A stretch of 64,000 bases of DNA from Cliona cf. orientalis (Eukaryota > Porifera > Demospongiae > Clionaida > Clionaidae). Positions within the stretch are counted from its first letter, which is position 1. Each line of letters starts with the position of its first letter. Position numbers and translations under genes: made by a program. The stretch covers positions 9,870,854-9,934,853 of the forward strand of contig OZ005689.1 of the NCBI GenBank assembly GCA_963930775.1. Reading direction: 5' to 3'. Of this stretch, positions 1 through 64,000 are shown one piece after another. The notes under the pieces are model-generated. The model had not been told where the DNA came from. It saw only the letters and a list, made by a program, of their open reading frames with translations, and searched no databases.

Positions 1-3000
1 AAGTACTCCCACATTCCCCAGCCAAAGAGACCAAAGTAAGTTCAGTCATATAACCTTTCACATTACAATGAATAGTTACGTAGTAGCTAGTATTATTATA
101 AGAGTATATCACTGGCATGTACACAGCTTCTACCTTGGTCACTTACCAGATTACTATGGCAGTAAAGATGGCAACCATGAAATCCCTTCGGTAACAGTGT
201 TTCTGCAATGGTAATGCAGCTAGCTCATTCAATGGCACTTATTATAAATTGGGTCATTCATAGGTGGGAACAAGTCAAGAGTCCAATTTTTGTGGTCTTT
301 TTCTTCACACAGCCCATTGTCGTACCTTCGGATCCAGAGAGTGTGAAGGTTTGTTATCATGGTTCATAGTGAGTCCTTTTATGAATACTGTAGCTACGTC
401 ATATTCTTCTTGGTTGAAATTGTAGGCTGTTTGCATGCAACCAAAACTAAACAGAGATCCAAGGTTCATGAGCAAGTTTGTCCGTCTCTTTGGAGTAAGG
501 TAGCTACATAAATGGATCTTGTTATGTACAGTGATCCTACGAGAACTTAGAAAAATTCGAGAAGTGAAAAAAATCAAAGTAGCTATAAAGCAAGATTTGA
601 ACCCGCTACATTCTGTTTGGCACACAAGAGCCCCAACTCTGCAAAAACTATAGGGTCATATTAACCAAACATGGGTTATCTCAGTTGCACTCAATTCGAA
701 TTCTAGCAAAAAGTATACTATAAGAGGAGGGAAAGAGAGTGTACAGTCCTACTCTATATTGCTGTGTGCAAGCACCCTTTGCCAAGTACAGAGGTCAATG
801 TGGTCAGCACTACCTAAAGGTTATCACTACCTAAAGGTTACCACAGACCAGTACAAGTGCATGACCATCCATAGCTCTTCTTATCATTGCTCACTATGTT
901 TATTATAGACCACTACCATGCGTGCAAAGTCTCGCGCAGCAAGACTCTCTCTCAGGGAAAAGGGGGAGGGTAAAGGGGAGGGAGAGGGGCTGGGGTGTAA
1001 GAGTCTGGCTGCGCGAGACTAGCATGCAAATACAAGCGAGCAGTTAATATATGCCAGACGTTTGTGGTAAGTTTGTGTGTAAGATTGTGACAATGACCTC
1101 TGTACTTGGCAAAGGGTGTTCGCACACAGTAGCTACTATAGGGAGTAGGACACTCTCATTCCCTCCTCTTATATACTCTTGCTTCTAGTCACATGCGAAT
1201 CAACAAAATACTGCACACATGATAAGAATAACATTATTCTTTAATTTGTACACCTACCATTGTTACATGATAATGATTGTTTCCATAGTATTGATTGATA
1301 AGCACAATACTGCTTTCTATACTCGGTATCATCTAATCTAAGGCCACTCAGAATTAAATATTTGTTTGAACTAATCCGACTGACTGTAAAATTTAAATCA
1401 TCCAACTTAGCTGAGGTTACTACAGGCTTAATATAATGATACCAACTCAGACTTTTAATAGGACTGTCTTAAAACTGTATTTTTAAGCTACCACACAGCA
1501 TTAACCTCTGGACAGCTGGAATACTACAAGTTTACATAGAAATACTGATACTTGTAATCAGTAAAATTCTTTGGTTAAATTATCATCCGCCCGACAGACC
1601 AACCCTACTATTTCGTGGTCATGTTAGTTCAAACAAATAATTTATTCTGTGTGGCCTAAGTTCTGAAAAATACGTGACTTATCTAATAATTCACATGTTT
1701 TTTTTTTTGAACTAAAATTTAATTTATGGATTTTAGTATTGTGATTACCGATCAATGCTATGAAAACAATTGCTATCACATAACAATGGCAAGTAAAGGA
1801 AAGAATCAGATTCTGATGATTTCTTGTTAGCATTTGTTGACTCTCATGACATTGTGCTAGAAGCAAGTGCAACTCAGAAAACCATGTTAGGTTATTATGA
1901 CCCACCGGTTTTTGCAGTATATAAATTAATTAACCACTATACCACCACTGTTGTTGCTGCTGCCAATCATTAATTTTTATCCCATTCGTAGACAAATCTT
2001 AGAGACTAGACTAACCCTGTTGCCATATTGGCAACACATCCTCAACCCCCCCCCCCAGCCCCTCTCATCCATATCGCATAATTATAATATTATTATACAT
2101 TATACCTGCACATGATTGCGTCATAACCACACGCCAATAATCTAATTAGGATCTCTGTACATAACAATTTTGATAATAATCATGTTGACTAAATTAAATA
2201 TTCTATATTAGCAGTGTATAATAGCTGTAGCTATTATATTGTAGGCTTTGATATGTACATGTACTCAGGATGTGCGTCATAGTATAGCTCATAATATAGA
2301 GTAGAGAATAATACCATGATTTGTAGATGTGTCAAGAACTGTGGGTAAGGTGTAATTATGATACCTAATATTAAGTCAGCAGTTTCTGATTAGATGCCAT
2401 GATACAAATATTTATAGGTTAATGGGGAATGGACTTTTGACAATCCCTGATAGTCACACATGGAAACCAAGGAGACAGCTTTATGATCCAGCTTTCAAAA
2501 AGAGGTACGGTTAAATGTAATGTACATATTTTGTAAAGATTGCTGTACAAAGAAATTAACTGAGAAGGCAAATGGATCCCAGCAAGTATTTATATGAACA
2601 TTCATAAATTATTTGGGAAAGAATACAATTTCTTAACATCTTCTAGTCTCATCCCCAGACCCCACCCTCAAGGAGGGAAAAGGGTCTGGTGATTTTGGGC
2701 AAAAAGCTTGGTCTAGTTGACAACCCACGGAGGAATTTGTGCGTCCCAATCTGATCGCAGCTTTAGCCCAGTCATTTGATTCACTAGCCACAGGAATGTA
2801 GCAGGGGCCGCCATTGCCCGCTATACAAATTTGAATTGCCTACGCAGCCTTACTGGCCAATCAGATCCGAGCTTTGTTCAAGCTCACCCATGTCAGCGCA
2901 CGCGCCCAGAGCCGGCCAAACCGAGAAAATAGCCCAAAGTCACCAGACCCTTTCCCCTCCTTTTGAGGGTGGGGTCTGGTGACGAGACTAAACATCTTCT

Positions 3001-5462
3001 TGTGTGTCTAGTTACCTGAACACACTACTGGTTCCAATGAATGCGGTGACTACCAAGTTAATAGAAGAGCTCAAACCTCTTGCTGATGGAGTGACACAAG
3101 TACCGATGAAGCTTCGCTTTGGAGATTTTACTACTGATATCCTTAGCAAGGTAAATTAAATCTAGTAGTACAAGATACTAGAGATATGTACTGTCACAAC
3201 GGTCGTTATCATCTAAAAAATGACTCAAAAGAGTGAAGTGGAGAGGGGAGAGAGAGAGAGTCCACACAGGAAGCAAAATTAATACTATCAACAGAAGCCA
3301 TATTATAAGCCATAACAATCTTTAATTACATGCATGCCCGACAACTAATATGTTTCTAATCTGTGGGTACAAAGAATTTCAAGGCATTCATAATAATATT
3401 ATTATATTCTTATATGCCTGAATTTCCAGATTGGTTTTGGATCAGACTACTTTGAACCGATAAATGGATATATACAACATGAGAACTCTTAACGTCATGA
3501 TAATGAAGGGAATTAGTGTACAAATACGTCTCCCAGGATATTATAAAGTATAAAAGAATAATCTTAACAAATTAATGGCTAATCATAGTAATTCTCACTT
3601 GGTATTATAATACGTAGTACCTGCATCCATTTGAAGCAGCCAAGTATAGGAAAATAGCTAGAACTGCCAGAGAAGTTGGCAGAAAGTGTATCCAAGAGAG
3701 AATCCAGGCTATTGAAGGTGGTGAACAGATTGCTAATGACATCCTCACTCATATTCTTGGATTAGCATGTAAGCACAATACTTATACCTTTATGGAAATA
3801 CCATGCATCAGTTACTATTAACATGATATTATTAATATATATCAGCAACTAAGGAAAATGTGGACATTGAAGATCTTGTAGATGATTTTATCACTTTCTA
3901 CTTTGGTGGTCAAGATTCAACAATGAGTATGCTTACCTTTGCACTCGTGTTGATCCTTCTTCACCCACATGTACAGGAAAGGTGAACAACTGCATTTATG
4001 TAGCTGCCTTAGTCCGTAGCTAATTGATAATCATCTAGGATTTGTCATGGAAAACCACCAATTATGAGGGCTCAGTGATCATGCATAATACATGCACCTA
4101 TAATTATTGTATTCAGGGTTCAACAGGAAGTGGATGAAGTGCTCGGCAATAAGAGCTATGTCAGCAAAGAAGACTTAGATAAGCTTGAATACATTGAGCA
4201 GGTGCTCAAGGAGACACTGAGGATGTATGCACCATTCTCTATGTCATTACCAAAGGAGATGATCCCTGAAGGAATGATACTTAATGGCTACCATATTCCA
4301 GGGGGGACGCAAGTGATGGTAGGTGCATGGGAAATAAGCTACCGGTATTGCTAAATTGCTCTCATTCACGGTTGCTTCTTCAAATTGTAATATGGGATAA
4401 TTGTCTTGTTAACCCTCGCCGCAAAGCGTAGGCGGAGGGTTACTGCAATCGTTTGGCGATTTTTGTCTGTCCGTCCGTCCGTCCGTCGCAACCCTCTTTT
4501 GCTAAATAGTAAGGGTCGTCATAGAGAAAGTACGCATTCTAGATATACGTGGCACAAAGGAAGAGTGGTCATGTTAAGTCCTGCCCAGTGGAGTAGTGTG
4601 TGCAGCTGTTGCCAGTTTGTGTTTACATGGCACCTACCTCAACTACATGACTGATTGCCATTCTGTGCTTTGCTGGTCAGTTGTCAATGCAATGACAGTG
4701 TAAACAGGCGGTGGCTCTCAAGTGCATAATTCAGTTGAAGTTGTCACAGTGTACATAGTGGCATAGCCTGGTGCCTTCCTCCAACTCTTAGATCACTGAC
4801 TCTAGTACTAGAACCCTGTTTAGGTGCAGGGTATGTAGTCAATAGTATACCAGTACCTTATTCAGGTATAGGGTATGTAGTTCAATACTCCTGATATTGA
4901 ACATGGACTGTATAGTATACACAGTGAGCCATGCTATGCATGCATGTAGCGGTGAGGGTTCTGCACTCCTGTGCATTCATTTTTTGTTGCTTTTTTATGC
5001 ACTCAACATTTTTACAGTTACATACATCAATGATGTGCTATATGCCAGAATATTTTGATGACCCAGAAAAATTTAATCCAGGACGCTTTGATCCAGAGAA
5101 TAAACGGCAAGCACAATAATCTATAATTTATACTAGGGATGTGGCTATTGTATTATGTTTATGCGATCTCATTCACATGCAGACCAAATTCTTTTGTTTA
5201 TTTTCCCTTCGGTGTTGGCCCACGTTCATGCATAGGAAAGAATCTTGCTTTGGTAATTACTATATTATTTAAGCATTGATAACAGTTTTTGATGATAATA
5301 ATTATACTGTTTATGTAGATGGATGCCAAGGTAGTCCTTTCAAGGCTCTTTCAAACATATAAGATCCATCTGCCGGAAAATTATGAGCTGATAGCTGTTC
5401 AGAGGGGCCCAATTCAACCCAAAGACGATGTTGAATGCGTGCTGGAGAGACGCAGAAAGTAG
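1..5462 (+). CDS. Cytochrome P450, CYP46-like (3' part, 13 exons, frameshifted)
   Basis: Haem-thiolate monooxygenase, expected in the ER membrane; the CYP46 family hydroxylates cholesterol at C24, but the substrate here is unknown. Exons: 1-35, 127-210, 264-348, 426-499, 2418-2504, 3012-3150, 3430-3547, 3618-3768, 3846-3981, 4117-4318, 5018-5106, 5183-5252, 5319-5462 (TAG at 5460-5462). Visible landmarks in order: KYSHIP near the N-terminus, PSDPESVK, LMGNGLL before the C-helix W (HTWKPRRQ), the I-helix oxygen motif GGQDST, ExxR as KETLR, the PERF-like NPGRF, and the haem loop FGVGPRSCIG with the Cys ligand. About 470 residues are seen against roughly 500 in CYP46; the start and membrane anchor lie left of the window. 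Splice phases match at every junction except the exon at 3430-3547, which is one base too long. The intron after 5106 starts with GC. Family call is strong; the CYP46 assignment is by recalled similarity. Confidence 0.9.
500..2417. other. Long P450 intron with a foldback element
   Basis: A 1.9 kb intron (GT at 500, AG at 2416-2417). It carries the foldback repeat at 711-1180 and a short poly-C run near 2047. No exon-like open segment with proper splice sites was found in it. Confidence 0.75.
711..1180. repeat. Foldback element with nested hairpin
   Basis: The left arm (711 to about 810) and right arm (about 1085 to 1180) are imperfect reverse complements over about 100 nt. For example CCCTTTGCCAAGTACAGAGG on the left pairs with CCTCTGTACTTGGCAAAGGG on the right, and the outer ends are TATAAGAGGAGGG and CCCTCCTCTTATA. 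Inside is a second, perfect pair: AGTCTCGCGCAGC at 927-939 and its complement at 1008-1020. No clean target-site duplication was found. Confidence 0.75.
2644..2990. mobile_element. Mutator-like MITE in a P450 intron
   Basis: A 347-bp non-coding element with terminal inverted repeats of about 58 bp: it starts TAGTCTCATCCCCAGACCCC and ends with the near complement GGGGTCTGGTGACGAGACTA. It is flanked by an identical 9-bp direct repeat, AACATCTTC, at 2635-2643 and 2991-2999. Long TIRs with a 9-bp duplication are typical of Mutator-like elements. No transposase is present. Related ends occur at about 14160 and 54064. Confidence 0.85.
3430..3547 (+). other. P450 exon with +1 frameshift
   Basis: This exon should be phase 0 at both ends, yet it is 118 nt long. 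It opens with IGFGSDYFEPIN in frame with the previous exon and reaches TAA at 3490-3492. The continuation MRTLNVMIMKGISVQ, which fits the P450 alignment up to the GT donor at 3548, lies in another frame starting at 3479. One extra base somewhere in 3462-3471, most simply one G of the GG at 3466-3467, explains both. It is either a real lesion, an allele, or an assembly error. Confidence 0.75.
4409..4981. repeat. TTAACCCTC interspersed repeat, copy 1
   Basis: About 570 bp inside the P450 intron 4319-5017. It begins TTAACCCTCGCCGCAAAGCG, is followed by a GTCC microsatellite, and ends near GTAGCGGTGAGGGTT, so the ends form a short inverted repeat. The copy at 5728-6302 matches it along its length. 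No protein-coding content is recognised. Confidence 0.8.
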
Positions 5463-5727
5463 TTCAAAACGATTCAAGAATTATCATTATAGCTAACGCT
5501 CTAGATCTGTATACATAAATAGTTGGTTACGTACCCGCCATGATCATGATCCTTTGCTAACACCGTAGTGTCCCAGGCAAGCGCCAATTCCCAGGTAAGT
5601 GGCTGTGTACTGCTGCTGACTTTAATAGCAGCTTATAAAATCAATGTATTGACCGGGGTAAAATATGGGCCAAAATCGTGAGTTATGTTTAAGTGCCCAT
5701 GGGCACTTATCCGAAACACTACAGTAA

Positions 5728-6302
5728 TTAACCCTCGCCGCAAAGCGTAGGCGGAGGGTTACTGCAATCGTTTGGCGATTTTTGTCCGTCCGTCCGTCCG
5801 TTTGTTTGTTTGTTTGTCCGTCCGTCCGTCCGTCCGTGTGGTAAGGGTCGTCTGAGAGAAAGTACGCATCTGAGGATTACCAAACATCAAGGAAGAGTGG
5901 TCACGTTAAGTCCTGCCCAGTGGTATAATAGTGTGCAGCTGTGGTTGCCATTCTGTGTTGTCAGTGCAGTGACAGTGTAAACAGGCAGTGGCTCTCAATT
6001 GAATGCATAATTGAGTTTAAGTAGTCACAAAGGCTTTCAGTTATTATAGTGACATAGGCAGGTGCATCCCCCTAGCCTATATCATGCACTGACTCTGAAG
6101 AAAACAGGACTACCTCAGGTGCATGGTATATAGTATCGAACTAGATACATACTACCATATTATTATGGTAGTATGTATCTAGTTCAATACTCCTTATATT
6201 GAGCAGGCATACACACAGAGATATGCTAGCTACTATAGATCTACATGTGCATGAGTCATGCATGCGTGTAGCGGTGAGGGTTTTGCACTCCTGTGCATTC
6301 AT
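5728..6302. repeat. TTAACCCTC interspersed repeat, copy 2
   Basis: Second copy of the 4409-4981 repeat in the same orientation, with a longer GTCC/GTTT microsatellite. It differs by carrying a perfect 21-bp palindrome at 6139-6184. A shorter, inverted relative lies at 7847-8171, and left ends occur near 18070 and 26892. Confidence 0.8.
6139..6184. repeat. Perfect 21-bp palindrome
   Basis: Left arm 6139-6159 (AACTAGATACATACTACCAT and a final A) is the exact reverse complement of 6164-6184, with a 4-nt loop. It lies inside repeat copy 2. Confidence 0.95.
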
Positions 6303-6727
6303 TATAATGGTGAATGCCTACAAATACTTCGAGTAAGCAATGCTAATTTGTGATCTAGCCCTTTGTCATGTAGGAAGTGTAAATACCAATACCCCCTTGT
6401 CATGGAAATGGCACTATAGAGGCTTCTTATGGGCATGCCACTACACACTGATTACACTGCATTAAATCATTCCTTTACAACCATATTATTATGGAAGTGC
6501 TGTTTCAGCAGAATAGTTTGATGCAACTTTCATGTGCATAGCTCAATCCTAGCCACCACAACAGCCATCAGAATGTGATTATCTTTGAAGCTTGAAATGG
6601 ATATTTTGACATAAATTCTAAATAAAGCTCGCTTATGATGCTGTGATAAAATTTCAGGTACTATATATAGACGATTTTAGGCGTGAACGTTCAGCTCATT
6701 AAGAAGTGTGAATCGCACTATATCACA

Positions 6728-7190
6728 CGTATGCATGTATGGCAATCCAAACGTGACAAAATAATTATTATCAAAATTCAAACTCAAGGGTGTAAAAGTA
6801 CAAATTTTGCATATGGTTGGATGCAAAAGGTCAAAGTTACTAACTCAAGGGTGCAAAAGTACAGAGCTGCATATGGAAGGTGCAAAAGGTCAAACCTGCA
6901 AACACAAAAGCTGTGGATGGCACATTAAGCTATTATTATTATTATAAAGTACATACAAAGTCAAAAGTACAGTATTAATTGATAAACTAGTACTATAGCT
7001 AGTTCCTTGAATTTACAGGTTTGACCTTTTGCACCCTGCCATATGTAGCTCTGTACTTTTGCACCCTTGAGTTTGCAGGTTTGACCTTTTGCACCCTTCC
7101 ATATGCAGCTCTGTACTTTTGTACCCATGAGCTTGAATTTTGATAATTTTAATTTGTCACGTTAAACTTTGGATTGCCATAATTATACAT
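6728..7190. repeat. Foldback element with tandem 60-bp units in each arm
   Basis: The left arm (about 6728-6905) and right arm (about 7017-7190) are imperfect inverted copies of about 175 nt. Each arm contains two tandem units of about 60 bp, recognisable by GGGTGCAAAAGTACAGAGCT followed by GCATATGG and GTGCAAAAGGTCAAACCTGC. The centre is a short AT-rich spacer. A transcript would fold into a long hairpin. Confidence 0.85.
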
Positions 7191-7846
7191 GCGCCCACTT
7201 AAAATAAAGTACATGCAAGATATTGATGGTGCGTGTGCACCCTCGATTACAATAATATTACTTTTGTGTACATCATCCTACCGGAATGCTGTTATAATAA
7301 TACATAATTAGCAGCTACTGTTACAGTGTATACATAGTTCAACACTCCGGCCTATCTGATCTACTCCTGATCATGATTAATTTTAGAGCACTTCCCAACT
7401 CCTATACCAGTGTTGCCGAGATATCTAGTTGTGGCTGGGATCAAAATTTTAATGACTGGCTTTTTTCCATGTCAGTCATCTCAATTCCGCTCAATGACGT
7501 GCATGGACAAACTCATGATGAGAATAACACAAATCATGTTGGTAAGAATGGATATGACAACACTAATATCATAAAATAGCTAGGACAAATTAAGGGATTA
7601 ATACAAAAAAAGTAATAGTAGTCTGTAATAATATTACAGTTATTAGCAATCTGCCTTAATTAACATTCTGTACTAAAATAAAAAAAAAATCAACTGTCGA
7701 TCATCGTCAGAGGAATGTCACTTTTCTCTGCTTTATCTGACAATTCTACCTCCTCACTCTCTGAATGGCCAGCAGTGTCTGTACCGATGGACATATACAA
7801 AGGAACTAAAGCTATCCTAGTTTAGGATTGGTGGTTTAAAATAATA

Positions 7847-8171
7847 TTAACCCTCCACACATGCACGAGGTTACCGTAGTCATTGTGCATGTTTGTAGGT
7901 ATCTGTTACCAAGGTAATGTTGTAAAAAGTACCCTTGTCCTAAGCCCTTTACCATCTGCAATATTATTAATTGACAAGTGGGTAAAGCATTGAGGATGAG
8001 GCGTTGCCTGCTGGGTATAATATAGGACTGAATAAATATGTCCAGCTATTCCTTTATGCTGGTTTTAGAGAGTCCTTAGACACAGGGAGCTAGGGGAGGG
8101 TTCAGACGGACAGATAAAAATCACCCAATAATTGCAGTAAAACTCAGCCTATGTTTTGCGGTGAGGGTTAA
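7847..8171. repeat. TTAACCCTC repeat, short inverted copy
   Basis: Ends TTAACCCTC at 7847 and GAGGGTTAA up to 8171. Read on the - strand, its right end matches the left end of the 4409 and 5728 copies (ACCGCAAAACATAGG, then a GATTTTTATCTGTCCGTC-like stretch). It lies just beyond the 3' end of the Calx-beta gene and may fall in its 3' UTR. Confidence 0.7.
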
Positions 8172-8225
8172 TAATGCCAGCTCTTCTATCACATGCACAA
8201 TACTGTACAAATAATATAATTGTTA

Positions 8226-8392
8226 TTACAAATTTTTTTTACTTTTCCTGTTTCTTTTTCTGAGAAATAATGCCACAACAGTGAAGACCAGAGCCACTGC
8301 CAAAGCCACAACCATGATGGCAATTATTGCCAGTCCAGTACTCAATTCAGTACTGATAGAAACACCTCCAGTATCATTATTCACATCATTAC
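8226..8392 (-). CDS. Last exon: transmembrane helix and basic tail
   Basis: Linker NDVNNDTGGVSISTEL, then a strongly hydrophobic stretch (GLAIIAIMVVALAVALVF and TVVALFL), then the tail RKRNRKSKKNL and TAA. The basic residues after the helix predict that this end is cytoplasmic. The tail is too short for a signalling domain. Entry is phase 1 from the exon ending at 8754. Confidence 0.85.
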
Positions 8393-11300
8393 CTACATCA
8401 GTAAAAATTGTATGAAAACAAAATATAATGTACGTCATCATTATCTTTTAATCAGTGTAGAATTATGAAATCTATCCTGCATAAGTCAGGCCTTGCAGAA
8501 AAATTTCATTCCACTCCAGCTTAAACTTATTAAAGACTTTGCAGTAATGCTATTAACTATAATAATTATAGATAGCTACAAAATTTTCTTGCATGCATGG
8601 AAACCAGGAAATTTTTTACAAAGATAGAATTCATCCTCGATGCTATTTCCTTTTTATTATTAAGGAGATGTAACATTAAATCATGTATAGGATTAGTATG
8701 ACTATGTAAAATTAGATACGCTCAATTGTATTTGGCATTGAAATTCGCCATACCTGCATCAATATCATTGTCTATAATTTCCACTGTGCTCAGACCTCTA
8801 GATATCCTTAATCCAGGAAAGGAATCAAGTGGCTGTAGAATAAGTGATATTGTCTCCGTACTTTCAACGTCCTTGTCATCAATGATGTCAATCAGGATAC
8901 AAGAGAGAGACTGCCCAGTTACAAATGAGAATATACTCGGAAGACCAGTGTAGTCTTGATCTACAATCGCTAAGATAAGAAACAATAATTATTATTATCA
9001 ATCGATGAAGTTGGGTCTCTTGTGCAATCTTAAATTAAATGTAATTAAGCAGTCGCTGCTGATATAATATTATAAAACGTTATTGTGAGCTCATATATTT
9101 TTCAGTCCAGGTTCTTGTAATACTAGCATTAATTTCACAGCTCTTAGATGTTAGTATGTAGGTCACTACTTCACAGTACATAATGTAGGCTTGTAAGTCT
9201 CATAATATATGACTGATTATCCATTAATTAGCTGCTGAGGGCAAACTGAAAACAGCTAATTTACACAGTTTAGTTAGAGCTAGTGCCTGTTACCTGAGCT
9301 TTTTGCAATGTTTGCCATCACCGATAGAGATATCACACCCAACTTAACCGGAATCTGACCACTCGTCAGTTTAGCACACACTCGAACGGAGCCATCTCCC
9401 TCATGGAATGTAAAGAGTAGCTGAGAAAATCCAATAGTGAACCCTACAGTGTCAGCGTCAATATGATAATTTCTGTTATTCAAACCACATTTTTTTTAAC
9501 TTTAAACCTTCTTCATTGTCAATGATCTCAATTATATTCCTATCCCTGGTCAGGATGACCCCTTCAGGAAAATCAGTGTAGAGAGCAATAGAGAAAGTCT
9601 CTGTATTTTCCAGTGTGTCGTCATCAATGATGGTAATATTAGCACAGACGGATGTGCTTAAAAGATGTCCAGCGGAGAATGAAATAACCACAGGAAGGCC
9701 CCTGTAGTCACTGCCATTAGTTGCTAGAAATGTGGTATAAAGTATAGAGTGAGATCAATGCATTATAATACAGATAGCATTGGAGTATAAAAAGGTTTAG
9801 GTGTGTCTACTATTGAATGGTAAGACCAGGAAGAATTTATACATGACCCCTCGGAGAATGCATGACATTGTGCCGTAGGATTAAGATACTTATTCTGTCA
9901 ATCTGTCTATCTATCTGTATGAGTATCTGTTGATACAAGATTTGCTGCTGCCTACTTTGTATGTACACCAAAAGGAAGGTGTTATAATGCTTCGTATAAT
10001 GGTGTTGTCAAGGTTTTTGTCAAGTGGCTTTTGCATAAAATGCTTCCTTCAAGAGTTCTGATTTCGTTTTCTAGTCACTGCCACCATAAAACTTACCTAC
10101 TACAGTTTAAATAATAGTCCGGCAAACATTATCTGCCGCAACACGTAGAGATAAAGGGAAGCTGACTTAACATTGGTAATAGTATCGCAGTGTAAAACTC
10201 AATATAACAGCACCAGCCTGAGGGTTAATGTTGCTGTGCGCTAACGAACCTTCAATACTGCAGCTGTGCTAGCCTATATCATCGTTTCGTTGTTGCCTGC
10301 TTGTGTATATACCTAATGCCATGCAATACACCGAGGGTTTTGTGCTCTAGAAAGCTAAAATGGCACCTATGGTATTCGGACTACTATAAGAGTGAATAAT
10401 TGTACCTGTATTGCTCTCTAGATCTAATACATCAACTAAGAGAAATATTTCTCTATCCAGGTCACCGATTAGCAATTCAGCACACACCAGAACAATGCCA
10501 TCACCCTCAGAGGCTGTATATGATGACTGAGAGAATGCCACTGTCACTCCTGCAAATTTTTATTACAAGCACTTAAGACAGAATAATTCTTCAGTTAGAG
10601 CTGTTTTTAAATATTATATGGGATCCTAAAACAAGGATATATAGATGCACACTATTATTTATACCGCAGATTACATCTAAAAACAAAAAAAAACAAACAA
10701 AAATTAATTGTGAGAATTAAATTACAATTCAAACCAAGCTAAGGTATCACTGTGGCATAATTATAATGGACGAGAATCAATAAACCTTACTGCACCGTAA
10801 TAGACTTACGGTCGTTAGAATTATCATCAATATCAACATTCACTGACGTCATTGTTTCATTTATTTTTACAGTTGTCTCAGAAGGAACATGTCCAAGTTT
10901 AACACTGAAGCTATGCTCTCCCTCCAGAATAGAGTCCTCCAGAATTGTCACGTTAGCACATTGGACGTCTCCAGTAGATTGTCCGGATGTGAAGGTTAGC
11001 ACGGATGGATCAGGACCAATGAAATCGACACCCTCTGTACACATAAGAGTTAAGACATATATTTTTACAGTGGTAGCTATATCCCATGATAGGGGTAGGG
11101 GATGGAGGGGTGGAGGTTGCTTAAGTAATTATCCCTTTATGACCTAGCAGGTCAGGCGCTTGCGAGACCAATTATATATATGCACTATGTAATTGACACC
11201 AGCTTAAAAGAATCATTATCTTACTCGATGAAGCCTGAACTAGCCTGCTGGTAACTTTCTTCGTTGATTCTTGCCATCTTCTTACATGCAGTACACAAGG

Positions 11301-14300
11301 ATATGCCCATAAAATTAATGATGTCATTTGACACAATAATTGGAAATTTTCATGCCGTACAAAGTACTGTATTACTTTGCCTTATCCCTATCAAAACTAC
11401 TGCTACACTTGTGATGAATTAGAGCTCTGTAGAACATACACACCATGTGCTGAATCTGCATCCTGCAATGTATCGATGAGGGCCATGTATCATAATAGTA
11501 TGTGGGCTTGTTGACAACCTTTATGTATATTTGTACTCAGCTACAGATTGTGCAATGAGCAGAAATCACTAGGGGGTGCAGTTGATATGCATGGCCAATA
11601 AAAAATTTGACAGAATTGTTGTGCTTATGAGTTGCTCAGATATCTGGGCCTCGAGATCTGGCTGACGTAACAGACCGACAGACAGCATGATTGCTTTTAC
11701 CCTTTGCTGCATATGCACACGAGGGTATTTAGTACTAATATGCCAATAAAATTAATATCACTAGCTAGATAAAAAGGCTATGCTATAGCTTCAAAATCGC
11801 AAACTAGTTCATCAGTGAGCTGCTTACCTGAACCAAGTTCATATGTCATTCCTAGCAGAGTTACAAATCAGGAAAAATTTGTATGCTGATAAATGGCGGC
11901 TTACGCTACCAAGGGCTTACTTACTGAGCTGCATAGTATTATGCGGCGAAAGGGCATGCAATGGTCATAGACAGTGAAATCCTATAATATGTTAGTGAAA
12001 AGCACAAATTTTCAACAAACAAGCACATTAATTTTATGTGTTTTTTGGGCTACTACGGTCACTTTAAGCCTTCTTTTGGTAACCCTAAAGGTCTGGAAGT
12101 CATCACTGATCATCAGGAAAAGTGATAATGAGCCTGTACTCAAGTCTATCAGTTAAGTAAACAGTTAGCTGACTGAATTTATGATGATCAGCTTGCCATC
12201 ACTAACAAATTAGATAGGCTTTATGTCGGATTAAATTGGGATGATAAGACATTAAAAGGCTGCATTCTACTATAAAATATGAACTAGAAGTTTACCTGAT
12301 CACTTTTGTCTTCCTCATTAGGTAGTAAAGTAAACGGGAGCTGATAGTTTGTCTCGATTTTTTCTGAAATGATTACTGATGCTTGGCATACAGAATTGAG
12401 AACAACCTGGAAGGACCCTGATAGCCTCTATTCTTTGTGAGATATCGAAAACAACCTGCTGATACATTGTCGATACAACTTTTATGGCTAGTCCAGAAAT
12501 CTATTTCCAGAATTTGCTTTCATTGTATGTTGTATGCCCTCTCGCTGATTAATAAGACTATCATTATTACTACTTAATATCCTTCCAACCTTGAAGTGTA
12601 TTGTATTATTATTGTCTGACTTACGTATTGCAGTATTGTTTTCAGCTCCCAAGCCAACGAGAACATTACGCTCTAATGAGCCAGATGTTATCACAGCACA
12701 GATAAAGAAGGTATCACATTCTCTAGGGTTGGTGGTTAGTGGCTGAAGGCCAACAGTGACCGCTGTAGAGGGTGAATGAGGGAGTGATAAAAAAAGAAAG
12801 AGAGAGGGAAGAAAGAAAGATTTTAGTGGCCAGTTGCTACTACGTAACTGACATCATGCAGAATATATGTTGCTACAAAAACTGTCCACGTGTAAATGCT
12901 CTAAGCCGCTTACGTAAGCTGGCTCAAGGCCCTATGTGTAAACATGATTAAAGTGCATTCCAAAGCGGTTTAGTCTAAGCTAGCTTGTATGTGTAACTGG
13001 GGCCATAATGACTCACAATCTGTAGGATCTTCATGGATGGTGACAGGAACAGAAGTTGCCCCGATGATTTGCAGTATGCTATTGGAAGAGACAACTATAT
13101 CAAACGTTTCAGTTTCCTCAACTATATCATCATTCAGGATGGAGATATTGACACAGCGAGGTGGGCTTCCAACAGTGTCACCTGGTAGGAACACTAGTGA
13201 TTTGTTCAGAGATGAGAAATCATGCTCAGCTGAGTGAAGAAAGACAGTACATATTGGATAAAAATATATTGTTCTATTAGTCTTTTGCAGGCTCTGTAGC
13301 CCCCTTAGTGAAAAGGTCACTCCACATGCATGCAGAGCTGGGTTTCTGCACATGAAGAAGATGCCTCCACATGCAGAGTCAATTTGGCACTCTGTATGCA
13401 GTAGCTAATGGATATTTTGCAGAAAAGTTTACTTTTCGGCTTCCATACACTACTACATAAAATTTATGGCACATACTACTTACCTACTGCAGTTAGACTA
13501 ATAGTCCAAATATTAACTGCTGCTGCACTTGCACTACTTTCAATTGTTCCTAGCACAATCTGCAGGCAAACTTCAACATCTAAATCAGTTCCCTCTGTAC
13601 CGCTGTACGTTTTCAGTACGATTGAAACATGAACAGCTGTAAATAATTATTATGAAGTAATTTATACCTTAATAACAATACCATTACCAGTACGTAATCA
13701 ACATACTCTAGCTATCTCAACCTACACTGAAGCATGTTGCCCTTATAGCTACAAAGTGTTGCGCAATTTTTAACACAATTCATAATTGCAAATTACATTA
13801 CTATGAATAAGGTAAGCTCATCTTTAATCGTCAAAACTTACCAAAGTCTTATATTACATTCACTCCTTACCAAATGGGTTTGGTATGTCCCCAATATTGA
13901 TGATGACAGTGTTACCATCAGCTGGTATAACCACAGCCGAATCATTGTTGTGGAGCTCCACTATCAGATTCTCTGTTGCTTCAGGGTCATTGTCATACAA
14001 CAAATTGATGGCAACACACTGCAGATCACCGGGACTACTGCCGGGCGGGAAGGTCAGTATTGCAGGTGAGGAGCCATTAAAGTCCTGTCCATCTGAAGGT
14101 AATAATTAGGGTAGTAGATCAATTTGCAGAAATAACTCTTCTAAGATCCTGCTGATGTAGTTTCCAGTCTCCCACTAGCCTCATCCCCAGGCTCTTTCGA
14201 GGAGGATGGGGAAAAGAATGGGCTTGGTAGAAATATTATTGATTGCGCATACGTTGTCAATTACCCAAATTTGGGTGATCATATTTGTCTTGGATACCTT

Positions 14301-17300
14301 TTGAGTATTCTCGTGTTTCAATACGTAAACCATCGTATATCACGTACGCTAACTGAGAGGTGTACTTGAGCGATCATTGTAATTACGTGAGTACCACTAG
14401 GCTTGTTGGCACAATGGCATAGAATACGAATAGATTCCAATAAAAATAGGTGAATGCACTGATCATAATACGATGCCCTTTTTCCTCCCCCTCCTCCTCA
14501 AAAGTCCCACACTAAAATTCAATGATTGGTACAACACTCAAAACAGTAATTATCAAGTTATTGTATAGGTTAGGAAATCTGCCACATCCCCAATAAATAC
14601 AAACTGTTCTCTACATGTAGAGTATCCTAATCAATTGTATCACACACGTACATGTGGCTGTTCCACTCAGGAGGAGGATAGAAAATGAGATTGGTATCCC
14701 CAAGCCTCCTCCATTGTCGACTAGCTCAGCACACACGTTTACTGTCTCTCCCTCTCCAAAAGTATTGTTAGTTGAATTTGCTAGCTGGATCACTGCCCCT
14801 GAAAGAAACCATAATCATGGTAAAAAACATCCCACATGCAACGGAAAGCACCAATATTACACTATTGGAGAAGTTATACTCAAACGAAGAGAATTGTAAC
14901 TATTGTAGTATCATAAATTCATTTTAGCATAATCTATAAAAACGAGCATAATATTGACCACTGAAGAAGCGTGTAACTTGCATGCCATCAAAATAATATT
15001 ATATATTCACACACGGAACTGAGTGTGTGTGGCTATCTGTGTATGTATAGTATGGCAATAGGCATTTCCAATAGACGCATATCATGCTTACTAAATAATA
15101 TGATAAGTATTTCTCTTGAATTAATTTTTATTTCAATAATATTACCTGGGCGTACACTGTTTATAGTTGCCAACTCCTTTGCAGCCTTCAATAGCTACCT
15201 CACATGCTCCTGTTATAAATTAATGAAGGGCTCAGAACCAGCCTGAGAATTGCCTAACCCACAAATGTTGAATTAGCTCCCCTAATCTTGAAAACATGTT
15301 TAAATTGCATATCATGAGCAACAGAAAATTCACATATATTATTGAGTGATTTGGTAGAGTACAAAGTTTGGTTTTTAGTCTATTTTGAGCTTTTTAGATA
15401 ACTTCCCACGTTCAATTTGGGGTTAGGCCACTCTGTTTCTCAATCCTTCAAATAAGATCCACATGACTTACTGTCGTTTGGATCCTGCAGTATGATAATG
15501 GTTGCAACACTTGATTCTGGTGTGAATGTGACAAAGCTAGCATCAGCAGATGAGGTAGTCAGAGAAATATTGAATGTTTCATCATCTTCAACCCTTGTAT
15601 CATCGATGGCAAACACTGTGGTGCATCGTTGAGCACCAATCATTAGTCCTCTTGAGAAACTCAGTGACATTGGGATAGGACCAATGTAATCAACTGAATC
15701 TGCAAGTTCATAACTTGAGTCTGCACTTGAAGTTTCCATTACAATGCCATAGCTATAGCTACTTGTTATATGATGCTCATATAAGCTTCTCTCTCTACAT
15801 AGAATAATAATTATGGGTTGATTTACAAGGGAAAACAAATAAATTTGTGCATATATGTGACAACTTTTCTGGATAAAAGATTTGCCAAGCCCAGCTATCT
15901 TTGCATTGCAGAAAAACTTCATGGAAAAAGAATTTCACTAATGTGGTAAAGGTTGCCATAATATACGTATGCTTTACACATGGACCAAATTAACGTGATA
16001 AAAACTTTACCGGCAAGCTGGCGAAAACTTATACTTATAATTATTAAATATGGTACTTTCTGCGGTGACATCAACGATGTTGAAGGTAATCTCGACCCCT
16101 CTCTCCAAGGTGCCATTGTTGAACACAACACAAACGCCAACATCTCTTAACCGTGGTTGTTCACTGACGCTGTAGTTGGTCTGCTGAAAACCAAACTCCA
16201 CAGCTGCAAGCAAAGTACAAAAAGTGATTCGTGACATAACAATCAAAGCTCACAAAGTTTATTCCCATTGACAGGCATATACCCACAATTAATTATAACA
16301 CTCAACGTTTTACTTTGTGCACCATCCCCTAAACCGCAATTTTGTGACATCAGTATTAAAATTTAATACTGATAACAAATCGAGGCATAGAGCCTGATTT
16401 GACACTGCACATGTCCAATAGTTTGAGCTTACCATCTGCTGGATCAGGATTAATTGTGACTGTAGCTTGTGATAGAATGTTTCCAATCAAGACTGGTTCA
16501 GGAGAGGTCAGTGTGACAAAGAAGATCTCACTGTCTTCCACCAAACTGTCATCAAGTATCACCACATCATAGCATTGCTCATATCCCAAGATTGATCCCT
16601 CAACAAACGTTAGAGGCACAAGCTGAAATGCAATGTAGTCCTCAGTATCTGTTGAAAAAGCATTGTGATAATTTACATTGTTGTGCACGAAACTGAGTTG
16701 AACAATCCATGCATGTACATGGTGAAAGAAGGGGACATTACAATCAGTGAAAACACACTAAATGAATGCACTGGACTCCTGTGTCTAACAAAAGATGTTG
16801 TTGAGAAAGAACTCAACGAGATTCGACAAATGGACCTTTCAACCCTATTTTTTAGGGGGAGGGTGCAAGGGGGAATTTTGCTCCCCCCTAAGATATGCTC
16901 CCATTAATCAATAATACAATAAATAATAGTAATATTCTAACAAATTCTTCTGCTCCAAATGTCCAAATTTTCGTCTATGGAGATTCTATAGCAATTATAA
17001 CTTAACATATTCTCACTATCACCCAGTGCTAACTTTGTGCAGCATCAGATGTATTCCATGCATGCTGGTGATCTCGTGCTACAGGAAGTTAGGTCTGGGT
17101 GATAGTGAGACTAGACTTACTATGATAACTATTCTTTCATGTGAGTATATACATCGAATGTACATTTTCTCTAAGACAATTCTTATCAGTGAACACAGGA
17201 AGGCTTTGAATGGACAGATGGACGGGCAAATAAAAAAAAAAGTTGCTGAACAATTATAGTGAACTCTACAACTACACTTTGCGGCAAGAGTTGAATAATA

Positions 17301-20300
17301 CTTATTATGTTTACTTGTAGCAGTAGAGTCCTGTGAATTGAGTTGGACAATTATTGTTCTTTCGATTGCTTCAGCCATAACCACAGCACAAATCCTGACA
17401 GCTCCGTTAGCTTCAAAGGCATCATAGTTTGAAGATGTCAATAGAATGCTTCTGGCAACTGCAAACATGATCATCAAATAATAATTAGATTGAAAAGCTA
17501 AGGTGATTGATCCCCACTAAGGAATAATGTTGCCATGCATCTTATTTTTGTTACCATCATTGTCATTCTCTCTGATATCAATAGTAGCAGATGTTGCTGT
17601 TAGAGTTGTAACATCTGGATCATCAGCGGACAGAGTGACAGTGAAAAATTCCTCATTGTTCTCCACTATATTGTCATTGATGATGTCCAGACTAGCACAC
17701 ACAACATCACCAGTCATTTGTCCATTAGTGAACACTAGTTGGGTGTTGAGGGCTGAGAAGTCACCAGGGGCTGCATGGTGTTAATATGAACATTTTGACA
17801 AGTGTACCATGACTTAACCAGGCCTTTAAATAGAAAGTTTCCGAAGGGTGGGTAAAATGAGCAAGAATGAGAATAACAGGAAAGATTGGGCAAGATCAAA
17901 TTTTCCGTGTGTAAAAGCACAGAATCTTAGTCAGAAAATTTAGCATTTTAGACCTTGAAATTGCTTCTGATGCATTTTCAGGCACTGATTTGATACTAAA
18001 AGGGACTTGTGCATGTATATCAAATAGTATTACTTAGCAGATATTTTGAATGCTCTTAGTATCTTATTAACCCTCAGCACATACACGAGGGTTACGGTAG
18101 TTGGTCTGTCTGTCTGTCTGTCTGTCTGTTACCAAGCTAGCTGCTACACACCTCATTTGCGAGTCCAATTTGTGGTGTTATAAGGTTCCTTATGGCATTC
18201 CAAATGCATGATTTGTGTGGATTTCACTGAAAATGCTTTGTTTGCAAGTTTTGGCGTCATTAAATTTTGCGGATTCTAAGCTTCTTGACTTTGACTGAGC
18301 CATGACTTAATAGAACGTTGTTTGTTGCACACTATATGCAGTATGTAAGTCTTAACCATCAACACTTGCGCGATTGCATCAATCCTGCCGCTCAGTCCAC
18401 TGGCGAGCTTTTGATGATCGTGGGATGATAGTGGCTTGTTTTCACCTCTAAGGCGTAGCTGCCAATGCCATGTGTATTTTTGTGGTACCCTTTGACTCTC
18501 TGACTTGTATGCATGCATGGCAATACAATGCTTGAACCCAAGTGAGTTGCGATAATATTGGACATGCTCAGTGTACTTCAGTCTCGTGCCAAGGCTTTGC
18601 ATCATAGTCGTTCATGTTGAGATGTAGCTAGCTAAGTCCCCAAGAATTGGATGTTAGGCTACAGTGAGGGAAATTGAGTTGATGTTGACACCACAGCATG
18701 GAGTTCGATACAACACATGGGAGGTGTTGCTGCTGTGAGCCGTTGAACCCTGAATAACCCTGCTGTGCAAGTACAACATTAGCCTCACCCCTGGCCCTTC
18801 TCAGTGCAGTTAAGGCATGTCTGATTATCGTTGGCGCGCGCCCGACTGCGAGCCAATTAGTGGCTTGTATTGTGACGTCACTATCATATCAGCCTTGAAC
18901 AAGCCACTGCGAAAAGCCGCATAGCCACAGTTTTGAGCTCAATTCATCGAGCAAATGCCGTCCGGAAATGTAGCGCTCATGTTTTCGCAGTACATGTACT
19001 AACGATCGAAAACCAAAGCTTACGATCGATATTGACGATCTATCGGACGGATTGTCGATGGCTGCTGTCAGTTCGGAGCTACATGCGAAACATTATGCCG
19101 TGGACCCTCCAAAATCTAGTTTTTCGACAATCCGTCCGATGATATGTTAGATCATCATAGTAAGCCTCTGTTTGTGTAGCTAAGGTTGGGTAGAAGTGGC
19201 CGCTTAAATTCCGGATAGCTCAATTTAGCGTTTTAGAGGGCGTGGCTGAATGGCGCTGCCACGCCTAATTAGTTAATTGGTTGCGGTTAATAATTAAATA
19301 TTCGGAAGGTGCTTGGATTGATCTTTCATAATATGGTACCCTGATCACCCTCTGGTACTTTCACTAGGTGCTTAAAAAGAGTCCTTGAATGTGACTGAAA
19401 AGTGTAGCTTCTTCAATTCCAGACAGTCCTTAAGTGCACTGAGTTTAGCTACCCCCTTTTCTGCATGCAACTGTTTAAGCATGTAGATAATGCCATACAA
19501 CATGCCGAGGGTTTTGTGCTCAAGATAGCTCTAGCTGCTATTATTTTCACGTTAAGTACTACCCCACCTCCCATCCCCCCCCCCCCCCCCCCCCCACCAA
19601 AATGAAGAACTGTAAATAAAATACTTTCGGCTAGACTATTTCACATTGTTTATGCATTCAGTATTATCTGTATGAAAATATTGTTTTGCCCACACTCAGA
19701 AAATTTGGTACCTAACTATTCTTACTCTGTACTATATATAGCTACTTAATTAAAAACTCAATAGACCCTCCTCACCCTACAGCTTAGTACAAGGTATATT
19801 GAACAATTTTTTGTCATTGTACATTTCTGTTATCATATGCATGGTGTGTACTTAACGTGCAGCCTAAAATTCATACCAATTGCTGTGCCATCAGATGTTG
19901 ATAAAGTCAGTGAGACATTCTTTTCAAGATTCCCATTAAGTATTTCCACACACACACTCAACGGTCCACCAATTTCAGGCGTATTGTAAGATGTTTGCAT
20001 GAGGCCTACTGTTATTCCTGGATGTAAAAACATATTAAGCATATCATAATTATTATTCTTACACAGGAAACCTCCATGTATGTGCCAGTATGGCTCAACC
20101 ATGGGGCAGTTTCAATACCATTTATTTCTAGTTAGTATGTAATCTTGCTTGAAAGAAAAAAGACATGGCATTGCACATGGACATTACACAATCTTGTGCA
20201 ACGTGCATTTTAGTGGGACTCTTTGGCTAGGCTTGTGACAAAATAATATTATTATTATTACTACAATAGCTATTGTGCTTGGATCCAGGTAAGCATCTTA

Positions 20301-23300
20301 CTTGAGTTTTGCACTATAGTGCTCTTTTGTCATAATTCACGACTTACTATCATTTGGATCCTGCACTATGGTAATGGCTGCAACACTTGCTTCTGGTGTG
20401 AATGTAACAAAGCTGGAATCAGCAGATGAGGTAATCAGAGAAATATTGAAAGTTTCGTCATCTTCAATCTTCGTATCATCGATGGCAAACACTGTGGTGC
20501 ATTGTTGAGCACCAACCATCAGTCCTCTTGAGAAACTCAGGGACATTGGGGTAGGACCAACGTAATCAACTGAATCTGCAAGTTAAAAAGGACAGAGTCT
20601 GCACTAAAAGTTTCCATAGCTATATAGCTACGTATTTTATGATGCTAGTAAGCTTAAACAACATTTCATCATTCCTCTCTCTAAACAGCATTCTGCGATG
20701 TTTTACAAGGAGAATAAAATTTAACAATTAATCGTATAATTATGTGCTGGATAAAAGTTTGCCAGGCCCAGCTACCTTTCTCCAATACAGTAAAAGTTGC
20801 CATATTAATGCAATCTTTACACAGGACAAAAAATTAGCGTGATAAACAATGAAAGACTTAGAAGGTGGCAAACTTGGCTAAAATTTGTAAATAATATTAT
20901 TATTATAACAATATGGTACTTTCTGCAGTGACATCAGTAATGTTGAAGGTGATCTCAATTCCTCTCTCCAAAGTGCCATTGTTGATCGTAACACAAATAT
21001 AAACATCTCTTAGTCGCGGTTGTTCACTGACACTGTAGTTGGTCCGCTGAAAACCAAACTCCACAGCTGTAACCAAGTACAAAAAGTTATCAGTGACATA
21101 ACAACAATAATCAAATCTCATATAAATGAAGTGTGTTGCAATTGACAGATAACAAACAATTTTATAAATAATTATATAAATGCATGCTTGAGCCCCCTCC
21201 CTCAACCCCATTTTTATATTACCAGTTTTAAAATCAATACTGATTGTGAGCCTCATTTGATGCCTATAACTCAAGCTTACTATCTGCTGGATCGGGATTA
21301 ATTGTCACTGCAGCTTGTGATAGGATGCTTCCAATCAAGGTTGGTTCGGGTGAGGTCAGTGTGACAAAGAAGATCTCATTATCTTCCACCACATTGTCAT
21401 CAATTATCACCACATCATAGCATTGCTCATCCCCCGAGATTGATCCCTCAACAAATGTCAGAGTCACAAGCTGAAATGCCATGTAGTCTTCAGTATCTGT
21501 TAAAGAAGCATTACTGTAGTATTATCATAATATTATGCATGAAATTGAGTCAAACAACCCATGCATGTACCGTATGGCGGATAATTTTCGTGGGGTGCTA
21601 ATTTTCGTTATTTTCGTGGTTGACTTGGCAGTCACGAAAATTTCCACCCACGAAAATTAATGCCTACGGTACTGGTGATATAAGTCCGTGATGATGGGCG
21701 TGGCCATAAACATCGTGACAGCGAAGCTATTATAAACATAATTTCCTAGCCTCGTACCCAGGCTTGGGTACGAGGCTAAAACATTCCTAGTGTTTGCAAG
21801 TGATAGTAACCGCTGTCATCCAGCTGATAGCGTCTTAGACACTAATATTCTTCTATCTCATGCTATTTGTCCAAGTATTTATAGTAGTAGTAATAAAGAA
21901 GATCGCGAGCGAGATCAAGCGTGTGTATCGATTACATCATCGCCACGCCCCTGAACTGATTGCTGCCACGAAATTTAAAACCACGAAAATTAATTTTGGG
22001 GGCCTTTTTGGACTTTCCACGAAAATTAATACCCACGAAAATTACCCGCTATACGGTATGTTGTGCAAGAAAATGATATTATTACAATCAACAGAGAGAG
22101 CACATCAAAGGCATGTATTGGAGTGCAAAACTCTCACCACTGCATGCATCCATGATTCCCACGTGCATAGACTTACTATGACCACTATTCTTTTATGCGA
22201 CTATAATAATTACAGTAACTATTATTATGCTTACTTCTAGCAGTTGAATCCTGTGAACTGAGTTGGACAATGATTGCTCTTTCAATTGCTTCTGCCATAA
22301 TAACAGCACAAACACTGACTGTTCCATTAGCTTCAAAAGTGTCATAGTTTGAAGATGTCAATAGAATGCTTCTGGCAACTGCAAATATGATCATCAAAAC
22401 TTAATGATTATAGAGTGAAAAGCTAGGGTGATTGACCGATTCTAAATCGAAATTCCCTATTAATGAATAACACTACCATGCATGGTTCAGACAGATACTT
22501 GAAACAAGAGATAACAAATTGTTATTCTACATGCAAAATCCATTCTGAATATTAAATTTTATGTTTATGACCGTAGTATACAGCTCACCAAGGTAATATC
22601 ATATATAAAGCCTGTAAGTATGTATAGCAAACTATAGCTGGTGCTCGTAGTATGGTAATGCTTGTTGAATATCTTTCATAGGCAGCTGGATATTCCCTTC
22701 TATCTTATTTTTGTTACCATCATTATCGTTCTCTCTGATATTAATAGTAGCAGATGTTGCAGTTAGAGTTGTAACAGGTGGGTCATCAGCGGACAGGTTG
22801 ACAGTGAGAAATTCTTCATTGTTCTCCACTACATTGTCATTGATGATGTCAAGTCTTGCACACACAACATCACCAGTCATCTGTCCATTAGTGAACACTA
22901 GTTGGGTGTTGAGGGTTGAGAAGTCACCAGGGGCTGCATGGTGTTAGCATGAGCATTTGACGAGTGTACTGCTAGTGCATTCTCAGGCAACACTGTATAG
23001 CAGGAAACTTTCAAAGGGAGAAAACCGTCACGAATTTCGCAATTTTTCAGCCACCTGCGAAAATTTCCTCCACGAAATTATAGACATGCCACACCCATTA
23101 TGTGACCAGTTTTAATATTCCGCAAAGTTTTCTCTGCAAAATGCTCCCTTCCTAGTGATCCGTGAAAGATTTCTCCCTCAAAAGCTTTCTGCTATAATAT
23201 TATAGTAATTTTAGACTAAGAAGTACTGCAGGCCATACCAATAGCTGTGCCATCAGTTGTTGTTAAAGACAGTGAAACATTCCTTTCAAGATTCCCATCA

Positions 23301-26300
23301 AATATTTCTGCACACACACTCAACGGTCCACCTATTTCAGGCGCATTGTATGTTGTCTGCATGAGACCTACTGTTACTCCTGGATGTAAAAAGTATATGC
23401 ACATCTTATACATAAGGAACCTATGCATATGGAGGGATTAAATTCACAACAAGACAGACTAATTATGAGTATCTCAGTACTATTATTGTTGGCCAAATTA
23501 ATGCACTGAATGAATAAGTATACAAAACTCTGACTATGCCTTCTAAATTCGTTAGCTAGCTACGGTGACTAAAGGTGACTAGACGAACCATCTTGTGGAT
23601 CTTCATTGATGTTGATATCTATGCTATCTTGTGTTGATGGGATGATAACAAACGGATCCATAGCTGACAAAGTAATTCGAAATGATTCAGTATCCTCAAG
23701 CACGTTGTCGTCCATGATAGTGATAGGTGTGCACTGAGTATCATTAACTGTCTGACCACTTGTGAAGACAACCTCCTCAACACTGATGGAGTTGTAATCA
23801 GTTGAGGCTATATTACAAAATACAACAATATTATTGTTAGTAACCAATCAATGAATATTATGTCAAGAATCAATGACTTGCTAGATATTCTGATATCTGA
23901 TATATAATATAATATTATTATATTCAATATACTGAGTAGTCTTAGTTATTGGATAGGATGAGTTATTTAATTTTGTAGACACACATAGATTCCCAAAGCT
24001 AGTCAAGTCCCGATCTATACTACTATACCATGTCTATCCTCTCAGTAACATAGTTACCCATTGCTGATAAGTTCACTGAAGTAGCATACACAGATACTGG
24101 TCTCTCCAGTACTCCCTGTAGTATCTGAGGGCATACATTCACCACTGAGTTGATCCGCTCTGTAGCCGTTAAGGACGCTCCCATGGGGAATCCAATCACA
24201 ATAACTATTAAATCACAGAAAAAATTAGATATACATAATTTCATAGCTGTGCAAAGGACCTACAGGGTATGTGATGAGCAACAGAAATGATAATTAATTT
24301 TAGAACATTAAAGTAGCGTACTCGCTCTAATTATCTGAATGGCCAAAATAATTATTACCGTATTTCTTCTAAAAATTCGGTATGAAAATAATAATATTGC
24401 TTTAGCTTTGCCGAATTTTTAGAGGTTAATATTCAACATTCTGTCTGCGTGCGCATTCTATTCCCGTTTATAGCATATACGCGTGACGACCTTTGCCGAA
24501 AATTAGAGACTATTTTCAATCATTTGGTAAAGGGTGCCGAATAATTAGAAGGGGCGAATTTTTAGAAGAAATACGATAATATCATCGTTCGGCGTTAAAA
24601 TATAAGGTGTGCATGCTACACATTACCATGTTGTGCTAATGGAACACAAGCTAAAAAAATATTACAATTTTTAATTTTGTGTGATTTTCTGGTAAAGGTC
24701 ATCACAGGCTCCATTAAGGTATACACTATAGAACACAAATTTTCTTGCGCTAATTACATCATGCGTTTTATTAGCATAAACACGGTTTTACATTTTGAGG
24801 CTTGAGCCGCGCCGAGTTAACCTCTTAACCTACCGTGTGGTTGCACCGCACGATACTGACTTTCACTTACATAATGAATATTATGTTTATCATACTAATG
24901 GAATGCAGAGATCAAGTCACAAATATGGAGGCCTAAGTGCAGTCTAATAAGTTTGGTCCCATAATAAGGCTCACAATCAGTGGCCAATTGCATGTAATTA
25001 TGTTCAAGGGAGCCAATACACTACTGTACTAGTTCTAGCAGTGTTAGTATTAATAGTCTGTTCTGCAAGATTAAATATTTTAGTGAATAATCATTAACCA
25101 AATTTAATATCCACCAGGTGGAATGTATTATGGCAGAGTTTGAGTAGGCAACACAGATCAGCACTGATGATATAAAGAGGCTTTTAATATTATCGTTTGT
25201 CCAAGAGTTGGCTACTACATCTTGATGTGACAGGAAGGTGTGTCAGGAAGGTGTGTCAGAGAACTGACCTGACCCAGCGTGGTAACGATAAATGGTTACA
25301 GGGACAGTTATAGCCCCATAACGTTTCAGGAATGAGGGCAGAGCCCCACCACTAAAAGGCGGTTATCAACCACTCTGAGTATAGATTGGTGGTGGTGTAT
25401 TGCAAATTAAACTTAATAATAATACATAAAGGGTGCACGGTGACTGCGTGTAAGGGTGACTGCGTGTAAGATCACATCTACCCACAAAAAAATCAACAAT
25501 TCATGAAAATTAGTACCGTATAAATAAGCCACCCCGCTGGTAGACATGGTACAGACTGGGAAAGGGGCTTATTAATATTATCGAATATGCATAACTCGCC
25601 TTGATTATAAGCCCCATCACCATCCCCCCAGCTGATGGTTTTGCTCACCATCTATTCTTCGCCTATATTGTAGTGCTCATCTATAGCCATCGTGAGGAGT
25701 CTACTCTCATTTTCAGTTCCAGCAAAATGAGGCACTATAGCTACATCATGCAATTGACTCCACAGTACTAGCCACACTGCCAGCTAGGTTATTGCCAGCA
25801 CCCAAGGAACCTTATCTTTACTTTTTGTCATGATATTCAGTGGAAAGAGCTGACAAATGAAAGAGAAATACTGTTTAGACTAAGAATAAGCACTTTTGTC
25901 AACCTCTAGACGTTAACTTTTGCTGATAGTGCAAATTTTACACATTAGAGGTGGGGGCTTATAAACAAGGCAAAAAAATCTGTGCAAGAACTTGAGGGTC
26001 TAAGAGGGGAGGGGGTTCATTTTTGGGACAATATGGTATTAGGGTAATCCCTATTATTAATTCAAGCTAAGGTATCAGTGTGGTCTTGATTATACTGCAC
26101 AGAAATCATTATTGGTATAAACTTACAGTCATTATGATCGTCATCAATATCAATATCCACTGATGTCATTGTTTCATTAATTTCTACATTGGTTTCTGAA
26201 CGAAATTGTCCAAGTTCAATACTAAAGCTACGCTCTCCCTCCAGAAAAGAGTTGTCCAGAATGGTCACATTAGCACATTGGACGTCTCCAGTTGATTGTC

Positions 26301-29300
26301 CAGATGTAAAGGTTAGCACGGATGGGTCAGGACCAATGAAATCAACACCATCTGTATACACAAGATAAAGAGAAGTATAACTTACATGTTAATAGTCACA
26401 GCATTGGTTTTCAAATCCGTAATCACTTTTAGCCATTTATTGTGCATGTTTATAGCATAATATAGCACATTAAAAGTGCTGCAAAGTATTGTTATGTACT
26501 AAGTCAATAATTAAGAATGATCCTGCCAGGCTGAACTACCCCTAGTAAAGCAAGCTGTGATTCAAACTTATGGATTTAAAGTTCACTCGTTTTGTTATCA
26601 TACAAATTAACTGCTCGTCATACTGATCATATTGTGTATTACTTATACTTACGTATTGCAGTATTGCTTTCAGCTTCTAAGCCAACGAGAACATTACGCT
26701 CTAATGAGCCGGATGTTATCTCAGCACAGACGAGAAAGGTATCACGTTCTCTAGGATTGGTAGTCAGTGGCTGAAGACCAACTATGACCGCTGTAATGGG
26801 TTAATGAAAGAGTGATAGAATGAGAAAAGAGAGAGAGAAGAGAGGGATTTCGATGGCTAGTTGCTACAAATCAGCAGCTAGCTACACTTATTAACCCTCG
26901 CCACAAAGTGTAGGTGGAGGCAGAGGGTTACTGCAGGGTCATGCACTGACTTTGAACAGGATAGTATACCAGAATCCTATTTAGGTGCAGCAGAAACTTT
27001 TGCTGATATATGATGCAGCTATGAACTACATGTGAAAGAGATCAGAAGTGCATAATTTTTTTATACTAATCTGATTTTCATAGTGAGTCGATAATAAAAA
27101 CTTTGCACAAATAATTTGAACTTTGTCAACAATTCAGTGACAAACTGAAATGGAAAGACAGACAAATTAATTATGAAGGGCGTATCTACCATTGAGGCAA
27201 CCGAGGCAGCTGCCTCGGTCACCAGTTTAGCCACTTTAATCACAACAACACTCACCGTTCCACGTGCATGCCATGAAAAGTTTGTTTGCTGACTAAGCAC
27301 TGGAACTTTTACTCAAGTTTAGCAGAAGGTATAGCTCCGATCTCTAAGAAAGCTAGACAGATATCTCTCTAAGATGATGTAAGCAATGTCATATGAGCAT
27401 GATAAAATGGATTTGCACACCGTTCTAGACTCAAGAAGACTTGCTACATTGCTACGAACACGGTAGAACACCCAAAAATGGGCGTGGTTTGACCCCTAAG
27501 GGGGTATGGCTAAAATTCCGCGCATGCTTCACGTACAATCTGAATTATCTGCCTTAGTATAAAAAAATTTCTAGCTAGTAGCTACCTCTATAGGTCCTAA
27601 ATTTTAAGATGATGTGTACCTATAATGAGTAACATAATGACTCACAATCTGTAGGGTCCTCATTGATGGTGACAGGAACAGAAGTTGCCCCGATGACCTG
27701 CAGTATGCTATTGGAAGAAATAACAACATCAAATATCTCGGTTGCCTCTACTATGTCATCATTTAGGATGGAGATATTGACACAGCGAGCCGGGCTTCCA
27801 ACAGTGTCACCAGGTAGGAATACCAACGATGTGTTCAGAGGTGAGAAATCAAGCCCAGCTGAACAAAGGAAGACAAAACATACATATTGGACGAAATTTT
27901 AATAACACTCTGTTTGTCTCGGTAAACTTTCAATACAATTAGCTATGCCTAAAATACACTATAGCTGTTACCAGATTCTAATATACAGTAATGATATATC
28001 TGGAACATAATACAAATAAGAGCTCTGTAGAGGACAAACAAATGCACAATAGAGCAACAATAGTAGACTAAAGTGAACTTATAATATTATGCATGTTATG
28101 AGCAGTCATCCTTTCCCAAATAGAGCATGCTGTTAATTATGCTAGCTTGTGTGCATTGATCAGCAGAAAGCATGTGTGGAGCAGTTAATATGTGTGGCTT
28201 GTGAGCTTTGCAAATTGATTCGAAGCAAAATTAAGCAAGTTTTTCATCAATTTCAATGAATTCATTGTCACTCATTGACTTAGCTATGAGTTAATTGCTC
28301 GGATACCTAGATCCCGAGATACAGTGATTTTCACGATAATGATGATAGACTGACGATAGACAAAACTGATTGCTTTACTCCTTCCTTTGCATGCAGATGC
28401 AGAGTAATTATAAAGGGTCTTGAACACGGTCAGCACATACCACTCCATTATAATATAAAAGTACGGTTATCATCCATGTAACTTACCTACTGCAGTTTGA
28501 CTAACAGTCCAAACATTAACTGCCACTGCACTTGCACTGTTATCAATTGTTCCTAGTACAATCTGCAGGCAAACTTCCACAGCTTGTGAACCAGTTCCCT
28601 CTGTACCACTGTATGTTCTCCGCATGATTGAAATATGAATAGCTGTAAATACAAGTATGTTTGATGTCGCAATCATGGAATAAAGTCTAATATGCATGAG
28701 TTATTCACAGTACTAAAGCTCAGTGTCACAGAAAATCTCATCTTCCTAGCTGTACGTACGTCAATCATTACAGTGCGCATGCCAGCTGCAGCAGCATAAA
28801 TTTTGAACCTATTAGTATTACTTCGTAGACCACACCCCTCGATGCAGGTCAATACATGTAGCAGCTGCTCGAACTCGCAACTGCATGCACGTCCTCGCTC
28901 TGTCAAATCTACCACCAGGCTATGACATGACGAAGAACAGACCTCGTCTCTCGCTTTGCTCAAGGCTCAGTGGACTTCTCAGTGCAGTTAAGGCATGTCT
29001 GATTATCGTTGGCGCGCGCCCGACTGCGAGCCAATTAGTGGCTTGTATTGTGACGTCACTATCATATCAGCCTTGAATAAGCCACGGCAAAAAGCCGCAT
29101 AGCCGCAGTTTTGAGCTCACTTCATCGAGCAAATGCCGTCCGGAATTGTAGCGCTCATGTTTTCGCAGTACTAACGATCGAAAACCAAAGCTTACAATCG
29201 ATATTGACGATCTATCGGACGGATTGTCGATGGCTGCTGTCAGTTCGGAGCTACATGCGAAACATACATTGTGCCGTGGACCCCCCAAAATCTAGTTTTT

Positions 29301-32300
29301 TGCGACTAAAATCGTAGCAGAGGGGTTTTTCAACAATCCGTCCGATGATATGTTAGATCATCATAGTAAGCCTCCGTTTGTGTAGCTAAGGTTGGGTAGA
29401 AGTGGCCGCTTAAATTCCGGATAGCTCGATTTAGCGTTTTAGAGGGCATGGCTGAATGGCGCTGCCACGCCTAATTAGTTAATTGGTTGCGGTTAATAAT
29501 TAAATATTCGGAAGGTGCTTGGATTGATCTTTCATATGGTATCCTGATCAGCCTCTGGTACTTTCACTAGGTGCTTAAAAGAGTCCTTGAATGTGACTGA
29601 AAATTGTAATTCCAGACAGTCCTTAAGTGCACTGAGAATTCTGAGTAGGCCTCTCGAAAATTAATGAGCTTTGCGCTGTTCGAATTCGTTCAAGAATGCA
29701 TCTATGGCCAGCACATGACACTCAATTCTGACCAATCATAGGCCTTCTGAACTTGTAGAAGAGCGCATCTTTTATGCCCTCCAGGTTAGGATACGGATTA
29801 TATAAGAAAAATGATCGTCTGAATGTATAGTATAATGCTAGATGACCTTAAGTACATCAACACACCGAAACACAATTCCTTAGGCTGATGCTATCTCAAC
29901 CAACACTGAAGCGTGTTACCCTAGTGCTAATATACATTGGCATTCTGCACTATTTGGGGTCACCCAAAGCGAGTCCCAGGCAGATAATCTCATCCACTAT
30001 ACATCCTGCTTTTCTCGTTTAAGATGCATGCACCTTTTAATGTCGACTTCCTAACGAATCCTTCCTAACGAAATATGATCCCTAGAAACAAAGGCCGCTT
30101 TCAGACGAGCACTGATCAGGCACTCCCAAACTCTTTAATAACTATGTACTAGTTGATTTTGTGTTGTGTAATTAGCTGTATACACAACCTGCATGAAAAC
30201 CTACTTAGTGTAGATGCTGCATACAGTGTACCTGTCAGAAATAAAGTTTACTACTACTACTACTAGTACTCGCTTGTTGAGTGCGGCATATGGGAGATAT
30301 TAATGTTGTCATAATGGCTCGGATTAGTCACATTATTTAATACTGGTTATTTTTGCACCCCTCAAAAACAAGCGTAGAGATGTACAGTGGATGTGTCCAT
30401 CTAGATAGATGCATAATTTCCAAATATGGATTTAAAGTATTGCACTTATTAATAAATGGCAACTGGAAGTACACGGCTCATATGCTCCGGCTATAAAATA
30501 GATCCAATTTTAACCACATTAATTCACCTTATGACTTACTATCAGTTGGATCCTGCAGTATGGTAATGGTCGCAACACTTGCTTCTGGTGTGAATGTGAC
30601 AAAGCTAGCATCAGTAGTCAAAGAGATGTTAAATGTTTCGTCATCTTCAACCGTTGTATCATCGATAGCAAACACTGTGATGCATTGTTGAGCACCGACC
30701 ATCAGTCCCCTTGAGAAGGTCAGTGACATTGGGGTAGGACCAATGTAATCAACTGAATCTGCAAGTTCAAAAGTATAGATTCTGTACCAGAAGTTTCCAT
30801 AAGCAGAGCTACTTATGCTTTTTACATGATATGCTCTTAAGATTAGAAAAATTATACTTTTTATTATTCTCTCTCTCTTTTTCTTGTCTATAAATAGAAT
30901 TGTGGGGTGGTTTACAAAATTAACAATTTACTGTACACTTTCTAATTTAGGCACTCTTAAGTAGTCATGGGTTCCTCAAAATTTTATGACAACGGTCACA
31001 TTTTTTTTGGTTTCGGCCAATGTCATATTCACTGCCACTAAATGGTACTGATTAGTGAGAGCATTTTTGTGCTGTAGCAAAACTTCCGGAATCGTTCTAA
31101 TAATTGTAGGTCTTAGGTGCCTCCCTAATTTAAGCACCCTTCGGCTCACGATTTTTTGGTTCAAATTGGAACCACCTCCGTGATCTGTAATTAAATTTTA
31201 AGGGTGCCTAAATTAGAAGAGTACAGAAAGGCAAAATTTTATATTTGTACAAACAATAATAATGTTTAACTTACTTTCTGCAGTGACATCAGTAACGTTG
31301 AAGGTGATCTCAATCTCTCTCTCCAAGGTGCCATTGTTGAGCACAACACAAACATCAACATCATTTAACCGTAGATGTTCACTGACGCTGTAGTTGATCC
31401 GCTGAAAACCAAACTCCACAGCTGCAACCAAAATACAAATGCCGTTTATGACATAATAATATTATTCTAAAGAAAATCATGCAAATCTCACAAACAGAAG
31501 ATAATGCAATTGACAGGAATGGAGCTAGCTATTGACCATCTTGTAACTATCATTTTAAATATTATGCTTGAGCCCCTTCTCCCACTCCCCAATTTTATTT
31601 TACCAGTATATTAAATACTGATAACTACTTACAGGAGGCATAGAGCCTGATTTGACACTGCACATGTCCAATAGCTTAAGCTTACCATCTGCTGGATCAG
31701 GATTAATTGTGACTGTAGCTTGTGATAGAATCAAGGCTGGTTCTGGAAAGGACAGTGTGACAAAGAAGATCTCACTATCTTCCACCACACTGTCATCAAT
31801 TATCACCACATCATAGCATTGCTCATCTCCCGAGACTGATCCCACTTCAAACATCAAACGCACAAGCTGAAATGCAACGTAGTCTTCAGTATCTGTGCAT
31901 GAAATTGAACAACCAATGCATGTACATTGTACAAGAAAATGATATTATCATCAGTCAACAGAGAGAATAAACCATAATAATTATTATTGCTTACTTGTAG
32001 CAGTTGAGTCCTGTGAACTGAGTTGAACACTGACTGTTGTTTCGATTGCTTCTGCCATAATCACAGCACAAATACTGACTGTTCCATTACCTTCAAAGGC
32101 GTCATAGTTTGAAGATGTTAGTGAAATGCTTCTGGTAACTGCAAACATGAACATCAAATAAGTATGGAGTGAAAAGATAGGATGATTTAGTGACTTTAAA
32201 TTCCATACTAACTAAGGAATAACGCTGCCATGCTTGGATATTTAAAGATAAAGAATTAATTATTGAACATTACCTATACATGCGAAACTCCATTGTGAAG

Positions 32301-33689
32301 TACTCATAATAATATTATGACATTGTTTGTAAAGTATATATACAGCTCAACTAGCTAGATGATAAAATTAATCTAGCTACATCTTTGTCATTAGCTAGCT
32401 ATATATATCACAGGATTTTGTAAGGCTCTATCGGCCACCTTCATTTTTACTGAGCAAAGGCTCTGTGCTGTACTAATACACAATACTGCTCATACCAGCT
32501 AGCTATCGCTAACTCTGCATAGCCGAGTTATTTTATGTGCACTATTTGGAAAGCAACACTCATGCTTGCTTTTGCTGTGTAAGAGGCAAACAACATTATA
32601 ACTACACCTTAATTGTTTCCAATACTGTACTAATTAGTGTTCAAAAAAAGGGTGATTCATCTTGTTTTGTTACCATCATTGTAATTCTCTCTGATATCAA
32701 TAGTAGTGGATGTTGCTGTTAGAGTTGTAACAGGTGGGTCATCAGCCGACAGGGTGACAGTGAAAAATTCCTCATTGTTCTCCACTACATTGTCATTGAT
32801 GATGTCCAGACTTGCACACACAACATCACCAGTCATCTGTCCATTGGTGAACACCAACTGAGTGGTGAGGGCTGAATAGTCACCAGGGGCTATATGAATA
32901 TTAGCATGAACATTATACGAGTGTACTGGTGACGTAATCAGGCCTTTATTTAGAAAGTTTAAGGGGTGGGGAGGGGGGGGGGGAGCAACGCCAATTTCAT
33001 AAGCATATGATCTCTAGGTGTTTTGGGACAGGCTCCCTGGGGAGTTTTTGCATCTTAGACTCCCTGAGAATCACGGTTCTTAGAACTAATTTGATACTAA
33101 AGCAAGACCAAATAAATTTGTTGTTGTACTGGTCCAGTTTTTGCTTTATTACTAATGCGCGCATGTGCAGTATTGACCTCTTTCCAAATGTTGTAAAACT
33201 TTGACCTTACCACATACAGCTGAAAAACAAAAGTTGACTGGACACTAACGGCAAGTATTTGCTTATATATTAGCGACTTCTGTCACCTAATTTTTTGCTC
33301 ACCAAATGTCGTTGTGGAGTAAAATTCCTAGCCTTCTTATATAGCTTACAATCAAAGTGTCCGCAGTAACTTGCAAATGCATTGGGAACCAAATAAAAAA
33401 GGCTAAGGAATGACAGTAATCATAGGCATAGGAAGATATTGAAGGTTGGGTGGGCCCAATATCCAGTTGCGCGCGAATCGTGTGCAAAATGTCTACAACC
33501 ACGCCCTCTTTGTGGCAAACCACGCCCATTTTTGCACAATCGAGACTGCTATCAAAAGTTTCTCGATGAAAAAATGAACTATAAATCGAATGGAATAGAT
33601 TTGTAAGCAATTGAGGCATATTCACTCATAGTCACTTCAGACTAGCTGGATTGGATTTCTTTCTGAGCTGCAGATGAAATGTCAGCTCA

Positions 33690-33720
<31 letters not shown>

Positions 33721-36700
33721 CCTGGCCCCTGTGGCCACCCCTGTTCCTACGCCCATGGTACTAATGACCAGGATCTTTTCTTTCTCTCTTCATGAAGTGC
33801 AGTGTCAGTCACATGTGATAAAAATACACCGTGTCTATTATGAAACCATAAAGTTACTCAATTATGGTTTCTAGCCACTCCCACTTAATTTTTTCTTCTT
33901 ATTTTTCGATTGCTCGACCTAATATTTGATCAAAAAATCCGAGCAACAACAAATTAATTAGGTCTGGCCTAAGAATTACTTGTACATGTAATAATATTAC
34001 AGCATTACTCAGCAGAATCTTTGAGTGCTCTAATTATATCATAATATTATTGTCATTGCTACTCTTGTTCATAGTGATTTCTTGGCTTTATGTATGTTAT
34101 ACCCCAGTAACTATTTACTTTCCTGTGGTTATGGTGTAATTATTAGGTAATTTCTTAGGTAATCTATGAGGTAATTATGAGAAAACTCAAGGCCTCTATG
34201 GAGCCTTTCTGAGACTTGAAAATCTGTAAGTATGTAGAGCATTTAACGCATTTATCGAGCAAATACCTCACAAGCTGCGACAAGTATGGCTGGTCGAACT
34301 CCTTGGCTTACATAATCCCTGGTTAGCTTGCGCTATTTATAGCACGCGGTCCATGACCCGACTAATCTAACTTTGGAAGCTGTTCTGCGCTGTCAAAGTC
34401 TTTTCTGTGTTTGATCATGAAGCATTGAGATTTATCACCTACGAGATCAAAGGTCGATCAGTCTCAGACTCCATATCTGCAATTGGGGCATCGAAAATGT
34501 GCACTATGTCGACGAATGCTTACCATACACACCGATATTACCATGCAGCTACTGGGGATATGGTCAAGTGTTCATAATAGTGCTAATTTTACAAGGGAGG
34601 TGGGAGTTCCCCCAAATGAAGCCCCACAAATGTGTATCTATACTAACTCTGCTCTCTATAATATATTAGCTGTTATCACTGTGTATAAAATACCACTGGC
34701 TATTCAACATACACATAATATTATACTATTAAATACTATCTGGAAAATGCTTTGCCTACACAAAGAAATTTGGTACTCTTACTTTGTATTTCATATCTGC
34801 ATGGATTACATAAAATCTCAATATAAAGTCCCTCTACTTAGTATGGAGTACATGTGTATGTTGTATAACCATGTGGTAGCTATGTACTCCCTGTTCATGC
34901 CTGCTGGTCATACCAATTGCTGTGATATCAGATGTTGTTAAAGTGAGCGAGACGTTCCTTTCAAGATTCCCATTGAACATTTCCACACACACACTCAACA
35001 GTCCACCAATTTCTGGTGTATTGTACAATGTTTGCATGAGACCTACTGTTATTCCTGGATGTAAAAAAAGTATTAATTGTAATTGCAAAATATAATATTA
35101 CTATGCATACCATGTATTAGAAACCGATGCATACAGAAGGACTATTCTATTTTGGATCTTAGAAAGATCAACAAATGCATAATAGGATGATGATCTGAGT
35201 ATAATTTTTGCTGACCAACTTAATGCACTCAATAAATGAAACATGATTCAAGGTAGCTAAACGAACCATCTAGTGGATCTTCGTTGATGTTGATGTCAAT
35301 GCTATCTTGTGTCGATGGGATACTGACAAACGTGTCCATTGCTGATAAAGTAATTTGAACTGATTCAGTATCCTCCAGCACGTTATCATCCAGGATAGTG
35401 ATAGGTGTGCACTGAGTATCATTTACCGTCTGACCACTTGTGAAGACAATCTCTTCAACACTGATGGAATTGTAATCAATTGAAGCTGTGTTCCAAAATA
35501 TCATAAGTAATAGACCAATGAATATTATGCAGATAATTCGACTGAAATGCTAAGTATTCCACCGAGTAGTCTCAGTTGTTAGATAGGATGGGTTACTTAT
35601 GGACATGCAAGGAATGGATTCCGAAGCTATTCAAATCCTGTTCTATTATTATGCCGTGTCTATTCTCTCACCCATTGTTGACAAGTCCACTGAAGTAGCA
35701 TACACAGATACTGATCTCTCCAGTACTCCCTGTAGTATTTGAGGGCACACATTCACTGTTGAGTTGATCCGCTCTGTTACCATCAAGGATGCTCCCATGG
35801 GGAAACCAATCACAATAACTATAAAACAATAAGTATAACATACATTAATTTTATAGCTGTGCAAGGGACATAACAGTATTATAATATTATATGTGATGAG
35901 CAAAAGATTGTCAGATATTTATAGAGTATTAGCAGGTTCCTTCCCTATGCACTGGAAATTCCTTAAAGTTTGTGCATAGTTAAAATTTTATGAATAAAAG
36001 AATTATGGAAATGCAATAATATCATAGGAGGTGTATCAATCATTCTAGGGGTCCAACTGATATACGGTGGGACTTCTAATAACGGACCCTCCAAGGAGCG
36101 GTTACCCACTATAAAATTTATAGACAATTTCTATGGAAAAGATTGAATTTACAACTGTTTTAGTACTCCACATGCAAGAACCTCTGAGGAACAGATAACC
36201 TCCCAATTAGTATTATGTTGATACTAGCTACATATACAGGATGAAAATTGAATATGGAAAAGAAGCGGGAATGAAACCCAGGTATATAGACTTGATCTGT
36301 GAGCACTCTAACCACTGAGCTACAACCACCCACAGCCACCAGTTTCCTCCATATTCCGTACTGTTGAGTAGTACTGCTCTATAGCTGTCTCACACCCAAC
36401 ACTCAGGCTACATGACCACGAAATACATAACAGTGCTTCTATCAGGCCCTTTACACTAGCTGCCTTTCATGGTGATGTATACCCTCGTGACATGAGGGTG
36501 GAGTCTGGAGATGACTGGAAATGTTGTTTGATCACAAATTTGGTAGGAATGGTCACCAAATCCATAAGTTCGGCACTGTCATACATGACATTGTACATGT
36601 GCAGGTGGAAATACATCCATCAAGGGGGGACAGTAAATTAATTATTGGTAGCACACACAGTATCTATGCTTGCTTTTTGAGTAGGTGAAGGAATGAATTA

Positions 36701-39700
36701 ACCACGCAGTAATGTGAGAGTTAATTCCTTCAAGCCATAATAATAGCAAGGGAATTAATAACAATATCATGAAGTTCTCTCAGTTAACGAAACAGGCACA
36801 TGATAGCTATATAATAAAGAAAAGCAAGCATATGGGATATTACATAATTATCCCTACAAATCTTGTTGCGTACTTTTTGGCTCTCCCATCCCTACTTTAC
36901 CCTTCAATTTCATTGTTTTTTATACTTGTAACATTATACAAGTTAATCCAAGCTAAGGTATCAGTGTGGTACTGACGGTAAGATTATTATACAGAAATCA
37001 TTGCTGGGTACAAACTTACAGTCATCATTATCATCGTCAATATCAATATCCACTGACGTCATTGTTTTATTGAATTTTACATTGGTCTCTGAATGAACTT
37101 GTCTAAGTTCAACACTGAAGTTACGCTCTCCCTCCAGAAAAGAGTTGTCCAGAATGGTCATGTCAGCACATTGGACGTCTCCAGTAGATTGTCCGGATGT
37201 AAAAGTTAGCACAGATGGGTTAGGACCAATGAAATCAATACCCTCTGTACACATAAGATTAAGATAAATATACTTATAATATGCCCGTAATTGCGACTTT
37301 AGTTTTATTGTCATTTTGGCCATGCTTTAAATTAATAAATACAAGTGATACAAAGTATTGTAATATACTGTGAATTCAAGTCAAGAATGAGCTTGCTGGA
37401 TGGAAGCACCTCTTAGCAAAGCAAGGTATCGTTTAATTTAAACTTCACTCTTTTTGTTGTATTACTAACTCTACGTCATTGTAACTATGCTGTTTACTAT
37501 TATTATTGTCTGACTTACGTATTGCAGTATTGTTTTCAGCTCCCAAGCCAACAAGAATATTACGCTCTAATGAGCCGGATGTTATCTCAGCACAGACAAG
37601 AAAGGTATCACGTTCTCTAGGGTTAGTAGTCAGTGGCTGAAGACCAACTGTGATTGCTGTAGAAGGTGAATGAAGGAGTGACAAAAAAAATTAAAAAAGA
37701 GAGAGATTTTGATGGCCAGTTGTTACTGATTAGTACGATGATCCAGAGATTACACATTAAACATTCGAGAGTATGGGAAATGAACTCAGTGTGCAAGTTT
37801 GGATACTCAAGTTAATCTTATCTTATATTTGTGGTTGCTTGTACAATGATTTCATTTCTCAAATTTGGAAACTGCTTAGAAACTGCGAGTGAATAAGGAG
37901 TGTAAACACTTTTTTTTTTTTTTTTCAAGGCGACCAGAACACCAAGCAGAAAAAAAATTGTCCGAAAACCACCACATAGTCGAGCTGGATGCATAGTAGA
38001 GCCATACAATGCAAGCAGGCAGCCTATACATTAATTTTGACCAAAGTGGGTAATGGTCGTCACGTTGCTGTGCGCGCGTGGCCCCACCCCTCACGTAGAG
38101 CGTGGGCGGAAAACATTGCAACTGCATGGCTTCCTATACAAACATATGGGAAAACTTCAAAGGGCCATAACTTTAATTCTAAGGCGTGAATCAAAAATCT
38201 GTCCGGTCAAATCTCAAGTTTCGACCCATTCTGCGTGCCCATGTAAAAATTATCCCCCCAAGTGCTCCCAGATACCCCACGAATTAGATTATTTATTTCT
38301 TTTTTTTTCTACTTAGTGTTTAATTAATGTATATAATAATTTATGCATAACTAAGTATGCAGAGGATACACAATAGTAAGAAATACTAATTTAATGAGTA
38401 TCCAAAGTTAATTAGACCTTAGGTGCTTCATAAAAGCTACATAGTTATTAGTGGTTATATGAGGATTGTCCAGGGAGTTCCAGACCGACATAGTATGCGG
38501 GAAGAAGGAGTAATGGTAGGCATTGGTACGAGCCACTTGTGCACCGCAGTCATTCATGCAGTGATTGGTGCTGAATTTTATAACATTAATGAGTAACATA
38601 ATGACTCACAATCTGTAGGATCCTCATTGATGGTGACAGAAACAGAAGTTGCCCCAGTGATTTGCAGTATGCTATTGGAAGAGACAATAACATTAAACGT
38701 CTCAGTTGCCTCAACTATGTCATCATCCAGGATGGAGATATTAACACAGCGAGGAGGGCTTCCAACAGTGTCACCAGGTAGAAACACCAGTGATGTGTTC
38801 AGAGATGAGAAATCACGCCCAGCTGATTAAAGTAAGATAGTTTACATAATTTTTATATTGCTCTGCTAGTATTGCACATAATTACAGTGTTGTTAATAAG
38901 CAAAATATACACCATAATGCACTTCCTAGAGACAAGCAGTATGATATAAATACCCTCAGGTAAGCCATAGTACAATATGAGCAGCTCCAGGAAGCTTACA
39001 GTGAAACATTAGATGCTCAAAGGAGGCTCAAACTGCAGTATTAAATACTGCAGGCCTTGAACAATAAACATGTTGGGAGTAAAAACTATTAATGGAGGAT
39101 TATGGTTACTGTCTCGAGACTAAATGGACTGTATGGCAGGCCATTATTAGTGTGACCTGCAACATTGAGCTCAGGAGCCAAGCTCGAACTGTTGACTATC
39201 CTAACAATCAGCTGCATGCCTTATCTAGGTATACCTGTACAGTGTACTGTGTTTACTCACAATCGATCATCGACGACTCCACTCATTGCTTCGAACCGAT
39301 GATCTATATATATATCTCACTACCCTTTAGACTAGTCCACCATCAGAGATGGATGGCCGTATTGTACCTATGTGCATTTGACCACACTCCTCAATCACTA
39401 CACTCAGTAGTTTGATTGATGCTCGAGAGCTTTGTGTGTCTGCTTCGAGTAAGATAAGGTTGTCTTTTCTTTCTTTGTGGGTGCTCTATGAATATCTAGT
39501 TATGTCCATGGGATATAAACTAGTTGTGTCATGCACACTCGAGATGCATGGCATTTATTGCCCTCAATCCTCAGGCTGCTTCACGCCCTTGAAGTTCAGT
39601 ACAATAAATGCCATAATATATCCTTTGCGCCCATGATATAACTATTACATAACAATAGCTATGCCTTAAACACACTAGCCAGTGATCTTATAGGCATGGC

Positions 39701-42700
39701 ACACATGCACTATGAGCATGGAAATTTTTAGATGCACTAGAGGCATGCTTCCCCGAGAAAATTTCGGATTTTTAGATTGTCTGAGAGCGTTTCTGCTTTG
39801 TACATGTAAAGTCAAAAGTGAGAGGTCTGAAATATACGTGTACACGTAGCTAGATGGTGATCTCCATCATAACAACACTATAATCTGAATATTCAGCAAT
39901 TGCAAGTAGGCTCCTCCTATTATGAATGATTGAGATGTGTAAGTAATCAAGTAGTTTGGAGAAAAAGTGGTCAGATAGATATCAAAATACCCCACTGGTC
40001 ACTACGCCCCTGTACCCGGTCCTAATACAACACACTTAGTCTAGTGACGTCTGGAACAAACAAGAACTTTGTAGAGGATATACCCCACACTATAGAGCAG
40101 TATAGTAGTGAAATGCCAACTTACTTGTAATAATTAATATATACTTTATGAGCAGATGACCCTAGCTTGTGTGCATGAGCAGATAGGCGTGGCCAACAAA
40201 AACACAGCGTTTGCAACACTCGTGGGATTTACCAATTGATGAAGCAAGCTTTCGATAATTTCATTGTTTGCTCGGATGCCTAGATCTGAATAATTATTAT
40301 CTGGTGGTTTTTATGATGACAACGGCCAACAAATGACAGATAAAACCAACTCCTCCCTTTGCATGCACGTGCAGGGTAAAAAAGGGTCCTGAGCACATAC
40401 TACTCCATTGCATAAAATTAATAGTAGCTATAGCCATCATCCATGGCCATGTAACTTACCTATAGCAGTTTGACTAACAGTCCAAACATTAACTGCCGCA
40501 ACATTTGCACTATAGTCAATCGTGCCCAGTACAATCTGCAGGCAAACTTCAACAACACCTAAACCAGTAATTCCTTCAGTGCCACTGTATGTTCTCAGCA
40601 CAATTGAAATGTGAATGACTGCAAACATAATAATGTTATTAAATAATGTCTTTTATACCCTAGTAATTAATAACACTGTCATAAGATGACCTTGTGTAAT
40701 CAATACACTAATACTATATCATAATATGCTCTTGCTTACTGAAGTATGTCAGTTCCCCAGTTTAAATATAGCTATATATGACCACATCCCAAGAGCTAAT
40801 GATACATGTGGTAAAAAGTTGTCAATATTGTGCGTGGAGTATAAGACCTATATGCTCTCGACCTCGATAGTGATAGGTTTCGATGCTTCAATCACAAAAA
40901 TGAATTTGACAGCACAGTACAGCTTCTGAACTTCAGGATGCATGCAAGCATGTTAGCTACAGCTATAATATAGCGCTGCTTGTAAAGTAACTATTAATTT
41001 TGCTGGATACACGCGTAAGATACTCTACTAATTATTTATTGATTTCAAGTCCCAGAAAGGCTCCATCAAGGCCGTAAACTAAGTTTTTGGACTAGTATTG
41101 TATTATTAACAATACCATAATATGACAATGATAATAATATTACTATGAATAGTGATAGCTTATTAAACAGTAATGACAGTTAAACCAGACGTACTCTGCT
41201 AATTAAGATACCACGTAAGTAGGCGTGGTCAAAGAATTTCACGCGTGCTTTGCGCGCGTTCATTTCTCTGTAATTATTAAATTTTAGCAAAGTCCCCCAC
41301 TTTCAAAATCATGTGTACGTCCCTGCCATTAGAATAGGCTAGGCTAGAAAGTTGCCTACATTAGCTGCTTTCATATTATAATAATAATTATTATACTACA
41401 TTCACTACTTACCAAATGGGTTAGGCATATCCCAAATATTGATAATGACAATGTCACCACCAGCGGGTACAATCACAGCCGAATCATTATTGTGGAGCTC
41501 CACTATCAGATTCTCAGTTCCTTCAGCAATATTATCATGCATCAAATTGATGGTAACACACTGCAGATCACCTGGACTACTGCCAGGTGGGAAGTTCAGT
41601 ATTACTGAAGAGGGGCCATCAAAGTCCTGACCGTCTGAAAATAATTGGTTAGAGGATTGATTCTTTAAGACCCTGCTGTTATACCATAGTGCCCCAGGTA
41701 AGTGTCCATGGGCGCTTAAACATAACTTGCTATTTTGGCCTGCATGGGTGCTTACCTGGGATACAACTGTAAGTATAGAAGCTCCTACATTGACCCCTTG
41801 AAATGCAGTATATGGGTGCTTAATCACCCAGGAGTTGGTGCTTGCCAGTATAGTAGCCACTCATTGACTCAATTGGTACAGCACTCCAAGCAATAATTAT
41901 CAATTTATATAGATTGGGCAATTAAATTTTATCACACTTTCAATATGAGGTAGATAAAGTAGAGCTCTCTAGAGAATCCTAATCAATTGTATCACATACA
42001 TACATGTGGCTGTTCCACTCAGGAGGAGAATAGGAAGTGACACTGGTATCCTCAAGCCTCCTCCATTGTCGACTAGCTCAGCACACACATTCACTGTCTC
42101 TCCCTCTCCGAATGTATTGTTAGCAGTTGAATTTGCTAGCTGGATCACAGCCCCTGAAATAAACGATAATCATAGTAAGAAAAATAGCCCACATGCAACA
42201 GAAAGCATAAACATGTTTATTGCAATTTTCACATACGATGGAAAATTTTGTACTCAAAGGATATAGGAACACATAATATTATCAGAATCGTAATATCACA
42301 CATTTATCTTAGCAATTTAATAGGAGTATAATATGATGCTATTAAGATCCTGAATTCCACTACATTGGCGTATAGGAAGCATGGGTGCACCGGGTGCTGG
42401 TGCACCCATGAAATTACACAATGTCATACTTCACTCTGAAGTGTTTAATAAACATAGGCACCAGAGCCCCTGCTTACCAAGTCATCTTCCTATGCCTCTG
42501 CACCAGATTAATTTTCAAGTTTGTGACTTACTGTCATTTGGATCCTGCACTATGGTAATGGTTGCAACACTTGCTTCTGGTGTGAATTTGACAAAGCTAG
42601 CATCAGCAGATGAGGTATTCAGAGAAATATTAAATGTTTCATCATCTTCAATCCTCGTATCATCGATGGCAAACACTGTGGTGCATCGTTGAGCACCAAC

Positions 42701-45700
42701 CATCAGTCCTCTCGAGAAACTCAGGGACATTGGGGTAGGACCAACGTAATCAACGGAATCTGCAAGTTCAAAAGTACAGAGTCAACACATGAAAATTTCC
42801 ATACCTATAGCTATCTTTACATGATGCTCATAAGCATAATAATTAGACATCATCATGTTTTTTTTTTCCTTTCTAAATAGAATTGTGGGGTGATTTACAA
42901 GTAGAACATAATTAAAATATTATGCATGTAGCTAGCTAGCTATACAAGAGATATTTGTTGGATATACATGTAGCTATAGAAATTTAGTCAACCCCCCTAT
43001 CTTTGTATTGCAGAAAGTGTTTATGAAAAAAAGTTTGCCACTGCAGTAAGTAAAGGTTGACATAAGCAAATTGGTGAAAATTTTCTCCTGGCAAAATTTG
43101 TGCATAATATTATTAAATTTTATTATGGTAATATTATTATATTATACTTTCTGCAGTAACATCAGTGACGTTGAAGGCAATCTCAATCTCTCTCTCCAAA
43201 GTTCCATTGTTGAGCACAACACAAACACCAACATTTCTTAACCGTAGTTGTTCACTGATACTGTAGTTGGTCACCTGAAAACCAAACTCCACAGCTGCAA
43301 CCAAAATACAAAGTGATACGTGAAATAATAATAAGTCAAATTTCAAGTTTATTGCAATTGACAGGCATGTACTGAAACATTTTGTAACTATTATTTCCAA
43401 TTTTGTACTACCCTGCAGTACGTGTTAAGATAACGATTTGCTGGAAGCATGGAGTCTGATTTGGTGCTACATATGTCCTAGCTTGAGCTTACCATCTGCT
43501 GGATCAGGATTAATTGTGATTGTAGCTCGTGATAGAATACTTCCAATTAAGACTGGTTCGGGAGAGGTCAGTGTGACAAAGAAGATCTCATTGTCTTCCA
43601 CTACATTGTCATCAATTATCACCACATCATAGCATTGCTCATCTCCCGAGACTGATCCCTCAACAAACGTCAGAGACACAAGCTGAAATGCAATGTAGTC
43701 TTCAGTATCTATTGAAGCAACATTGTTGTAATAATATATGTTGACAACTATCGAATATATACTTTAAAGGAACTCATTCATACATGTACATTTAGCAAGA
43801 AGATTGTATTACCACAGTCAACAGAGAGAATACACTATACTACTTATTATGCTTACTCCTAGCAGATGAGTCCTGTGAACTGAGGTGCACAATAATTGGT
43901 CTTTCAATTGCTTCTGCCACAATCACAGCACAAACACTGACTGTTCCATTAGCTTCAAAGGCATCATAGCTTAAAGAAGACAGTAAGATGCTTCCAGCAA
44001 CTGTAAACATGTATGATCATCATAAAAAAGATAAGGTGATTTACTGACTTGACTCCTTGTCTAAATTCCATACTAAAGATTGAATATTACCATTATATTA
44101 CTACTAAAACCTAGCCTGTGAAGCGATAAGTGGGCTAACATATCATAGGATTCAAAATTCCATTCTGAAATATTGATACACTTCGCCATGGTGAAAGTAC
44201 TGTTACACAACTAATAATCTATGCACAGTTGGCAACTTCAATAATAATAGCTACTTAGTGAACAGTATTTAGCATAGGAAGTTAGATAGTTTATATTTTA
44301 AGTTACCATCATTATCGTTCTCTCTGATATCAATAGCAGCGGATGTTGCAGTTAGAGTTGTAACAGGTGGGTCATCAGCAGACAGGGTGACAGTGAAAAG
44401 TTCCTCATTGTTCTCCACTACATTGTCATCGATGATATCCACACTTGCACACACAACATCACCAGTCATCTGTCCATTAGTGAACACCAGCTGAGTGTTG
44501 AGGATTGAGTAGTCACCAGGGGCTGCACTCAAAGAGTGAATCAGTGAATAAACATGCATCCAATACTGTACATACACACACATTTGCACATTTTATTAGG
44601 ATTATCTATATGAGAAAATGCTCTGCCAAAACTAAGAAACTTTGGTAGCTACTCTTCCTTTCTAGATATCATAAAATGGAATAGTCCTTCCTCACCCTAT
44701 AGCTCATTGTGATGTGCAATGAATGATATTATACTTCTGCAAAGAAGCTTTGAATGTTCTTACTAGCTATCTTATTATCATTTCACTTATTCATTTTATG
44801 GTAATTGTTGGCTTTATGTGGTATCATACTATGATAACACTAGTTTCAGAGTCTGTAGGATATACTATTACACATTGAATTTTCAGGATTATCTGTATGG
44901 GGTCTAGGAAAATTCTTTGCCCACACGAGCTGTACTTCGAATTCATTACTGGATAATAAGATTATTATCATAGTCAATAGTCCCTCCTCACCCTACAGCT
45001 TAGTATTAATAATGTACGTTGAATAATTTAGTCATCATATACAACTTTCTGTCATCATGTGGTATTTACTCCCTGTGCATGCCTGCAAGTCATACCAATT
45101 GCTGTGTCATCAAATGTTGTTAATGTCAATGAGACATTCCTTTCAAGATTTCCAGTAAACATTTCCACACATACACTCAATGGTCCATCAATTTCAGGTG
45201 TATTGTAAGATGTTTGCAGGAGACCTACTGTTATTCCTGGATGTAAAATATTATGCACATCATAATAAAATTATGCTGGGGTATTCTTACAGAAGAAACC
45301 CATGCATATGGCTAGATTATATTAATAGAGCTTAGAATCAACAAAAGAGGATAGGCTAATTATGAGCATCTGAGTACACTTATTGTTAGCCAAAATAATG
45401 CACTCAATGAAATAGCTAGCATACACAACTCTGACTATACCTTTTGGCTACCACATGATAAAAGTAACTATTAAACGAACCATCTTGTGGATCTTCATTG
45501 ATATTGATGTCAATGCTATCTTGTGTTGATGGGATCATGACAAATGGATCCATAGCTGACAAAATGATTTGAAGTGATTCAATATCCTCCAGCACATTGT
45601 TGTCATCCAGGATAGTGATAGGTGTGCACTGAGTATCATTTACCATCTGACCACTTGTGAAGACAATCTCTTCAGCATTGATGAAATTAAAATCAGTTGA

Positions 45701-48065
45701 GGCTGTTTTAAACATACAATAATTAATTTACATCACCAAGTAACCAATTCTACTGCTACAATCCCACTAGTAAATAGTATTAGCTGTACATGTATCAGTT
45801 GTTGAATAGGATGGGTTATTTGCATGGATTATTTTACTACACTATGTCTATACTCTCAGTATCACAGTTACCCATTGCTGAAAGGTTCACTGAAGTAGCA
45901 TAGACAGATACTGGTCTCTCCAGTACTCCCTGTAGTATTTGAGGGCACACATTCACCGTTGTATTGATCCGCTCTGTTGCCGTCAATGAAGCGCCCATGG
46001 GGAAACCAATCACAACAACTATAAACCAAAGCAATAGGTAAATACACATAATTTCATAGCTGCACAAGGGAAATATTATGTGATGAGCAACAGCTAGATT
46101 GTCAGATGATCGTAGAGTATTAAATAGGTTACTTCCCGATGCATACTGCAATTCTGTGAATTCTGTGATTAAAGAAATGCTATATAAGAGGCATATCAAT
46201 AGTTCTAGGGGTACAATGATACCCATTCAGAAAACCATAATATCCTCTCGGCCTAGCTATGTAGAGATACCTAAGAAGACATGGACTGCTAGACTAAGTG
46301 TATGCCGCCCATTATTGATTTGTACATATTATCAACCTCGTGCAATTAATTGTCAACCACCCCAAAATACAGGTACAAGGTGTGCATGCTCAATATTCAG
46401 GAGTACATTACAAGGAGCATGCAACACACATGGTGGTAGTACAACCATATCTCTTTCCAGATTTGATATCACAGAATAATATCAATCACTAAAACCACAA
46501 GTATGTTTAATATCACAATCATGGGATAGTGTGGCTAGCATGCATGATCATCTGTTAACAGTACATAATTCATGCACAAACAGTATCCTGCCTGGGCAAG
46601 AAATGGACACCGTGCGCATGCGCAGATGGAAGCGGTTGCAGAGGCCACACCCCTTGGCAAAGCAAGCAAGTGTGCTATGGCAACGTTCTCGCTCTGCTCG
46701 AACGTTGCTACCGACTACTGAACAGACCTCGTCTCTCGCTTCGCTCGAGGCTCGGTGGCTAGCGCAGCGCCTGCTTAGCAGGCCTTTCGAAACGCGCGGC
46801 GCTTTGCGCCGATCGTTCGATCGACAATGCGTCGCTAGCTAGCTGTAGCTATGGCCCGAGGCATTACTCTTCTTTGTGCACACGGCCCTACAGTTCTGAC
46901 CAATCCTGAGCTTTGTAGTGCGGCTCGTTCATAGCAACCGGGCGCTTCCAAGACGCGTATCCATGCCCTCATGTAATGACACGGACTATATAAGAAAATT
47001 GTCGCTCTGAAAAATATTTTTCGTTGTATATATATAATTAAGCCATGAAGGTTGTATCTGTACTGTCCTAGCTATCAGTGTTTTGATAGAATTAGCTGCT
47101 GCTGCAGCCATACAGAATGTGACTCAGTGGTTGCAATGCATACTCCTGGTAATGTACTCCTGCTGTATGCATACTAGGGCTTGAGCCGACCACAATGAGT
47201 TGACCCAGATTTGATCTTGATCTGGGCCATGTCGTCTCACTGCAGCACGTTAATGATCGCCAACATGCATAATGTTTGTCATACTAATTAAAAGGTACGC
47301 AGAGATTAAGACACAACAGTTTAAATTAACGCCTAAGTGATGGTTTATTTTTTCCCATGCTTTACTCATTCAACATGACAGTGCACAAGAATTGCAGAGA
47401 ATTTAATAGTATTAGTTAGATACTTTGATTCATCATCCGATTAAAAGACACAGTAAGATTGATCATGGAAGTATATTATTAACATTACACACCAGTACCA
47501 CGAACATCATATCTGAGGTTGATAAAGTTTAATGATGAAGCTCTGCCACCTGAAGACAATTAATGGTGATACACTGAAGTAGGCACCATGCATGCATTTA
47601 GAATGCCTTTTTTTATAATGTATACGGTAGTTAATCGAACACAACATAATATTATTATGATCCAATATAACGTTAGAAATCAAAGTATAAGCATACTATT
47701 CGCATTAATTTTTACAATTGCAAGTACCGGGGGTATTATATTAATGCAACTACTGTGATTAACTTACAGTCTGCATTGTCCTCTTGAATTATAACCTCTG
47801 CTTGTTCTCCTGCAGCTGTGATCTCCACTTTATCTGTCCCATTTACCAGTTGAATTATAAAGTTTTCATCATATTCAAGGATATCATCATTTAATATGTC
47901 CAGGTCTATGCACTGTGTAGGCATGTTACTGAAAGATTGACCAGATGTGAAAGTCAGAACTGACGAGTTCACCATAGCATAATCACTGTTAGCTATAATT
48001 TCATAGATGTACAAATTTTAATGATAGATAATTCCAGATATTTGGTACAAATTATTACCCCCCCC

Positions 48066-48096
<31 letters not shown>

Positions 48097-51000
48097 ACAG
48101 TAGCAATTTATTTTTCATATGGGGTAATCATGCATAACCAATGGCGTAATCATGAGAAAATTCAGGGCCTTCATGGAGCCTTTCTGCAACTTGAAATCAG
48201 TAAGTAGCTATGTGCATGAGAGAGTATCAACCCCACACTATATCCTATAATAGTTTGGCTTTCCATTTTTATTTTCATTTCCTCATTTCGAATTTCTTGT
48301 TTCTCATTTCCCAATGATACTTTCAGCACCACCGGTGATGATTCTACCTAGCTTCTTGACTCATGGTTCCTATAGTGACTATCAATCATCTGCAGGAATT
48401 CCTTGACTGAAATTACGGCCTTTGTTGCTCAGTTTTTGCTTTTAAGGTTAGCAAAAAGATTGGCTTGTTTGGCCTGGAGGGATCTAGCTGTAATCTGGGA
48501 GAGTGCGTAGATGAACTGGATTTTGTATAATCATTTTACAGTGCGTGGTTTATAGAGATCCAGATTGCATTTATATACAAGCTAGCTACAATCGCTATGC
48601 ATGGCATACATATTGCAGCAGCAGTAGCTAGCTGCAGTATGAGTCCTCTTACAAAACTAGCAATTAAATCACTGGTAAACATGGCCAAGAACATCCATAA
48701 CACATATTTATCTAATGTATTCCTATATACATGCATATAGACATTGCTTTGGATATGCTTCTCTACGGCAAAGCTCATGGCGCAAGAGCGACTGGGTAAT
48801 ATGTAGCTATATTTGTTGGTAGTTGCTTAACAACCAAAGTTTTTATAGGCAATTTGCCGGCTATGGGAAGGAGATGGGTCATCACAAAATAGGCCAACGA
48901 TGAACAGAGGTCAACTACCAACAAAATAGTTATCTGCCAGTAATTGGGGTGCATTCGACCATGCATCTCATCCACCCCAATTACTGGCAGATAACTATAT
49001 ATTATTATATTATACTCATATTGCCCTAACCACATTCAGGGTATAGCATGAGTATTGTCCTCGCCTAGGTCAGCTTTATGGCATATAGCACAATTGCGCA
49101 ATACATTGATCGACCGCAGTAGGCTTTAATAATTTAATTATCATTATCTATTACTGCCAACTCCCACAACAAATTATAAGGGGGATGCATTAAATAAGAA
49201 CATTACATGTGATAAATCAGTGATTATGCATCACATTGTTCTATGCATCCAGCAATTCATTATTCTATGCATGCAGCAACTATATTACTGTTATGTATTT
49301 GCAAGTTGCTTGATTAATTTTAGCTGAAATTCCCAGAGTTTTGTTTTCACTTACATTCAGCTGTTCCTCCTGGTATAGTGCTGAGATAAGCCGTTACTTC
49401 TCTCTCAAGGCTACCACGGTCAATCTGCGCACACACACTGGCTGTAGCGGATTCATTCTCCATGGTGAAGAACATGGGTGCTAGGAATCCAATGTCTACA
49501 GCTGTACATTTAAATGTAGTATATAGTAGGATTGGTATGTTATGCGATTTTCTTGTTAAAAGTATTATACAACTTTTATTTATGCGATAATGTCATGAGC
49601 TAGACTCCACCAGGTCTGGACATGAGACTACATAGGTGCTCTAGTCTAGTAGAGGCAAAGGGCTATAAGTCCTTGGTAGAGGTAATTAATGCTGAAAGTG
49701 CTCACCAGTAGTCCGTAACTATCGGAAGCGTACTTCTCTCTAGCTCCTTCCAGACTCAAACTGCGGCACCGTTTGGCCAAACAGACTGAAGGCTTACTAT
49801 AGCAGATCAATCACAATGGCAATCAACACGTGTACACAGCACGCACCTCGGTCGGTCGGCCGCCCTATTGCGCAATGTATGTAATATTTTAATTGTACGA
49901 TTTTGCTAAAATTCGCATAATCGCACAACTAAAAATACCGCAAAACATACCAATCCTATGGTACCATTTTATTAGCTAGTGTATTACTATAGAACAACAA
50001 GTTGCACTACAGTACATTGCTGTGTATACATACAATAAGCTACGTACATACACAACAAAACGTTTAAATCAAATTTAATAGCTACAGATCACGTTATTGT
50101 GTAGCTTGCATGAACAGGAAAAACTTACAATCATCATCTTCTATTATTGTGATCTGTGTGTTGTTTCTACCACTCTGAACCACTAGCCTATCAGAATTCT
50201 CTGCAAGGATCACGTTAAAAATTTCATTGTATTCAACAATGCTGTCCTCATTAATAGAGATGGATGTACATTGATTTGTGCCATTCATATCACCATACAA
50301 GAAAGCAATGCTAACATTAGAGCGTCCAACATAGTCTGAGTTTTCTGTGAAGATGAATAACATTCAATAAGTAACAATAGTATGCAGCTAGAGGCCACAA
50401 CCAGGATTTTAACTCCATAAGTAGTATCAATCTTGCTTTAGAGTAGTGTGGAAAAAATCGCTATAATAATAATTAATGGTCTACATGCTTTATTTCCAAT
50501 TGTGTTTAATTATCATAATATAGTATCACTTGCTTTAGAGCAGTGTGGAAAAAAATCACTATGATAATAATTAATGATCTACATGTATAAACACTTCATT
50601 CCCAATAGTGTTTATAAAGTATATACTCCTATAGTCCATATGGTACTATTTGACATTTAATCTTTATAATATTATAACTAACCTGTAGCAGTTACAGGGC
50701 TAGTTTCTATTAATGCTGTAAGTGATGAGATTTCCAACCGCATGGTGTTGGAGAGAGTGACACAGACCTCAATTGAAGCATCACTTTCCATTTGAGTCAG
50801 GGTTGCATTTCTCATGCTAATGGTTGCAACTGTTGACATTAATTAAAATCATTGTATCAGTAGTATAATAATATTATTGATATGAATCCACAATACAATA
50901 AGTGTGGGACAGTAAAAGTTTCAACGTTGAATTATTGTTACCGAAAGGATATTAAGTAATCAAGGCTATGAATATTATTAACTTTGCCCGCAATTGATGT

Positions 51001-54000
51001 CGAATAGAATAGCTGGCCTATATATAACCAATCCCAGACTTGTGCCTCACGTGAGCTACTCGTCATATCTGGCACAGACTCGAAGCTATAGTCTGTGAAG
51101 GCAACAGTGTAATTTTGGACTTGGGTACAGGTGAGACTGCAGCTAGCGCTACTACTGCTTTCTGGCTGCCGCTCTAGCACAAAAGTACGTCCTCCAAGTC
51201 TCCGTCTTTCTGTGCCACATTTATGAGCCCAACATGGTAACCTCGAGCGATCTTCACCAGAAAGAAGAACGATCTTTACCAATATTAATTGCATTCCAAA
51301 AGTGAGACGAACATACATACATTCTACAATGCTAGCTGCCAATCCCTGGCCAACTGTCCACAATCCAATGCCTCGTGCTAATGCACTCAGCAATTAATGG
51401 GTGTATTCCTACATTATATAGCTTAAATTCATGAATCTTGGACATGGGCAAGATATTGACATAACCCATTATGCTATATATATACAGTTACCATGCAATT
51501 ACTCTAATGCTAGGTCATGCAAACTACATTCATAGTTTAGCATCAGCACCCGCATGCTGATCAACCTTCCCGCTTCAAGCTGATTTGGCTCAAATTTGAA
51601 GGGTGTGGCAGGCGGAGTATTGGCCTCAAGGAGTGTGTATGTGTTGTCCTCTAGAATGTAATCTAATTATAGTACCATCTGCCTGCATGTAGTTCAATGA
51701 TGTGGCTGACGCTAAACAACGAATGTACCGGTAGTTTGCCTGGCCTTACTAATAATAATAATAATAATAATATGTATAGCGATGTTTAGCTATTTTCTCA
51801 CCATCATTATCAAGAATGACGATTGTGGCAGTGTGAATGCCTTGAATAACACAAGTGCGGGATCTACTATACAGTGATACTGTGAAGTATTCATCATTCT
51901 CCACTCTTGTATCCTCATAAATTCTCACTCTAAAACAACGCACTGTACCGACACCATCACCAGACGAAAACCGGGGACTTGAAGATTGAGATGAAAAATC
52001 CCTGGTCGGCCAGTTATCTATATCAGTAACCACCATCGTAATAATATTGTTAATCTAGCATTGTACAATAATTAATGTGAATAGCCAGGAATTCATGCTG
52101 TAATTTTTCTAAATTAATGTTATTATTGTTGCATTGAAAGGGACAGGCATTTTATCACTGTCATAGGAGTTAAGGAGGGGAATTAATATTATAATCAATT
52201 AATAAATTAAACATACAGGTTGCCGTTCCCGACTGGGTTGAATAGCGGGCATATGCATAACTCTCCACATTGCCGTGAGTGATATTGACACAGAGTTGGG
52301 CACTCCCAGCATTTTCAGCAACATTCACACTTGACTCCACAAGACTGACAGTGATTGCTGAAGGTATTGACATTTAATAGAGTCAGTAAACTCTATAAGG
52401 AGGGATGGCATGGACACTCCGTAAAATACAATATTATGCAATACACTACATACACCCAAATAATATTAAAACAGGTGAATCTGTAGAAATTATAAGTGTC
52501 AAAATGAGAATCTCTAGCAAATTATCTAACAAGATCAATATTATTCATCGAATCAATTGTACGTGCCAGAACCAGATGTTAAAAAAATGGCCATTTTCAA
52601 TAAAGTGTTTATATACCAATCCTAAATAGAAAAAGCAGTGTTTTTGCAATTTATTTCCATGCATTTGCAATGATGCAGGTGCACTAGTACATCATCATAG
52701 GCGGTAGAACCGGGGCCATCGCCCGCCCCCCTCCCCCCCTCCCCCTCCCCACCACTACTTTTTCAAAGCTGATATACCCACTTTTTGCCTTGTGGTAAGT
52801 AAATAACAATGAACTTTTCAATTTTACCTGTTTACAATAGCCTGCCATCAGTTCTAAATAAAAAACATGTTAGTTTCATTGTTGCTCTCGACTATTTTTT
52901 GCCAGTTGTCCATCGTTGTTTCTTCGTTTTTACAGACGCGGTCGTCGTTGTTGTCATTGTAGTCGTCGGCAGGAAAATTGCCATATCTCACCTTCCAGGT
53001 ATCTGTGCGTGCTATAAACACAAACAATCAATAGAAAAAAACTATACACGCTTCAAATAGCTCATTAGTGCCACAAATCGAGCATAATTTTTTTCTGTTC
53101 AGCATGCCTGTGGTTTATCGTCCACATCCAGTCTATTGGCATAATAATTATGCTCATGCGATTGCGCATGCTCAAGCTCAGTGTTGGAAAGGGTTGTCGA
53201 GTCATAAAAAAGCTTTGCTGCAGAGTATGGAGGGGACAGAGTACTGCACTACAGTGGTTACAGAGCACGCGGGGTATGTGCTCTATGGAGCTCTAGTTAT
53301 AGTGTGTATTTGTCACCTATAATAATAATTACCGGGTATTAATATTGTGTGGGAAGGGTATAATAATACTACACACTTTTCATAAGAAAATTGACCGCAT
53401 TCTAAGTAGGATTAAATCTTATGTGGGAACATATTCGGAGTAGCTAAAATTCACAAGATTTTATTTTGTATGCCATTGGTCATTGAGGTAGAGTATACGT
53501 ACAATATTAAACAGTCATGTACTAGTCTTATTCATGGTATACTGATTACTGAAAAATCTATTTTTTTAATGCCTGCTGGTTTACTGATCACAATGTGATC
53601 TTACCCTACTTCATTCTTAAAAAATTTAATATGTATGTACACAATCTTTCCCAGTATCACTGGCAGTGGAAAAAAATTGGTTTACGTGTCGAATCCTTCA
53701 CTTCATACCCCATCACTTTGGAGTAAGTGGGAGGCACCAAAATTGCCTGCGCACACAAAATTCATAGCCACGCCTAGTGTTAACTTTCATTCCTATGCCT
53801 TTGTGATGAAGCATGCTGACAAAGAAGTATGCAGCCCAAGTAGTAATGGGACTCTTATTCCATTTAGGGAGAAAAACAAGTTCTGAGTTTTATTGTTGGA
53901 AGCATGCATGCATGTACATAATTTTGTGATCTTGCATATTCACTGAGGTTACCATCTGAGCTGGCTGTTATGCTGACTGCTGAGGAGCCATGCTCGAGAA

Positions 54001-57000
54001 ATTGTACACTACCACTCGTCAATGGAATGCAAAATGAAATTTTGTTGAATATTTCTCCCACATTAATCTCGTCCCAAGACCCCACCCCAAAAGTAGGAAA
54101 GGGTCTAGTTAATAATTAAAATTTGAGCAAATCATGTAAGATGGCATTGGAATTATACTGATAGCAATAAAAAAAATGATAACAAGGATAAAAATAATTG
54201 AATAGTAGGAGTGTCAGGGCCAATTAAAAAGTACATACACAAGATTTGTAGGGATAATCATATCCACTACTGTAATAATATGCTTACTTTTTGAGGGGCG
54301 CAAAAACAATCAGCGATATGGAAGTCAAGAGCATTTTAATGAAAGTTAGTATTAATAGTTTTATGATAGCTGAGAAAAGCAAGCATAGGGGTATATAGTG
54401 GATATTATGATTATTCTTACAAATCTTGTTTATGTATTTTTTATTCCATCCTTCAATTTTGTACACATGTAATTTGTATTACTATGTCCTCAGTGCCAAT
54501 TGATTTTTTTGCGGTTATTAGGTAATTATGATGAAACTTATGATATAATCTATGAGGTAATCTATGAGAAAATTATGAGAAAATTCAGGGCCTTGATGGA
54601 GCCCATCTGGGACTCGAAATCCAGTGAAATATATATAAGAGTATCTTGCAGCAAATACCTTATAAGCAGCATGTTGCCTTCTCTGACGAGCAGTGATGGC
54701 CAAACTTCACGCGTTCTCTAGGCTGACGTAATCCTGTGGATATATATTGATAGCCCTGCGCTATATATAGCTCGCACCATGAGCAGCATGCCGCCAGACC
54801 GATCTAGCTGTACTACAATAAAAATAATTAAATTTTAACAATGAACCCAGTCTGCAAATGTACATGTTCGTGAAATCTTGTAAACAACTAAAGATTGAGA
54901 AGGTCAGTAGGAACTTCAACGTCATAATTTAAATGGATAATAATTGCTATCGTGGGTAAAGTGTGAATGAGGTAAATGAAGCGGCTGATTGTGGTATGCA
55001 TGCAGTCCACACATTTATGCCAGCTGTGTGTGCATAACCCATGCATGCATAATATAATATTATATCCATTTCCGTTTCATTCTGTACTATGGAATCAATT
55101 AGTTTTCTTGTGTGGTCAAATACAAGTAGGAAATCCTAATGAATCAGATGTGTTTGTACCAGCTGATCAGCCCATAATATATATGGGGGAGTGTAGGAAT
55201 GCCATGCATACTTAAGCAGCATGCCGCCAGACCGATCTAGCTGTACTACACTATTGAGTTCTTCTCAGCGCAACCTTTCACTATCAAGGTCAAGAGCCAC
55301 TCTCAGACTCCCGATGATCCGAGTCTAGTCTAGTCTGCAATTAAGGTGCCGGCATCGTACAGTATGGTGAATCCACTTTATTGACAACCTTTACCACATA
55401 CACCATTTCCTCAATCCAGCTACTGCATGATGACATGGTCAAGTTTTCATTATAATTTTATGCTGAAGTTGTGTAGCAACTGAGGGATCGAAACATGACA
55501 CAATGACCAAATCAAAGTTCTAAAATTAATTATACCACCCATTCTGTAGGTAGGTAGGTAGGATGACTATTATTCTATGAGCCTATTTACTGTTTATAAG
55601 CAATATGTGATAATCCTAGCTATAACCGCAGTCTCACAAATAAGGGCCCGCTATTGACTGTCCGTCCATGCCCTGGTTTAGCTTCAATATTCCGCTAGAT
55701 AATCAACATTGATGTGCTAGCTATTTGGGCTCAAGAATCGATGCATAGCTACATACCTAATTCTATTTATAGCCCACTAGTAAGTGTGTTGCTTAAGGTG
55801 ACATATTGAGGGTTGTGGCTAGCTCACAATGTGCAAGACACATTTATTAGACTTGGGGGTTAATTTTGCATAATAGTCTTCATTGTCGGATAGACACTAT
55901 AGATAATGTAACGAGGAGAGTACATACATAATTTATTTTCAGAACTTACCATCAGTGTCAATTATTGTAAATATTGCTCGCTGACAGATGCTTGAAATCT
56001 CAACCAGTTCATCATCACTAGTTAGAGCCATATGGAAATATTCATTATTCTCCACAGCCACATCATCAATGACAGATACTGTCACACACTGACGATCACC
56101 TTGGGCACTGCCATTTGGAAATGTTAGGACTGTGGGATCAAGCTCATAATCCACTCCTCCTAATAATGAGATTGATGAATCCGTCATAACAAAGGATAGG
56201 TAATGCGGTATTTCCGCCACTATACTTGAAACGGGCGCCCCACCCTATTTGTGAATTAATGGCTGGTTTGTAAAAATTTTAATAGCTGCAACAATGATTT
56301 GCAGTAGCTATGTAAATAATAGCACCCAAGTGTTGTGGGTATTTGGCTTCTCAAAACAACAGTAGTTTGCAGAAATAGCGCTTCACTTATGCATACACAG
56401 AGTGACTATCCAAGTGCACATTGCAATTCTTAAGAGTAAGCCTGCAATGCAAAATATTCCCTCGTCATGCCCAATATATATACATCCCATGCTAATAATT
56501 ACCCCGTGCACATGCATAAGGGGGTAAAATATCAGTTGTATCGTTGTTGTCGTCATAAGCACAAAAAATCGCCATATCTCAAGTGACTCGTTAGCACAAT
56601 GAATCAATATGCTTCGAATCGAGGAACACAATCCACGAGCATCATAAATAGTACCTTTTTGTTAGCCATCGTAGCCACGCCTATAGACAAAATGTATACG
56701 TAATAGCAGTTCATATCTTCCCAGTCTAGATCTGGTGCAGAGAGAGAATCAGTGTTTTTTGGCTGACATCACAACCAAGCCATTCCTACTAGCTAATTCT
56801 ACAAAATTATAATCATGCACACGAAAATAGTCTATACAGATTGCACAATATGCGTATAGGGTATGTGCTCTACAGAGCTCTAGTTATTATTATGACATTA
56901 ACACCCAAGTTTGAATTCAGTCCTAGAGGAAACACTTAAATACTGGCAATGATACCTCGTGTGTGTGGAAGCTTGCAAGAGACGATTTGCTGCAGTTTAG

Positions 57001-60000
57001 TTGACGCACGGCAATGAACTATTCGATCATAGCTAAAAGTTGATTCTCGTGTAGACTTCAATTCCATTAATCACATTCCTTGAGGAACTCAGAATGCACA
57101 AATGCACAAGCCCAGTGATATCAATGCCTGACTACAATCACTTCCATGTCCAAATTAGTGATAACATGCACCATAACATATACAGCTAGCTGCACCGTCC
57201 CACCAGTTTTCTCATCAAACAATACGTGTTGCATGGCCCAGGCTGTAACCTGAATCCCCACACCCTTCTCAACCACTCTGGCACCTATGGATAGTGCACC
57301 AGCAGCCTCAGCACCAGGTTCAAGCAGTAAGGTAGGGATAGTTTAGCTATAATGGACGTAGCAATCTAGAGCCTTGGTAGCTCACAAGGTGGTAGATGGA
57401 ATCTGGAGAGATGTGTGACCACACTAGCTGCCCTTGTAAGGTCACCCATAATACAGGTCAAGGGGTGGGTTTCATTATGGCCATAAAAAGGGTAGCTAGG
57501 CCAAGATTTGTTAAGGGGAACTGTATAAATGATGGTGAGCCTGTTTGAGCAGTGCTGGAGTCAGCAGAATTGTTATATGATAGTGTCCAGCCCATCAACA
57601 CCATCAAGCACAATTGTAATCGGCCAATCCAGAGTGGACTCATGATAGCTCAATGCTTTTCTCCTACCCCCACTTGATCATGTATGCTTGGATTAGCTTG
57701 TATCAGCGGAAACAATCTCCCAGCTTTTCTTATACCCCAACAGCAGCACTATCTTGGACACGTCCATCACAAAAACTGTTTTTATTCTTAGCTTGTCCAT
57801 AATTCAATAGTTTGTGCATCCCTTGTCCTAATTCTTATTAATAGTTTGCTCCAGCGACCCCTCAAGCTAATCTTAACCCTTATATCAATAAGCCTAAAAC
57901 GCCGGAAATATTTTATTACTAGCTTAGATTGATATTGATTTACTATTAGCTGTAGATGATGAAGTATCAGGTGATACTGTTACATTGTAGTCCGAAGTTG
58001 TCAATTCCGTTCCACCAACGAACAGGAGCTGTACACACACCTGCCGAGTTCCACCCTCTTCATGTAAACTGTAGTCACAGGAACAACCAGCATCAAACCA
58101 CACTAGAATATCTGCATAGAATAAGAAAAAAATGTATGTAAACACAAATAGAAACATAGGTAATACCTAGTAGCTCATATTCAGTGTTTGGTAACATATA
58201 GGGGGAAATATATTTCAAGAAAATTTCATGTTTCAAATTCACAATCAGGCATTTTTGTGAAAGGATAATTTGGTTTGTGGTTTGTGCAATACGTATATTT
58301 ATATAGGTTTTTGGCATGACTGATATGCCCACTAACTCCATGAGCGTGAACACTATTGCAATAATAATACTTTAGAATATAGCTATTGAGAATCCCGCTA
58401 TCTGATTGGTTAAAACAGTGCTACTAACCTACTTAGATCCCTGCAGGTTTTCTAAGTGCTCCACGATCCAGGCACTAACTCGAGCTATGTTCACGTGATC
58501 ACTATGACAACGACCAAGAAGGAAACCACACTCACAATAATTAGTCCATAATATGCCATAGCGCGTGCGTACGCGTGCACGGAGCGCGAGCTGCCACGTT
58601 TGGCCACACCCATGAGGCACCGTTGAACGTTAGTGTTGGTGACTGAGAGCTGCTCGGGCGCTAGGGTTTGTTGCTAACTCACAGTTCTTGTTTTGACTCA
58701 CCTTTTGAACTTTCTTGCTGTCATGGTTACAGTTGCTATAATATTCTAATAGTAAATAAGTTAGATACCTCGTCCAACGGGATCTACACTCTTTAGAGAT
58801 CCTCAGGCCCTTAGTAGCACCCTCGCTACGTATACGCTCGGGATGCTACAGCTTCGGGCCTTCGGGTCTCTAAATCGCGTAGATCGGTATCTAACTATTA
58901 GCTATATAGCAGCTATAAATGGAAAACATCGTATAGAAAGCTCATGATCATGCATAAATTCAGTAGATATAACCAGTGGACTTCCCCCACTTACACCATT
59001 GCAGCAGTGGTGCATGTATCAATGCATGAGTTGTAGCTATTGGGTATGGTTTTACACCATGAGCAGTGCCTTTCGTTCACATGAATTTGTAGATTGATAA
59101 TTATCCTGCGTGCGCATGCACACTTTGAACTTGCAAACGAGGTATGTAGCAGCTAGCTTGGTAACAGATAGACACACAGAACGACTACGTACGCATGCAG
59201 TGAGAGCTAGTTAAATATCATGAGTAGTGGTCGCACCAAGTCCTGCCAAGTATAACGGATTCTTCTGCAGCTGCAGCTCTACATGAAACACAGACTCGTG
59301 CACATTGAGTGTTTTGTATCTAGCTACTCCAGTCCAGTTTATTCATTGAAATAATATGTAGCTACATAACTACATTAGCTGGATCCTGATCCTTAATTCT
59401 TCATTATAATCAAACTACCATCTTCATAGATCTGCCATATCAACAAGAAACCATGAACAAACTAGCTAGAGCTCTGTAGAGCACATACCCCGCGCGCACA
59501 TTGCGCAATCTATAGATTTACTTTCGGTGCATGGCTATGATTGTGAACTTGAGAGAAATAATGGAAATGCTGCTTAGTTGTTCCGGTGACACTTAAAACA
59601 GCGCTCTCTACACCCAGACTATATAGGAAGACACGAACTTGTACCTATATAATTTTGTGTAATATAATATTATTATAGCTATCTTACATAGTGATTGGTT
59701 CCATGGGGCTTCAGATTTCAGTCACTATAGACGTCACGAGCATTATTTAGAACATCGACGATATCTTTACCGCTCGTGGACCGTATCCCTCGATTTGACG
59801 CACACTGAAGCCAAATTTTCGCCGAATTCGATTGATTCGTTGTGCTTACAAGTCGCTTAGATGCCTGTATCTCGAGATATGGCGATTTTTGTGCTACTGA
59901 CAATTAACACTGTGACGACAACAACGACGACGACACAACCGATTACTTTACCCCTTGCGCATGCGCGCGGGGTAATGAGTCACTGAGACAGCTCTGCCAT

Positions 60001-60135
60001 GCAGGTCATGATCATTTTTATGCCCATTGAATTTGGACAATAATATTATTATTATATTGATTAAAACATACCATGTGCTTCCACTTCTTTGCAAAGGTAA
60101 TATAGGGAGAACAGAACAATAGCTGATACCTGCAT
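8226..60135 (-). CDS. Giant Calx-beta array membrane protein, 60 exons
   Basis: Predicted single-pass type I membrane protein of about 3,604 residues: signal peptide, 29 Calx-beta domains, a hydrophobic helix and a 13-residue basic tail. Calx-beta domains bind calcium at domain edges and occur in Na/Ca exchangers, integrin beta4, the ADGRV1 receptor and sponge aggregation-factor cores. ATG at 60133-60135, TAA at 8226-8228. All internal exons are multiples of three and join in phase 1, so reading stays open over 10,815 coding nt. Acidic calcium-type motifs such as IIDDDTLENTETF and closing DND or EDP motifs recur. Almost every first half carries one Cys (VCAE type) and almost every second half one Cys (QC type). 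Domain order is N1-N4, A1-G1, A2-D2, F2-G2, A3-D3, B4-G4, H, I. Joining all exons in one transcript is inference from phase and order; two neighbouring genes cannot be excluded. Confidence 0.8.
8754..9443 (-). CDS. Calx-beta domain I (exons 9294-9443, 8754-8969)
   Basis: Membrane-proximal domain. First half FTIGFSQLLFTFHEGDG, RVCAKLTSGQIPV. Second half DQDYTGLPSIFSFVTGQS, SCILIDIIDDKDVESTET, ending IIDNDIDAG. Domains H and I resemble each other and may be an independent duplication. Confidence 0.87.
9508..10549 (-). CDS. Calx-beta domain H (exons 10406-10549, 9508-9723)
   Basis: Unique domain after the blocks. First half VTVAFSQSSYTASEGDG, VCAELLIGDLDREI. Second half NGSDYRGLPVVISFSAGH, VCANITIIDDDTLENTETF, ending IIDNEEG. 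It is closest to the textbook Calx-beta pattern (EGDG, then DDD..E..E.F). Confidence 0.87.
10810..12762 (-). CDS. Calx-beta domain G4 (exons 12625-12762, 10810-11034)
   Basis: First half VTVGLQPLTTNPRECDTFFI, CAVITSGSLERNVLV; the extra Cys (PREC) replaces the Arg of G1 and G2. Second half GVDFIGPDPSVLTFTSGQS, QCANVTILEDSILEGEHSF. The mid intron is 1.6 kb and includes a repeat copy at about 11422-11731. Confidence 0.87.
13017..13636 (-). CDS. Calx-beta domain F4 (exons 13484-13636, 13017-13229)
   Basis: First half VHVSIVLKTYSGTEGTD, EVCLQIVLGTIESSA. Second half EHDFSSLNKSLVFLPGDTVG, RCVNISILNDDIVEETETF. The mid intron is only 254 bp and lacks the insertion carried by F1 and F2. Confidence 0.88.
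13871..14798 (-). CDS. Calx-beta domain E4 (exons 14652-14798, 13871-14092)
   Basis: First half AVIQLANSTNNTFGEGE, VCAELVDNGGGL. Second half GQDFNGSSPAILTFPPGSS, QCVAINLLYDNDPEATEN. Like E1 it lacks a full DDD cluster. The mid intron holds a worn element with Mutator-like ends (about 14160-14515). Confidence 0.86.
14160..14515. mobile_element. Degenerate Mutator-like MITE
   Basis: In the E4 intron. The left end CCTCATCCCCAGGCTCTTTC, with GAGGAGGATGGGGAAAAG, faces CTTTTTCCTCC and CTCCTCCTCAAAAG at the right, as imperfect complements. The sequence resembles the TIR at 2644 but is worn; no target duplication was found. Confidence 0.4.
15472..16203 (-). CDS. Calx-beta domain D4 (exons 16057-16203, 15472-15699)
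   Basis: First half VEFGFQQTNYSVSEQPRLRD, VCVVFNNGTLERGV. Second half DSVDYIGPIPMSLSFSRG, RCTTVFAIDDTRVEDDETF, ending QDPNDS. Confidence 0.88.
16433..17458 (-). CDS. Calx-beta domain C4 (exons 17315-17458, 16433-16648)
   Basis: First half ARSILLTSSNYDAFEANG, RICAVVMAEAIERTI. Second half DTEDYIAFQLVPLTFVEG, QCYDVVILDDSLVEDSEIF, ending NPDPADG. The intron includes an inverted pair, CTCACTATCACCCAG near 17011 and CTGGGTGATAGTGAG near 17096. Confidence 0.88.
17555..20017 (-). CDS. Calx-beta domain B4 (exons 19877-20017, 17555-17770)
   Basis: First half ITVGLMQTSYNTPEIGG, SVCVEILNGNLEKNV. Second half APGDFSALNTQLVFTNGQ, LDIINDNIVENNEEFF, ending RENDNDG. Its 2.1 kb mid intron contains the repeat at 18797-19443 and a poly-C run at 19575-19595. 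Confidence 0.88.
18797..19443. repeat. 650-bp interspersed repeat, copy 1
   Basis: Begins CTTCTCAGTGCAGTTAAGGC and ends near CAGTCCTTAAGTGCACTGAG. It is almost identical to 28975-29636. It contains a perfect 17-bp inverted pair, ATCGGACGGATTGTCGA and its complement, about 80 bp apart. No protein is recognised. It lies in the B4 mid intron. Confidence 0.85.
20348..21066 (-). CDS. Calx-beta domain D3 (exons 20920-21066, 20348-20575)
   Basis: First half VEFGFQRTNYSVSEQPRLRD, then ICVTINNGTLERGI. Second half DSVDYVGPTPMSLSFSRG, QCTTVFAIDDTKIEDDETF. Last domain of block 3; it is followed directly by B4, only 330 bp away, so E, F, G and the next A are missing here. Confidence 0.88.
21281..22378 (-). 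CDS. Calx-beta domain C3 (exons 22235-22378, 21281-21496)
   Basis: First half ARSILLTSSNYDTFEANG, SVCAVIMAEAIERAI. Second half YMAFQLVTLTFVEGSISG, QCYDVVIIDDNVVEDNEIF, ending NPDPADS. A TA-flanked MITE (21572-22058) occupies most of the mid intron and is missing from C1, C2 and C4. Confidence 0.88.
21572..22058. mobile_element. TA-flanked MITE in the C3 intron
   Basis: About 487 bp with TIRs of about 40 bp: it starts CCGTATGGCGGATAATTTTC and ends GAAAATTACCCGCTATACGG, with TA on both sides. A TA target and CCGTA ends suggest a Tc1/mariner- or pogo-type non-autonomous element. It carries repeated CACGAAAATT motifs and a perfect internal 14-bp palindrome at 21747-21778. Confidence 0.8.
22718..23379 (-). 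CDS. Calx-beta domain B3 (exons 23239-23379, 22718-22933)
   Basis: First half VTVGLMQTTYNAPEIGG, SVCAEIFDGNLERNV. Second half APGDFSTLNTQLVFTNGQ, LDIINDNVVENNEEFL, ending RENDNDG. The mid intron holds a short repeat at about 22998-23180 that recurs at 61308-61440. Confidence 0.88.
23589..24204 (-). CDS. Calx-beta domain A3 (exons 24058-24204, 23589-23807)
   Basis: Opens block 3. First half VIGFPMGASLTATERINS, VCPQILQGVLERPV. Second half TDYNSISVEEVVFTSGQTV, QCTPITIMDDNVLEDTESF. Confidence 0.88.
24356..24582. mobile_element. Small MITE in the G2-A3 intron
   Basis: TIRs of about 23 bp: TATTTCTTCTAAAAATTCG at the left and CGAATTTTTAGAAGAAATA at the right. The interior also repeats GCCGAAT motifs. 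It is non-coding and sits in the 1.9 kb intron 24205-26126. Confidence 0.75.
26127..26790 (-). CDS. Calx-beta domain G2 (exons 26653-26790, 26127-26351)
   Basis: First half VIVGLQPLTTNPRERDTFLV, CAEITSGSLERNVLVGL. Second half GVDFIGPDPSVLTFTSGQS, QCANVTILDNSFLEGERSF, ending DIDDDHND. Confidence 0.88.
27646..28642 (-). CDS. Calx-beta domain F2 (exons 28487-28642, 27646-27858)
   Basis: First half IHISIMRRTYSGTEGTG, EVCLQIVLGTIDNSA. Second half GLDFSPLNTSLVFLPGDTVG, RCVNISILNDDIVEATEIF. It follows D2 directly, with the phase kept, so block 2 lacks E. The mid intron carries a repeat (about 28020-28418) at the same place as in F1. Confidence 0.87.
28020..28418. repeat. GAGCTCTGTAGAG-type repeat in the F2 intron
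   Basis: Starts near AGAGCTCTGTAGAGG, passes through GGATACCTAGATCCCGAGAT, and ends near CCTTTGCATGCAGATGCAG. The F1 intron has the same element with matching flanks. Looser relatives occur at 11422-11731, 52880-53325, 56500-56890 and, inverted, 59462-59980. Confidence 0.7.
28975..29636. repeat. 650-bp interspersed repeat, copy 2
   Basis: Second copy of 18797-19443, same orientation, with small indels. It lies in the intron between D2 and F2, exactly where domain E is missing. Confidence 0.85.
30540..31421 (-). CDS. Calx-beta domain D2 (exons 31275-31421, 30540-30758)
   Basis: First half VEFGFQRINYSVSEHLRLND, VCVVLNNGTLEREI. Second half DSVDYIGPTPMSLTFSRG, QCITVFAIDDTTVEDDETF. It is 9 nt shorter than D1, D3 and D4, reading LTTDASF where the others have LTTSSADASF or similar. 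No type E domain follows. Confidence 0.87.
31686..32138 (-). CDS. Calx-beta domain C2 (exons 31995-32138, 31686-31892)
   Basis: First half TRSISLTSSNYDAFEGNG, SICAVIMAEAIETTV. Second half YVAFQLVRLMFEVGSVSG, QCYDVVIIDDSVVEDSEIF. The second half is 9 nt shorter than in C1, C3 and C4: EPALILSQAT lacks three residues present in the other copies. Confidence 0.86.
32674..35054 (-). CDS. Calx-beta domain B2 (exons 34914-35054, 32674-32889)
   Basis: First half ITVGLMQTLYNTPEIGG, SVCVEMFNGNLERNV. Second half APGDYSALTTQLVFTNGQ, LDIINDNVVENNEEFF; the closing motif is RENYNDG, with Tyr where B1, B3 and B4 have Asp. The 2 kb mid intron contains a 25-nt poly-G run and repeats. Confidence 0.87.
34130..34420. 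repeat. Interspersed repeat in the B2 intron
   Basis: Shares GGTAATCTATGAGGTAAT, ATGAGAAAA and GGAGCC, plus the later GAGCAAATACCT segment, with 54520-54800. A partial copy lies near 48120-48220. Function unknown. Confidence 0.6.
35267..35818 (-). CDS. Calx-beta domain A2 (exons 35672-35818, 35267-35485)
   Basis: Opens block 2. First half VIGFPMGASLMVTERINS, VCPQILQGVLERSV. Second half IDYNSISVEEIVFTSGQTV, QCTPITILDDNVLEDTES, ending NEDPLDG. Confidence 0.88.
36262..36330 (-). repeat. tRNA-like segment, probable tRNA-derived SINE head
   Basis: On the - strand an A box (TAGCTCAGTGG, 36312-36322) and a B box (GGTTTCATTCC, 36268-36278) have tRNA-like spacing. The acceptor and anticodon stems do not pair and the T stem keeps only GGG/CCC, so it is not a working tRNA. 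It lies in the G1-A2 intron, on the sense strand of the host gene. Confidence 0.6.
37020..37656 (-). CDS. Calx-beta domain G1 (exons 37519-37656, 37020-37244)
   Basis: First half ITVGLQPLTTNPRERDTFLV, CAEITSGSLERNILV. Second half GIDFIGPNPSVLTFTSGQS, QCADMTILDNSFLEGERNF, ending DIDDDNDD. Last domain of block 1. Intron sequence beside the donor (CAAGCTAAGGTATCAGTGTGG-like, about 36950) is shared with G2 and G4. Confidence 0.88.
38610..40618 (-). CDS. Calx-beta domain F1 (exons 40460-40618, 38610-38822)
   Basis: First half VIHISIVLRTYSGTEGITG, EVCLQIVLGTIDYSA; three nt longer in total than F2. Second half GRDFSSLNTSLVFLPGDTVG, RCVNISILDDDIVEATETF, ending NEDPTD. Its 1.6 kb mid intron contains a repeat at about 40061-40388 that is shared with F2. 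Confidence 0.88.
40061..40388. repeat. GAGCTCTGTAGAG-type repeat in the F1 intron
   Basis: Counterpart of 28020-28418 at the same intron position, with shared flank TCTGGAACA before it and CACATACTACTCCATT after it. It contains GGATGCCTAGATCTGA and CCCTTTGCATGCACGTGCAG. Confidence 0.7.
41413..42153 (-). CDS. Calx-beta domain E1 (exons 42004-42153, 41413-41634)
   Basis: First half AVIQLANSTANNTFGEGE, VCAELVDNGGGL. Second half GQDFDGPSSVILNFPPGSS, QCVTINLMHDNIAEGTEN. The calcium-type cluster is weaker (HDN, not DDD). The intron 41635-42003 carries a small foldback (CCCAGGTAAGTG and its complement, about 41690-41765). Type E survives only in blocks 1 and 4. Confidence 0.86.
42532..43294 (-). 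CDS. Calx-beta domain D1 (exons 43148-43294, 42532-42759)
   Basis: First half VEFGFQVTNYSISEQLRLRN, VCVVLNNGTLEREI. Second half DSVDYVGPTPMSLSFSRG, RCTTVFAIDDTRIEDDETF, ending QDPNDS. Confidence 0.88.
43493..44000 (-). CDS. Calx-beta domain C1 (exons 43857-44000, 43493-43708)
   Basis: First half AGSILLSSLSYDAFEANG, SVCAVIVAEAIERPI. Second half DTEDYIAFQLVSLTFVEG, QCYDVVIIDDNVVEDNEIF, ending NPDPADG. Confidence 0.88.
44307..45236 (-). CDS. Calx-beta domain B1 (exons 45096-45236, 44307-44522)
   Basis: First half ITVGLLQTSYNTPEIDG, SVCVEMFTGNLERNV. Second half APGDYSILNTQLVFTNGQ, VDIIDDNVVENNEELF, closing RENDNDG. The conserved Cys of the second half sits in VVCAS rather than QC. Confidence 0.88.
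45481..46018 (-). CDS. Calx-beta domain A1 (exons 45872-46018, 45481-45702)
   Basis: Opens block 1. First half VIGFPMGASLTATERIN, VCPQILQGVLERPV. Second half DFNFINAEEIVFTSGQ, QCTPITILDDNNVLEDIES. The acidic loop has one Asn more than in A2 and A3 (LDDNNVLED against LDDNVLED). Confidence 0.88.
46680..46822. repeat. Cluster of adjacent GC-rich hairpins
   Basis: Perfect inverted pairs in a row: GCAACGTTC/GAACGTTGC (46680-46708), CCTCG/CGAGG (about 46727-46750), GCCTGC/GCAGGC (46769-46783), GGCGC/GCGCC (46798-46810), GATCG/CGATC (46811-46822). The region is far richer in GC than its surroundings. It lies in the N4-A1 intron. Confidence 0.8.
47768..49501 (-). CDS. Calx-beta domain N4 (exons 49355-49501, 47768-47992)
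   Basis: First half VDIGFLAPMFFTMENES, SVCAQIDRGSLEREV. Second half SDYAMVNSSVLTFTSGQSF, QCIDLDILNDDILEYDENF, ending QEDNAD. This is the last unique domain before the repeating blocks. Its 1.36 kb mid-domain intron contains a 30-nt poly-C tract and two perfect inverted repeats. Confidence 0.85.
48811..48998. repeat. Two adjoining perfect inverted repeats
   Basis: The outer pair TTTGTTGGTAGTTG/CAACTACCAACAAA occupies 48811-48824 and 48912-48925. Immediately after, a perfect 26-bp arm at 48926-48951 pairs with 48973-48998 across a 21-nt loop (core ATCTGCCAGTAATTGGGGTG). Both lie in the N4 mid intron. Confidence 0.92.
50129..50829 (-). CDS. Calx-beta domain N3 (exons 50683-50829, 50129-50344)
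   Basis: First half TISMRNATLTQMESDAS then EVCVTLSN, without the usual G-x-LER segment. Second half SDYVGRSNVSIAF, QCTSISINEDSIVEYNEIF, ending IIEDDD. The calcium-type acidic cluster is present. Confidence 0.85.
51802..52357 (-). CDS. Calx-beta domain N2 (exons 52217-52357, 51802-52017)
   Basis: First half ITVSLVESSVNVAENAG then QLCVNIT. Second half RDFSSQ, then RCFRVRIYEDTRVENDEYF, ending in VILDNDG. It joins N1 in phase directly across the intron 52358-55949, skipping the orphan half at 53953-54063. Confidence 0.85.
53953..54063 (-). pseudogene. Orphan Calx-beta half-exon beside a transposon end
   Basis: Reads INVGEIFNKISFCIPLTSGS, then VQFLEHGSSAVSITASSDG, and ends at a phase-1 GT donor (GATG then gtaacc), just like a first-half exon with its Cys. 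The upstream part of the exon is replaced by a Mutator-like TIR (TAATCTCGTCCC starting at 54064). No acceptor in the right phase and no matching second half were found, so it is probably the remains of a lost domain between N1 and N2. Confidence 0.6.
54064..54110. mobile_element. Mutator-like TIR fragment
   Basis: TAATCTCGTCCCAAGACCCC followed by ACCCC, AAAAG and GGAAAGGGTCTAG matches the end of the element at 2644-2990. The opposite end was not found, so the element is degraded or larger than expected. Confidence 0.6.
54520..54800. repeat. Interspersed repeat in the N1-N2 intron
   Basis: Second copy of the 34130-34420 repeat, with GGTAATCTATGAGAAAATTA and AAATTCAGGGCCTTGATGGA. The following part (GCGCTATATATAGC) also matches. 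Confidence 0.6.
55950..58111 (-). CDS. Calx-beta domain N1 (exons 57944-58111, 55950-56159)
   Basis: First half has an unusual cysteine-rich start (WFDAGCSCDYSLHEEGG) and the Cys of QVCVQLLF. Second half reads GVDYELDPTVLTF, then QCVTVSVIDDVAVENNEYF, and closes with IIDTDG. The intron between the halves is 1.8 kb and holds a repeat at about 56500-56890. N1 is the most membrane-distal domain. Confidence 0.8.
56500..56890. repeat. Interspersed repeat of the same family, N1 intron
   Basis: Begins with TTACCCCGTGCACATGCATA, contains AAAATCGCCATATCTCAAG, and ends GTGCTCTACAGAGCTCTAG. It is inverted relative to 28020-28418. Confidence 0.6.
58760..58895. repeat. Foldback segment in intron 1
   Basis: Nested complementary pieces GTTAGATACC/GGTATCTAAC, GATCTAC/GTAGATC and TTTAGAGA/TCTCTAAA enclose an inner GTAGCA/TGCTAC pair, giving a 136-bp fold with small bulges. 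Confidence 0.7.
59462..59980. repeat. Interspersed repeat of the same family, intron 1
   Basis: Begins AGCTAGAGCTCTGTAGAGCA, contains TCTCGAGATATGGCGATTTT, and ends near GCGCATGCGCGCGGGGTAAT. It lies just downstream of the signal-peptide exon. Confidence 0.65.
60072..60135 (-). CDS. Exon 1: start codon and signal peptide
   Basis: Reads MQVSAIVLFSLYYLCKEVEA then H, ending with one base of the next codon before a GT donor (gtatgt). The hydrophobic core AIVLFSLYYL followed by VEA fits a secretory signal with cleavage after VEA. A purine lies at -3 (aagg before ATG). Phase 1 matches the next exon at 58111, giving a Asp codon across the junction. No other candidate with the right phase was noticed upstream. 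Confidence 0.75.
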
Positions 60136-63070
60136 CCTTAGCTAGTTACTGCAACATTCAGAATTCAAATTTCTGTAGATTTAAATATCAGCAGTTATCA
60201 TAATAATATTATTGCCAGATACCAATTATAATATAAGCCATCCATGATGCATAATAATACTATTATTCAAGTCACATGGTACATGTATGATTGTACTCTG
60301 GCAACCATGAAAGTCATTGCTTGAGATTCTACACAAGGAAATGATGTCATGAATTTCAACTATAACACCGAGATATGCTACCTCCAATCAATTATACATA
60401 ATAAATATCAGCTAGAGCTCCAACCATGAATACACATCAGGAGATGGCTGGCGCCAGTCTTATTAATTTTATGAGGAATGGAATTATGGCCATTTTTGGT
60501 ATGGGCTAACAACAGTTTGAACAGCTGTCATTCACATGCCATGCATTGTTCTTCATGCTGGTAGGCCCGCTGTTAAAAGTGGAGTGTAAGCACATACCCC
60601 AGTGAGGATTACATGTAACTTAACAGCATGTGTACTGTTGTATAGCAGAGTATAGTTGTATAGTATCCCTTTGGGTGATTCTCAAACACCTAAAAGTGTA
60701 CTTAGTATGCCAGATCCATGAATAATATAATATACAATAATACTTAATGCCAGTTTAACCCACAGAAACTAGCTAGGACATGCAATTATTATAGTACTTA
60801 CCTGTTTGCCAATCAGCGTAATCACCACCCCCTTCCACTTAAATGAAGTAAAAAGAGGAATTTGGGTGATAAAGGGTGGCCTAAGACTATTATGCAGACA
60901 ACCAGCGAGATCGATGCATGCTCAAATCCAGGATGCTTCCTTTAAAGACTATAACATACAGCATCCTTGTATGTCTGATAAACAATTCTATTGTGTGCAT
61001 GGCTGGTTTCACAAGACAATCAGCCATATGAACGTTTTGCCATGCACAATGCACTCCCCATATGCATCAAGGAATTCTGCCTTTCCCTGGTCACTAACAA
61101 GAGAAATAAGGGGTGGGTGGGATAAGGTAAACGATAAAATTCACCAGCTTCTGTTCACGGTAAGCATGCATAGTTTTACAATTGTCATGAAATAAATATA
61201 GAAAGGAGCGCATGTTCCCTTGTTGCACTGAGCATGCTCAGTTACTGCATGATGTCATCCTGAGATGTGGTTAACTATAGCCATGTATGTGTTAAACCAT
61301 GTATGCAGTGGGAAACTTTCAAAGGAGAAAAACTTCATCAATTATTTATAGGCAACTGCCAAAATTTTCTCCACAAAACTTTAGGCATGCCACACCTTTC
61401 AATAATATGTGATCAGTTTAACATTCCAAAATTAACAGCTAATTATTCATAATTACAAAAAAGGTATAATATAAAATTAATGGTAATAGAATGTGCACGA
61501 AGATGAGGTGTTGAATAATAACCTCTAAAAATTTTATGCAGAATTGCTTTAAAAGATAATAATAATATTATGGCACATGGTATTGCCCAGATTCCCTGCC
61601 ACAACAGCACTTTTCACATTTTCTAAATTTTCAACTACACTGATTCACACATGAGTGAAAGTGTATGTTTCAATTCCATAAAGTAAAGTGTATACACATT
61701 GCCATGCATTCTTATGCATACAATCTGCTTGTGCCCTTGCTTGTATAGGGCAGAGGGACTTTACAAGCATAAAATCTAAATAACCAATTGCATGATTATG
61801 TGCTGGGTCACTTTTGTAATCTTCAGGTTATTTTGCGTGTGGTGGGAGGGGGGAGGGGGGCGATTAATTGACCAATACGGCGAGCTTTCTCAGATACAAT
61901 AACACGATACTGTCACTAGTCAATTGAAGGCTCAATGACATGTTTCTATAAGGCATTCACACTCATGCATGAATAGCTATCAGCGTTATTAAGTAAGTCA
62001 TGTATTGTCATGTCATTATTCCAATATAGGAGTAATAATATTATTATTTTGTGGGTGGCTTTATGGACTATAATTCTGCATATGCTATATAGACTACTGC
62101 TGCATGACATAATATTCCACTGCCTGAAGTATAATCTAATGTGTAGTGCATATATACAAGTTGTTGGGAGAGTAGCTATCATGTGGCACCACCAGTCTGT
62201 CAGTGTGGTTTGTACACATGCAGTGGTTATGCAGTCGTCTTAAAATAGTCCCCCAGAGACCAGGGCTGTTAGGAAAGATAACTTCATTTGTGGCGGTTTC
62301 CTAGCTACTACCTGGTGAGTAATTGTGGATGTGTAATTATAGCAGCTCAAGGTCAAAATAAGAATCTTGGAATGTCTGGACAAACGGTAGCACATACACA
62401 ATTTTGCACAAAGTTTTGTTATGCTATGTATGCTGCAATAATTATTAGAATGTATGATTGTGAAGATTAAAAGCCTAGCATGAGGCTTTAACGTTCACTC
62501 ATACCTGTGTTAAAGAATTGTACTAATCTCAAAGCATGCACTAAGCTCTTGTGCATGTGACAGTGTTTGCATAGTATCCCATGGCCAATTAAAGGGGCTG
62601 CATTTTTTCACATTGGTTAAGCACATGGTAGTGTAATGTAAACTCCAATTTCAGCATCACCGAATTCAAACTATCTGTATCAGTAGTCTGGACACAATGT
62701 CCACACAAACTGCTCATTGGACAGAAATTGAATATTAATTTTATAATTATTATGTTTGGACATTATTTCGACCTCAATAGAATGCAGCTATCGGACCATA
62801 AAATTTATGTAAACATCTGAATCAAACTTTCACTAAAACATTATGGTCATAGCAATTTTCGCTGCAGGGTGAGAGATGCCTTGAATTGCATAGCTACATG
62901 GAAAAAATTATTGTATTCATACAATCGTGCCGAGTAAATGACAATTATAATAATATTAATATATGCATGATAAATTTGAAACAAAAAATGTTTTAGGAGT
63001 TCAAGCAACCAAATTTATCAACAGTCACTTACTCCAGCTGTTTATTAACTGGGTTACATCCCCAAAATAG
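60136..63070. other. Spacer upstream of the Calx-beta gene
   Basis: About 2.9 kb between the start of the Calx-beta gene and the stop of the right-hand gene, both on the - strand, so it should hold the Calx-beta promoter. A repeat at 61308-61440 matches 22998-23180. No TATA box could be singled out in the AT-rich sequence and no gene was recognised. Confidence 0.6.
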
Positions 63071-64000
63071 TTAATCAAGCGTAGCTGACTGAGCACCTTT
63101 GATAAGGTCAAGCTTCTTCTTTAATTTTTCCTGTGTTTTTCGTAGGTCTTCTCTCTCTGATCCAACTGTACTTTCAAGTCGTGTTTCAATCACAGCCAAC
63201 TGAGTTTCGATTAGTTTAACATAATTCCTTGCCACACCCAGCTCTTCAAACTCCTTTATCTTATGCAGTAGCTCATTGGATAATTGTAGTAATTCATTTT
63301 TGCATGACTGCTTCTGGTTTTCTAGCTCAACATAAAGCATTTCGGCCCGCTCTTGATCGTTTTTAGCTTTTTCAAATTTTGATCGCATTTCGTCGTTAGT
63401 AATAATCTTCAACTTGTTTAAAAAGACATTTGTTGTGGTAGTGATAAATATAAGAGTGACCGCACACCCTACATGTATTTGCACCTTGCATGCAACGACA
63501 ACTCTTAAGCGCCTCTTTATGAATCGGTATAGTGATGTCGGAACATTTTTCATGGCAATTGCTGTGACAGTCAGCATACCCACAAAGTGTGTTATGATAG
63601 CTAGTTTTTTCTATAACCCATCTGCTGAATCGTTGAGCTGATCGAAACTCTTTATTAAGCGTCTTGGAATTTGCTACAGCTGCATCAATTTTCTCCATAG
63701 CTTTTTCTGAAGCTTTCTCGAGCTCTATCTGAGCTTGATAATATTGTAAGGCGATTTTAAGTATCCTCCCCTCGATTTCATGCCTCTTTTCATAGAGTGC
63801 AATGAAATGGTGAGTGTGCACCTGTTGGAAATCTTTAATTTTTAGGAAGATTTCATTGAGGACCCTCACAGTGTCATTAAATGACCTTTCCAAGCCGTTT
63901 GCAACTCATTCGATACCGAGCTGAGCTATTTTGGCTTTGGCCTTTCCAAAACTGCAGTATGGATTTTCAATAAAGAAGATAAGATCTTGTGACACTGGCC
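63071..64000 (-). pseudogene. Cys/His-rich coiled-coil protein, C-terminal part, disrupted
   Basis: Read leftwards from the window edge: FFIENPYCSFGKAK, a TGA stop at 63906-63908, then LERSFNDTVRVLNEIF and a helical region, then a Cys/His cluster (HNTLCGYADCHSNCHEKC, later SCRCMQGANTCRVCGH and YHYHNKC). At 63396-63407 the frame shifts by one base, after which a coiled coil (KFEKAKNDQERAEML onward) continues to TAA at 63071-63073. This order resembles the segment following AIG1/septin-type P-loop GTPase domains in many animal proteins; any GTPase domain would lie right of the window. Two independent lesions suggest a decaying copy, although assembly errors or an unseen splice near the TGA remain possible. 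The Cys/His cluster may bind zinc. Confidence 0.65.

What the first reader, a model, noticed from the sequence alone, without database searches (positions are those of the whole stretch)
8226..60135. A 29-domain Calx-beta membrane protein encoded by a 60-exon gene
Phase, order and open frames support one transcript from a signal peptide at 60135 to a membrane anchor at 8226, about 3,604 residues made almost entirely of Calx-beta domains with no other recognised ectodomain. Calx-beta repeats occur in sponge aggregation-factor cores; an anchored, Calx-beta-only relative would be a candidate surface partner in calcium-dependent adhesion or self-recognition. The role is inference.
Basis: partly seen in the sequence, partly recalled or inferred. 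Interest (0 to 1): 0.88.

Follow-up and report, generated by a model that had tools for sequence, protein, structure and literature searches.

The report
Giant Calx-beta repeat membrane protein gene
One animal-type gene spread over about 52,000 bases and 60 exons appears to encode a very long, acidic cell-surface protein made almost only of 29 Calx-beta (calcium-binding-type) domains, 23 of them lying in repeated copies of a seven-domain block; it looks real but belongs to a known kind of protein, and its role in cell adhesion is still a guess.

Summary
On the minus strand, 29 first-half and 29 second-half Calx-beta exons alternate without exception; Pfam finds 29 Calx-beta stretches. Spliced from the signal-peptide exon at 60135 to the stop at 8226, the model has 60 exons and 3,604 residues, with all 59 introns phase 1 (eleven splice sites and the last exon set by hand). 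All 58 domain exons are multiples of three.

Not in the finding: domains 5-27 are four full or partial copies of a seven-domain block, BCDEFGA | BCDE-GA | BCDE | CDEFGA, between unique ends. Copies show purifying selection (pooled dN/dS 0.30). All 29 domains have the same cysteine pair. Six calcium-ligand positions are all acidic in 18 of 29 domains, but the C-terminal acidic triad is complete in only 1 of 29.

Best reading: a type I membrane protein with a calcium-stiffened rod, probably adhesive. Calcium binding, adhesion, self-recognition and sponge origin are not shown; no transcript data. A 41-repeat Calx-beta protein is known from Nematostella (PMC2805694, passages), so this is a new member of a known kind.

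The parts
60072..60135 (-). Exon 1: start codon and signal peptide, donor phase 1
   Evidence: only candidate with phase-1 donor and cleavage region in the scan, missed by the cruder scan
47768..58111 (-). Exons 2-9: domains 1-4, unique N-terminal Calx-beta domains
   Evidence: domains 1, 2, 3 match Pfam singly; domain 3 first half weak in the half-domain profile
37020..46018 (-). Exons 10-23: module copy 1, domains 5-11, types B C D E F G A
26127..35818 (-). Exons 24-35: module copy 2, domains 12-17, types B C D E G A (F absent)
   Evidence: no clear remnant of F exons in the 30539-28643 intron
20348..24204 (-). Exons 36-43: module copy 3, domains 18-21, types B C D E (F G A absent)
10810..20017 (-). 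Exons 44-55: module copy 4, domains 22-27, types C D E F G A (B absent)
8754..10549 (-). Exons 56-59: domains 28 and 29, unique membrane-proximal Calx-beta domains
   Evidence: domain 29 matches Pfam singly
8226..8392 (-). Exon 60: short linker, single transmembrane helix, short basic tail, stop (model A)
7690..7778 (-). Possible alternative last exon (model B, acidic tail), spliced from a weak donor at 8243; unproven
   Evidence: an acceptor and open frame this good is expected about 0.87 times per 460 bases by chance

Best explanation
A single animal-type gene encodes a type I membrane protein: cleaved signal peptide, 29 tandem Calx-beta domains, one membrane helix, very short cytoplasmic tail. 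The acidic domains bind calcium, as NCX CBD1 does. This stiffens the ectodomain into a long rod that holds binding surfaces away from the cell and supports calcium-dependent adhesion, homophilic or to matrix. The gene grew by unequal duplication of a seven-domain block. This is easy because every domain exon is symmetric phase 1, and the same property would allow in-frame exon skipping. Shown from sequence: gene model, domain count, module order, selection, cysteine pair, ligand positions. Inferred: calcium binding, rod shape, adhesion, splice variants.
For: Alternating half-domain exons on one strand. 29 Pfam Calx-beta stretches. All 59 introns phase 1 in the final model, 56 of 58 in the free search; all 58 domain exons symmetric. 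One good signal-peptide exon and the strongest membrane exon at the two ends. Pooled dN/dS 0.30 over 28 paralogous domain pairs, range 0.15-0.60. In 28 self-alignments, exon bases are 88.8% identical against 81.9% for aligned intron bases. Nearest solved structures are CALX and NCX calcium-binding domains (best E 2.6e-20). Of six ligand positions (NCX1 E385, D421, D446, D447, E451, E454; named in PMC3386913, passages), acidic residues number 27, 29, 21, 27, 29 and 26 of 29; all six are acidic in 18 of 29 domains. Predicted ectodomain about 380 kDa, pI 4.05.
Against: No transcript, protein or population data. Eleven splice sites were placed by hand and four donors score -3.4 or lower. Eleven of 29 domains lack at least one of the six acids. 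At the three C-terminal ligand positions (D498-D500 of NCX1; D499 and D500 also hold neighbouring domains together, PMC3386913 passages), only 1 of 29 domains has three acids and 17 of 29 have two or more. This weakens the calcium-stiffening step, and the confidence was lowered from 0.55 to 0.50 for it. No RGD motif, no Pfam domain other than Calx-beta above cut-off. The tail of model A is too short to suggest a cytoskeletal link. Calx-beta domains also serve non-adhesive roles (ion-exchanger regulation).
Confidence: 0.5

Rival explanations
1. The locus holds two or more genes or alternative transcripts, for instance separate genes per module copy, and the 60-exon chain is an artefact of similar exons lying side by side.
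For: Tandem module copies. Other signal-peptide-like reading frames exist, e.g. at 36770 just before module copy 2, with a weak phase-1 donor. Membrane-like open frames lie at 46204-46093, at the border of domains 4 and 5, and at 58642, 54369 and 23896. A 3,592-base intron separates exons 3 and 4.
Against: No other signal-peptide exon with cleavage region and a phase-1 donor scoring 2 or more in the scan. The membrane-like frame at 46204-46093 (2.46) is intron sequence read straight into exon 10 itself, the one at 23896 lies inside domain 18, and all are weaker (2.37-2.75) than the one at 8392 (3.16). The introns between module copies (1,201, 1,922 and 330 bases) are no longer than the longest inside modules (2,024 and 2,106). 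Half domains alternate perfectly across the borders.
Confidence: 0.12
2. It is an extracellular recognition molecule whose diversity comes from exon skipping and copy-number change of the module, i.e. part of a self/non-self system of the aggregation-factor type.
For: 58 of 58 domain exons symmetric; repeated module; demosponge aggregation factors carry Calx-beta domains and are linked to allorecognition in a review (PMC10815962, one passage).
Against: Domain copies show purifying, not diversifying, selection (dN/dS at most 0.60 in 28 pairs). No polymorphism data; species unknown. A membrane anchor does not fit a secreted proteoglycan core. A grafting study in Amphimedon reported no significant enrichment of aggregation-factor-mediated adhesion genes (PMC5450542, passage). 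Symmetric phase-1 exons are usual in extracellular modular genes (recalled).
Confidence: 0.15
3. A mainly structural or protective surface filament (glycocalyx-like, or a matrix tether) with no specific adhesive partner.
For: Very long, acidic, 65 N-glycosylation sequons, few lysines (19 of 3,628), no other Pfam domain above cut-off.
Against: The seven domain types are each conserved across copies, which suggests that specific surfaces are kept.
Confidence: 0.25
4. The repeated blocks are an assembly error (haplotypes joined in tandem) or the gene is decaying.
For: Repeated blocks of about 9-10 kb can arise that way; four weak donors.
Against: Copies differ at synonymous sites by dS 0.18-0.38 and have different domain content, too much for two haplotypes. 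The 60 exons join without frameshift or stop, though exons were placed so as to stay open.
Confidence: 0.04

Closest known systems
Nematostella vectensis Calx-beta tandem-repeat proteins (A7SVI9, 41 repeats in 4,953 residues; A7SI34, 17 repeats in 2,271), from a table in PMC2805694 (passages seen)
   Same: Long tandem arrays of Calx-beta domains in an early-branching animal.
   Different: Their topology, exon structure and any super-repeat were not seen here; sequences not compared.
Sponge aggregation-factor core proteins (Microciona prolifera O16857, 15 Calx-beta repeats in 2,205 residues in the PMC2805694 table, its identity as aggregation factor recalled; demosponge AF genes, PMC10815962 passage)
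   Same: Calx-beta repeats on an extracellular animal protein.
   Different: This one has a membrane anchor; AFs are described as extracellular proteoglycans (PMC8380372 passages). AF-specific domains could not be tested, and no AF sequence was available for comparison.
ADGRV1/VLGR1 (35 Calx-beta domains, PMC7642844 passage)
   Same: Dozens of Calx-beta domains on a membrane protein with a probable signal peptide.
   Different: No EAR or seven-helix region found here; Pfam finds Calx-beta only above cut-off.
FRAS1/FREM family (FREM2 mouse: 5 Calx-beta, PMC2805694 table)
   Same: Calx-beta domains in large extracellular proteins (recalled: some anchored by one membrane helix).
   Different: No CSPG repeats found here; 29 domains instead of 5.
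CALX and NCX1 calcium-binding domains CBD1/CBD2 (3rb7, 3e9t, 3us9)
   Same: Same domain by profile, best E 2.6e-20; six ligand acids align.
   Different: There the domains are cytosolic regulators of an ion exchanger, and the four chains shown lack the cysteine pair at the aligned places; here 29 are on an ectodomain, and the C-terminal acidic triad is mostly incomplete.

Membership tests
Calx-beta domain family (PF03160) | Profile match above the curated cut-off | tested here: met
   393, 364, 472 and 87.5 bits against cut-off 27 for the four pieces; 29 stretches; 13 of 13 representative domains match singly at E 0.01
Calx-beta domain family (PF03160) | Acidic calcium-ligand positions of NCX1 CBD1 | tested here: inconclusive
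   first six positions all acidic in 18 of 29 domains; C-terminal triad complete in 1 of 29, two or more acids in 17 of 29; binding itself not testable
Sponge aggregation factor | Calx-beta repeats | tested here: met
Sponge aggregation factor | Secreted proteoglycan core without membrane anchor | tested here: not met
   membrane exon at 8392, by hydropathy; the extracellular nature of AF is from PMC8380372 and PMC10815962 passages, absence of an anchor recalled
Sponge aggregation factor | Wreath and von Willebrand-type domains (recalled) | tested here: inconclusive
   no such Pfam match above cut-off; whether Pfam holds the Wreath domain was not checked; key paper not held
Sponge aggregation factor | Found in a sponge | tested here: inconclusive
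   taxon of the window not established
ADGRV1 adhesion GPCR | Seven-helix region and EAR domains | tested here: not met
   single membrane helix and stop; no such Pfam match above cut-off
FRAS1/FREM | CSPG repeats N-terminal to Calx-beta (recalled) | tested here: not met
   Pfam finds only Calx-beta above cut-off
Na/Ca exchanger (NCX/CALX) | Exchanger membrane domain | tested here: not met
   no such Pfam match

The most novel reading that the evidence does not exclude
A membrane-anchored, Calx-beta-only recognition protein whose ectodomain is reconfigured between cells or individuals by in-frame skipping of any of 58 symmetric half-domain exons and by gain or loss of a seven-domain module: a combinatorial, calcium-stiffened cell-surface identity rod.
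Probability: 0.08. Interest if true: 0.8.

Novelty: new member of a known kind. Interest (0 to 1): 0.42.

Why it matters
If it is a sponge gene, it offers a membrane-bound counterpart to the extracellular Calx-beta aggregation factors and a concrete candidate for how early animals hold cells together in a calcium-dependent way. In any lineage it is a clear case of a giant extracellular gene growing by duplication of a seven-domain block, built from half-domain exons that all share one phase.

Tried and rejected
Extra last exon with an acidic tail (7778-7690): its phase fits, but an acceptor and open frame this good is expected 0.87 times per 460 bases by chance on either strand and the donor is weak (-1.1), so it is listed as unproven and the stop at 8226 is kept.

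Decayed F domain in the gap between domains 15 and 16: by blastn, F exons gave one 15-base match on the wrong strand (E 0.6). Introns flanking F gave four short matches (15 to 33 bases), the best 33 bases at E 4.6e-9, possibly a repeat. The tblastn half of that script was fed DNA by mistake and says nothing.

Assembly error from joined haplotypes: rejected because of dS 0.18-0.38 between copies. Second gene starting at 36770: the frame looks signal-like but has only a weak phase-1 donor.

Taxon and relatives: an interspersed repeat (two exact copies of a 20-base pattern in the window) was sought in viral and prokaryote collections, nothing. Three domains (364 of 3,604 residues) were sought in viral contigs and plasmids, and a four-domain alignment in prokaryote and viral contigs, nothing. 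These collections hold few eukaryotes, and the short-pattern search missed even bacterial Calx-beta proteins, so this says little. The aggregation-factor paper (Grice et al. 2017) is not held; nothing is claimed from its text.

Full report
What was checked. The finding claims one minus-strand gene from 60135 to 8226 with 60 exons, 29 Calx-beta domains and about 3,604 residues. Profiles for the two halves of the domain were grown from the window's own open frames. They found 29 second halves and 29 first halves, all on the minus strand. Sorted by position, first and second halves alternate without exception. Weakest accepted score: 9.3 bits for the first half of domain 3; the other 57 score 33.8 bits or more. 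Twenty first-order Markov shuffles of the window gave at best 10.0 bits (first-half profile) and 10.9 (second-half profile), so that one half is at noise level by this profile. Domain 3 as a whole matches Pfam Calx-beta with 43.1 bits over residues 3-120 of 121.

Gene model. A path search over splice sites, free to choose phases, joined all 59 exons (signal exon plus 58 half-domain exons) without a stop. 56 of the 58 introns between them came out phase 1. Eleven splice sites were then set by hand: eight second-half acceptors and the donor at 16057 from homologous copies, and the donor at 9508 and acceptor at 9443 from the domain border and the phase-1 rule. The membrane exon was also joined by hand. 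The final model A has 60 exons, 59 introns (64 to 3,592 bases, median 361), all of phase 1, and 3,604 residues; all 58 domain exons are multiples of three. Four donors are weak, with scores of -3.4 or lower. Model B adds a last exon at 7778-7690 (3,628 residues), but this is no better than chance.

Ends of the gene. A crude scan for signal peptides did not list exon 1 and flagged six others on the minus strand and three on the plus strand. A second scan, with an uncharged core and a scored phase-1 donor, left two minus-strand candidates and none on the plus strand; only the one at 60135 has a proper cleavage region. The criteria of the second scan were set after seeing the first. The membrane exon at 8392 has the most hydrophobic 20-residue stretch (mean 3.16) of 8 minus-strand and 4 plus-strand candidates, some overlapping; the next best on the minus strand are 2.75 or lower. 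One of these, at 46204-46093, lies at the border of domains 4 and 5 but is intron sequence read into exon 10.

Domains. Pfam finds 9, 8 and 2 Calx-beta stretches in three pieces and 10 in the fourth, 29 in all. The pieces cover 3,627 of 3,628 residues of model B. Scanned singly at E 0.01, 13 of 13 representative domains match Calx-beta and nothing else. Five other families appear in the long pieces with E-values of 0.0046 to 0.064 (DUF4843, DUF4083, Zn_ribbon_4, CcmE, DUF7452); none reaches its cut-off.

Module structure. Aligned domains fall into seven types at 76-89% identity within a type (28 pairs), against a median of about 30% over all pairs. The order is: domains 1-4 unique; B C D E F G A (5-11); B C D E G A (12-17); B C D E (18-21); C D E F G A (22-27); 28 and 29 unique. 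In the tree six of the seven types are well-supported groups; type C has support 89/95. Long branches of domains 1-4, 28 and 29 make the deeper order unsure.

Selection and age. Over 28 within-type pairs, dN/dS runs from 0.15 to 0.60, pooled 0.30 with dS 0.28. In 28 self-alignments of 250 bases or more, aligned exon positions are 88.8% identical (7,779 positions), intron positions 81.9% (5,693), and no exon base is aligned with an intron base. Only introns similar enough to align are counted, and exon boundaries were partly set by homology, so the last point is not fully independent.

Calcium and cysteines. The nearest solved structures by profile are CALX and NCX calcium-binding domains (15 distinct sequences at E up to 0.01, best 2.6e-20). 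The ligand residues of NCX1 CBD1 are given in PMC3386913 (passages seen). At E385, D421, D446, D447, E451 and E454 the acidic counts are 27, 29, 21, 27, 29 and 26 of 29; all six are acidic in 18 of 29 domains. At the last three positions (D498-D500) only 1 of 29 domains has three acids, 17 of 29 have two or more and 29 of 29 at least one. The same paper ties D499 and D500 to the calcium-dependent domain interface, so this counts against strong stiffening in many domains. Two cysteines, one per half, are present in 29 of 29 domains and absent at the aligned places from the four PDB chains shown. That they form a disulfide between neighbouring strands is inference. Residues 22-3567 have a computed mass of about 380 kDa and pI 4.05; the whole of model B has 65 N-glycosylation sequons, 19 lysines and no RGD.

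How it likely works. In NCX, calcium at the CBD1 end restricts motion between neighbouring domains (PMC3386913, passages). By analogy, 29 domains in series would form a calcium-stiffened rod on the cell surface. Long repeat ectodomains of animals often serve adhesion (recalled), but nothing here tests it. Symmetric phase-1 half-domain exons make duplication and in-frame skipping easy. This fits the module history and predicts splice variants.

What is known. High-copy Calx-beta tandem proteins are already recorded: 41 repeats in a Nematostella protein and 15 in a Microciona protein (PMC2805694, passages with table); 35 in ADGRV1 (PMC7642844, passage). Demosponge aggregation factors with Calx-beta domains are tied to allorecognition in a review (PMC10815962, passage); a grafting study in Amphimedon saw no significant enrichment of aggregation-factor-mediated adhesion (PMC5450542, passage). 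In the sponge Geodia, aggregation factor is reported to bind a membrane-bound aggregation receptor (PMC5793068, passage), so a surface partner was already proposed there. The ten paper searches listed no title describing a Calx-beta-only anchored protein with a repeated seven-domain module. One search listed only 12 of 1,450 papers, the library lacks most subscription papers, and only passages of eleven listed papers were seen, so this is weak evidence of absence.

Taxon. No whole genome is held for the window. Scans of viral and prokaryote contigs and of plasmids with parts of the protein or with an interspersed repeat found nothing.

Verdict. Real, large and orderly gene on sequence evidence; a new member of a known kind. 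The super-repeat and the uniform cysteine pair are the parts worth reporting. The role is open.

Noticed in passing
4079-5116 (+), heme-like motif at 5208: Exons of a cytochrome P450 gene on the plus strand (Pfam p450 6.3e-18 and 1.9e-5, 2 of 10 flanking frames scanned; heme motif), tail to tail with the Calx-beta gene.
   Followed up: partly
63074-63905 (-): Two overlapping open frames upstream on the same strand, one coiled-coil-like, one with a cysteine/histidine cluster (by eye); no Pfam match at 0.01. Perhaps 3' exons of a neighbouring gene.
   Followed up: partly
29636-28975 and 19443-18797 (-): A non-coding element of about 680 bases, 89.9% identical, in two introns at different places of the module, possibly a mobile element.
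   Followed up: no
59871-59890 (-) and 56564-56583 (+): Interspersed repeat in opposite orientation in introns near the 5' end; the shared 20-base pattern occurs twice in the window and not in viral or prokaryote contigs.
   Followed up: partly
7005-7135: Array of 60-base repeats (2.2 copies) just downstream of the gene.
   Followed up: no
36770 (-): Signal-peptide-like open frame in the intron just before module copy 2, with only a weak phase-1 donor; a possible alternative start, probably chance.
   Followed up: partly
16057, 20920, 43148 and 9508 (-): Very weak donor sites (gtacca, gtacca, gtataa, gtttaa); the first three are the same site in three of the four copies of the type E domain, candidates for regulated splicing.
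   Followed up: no
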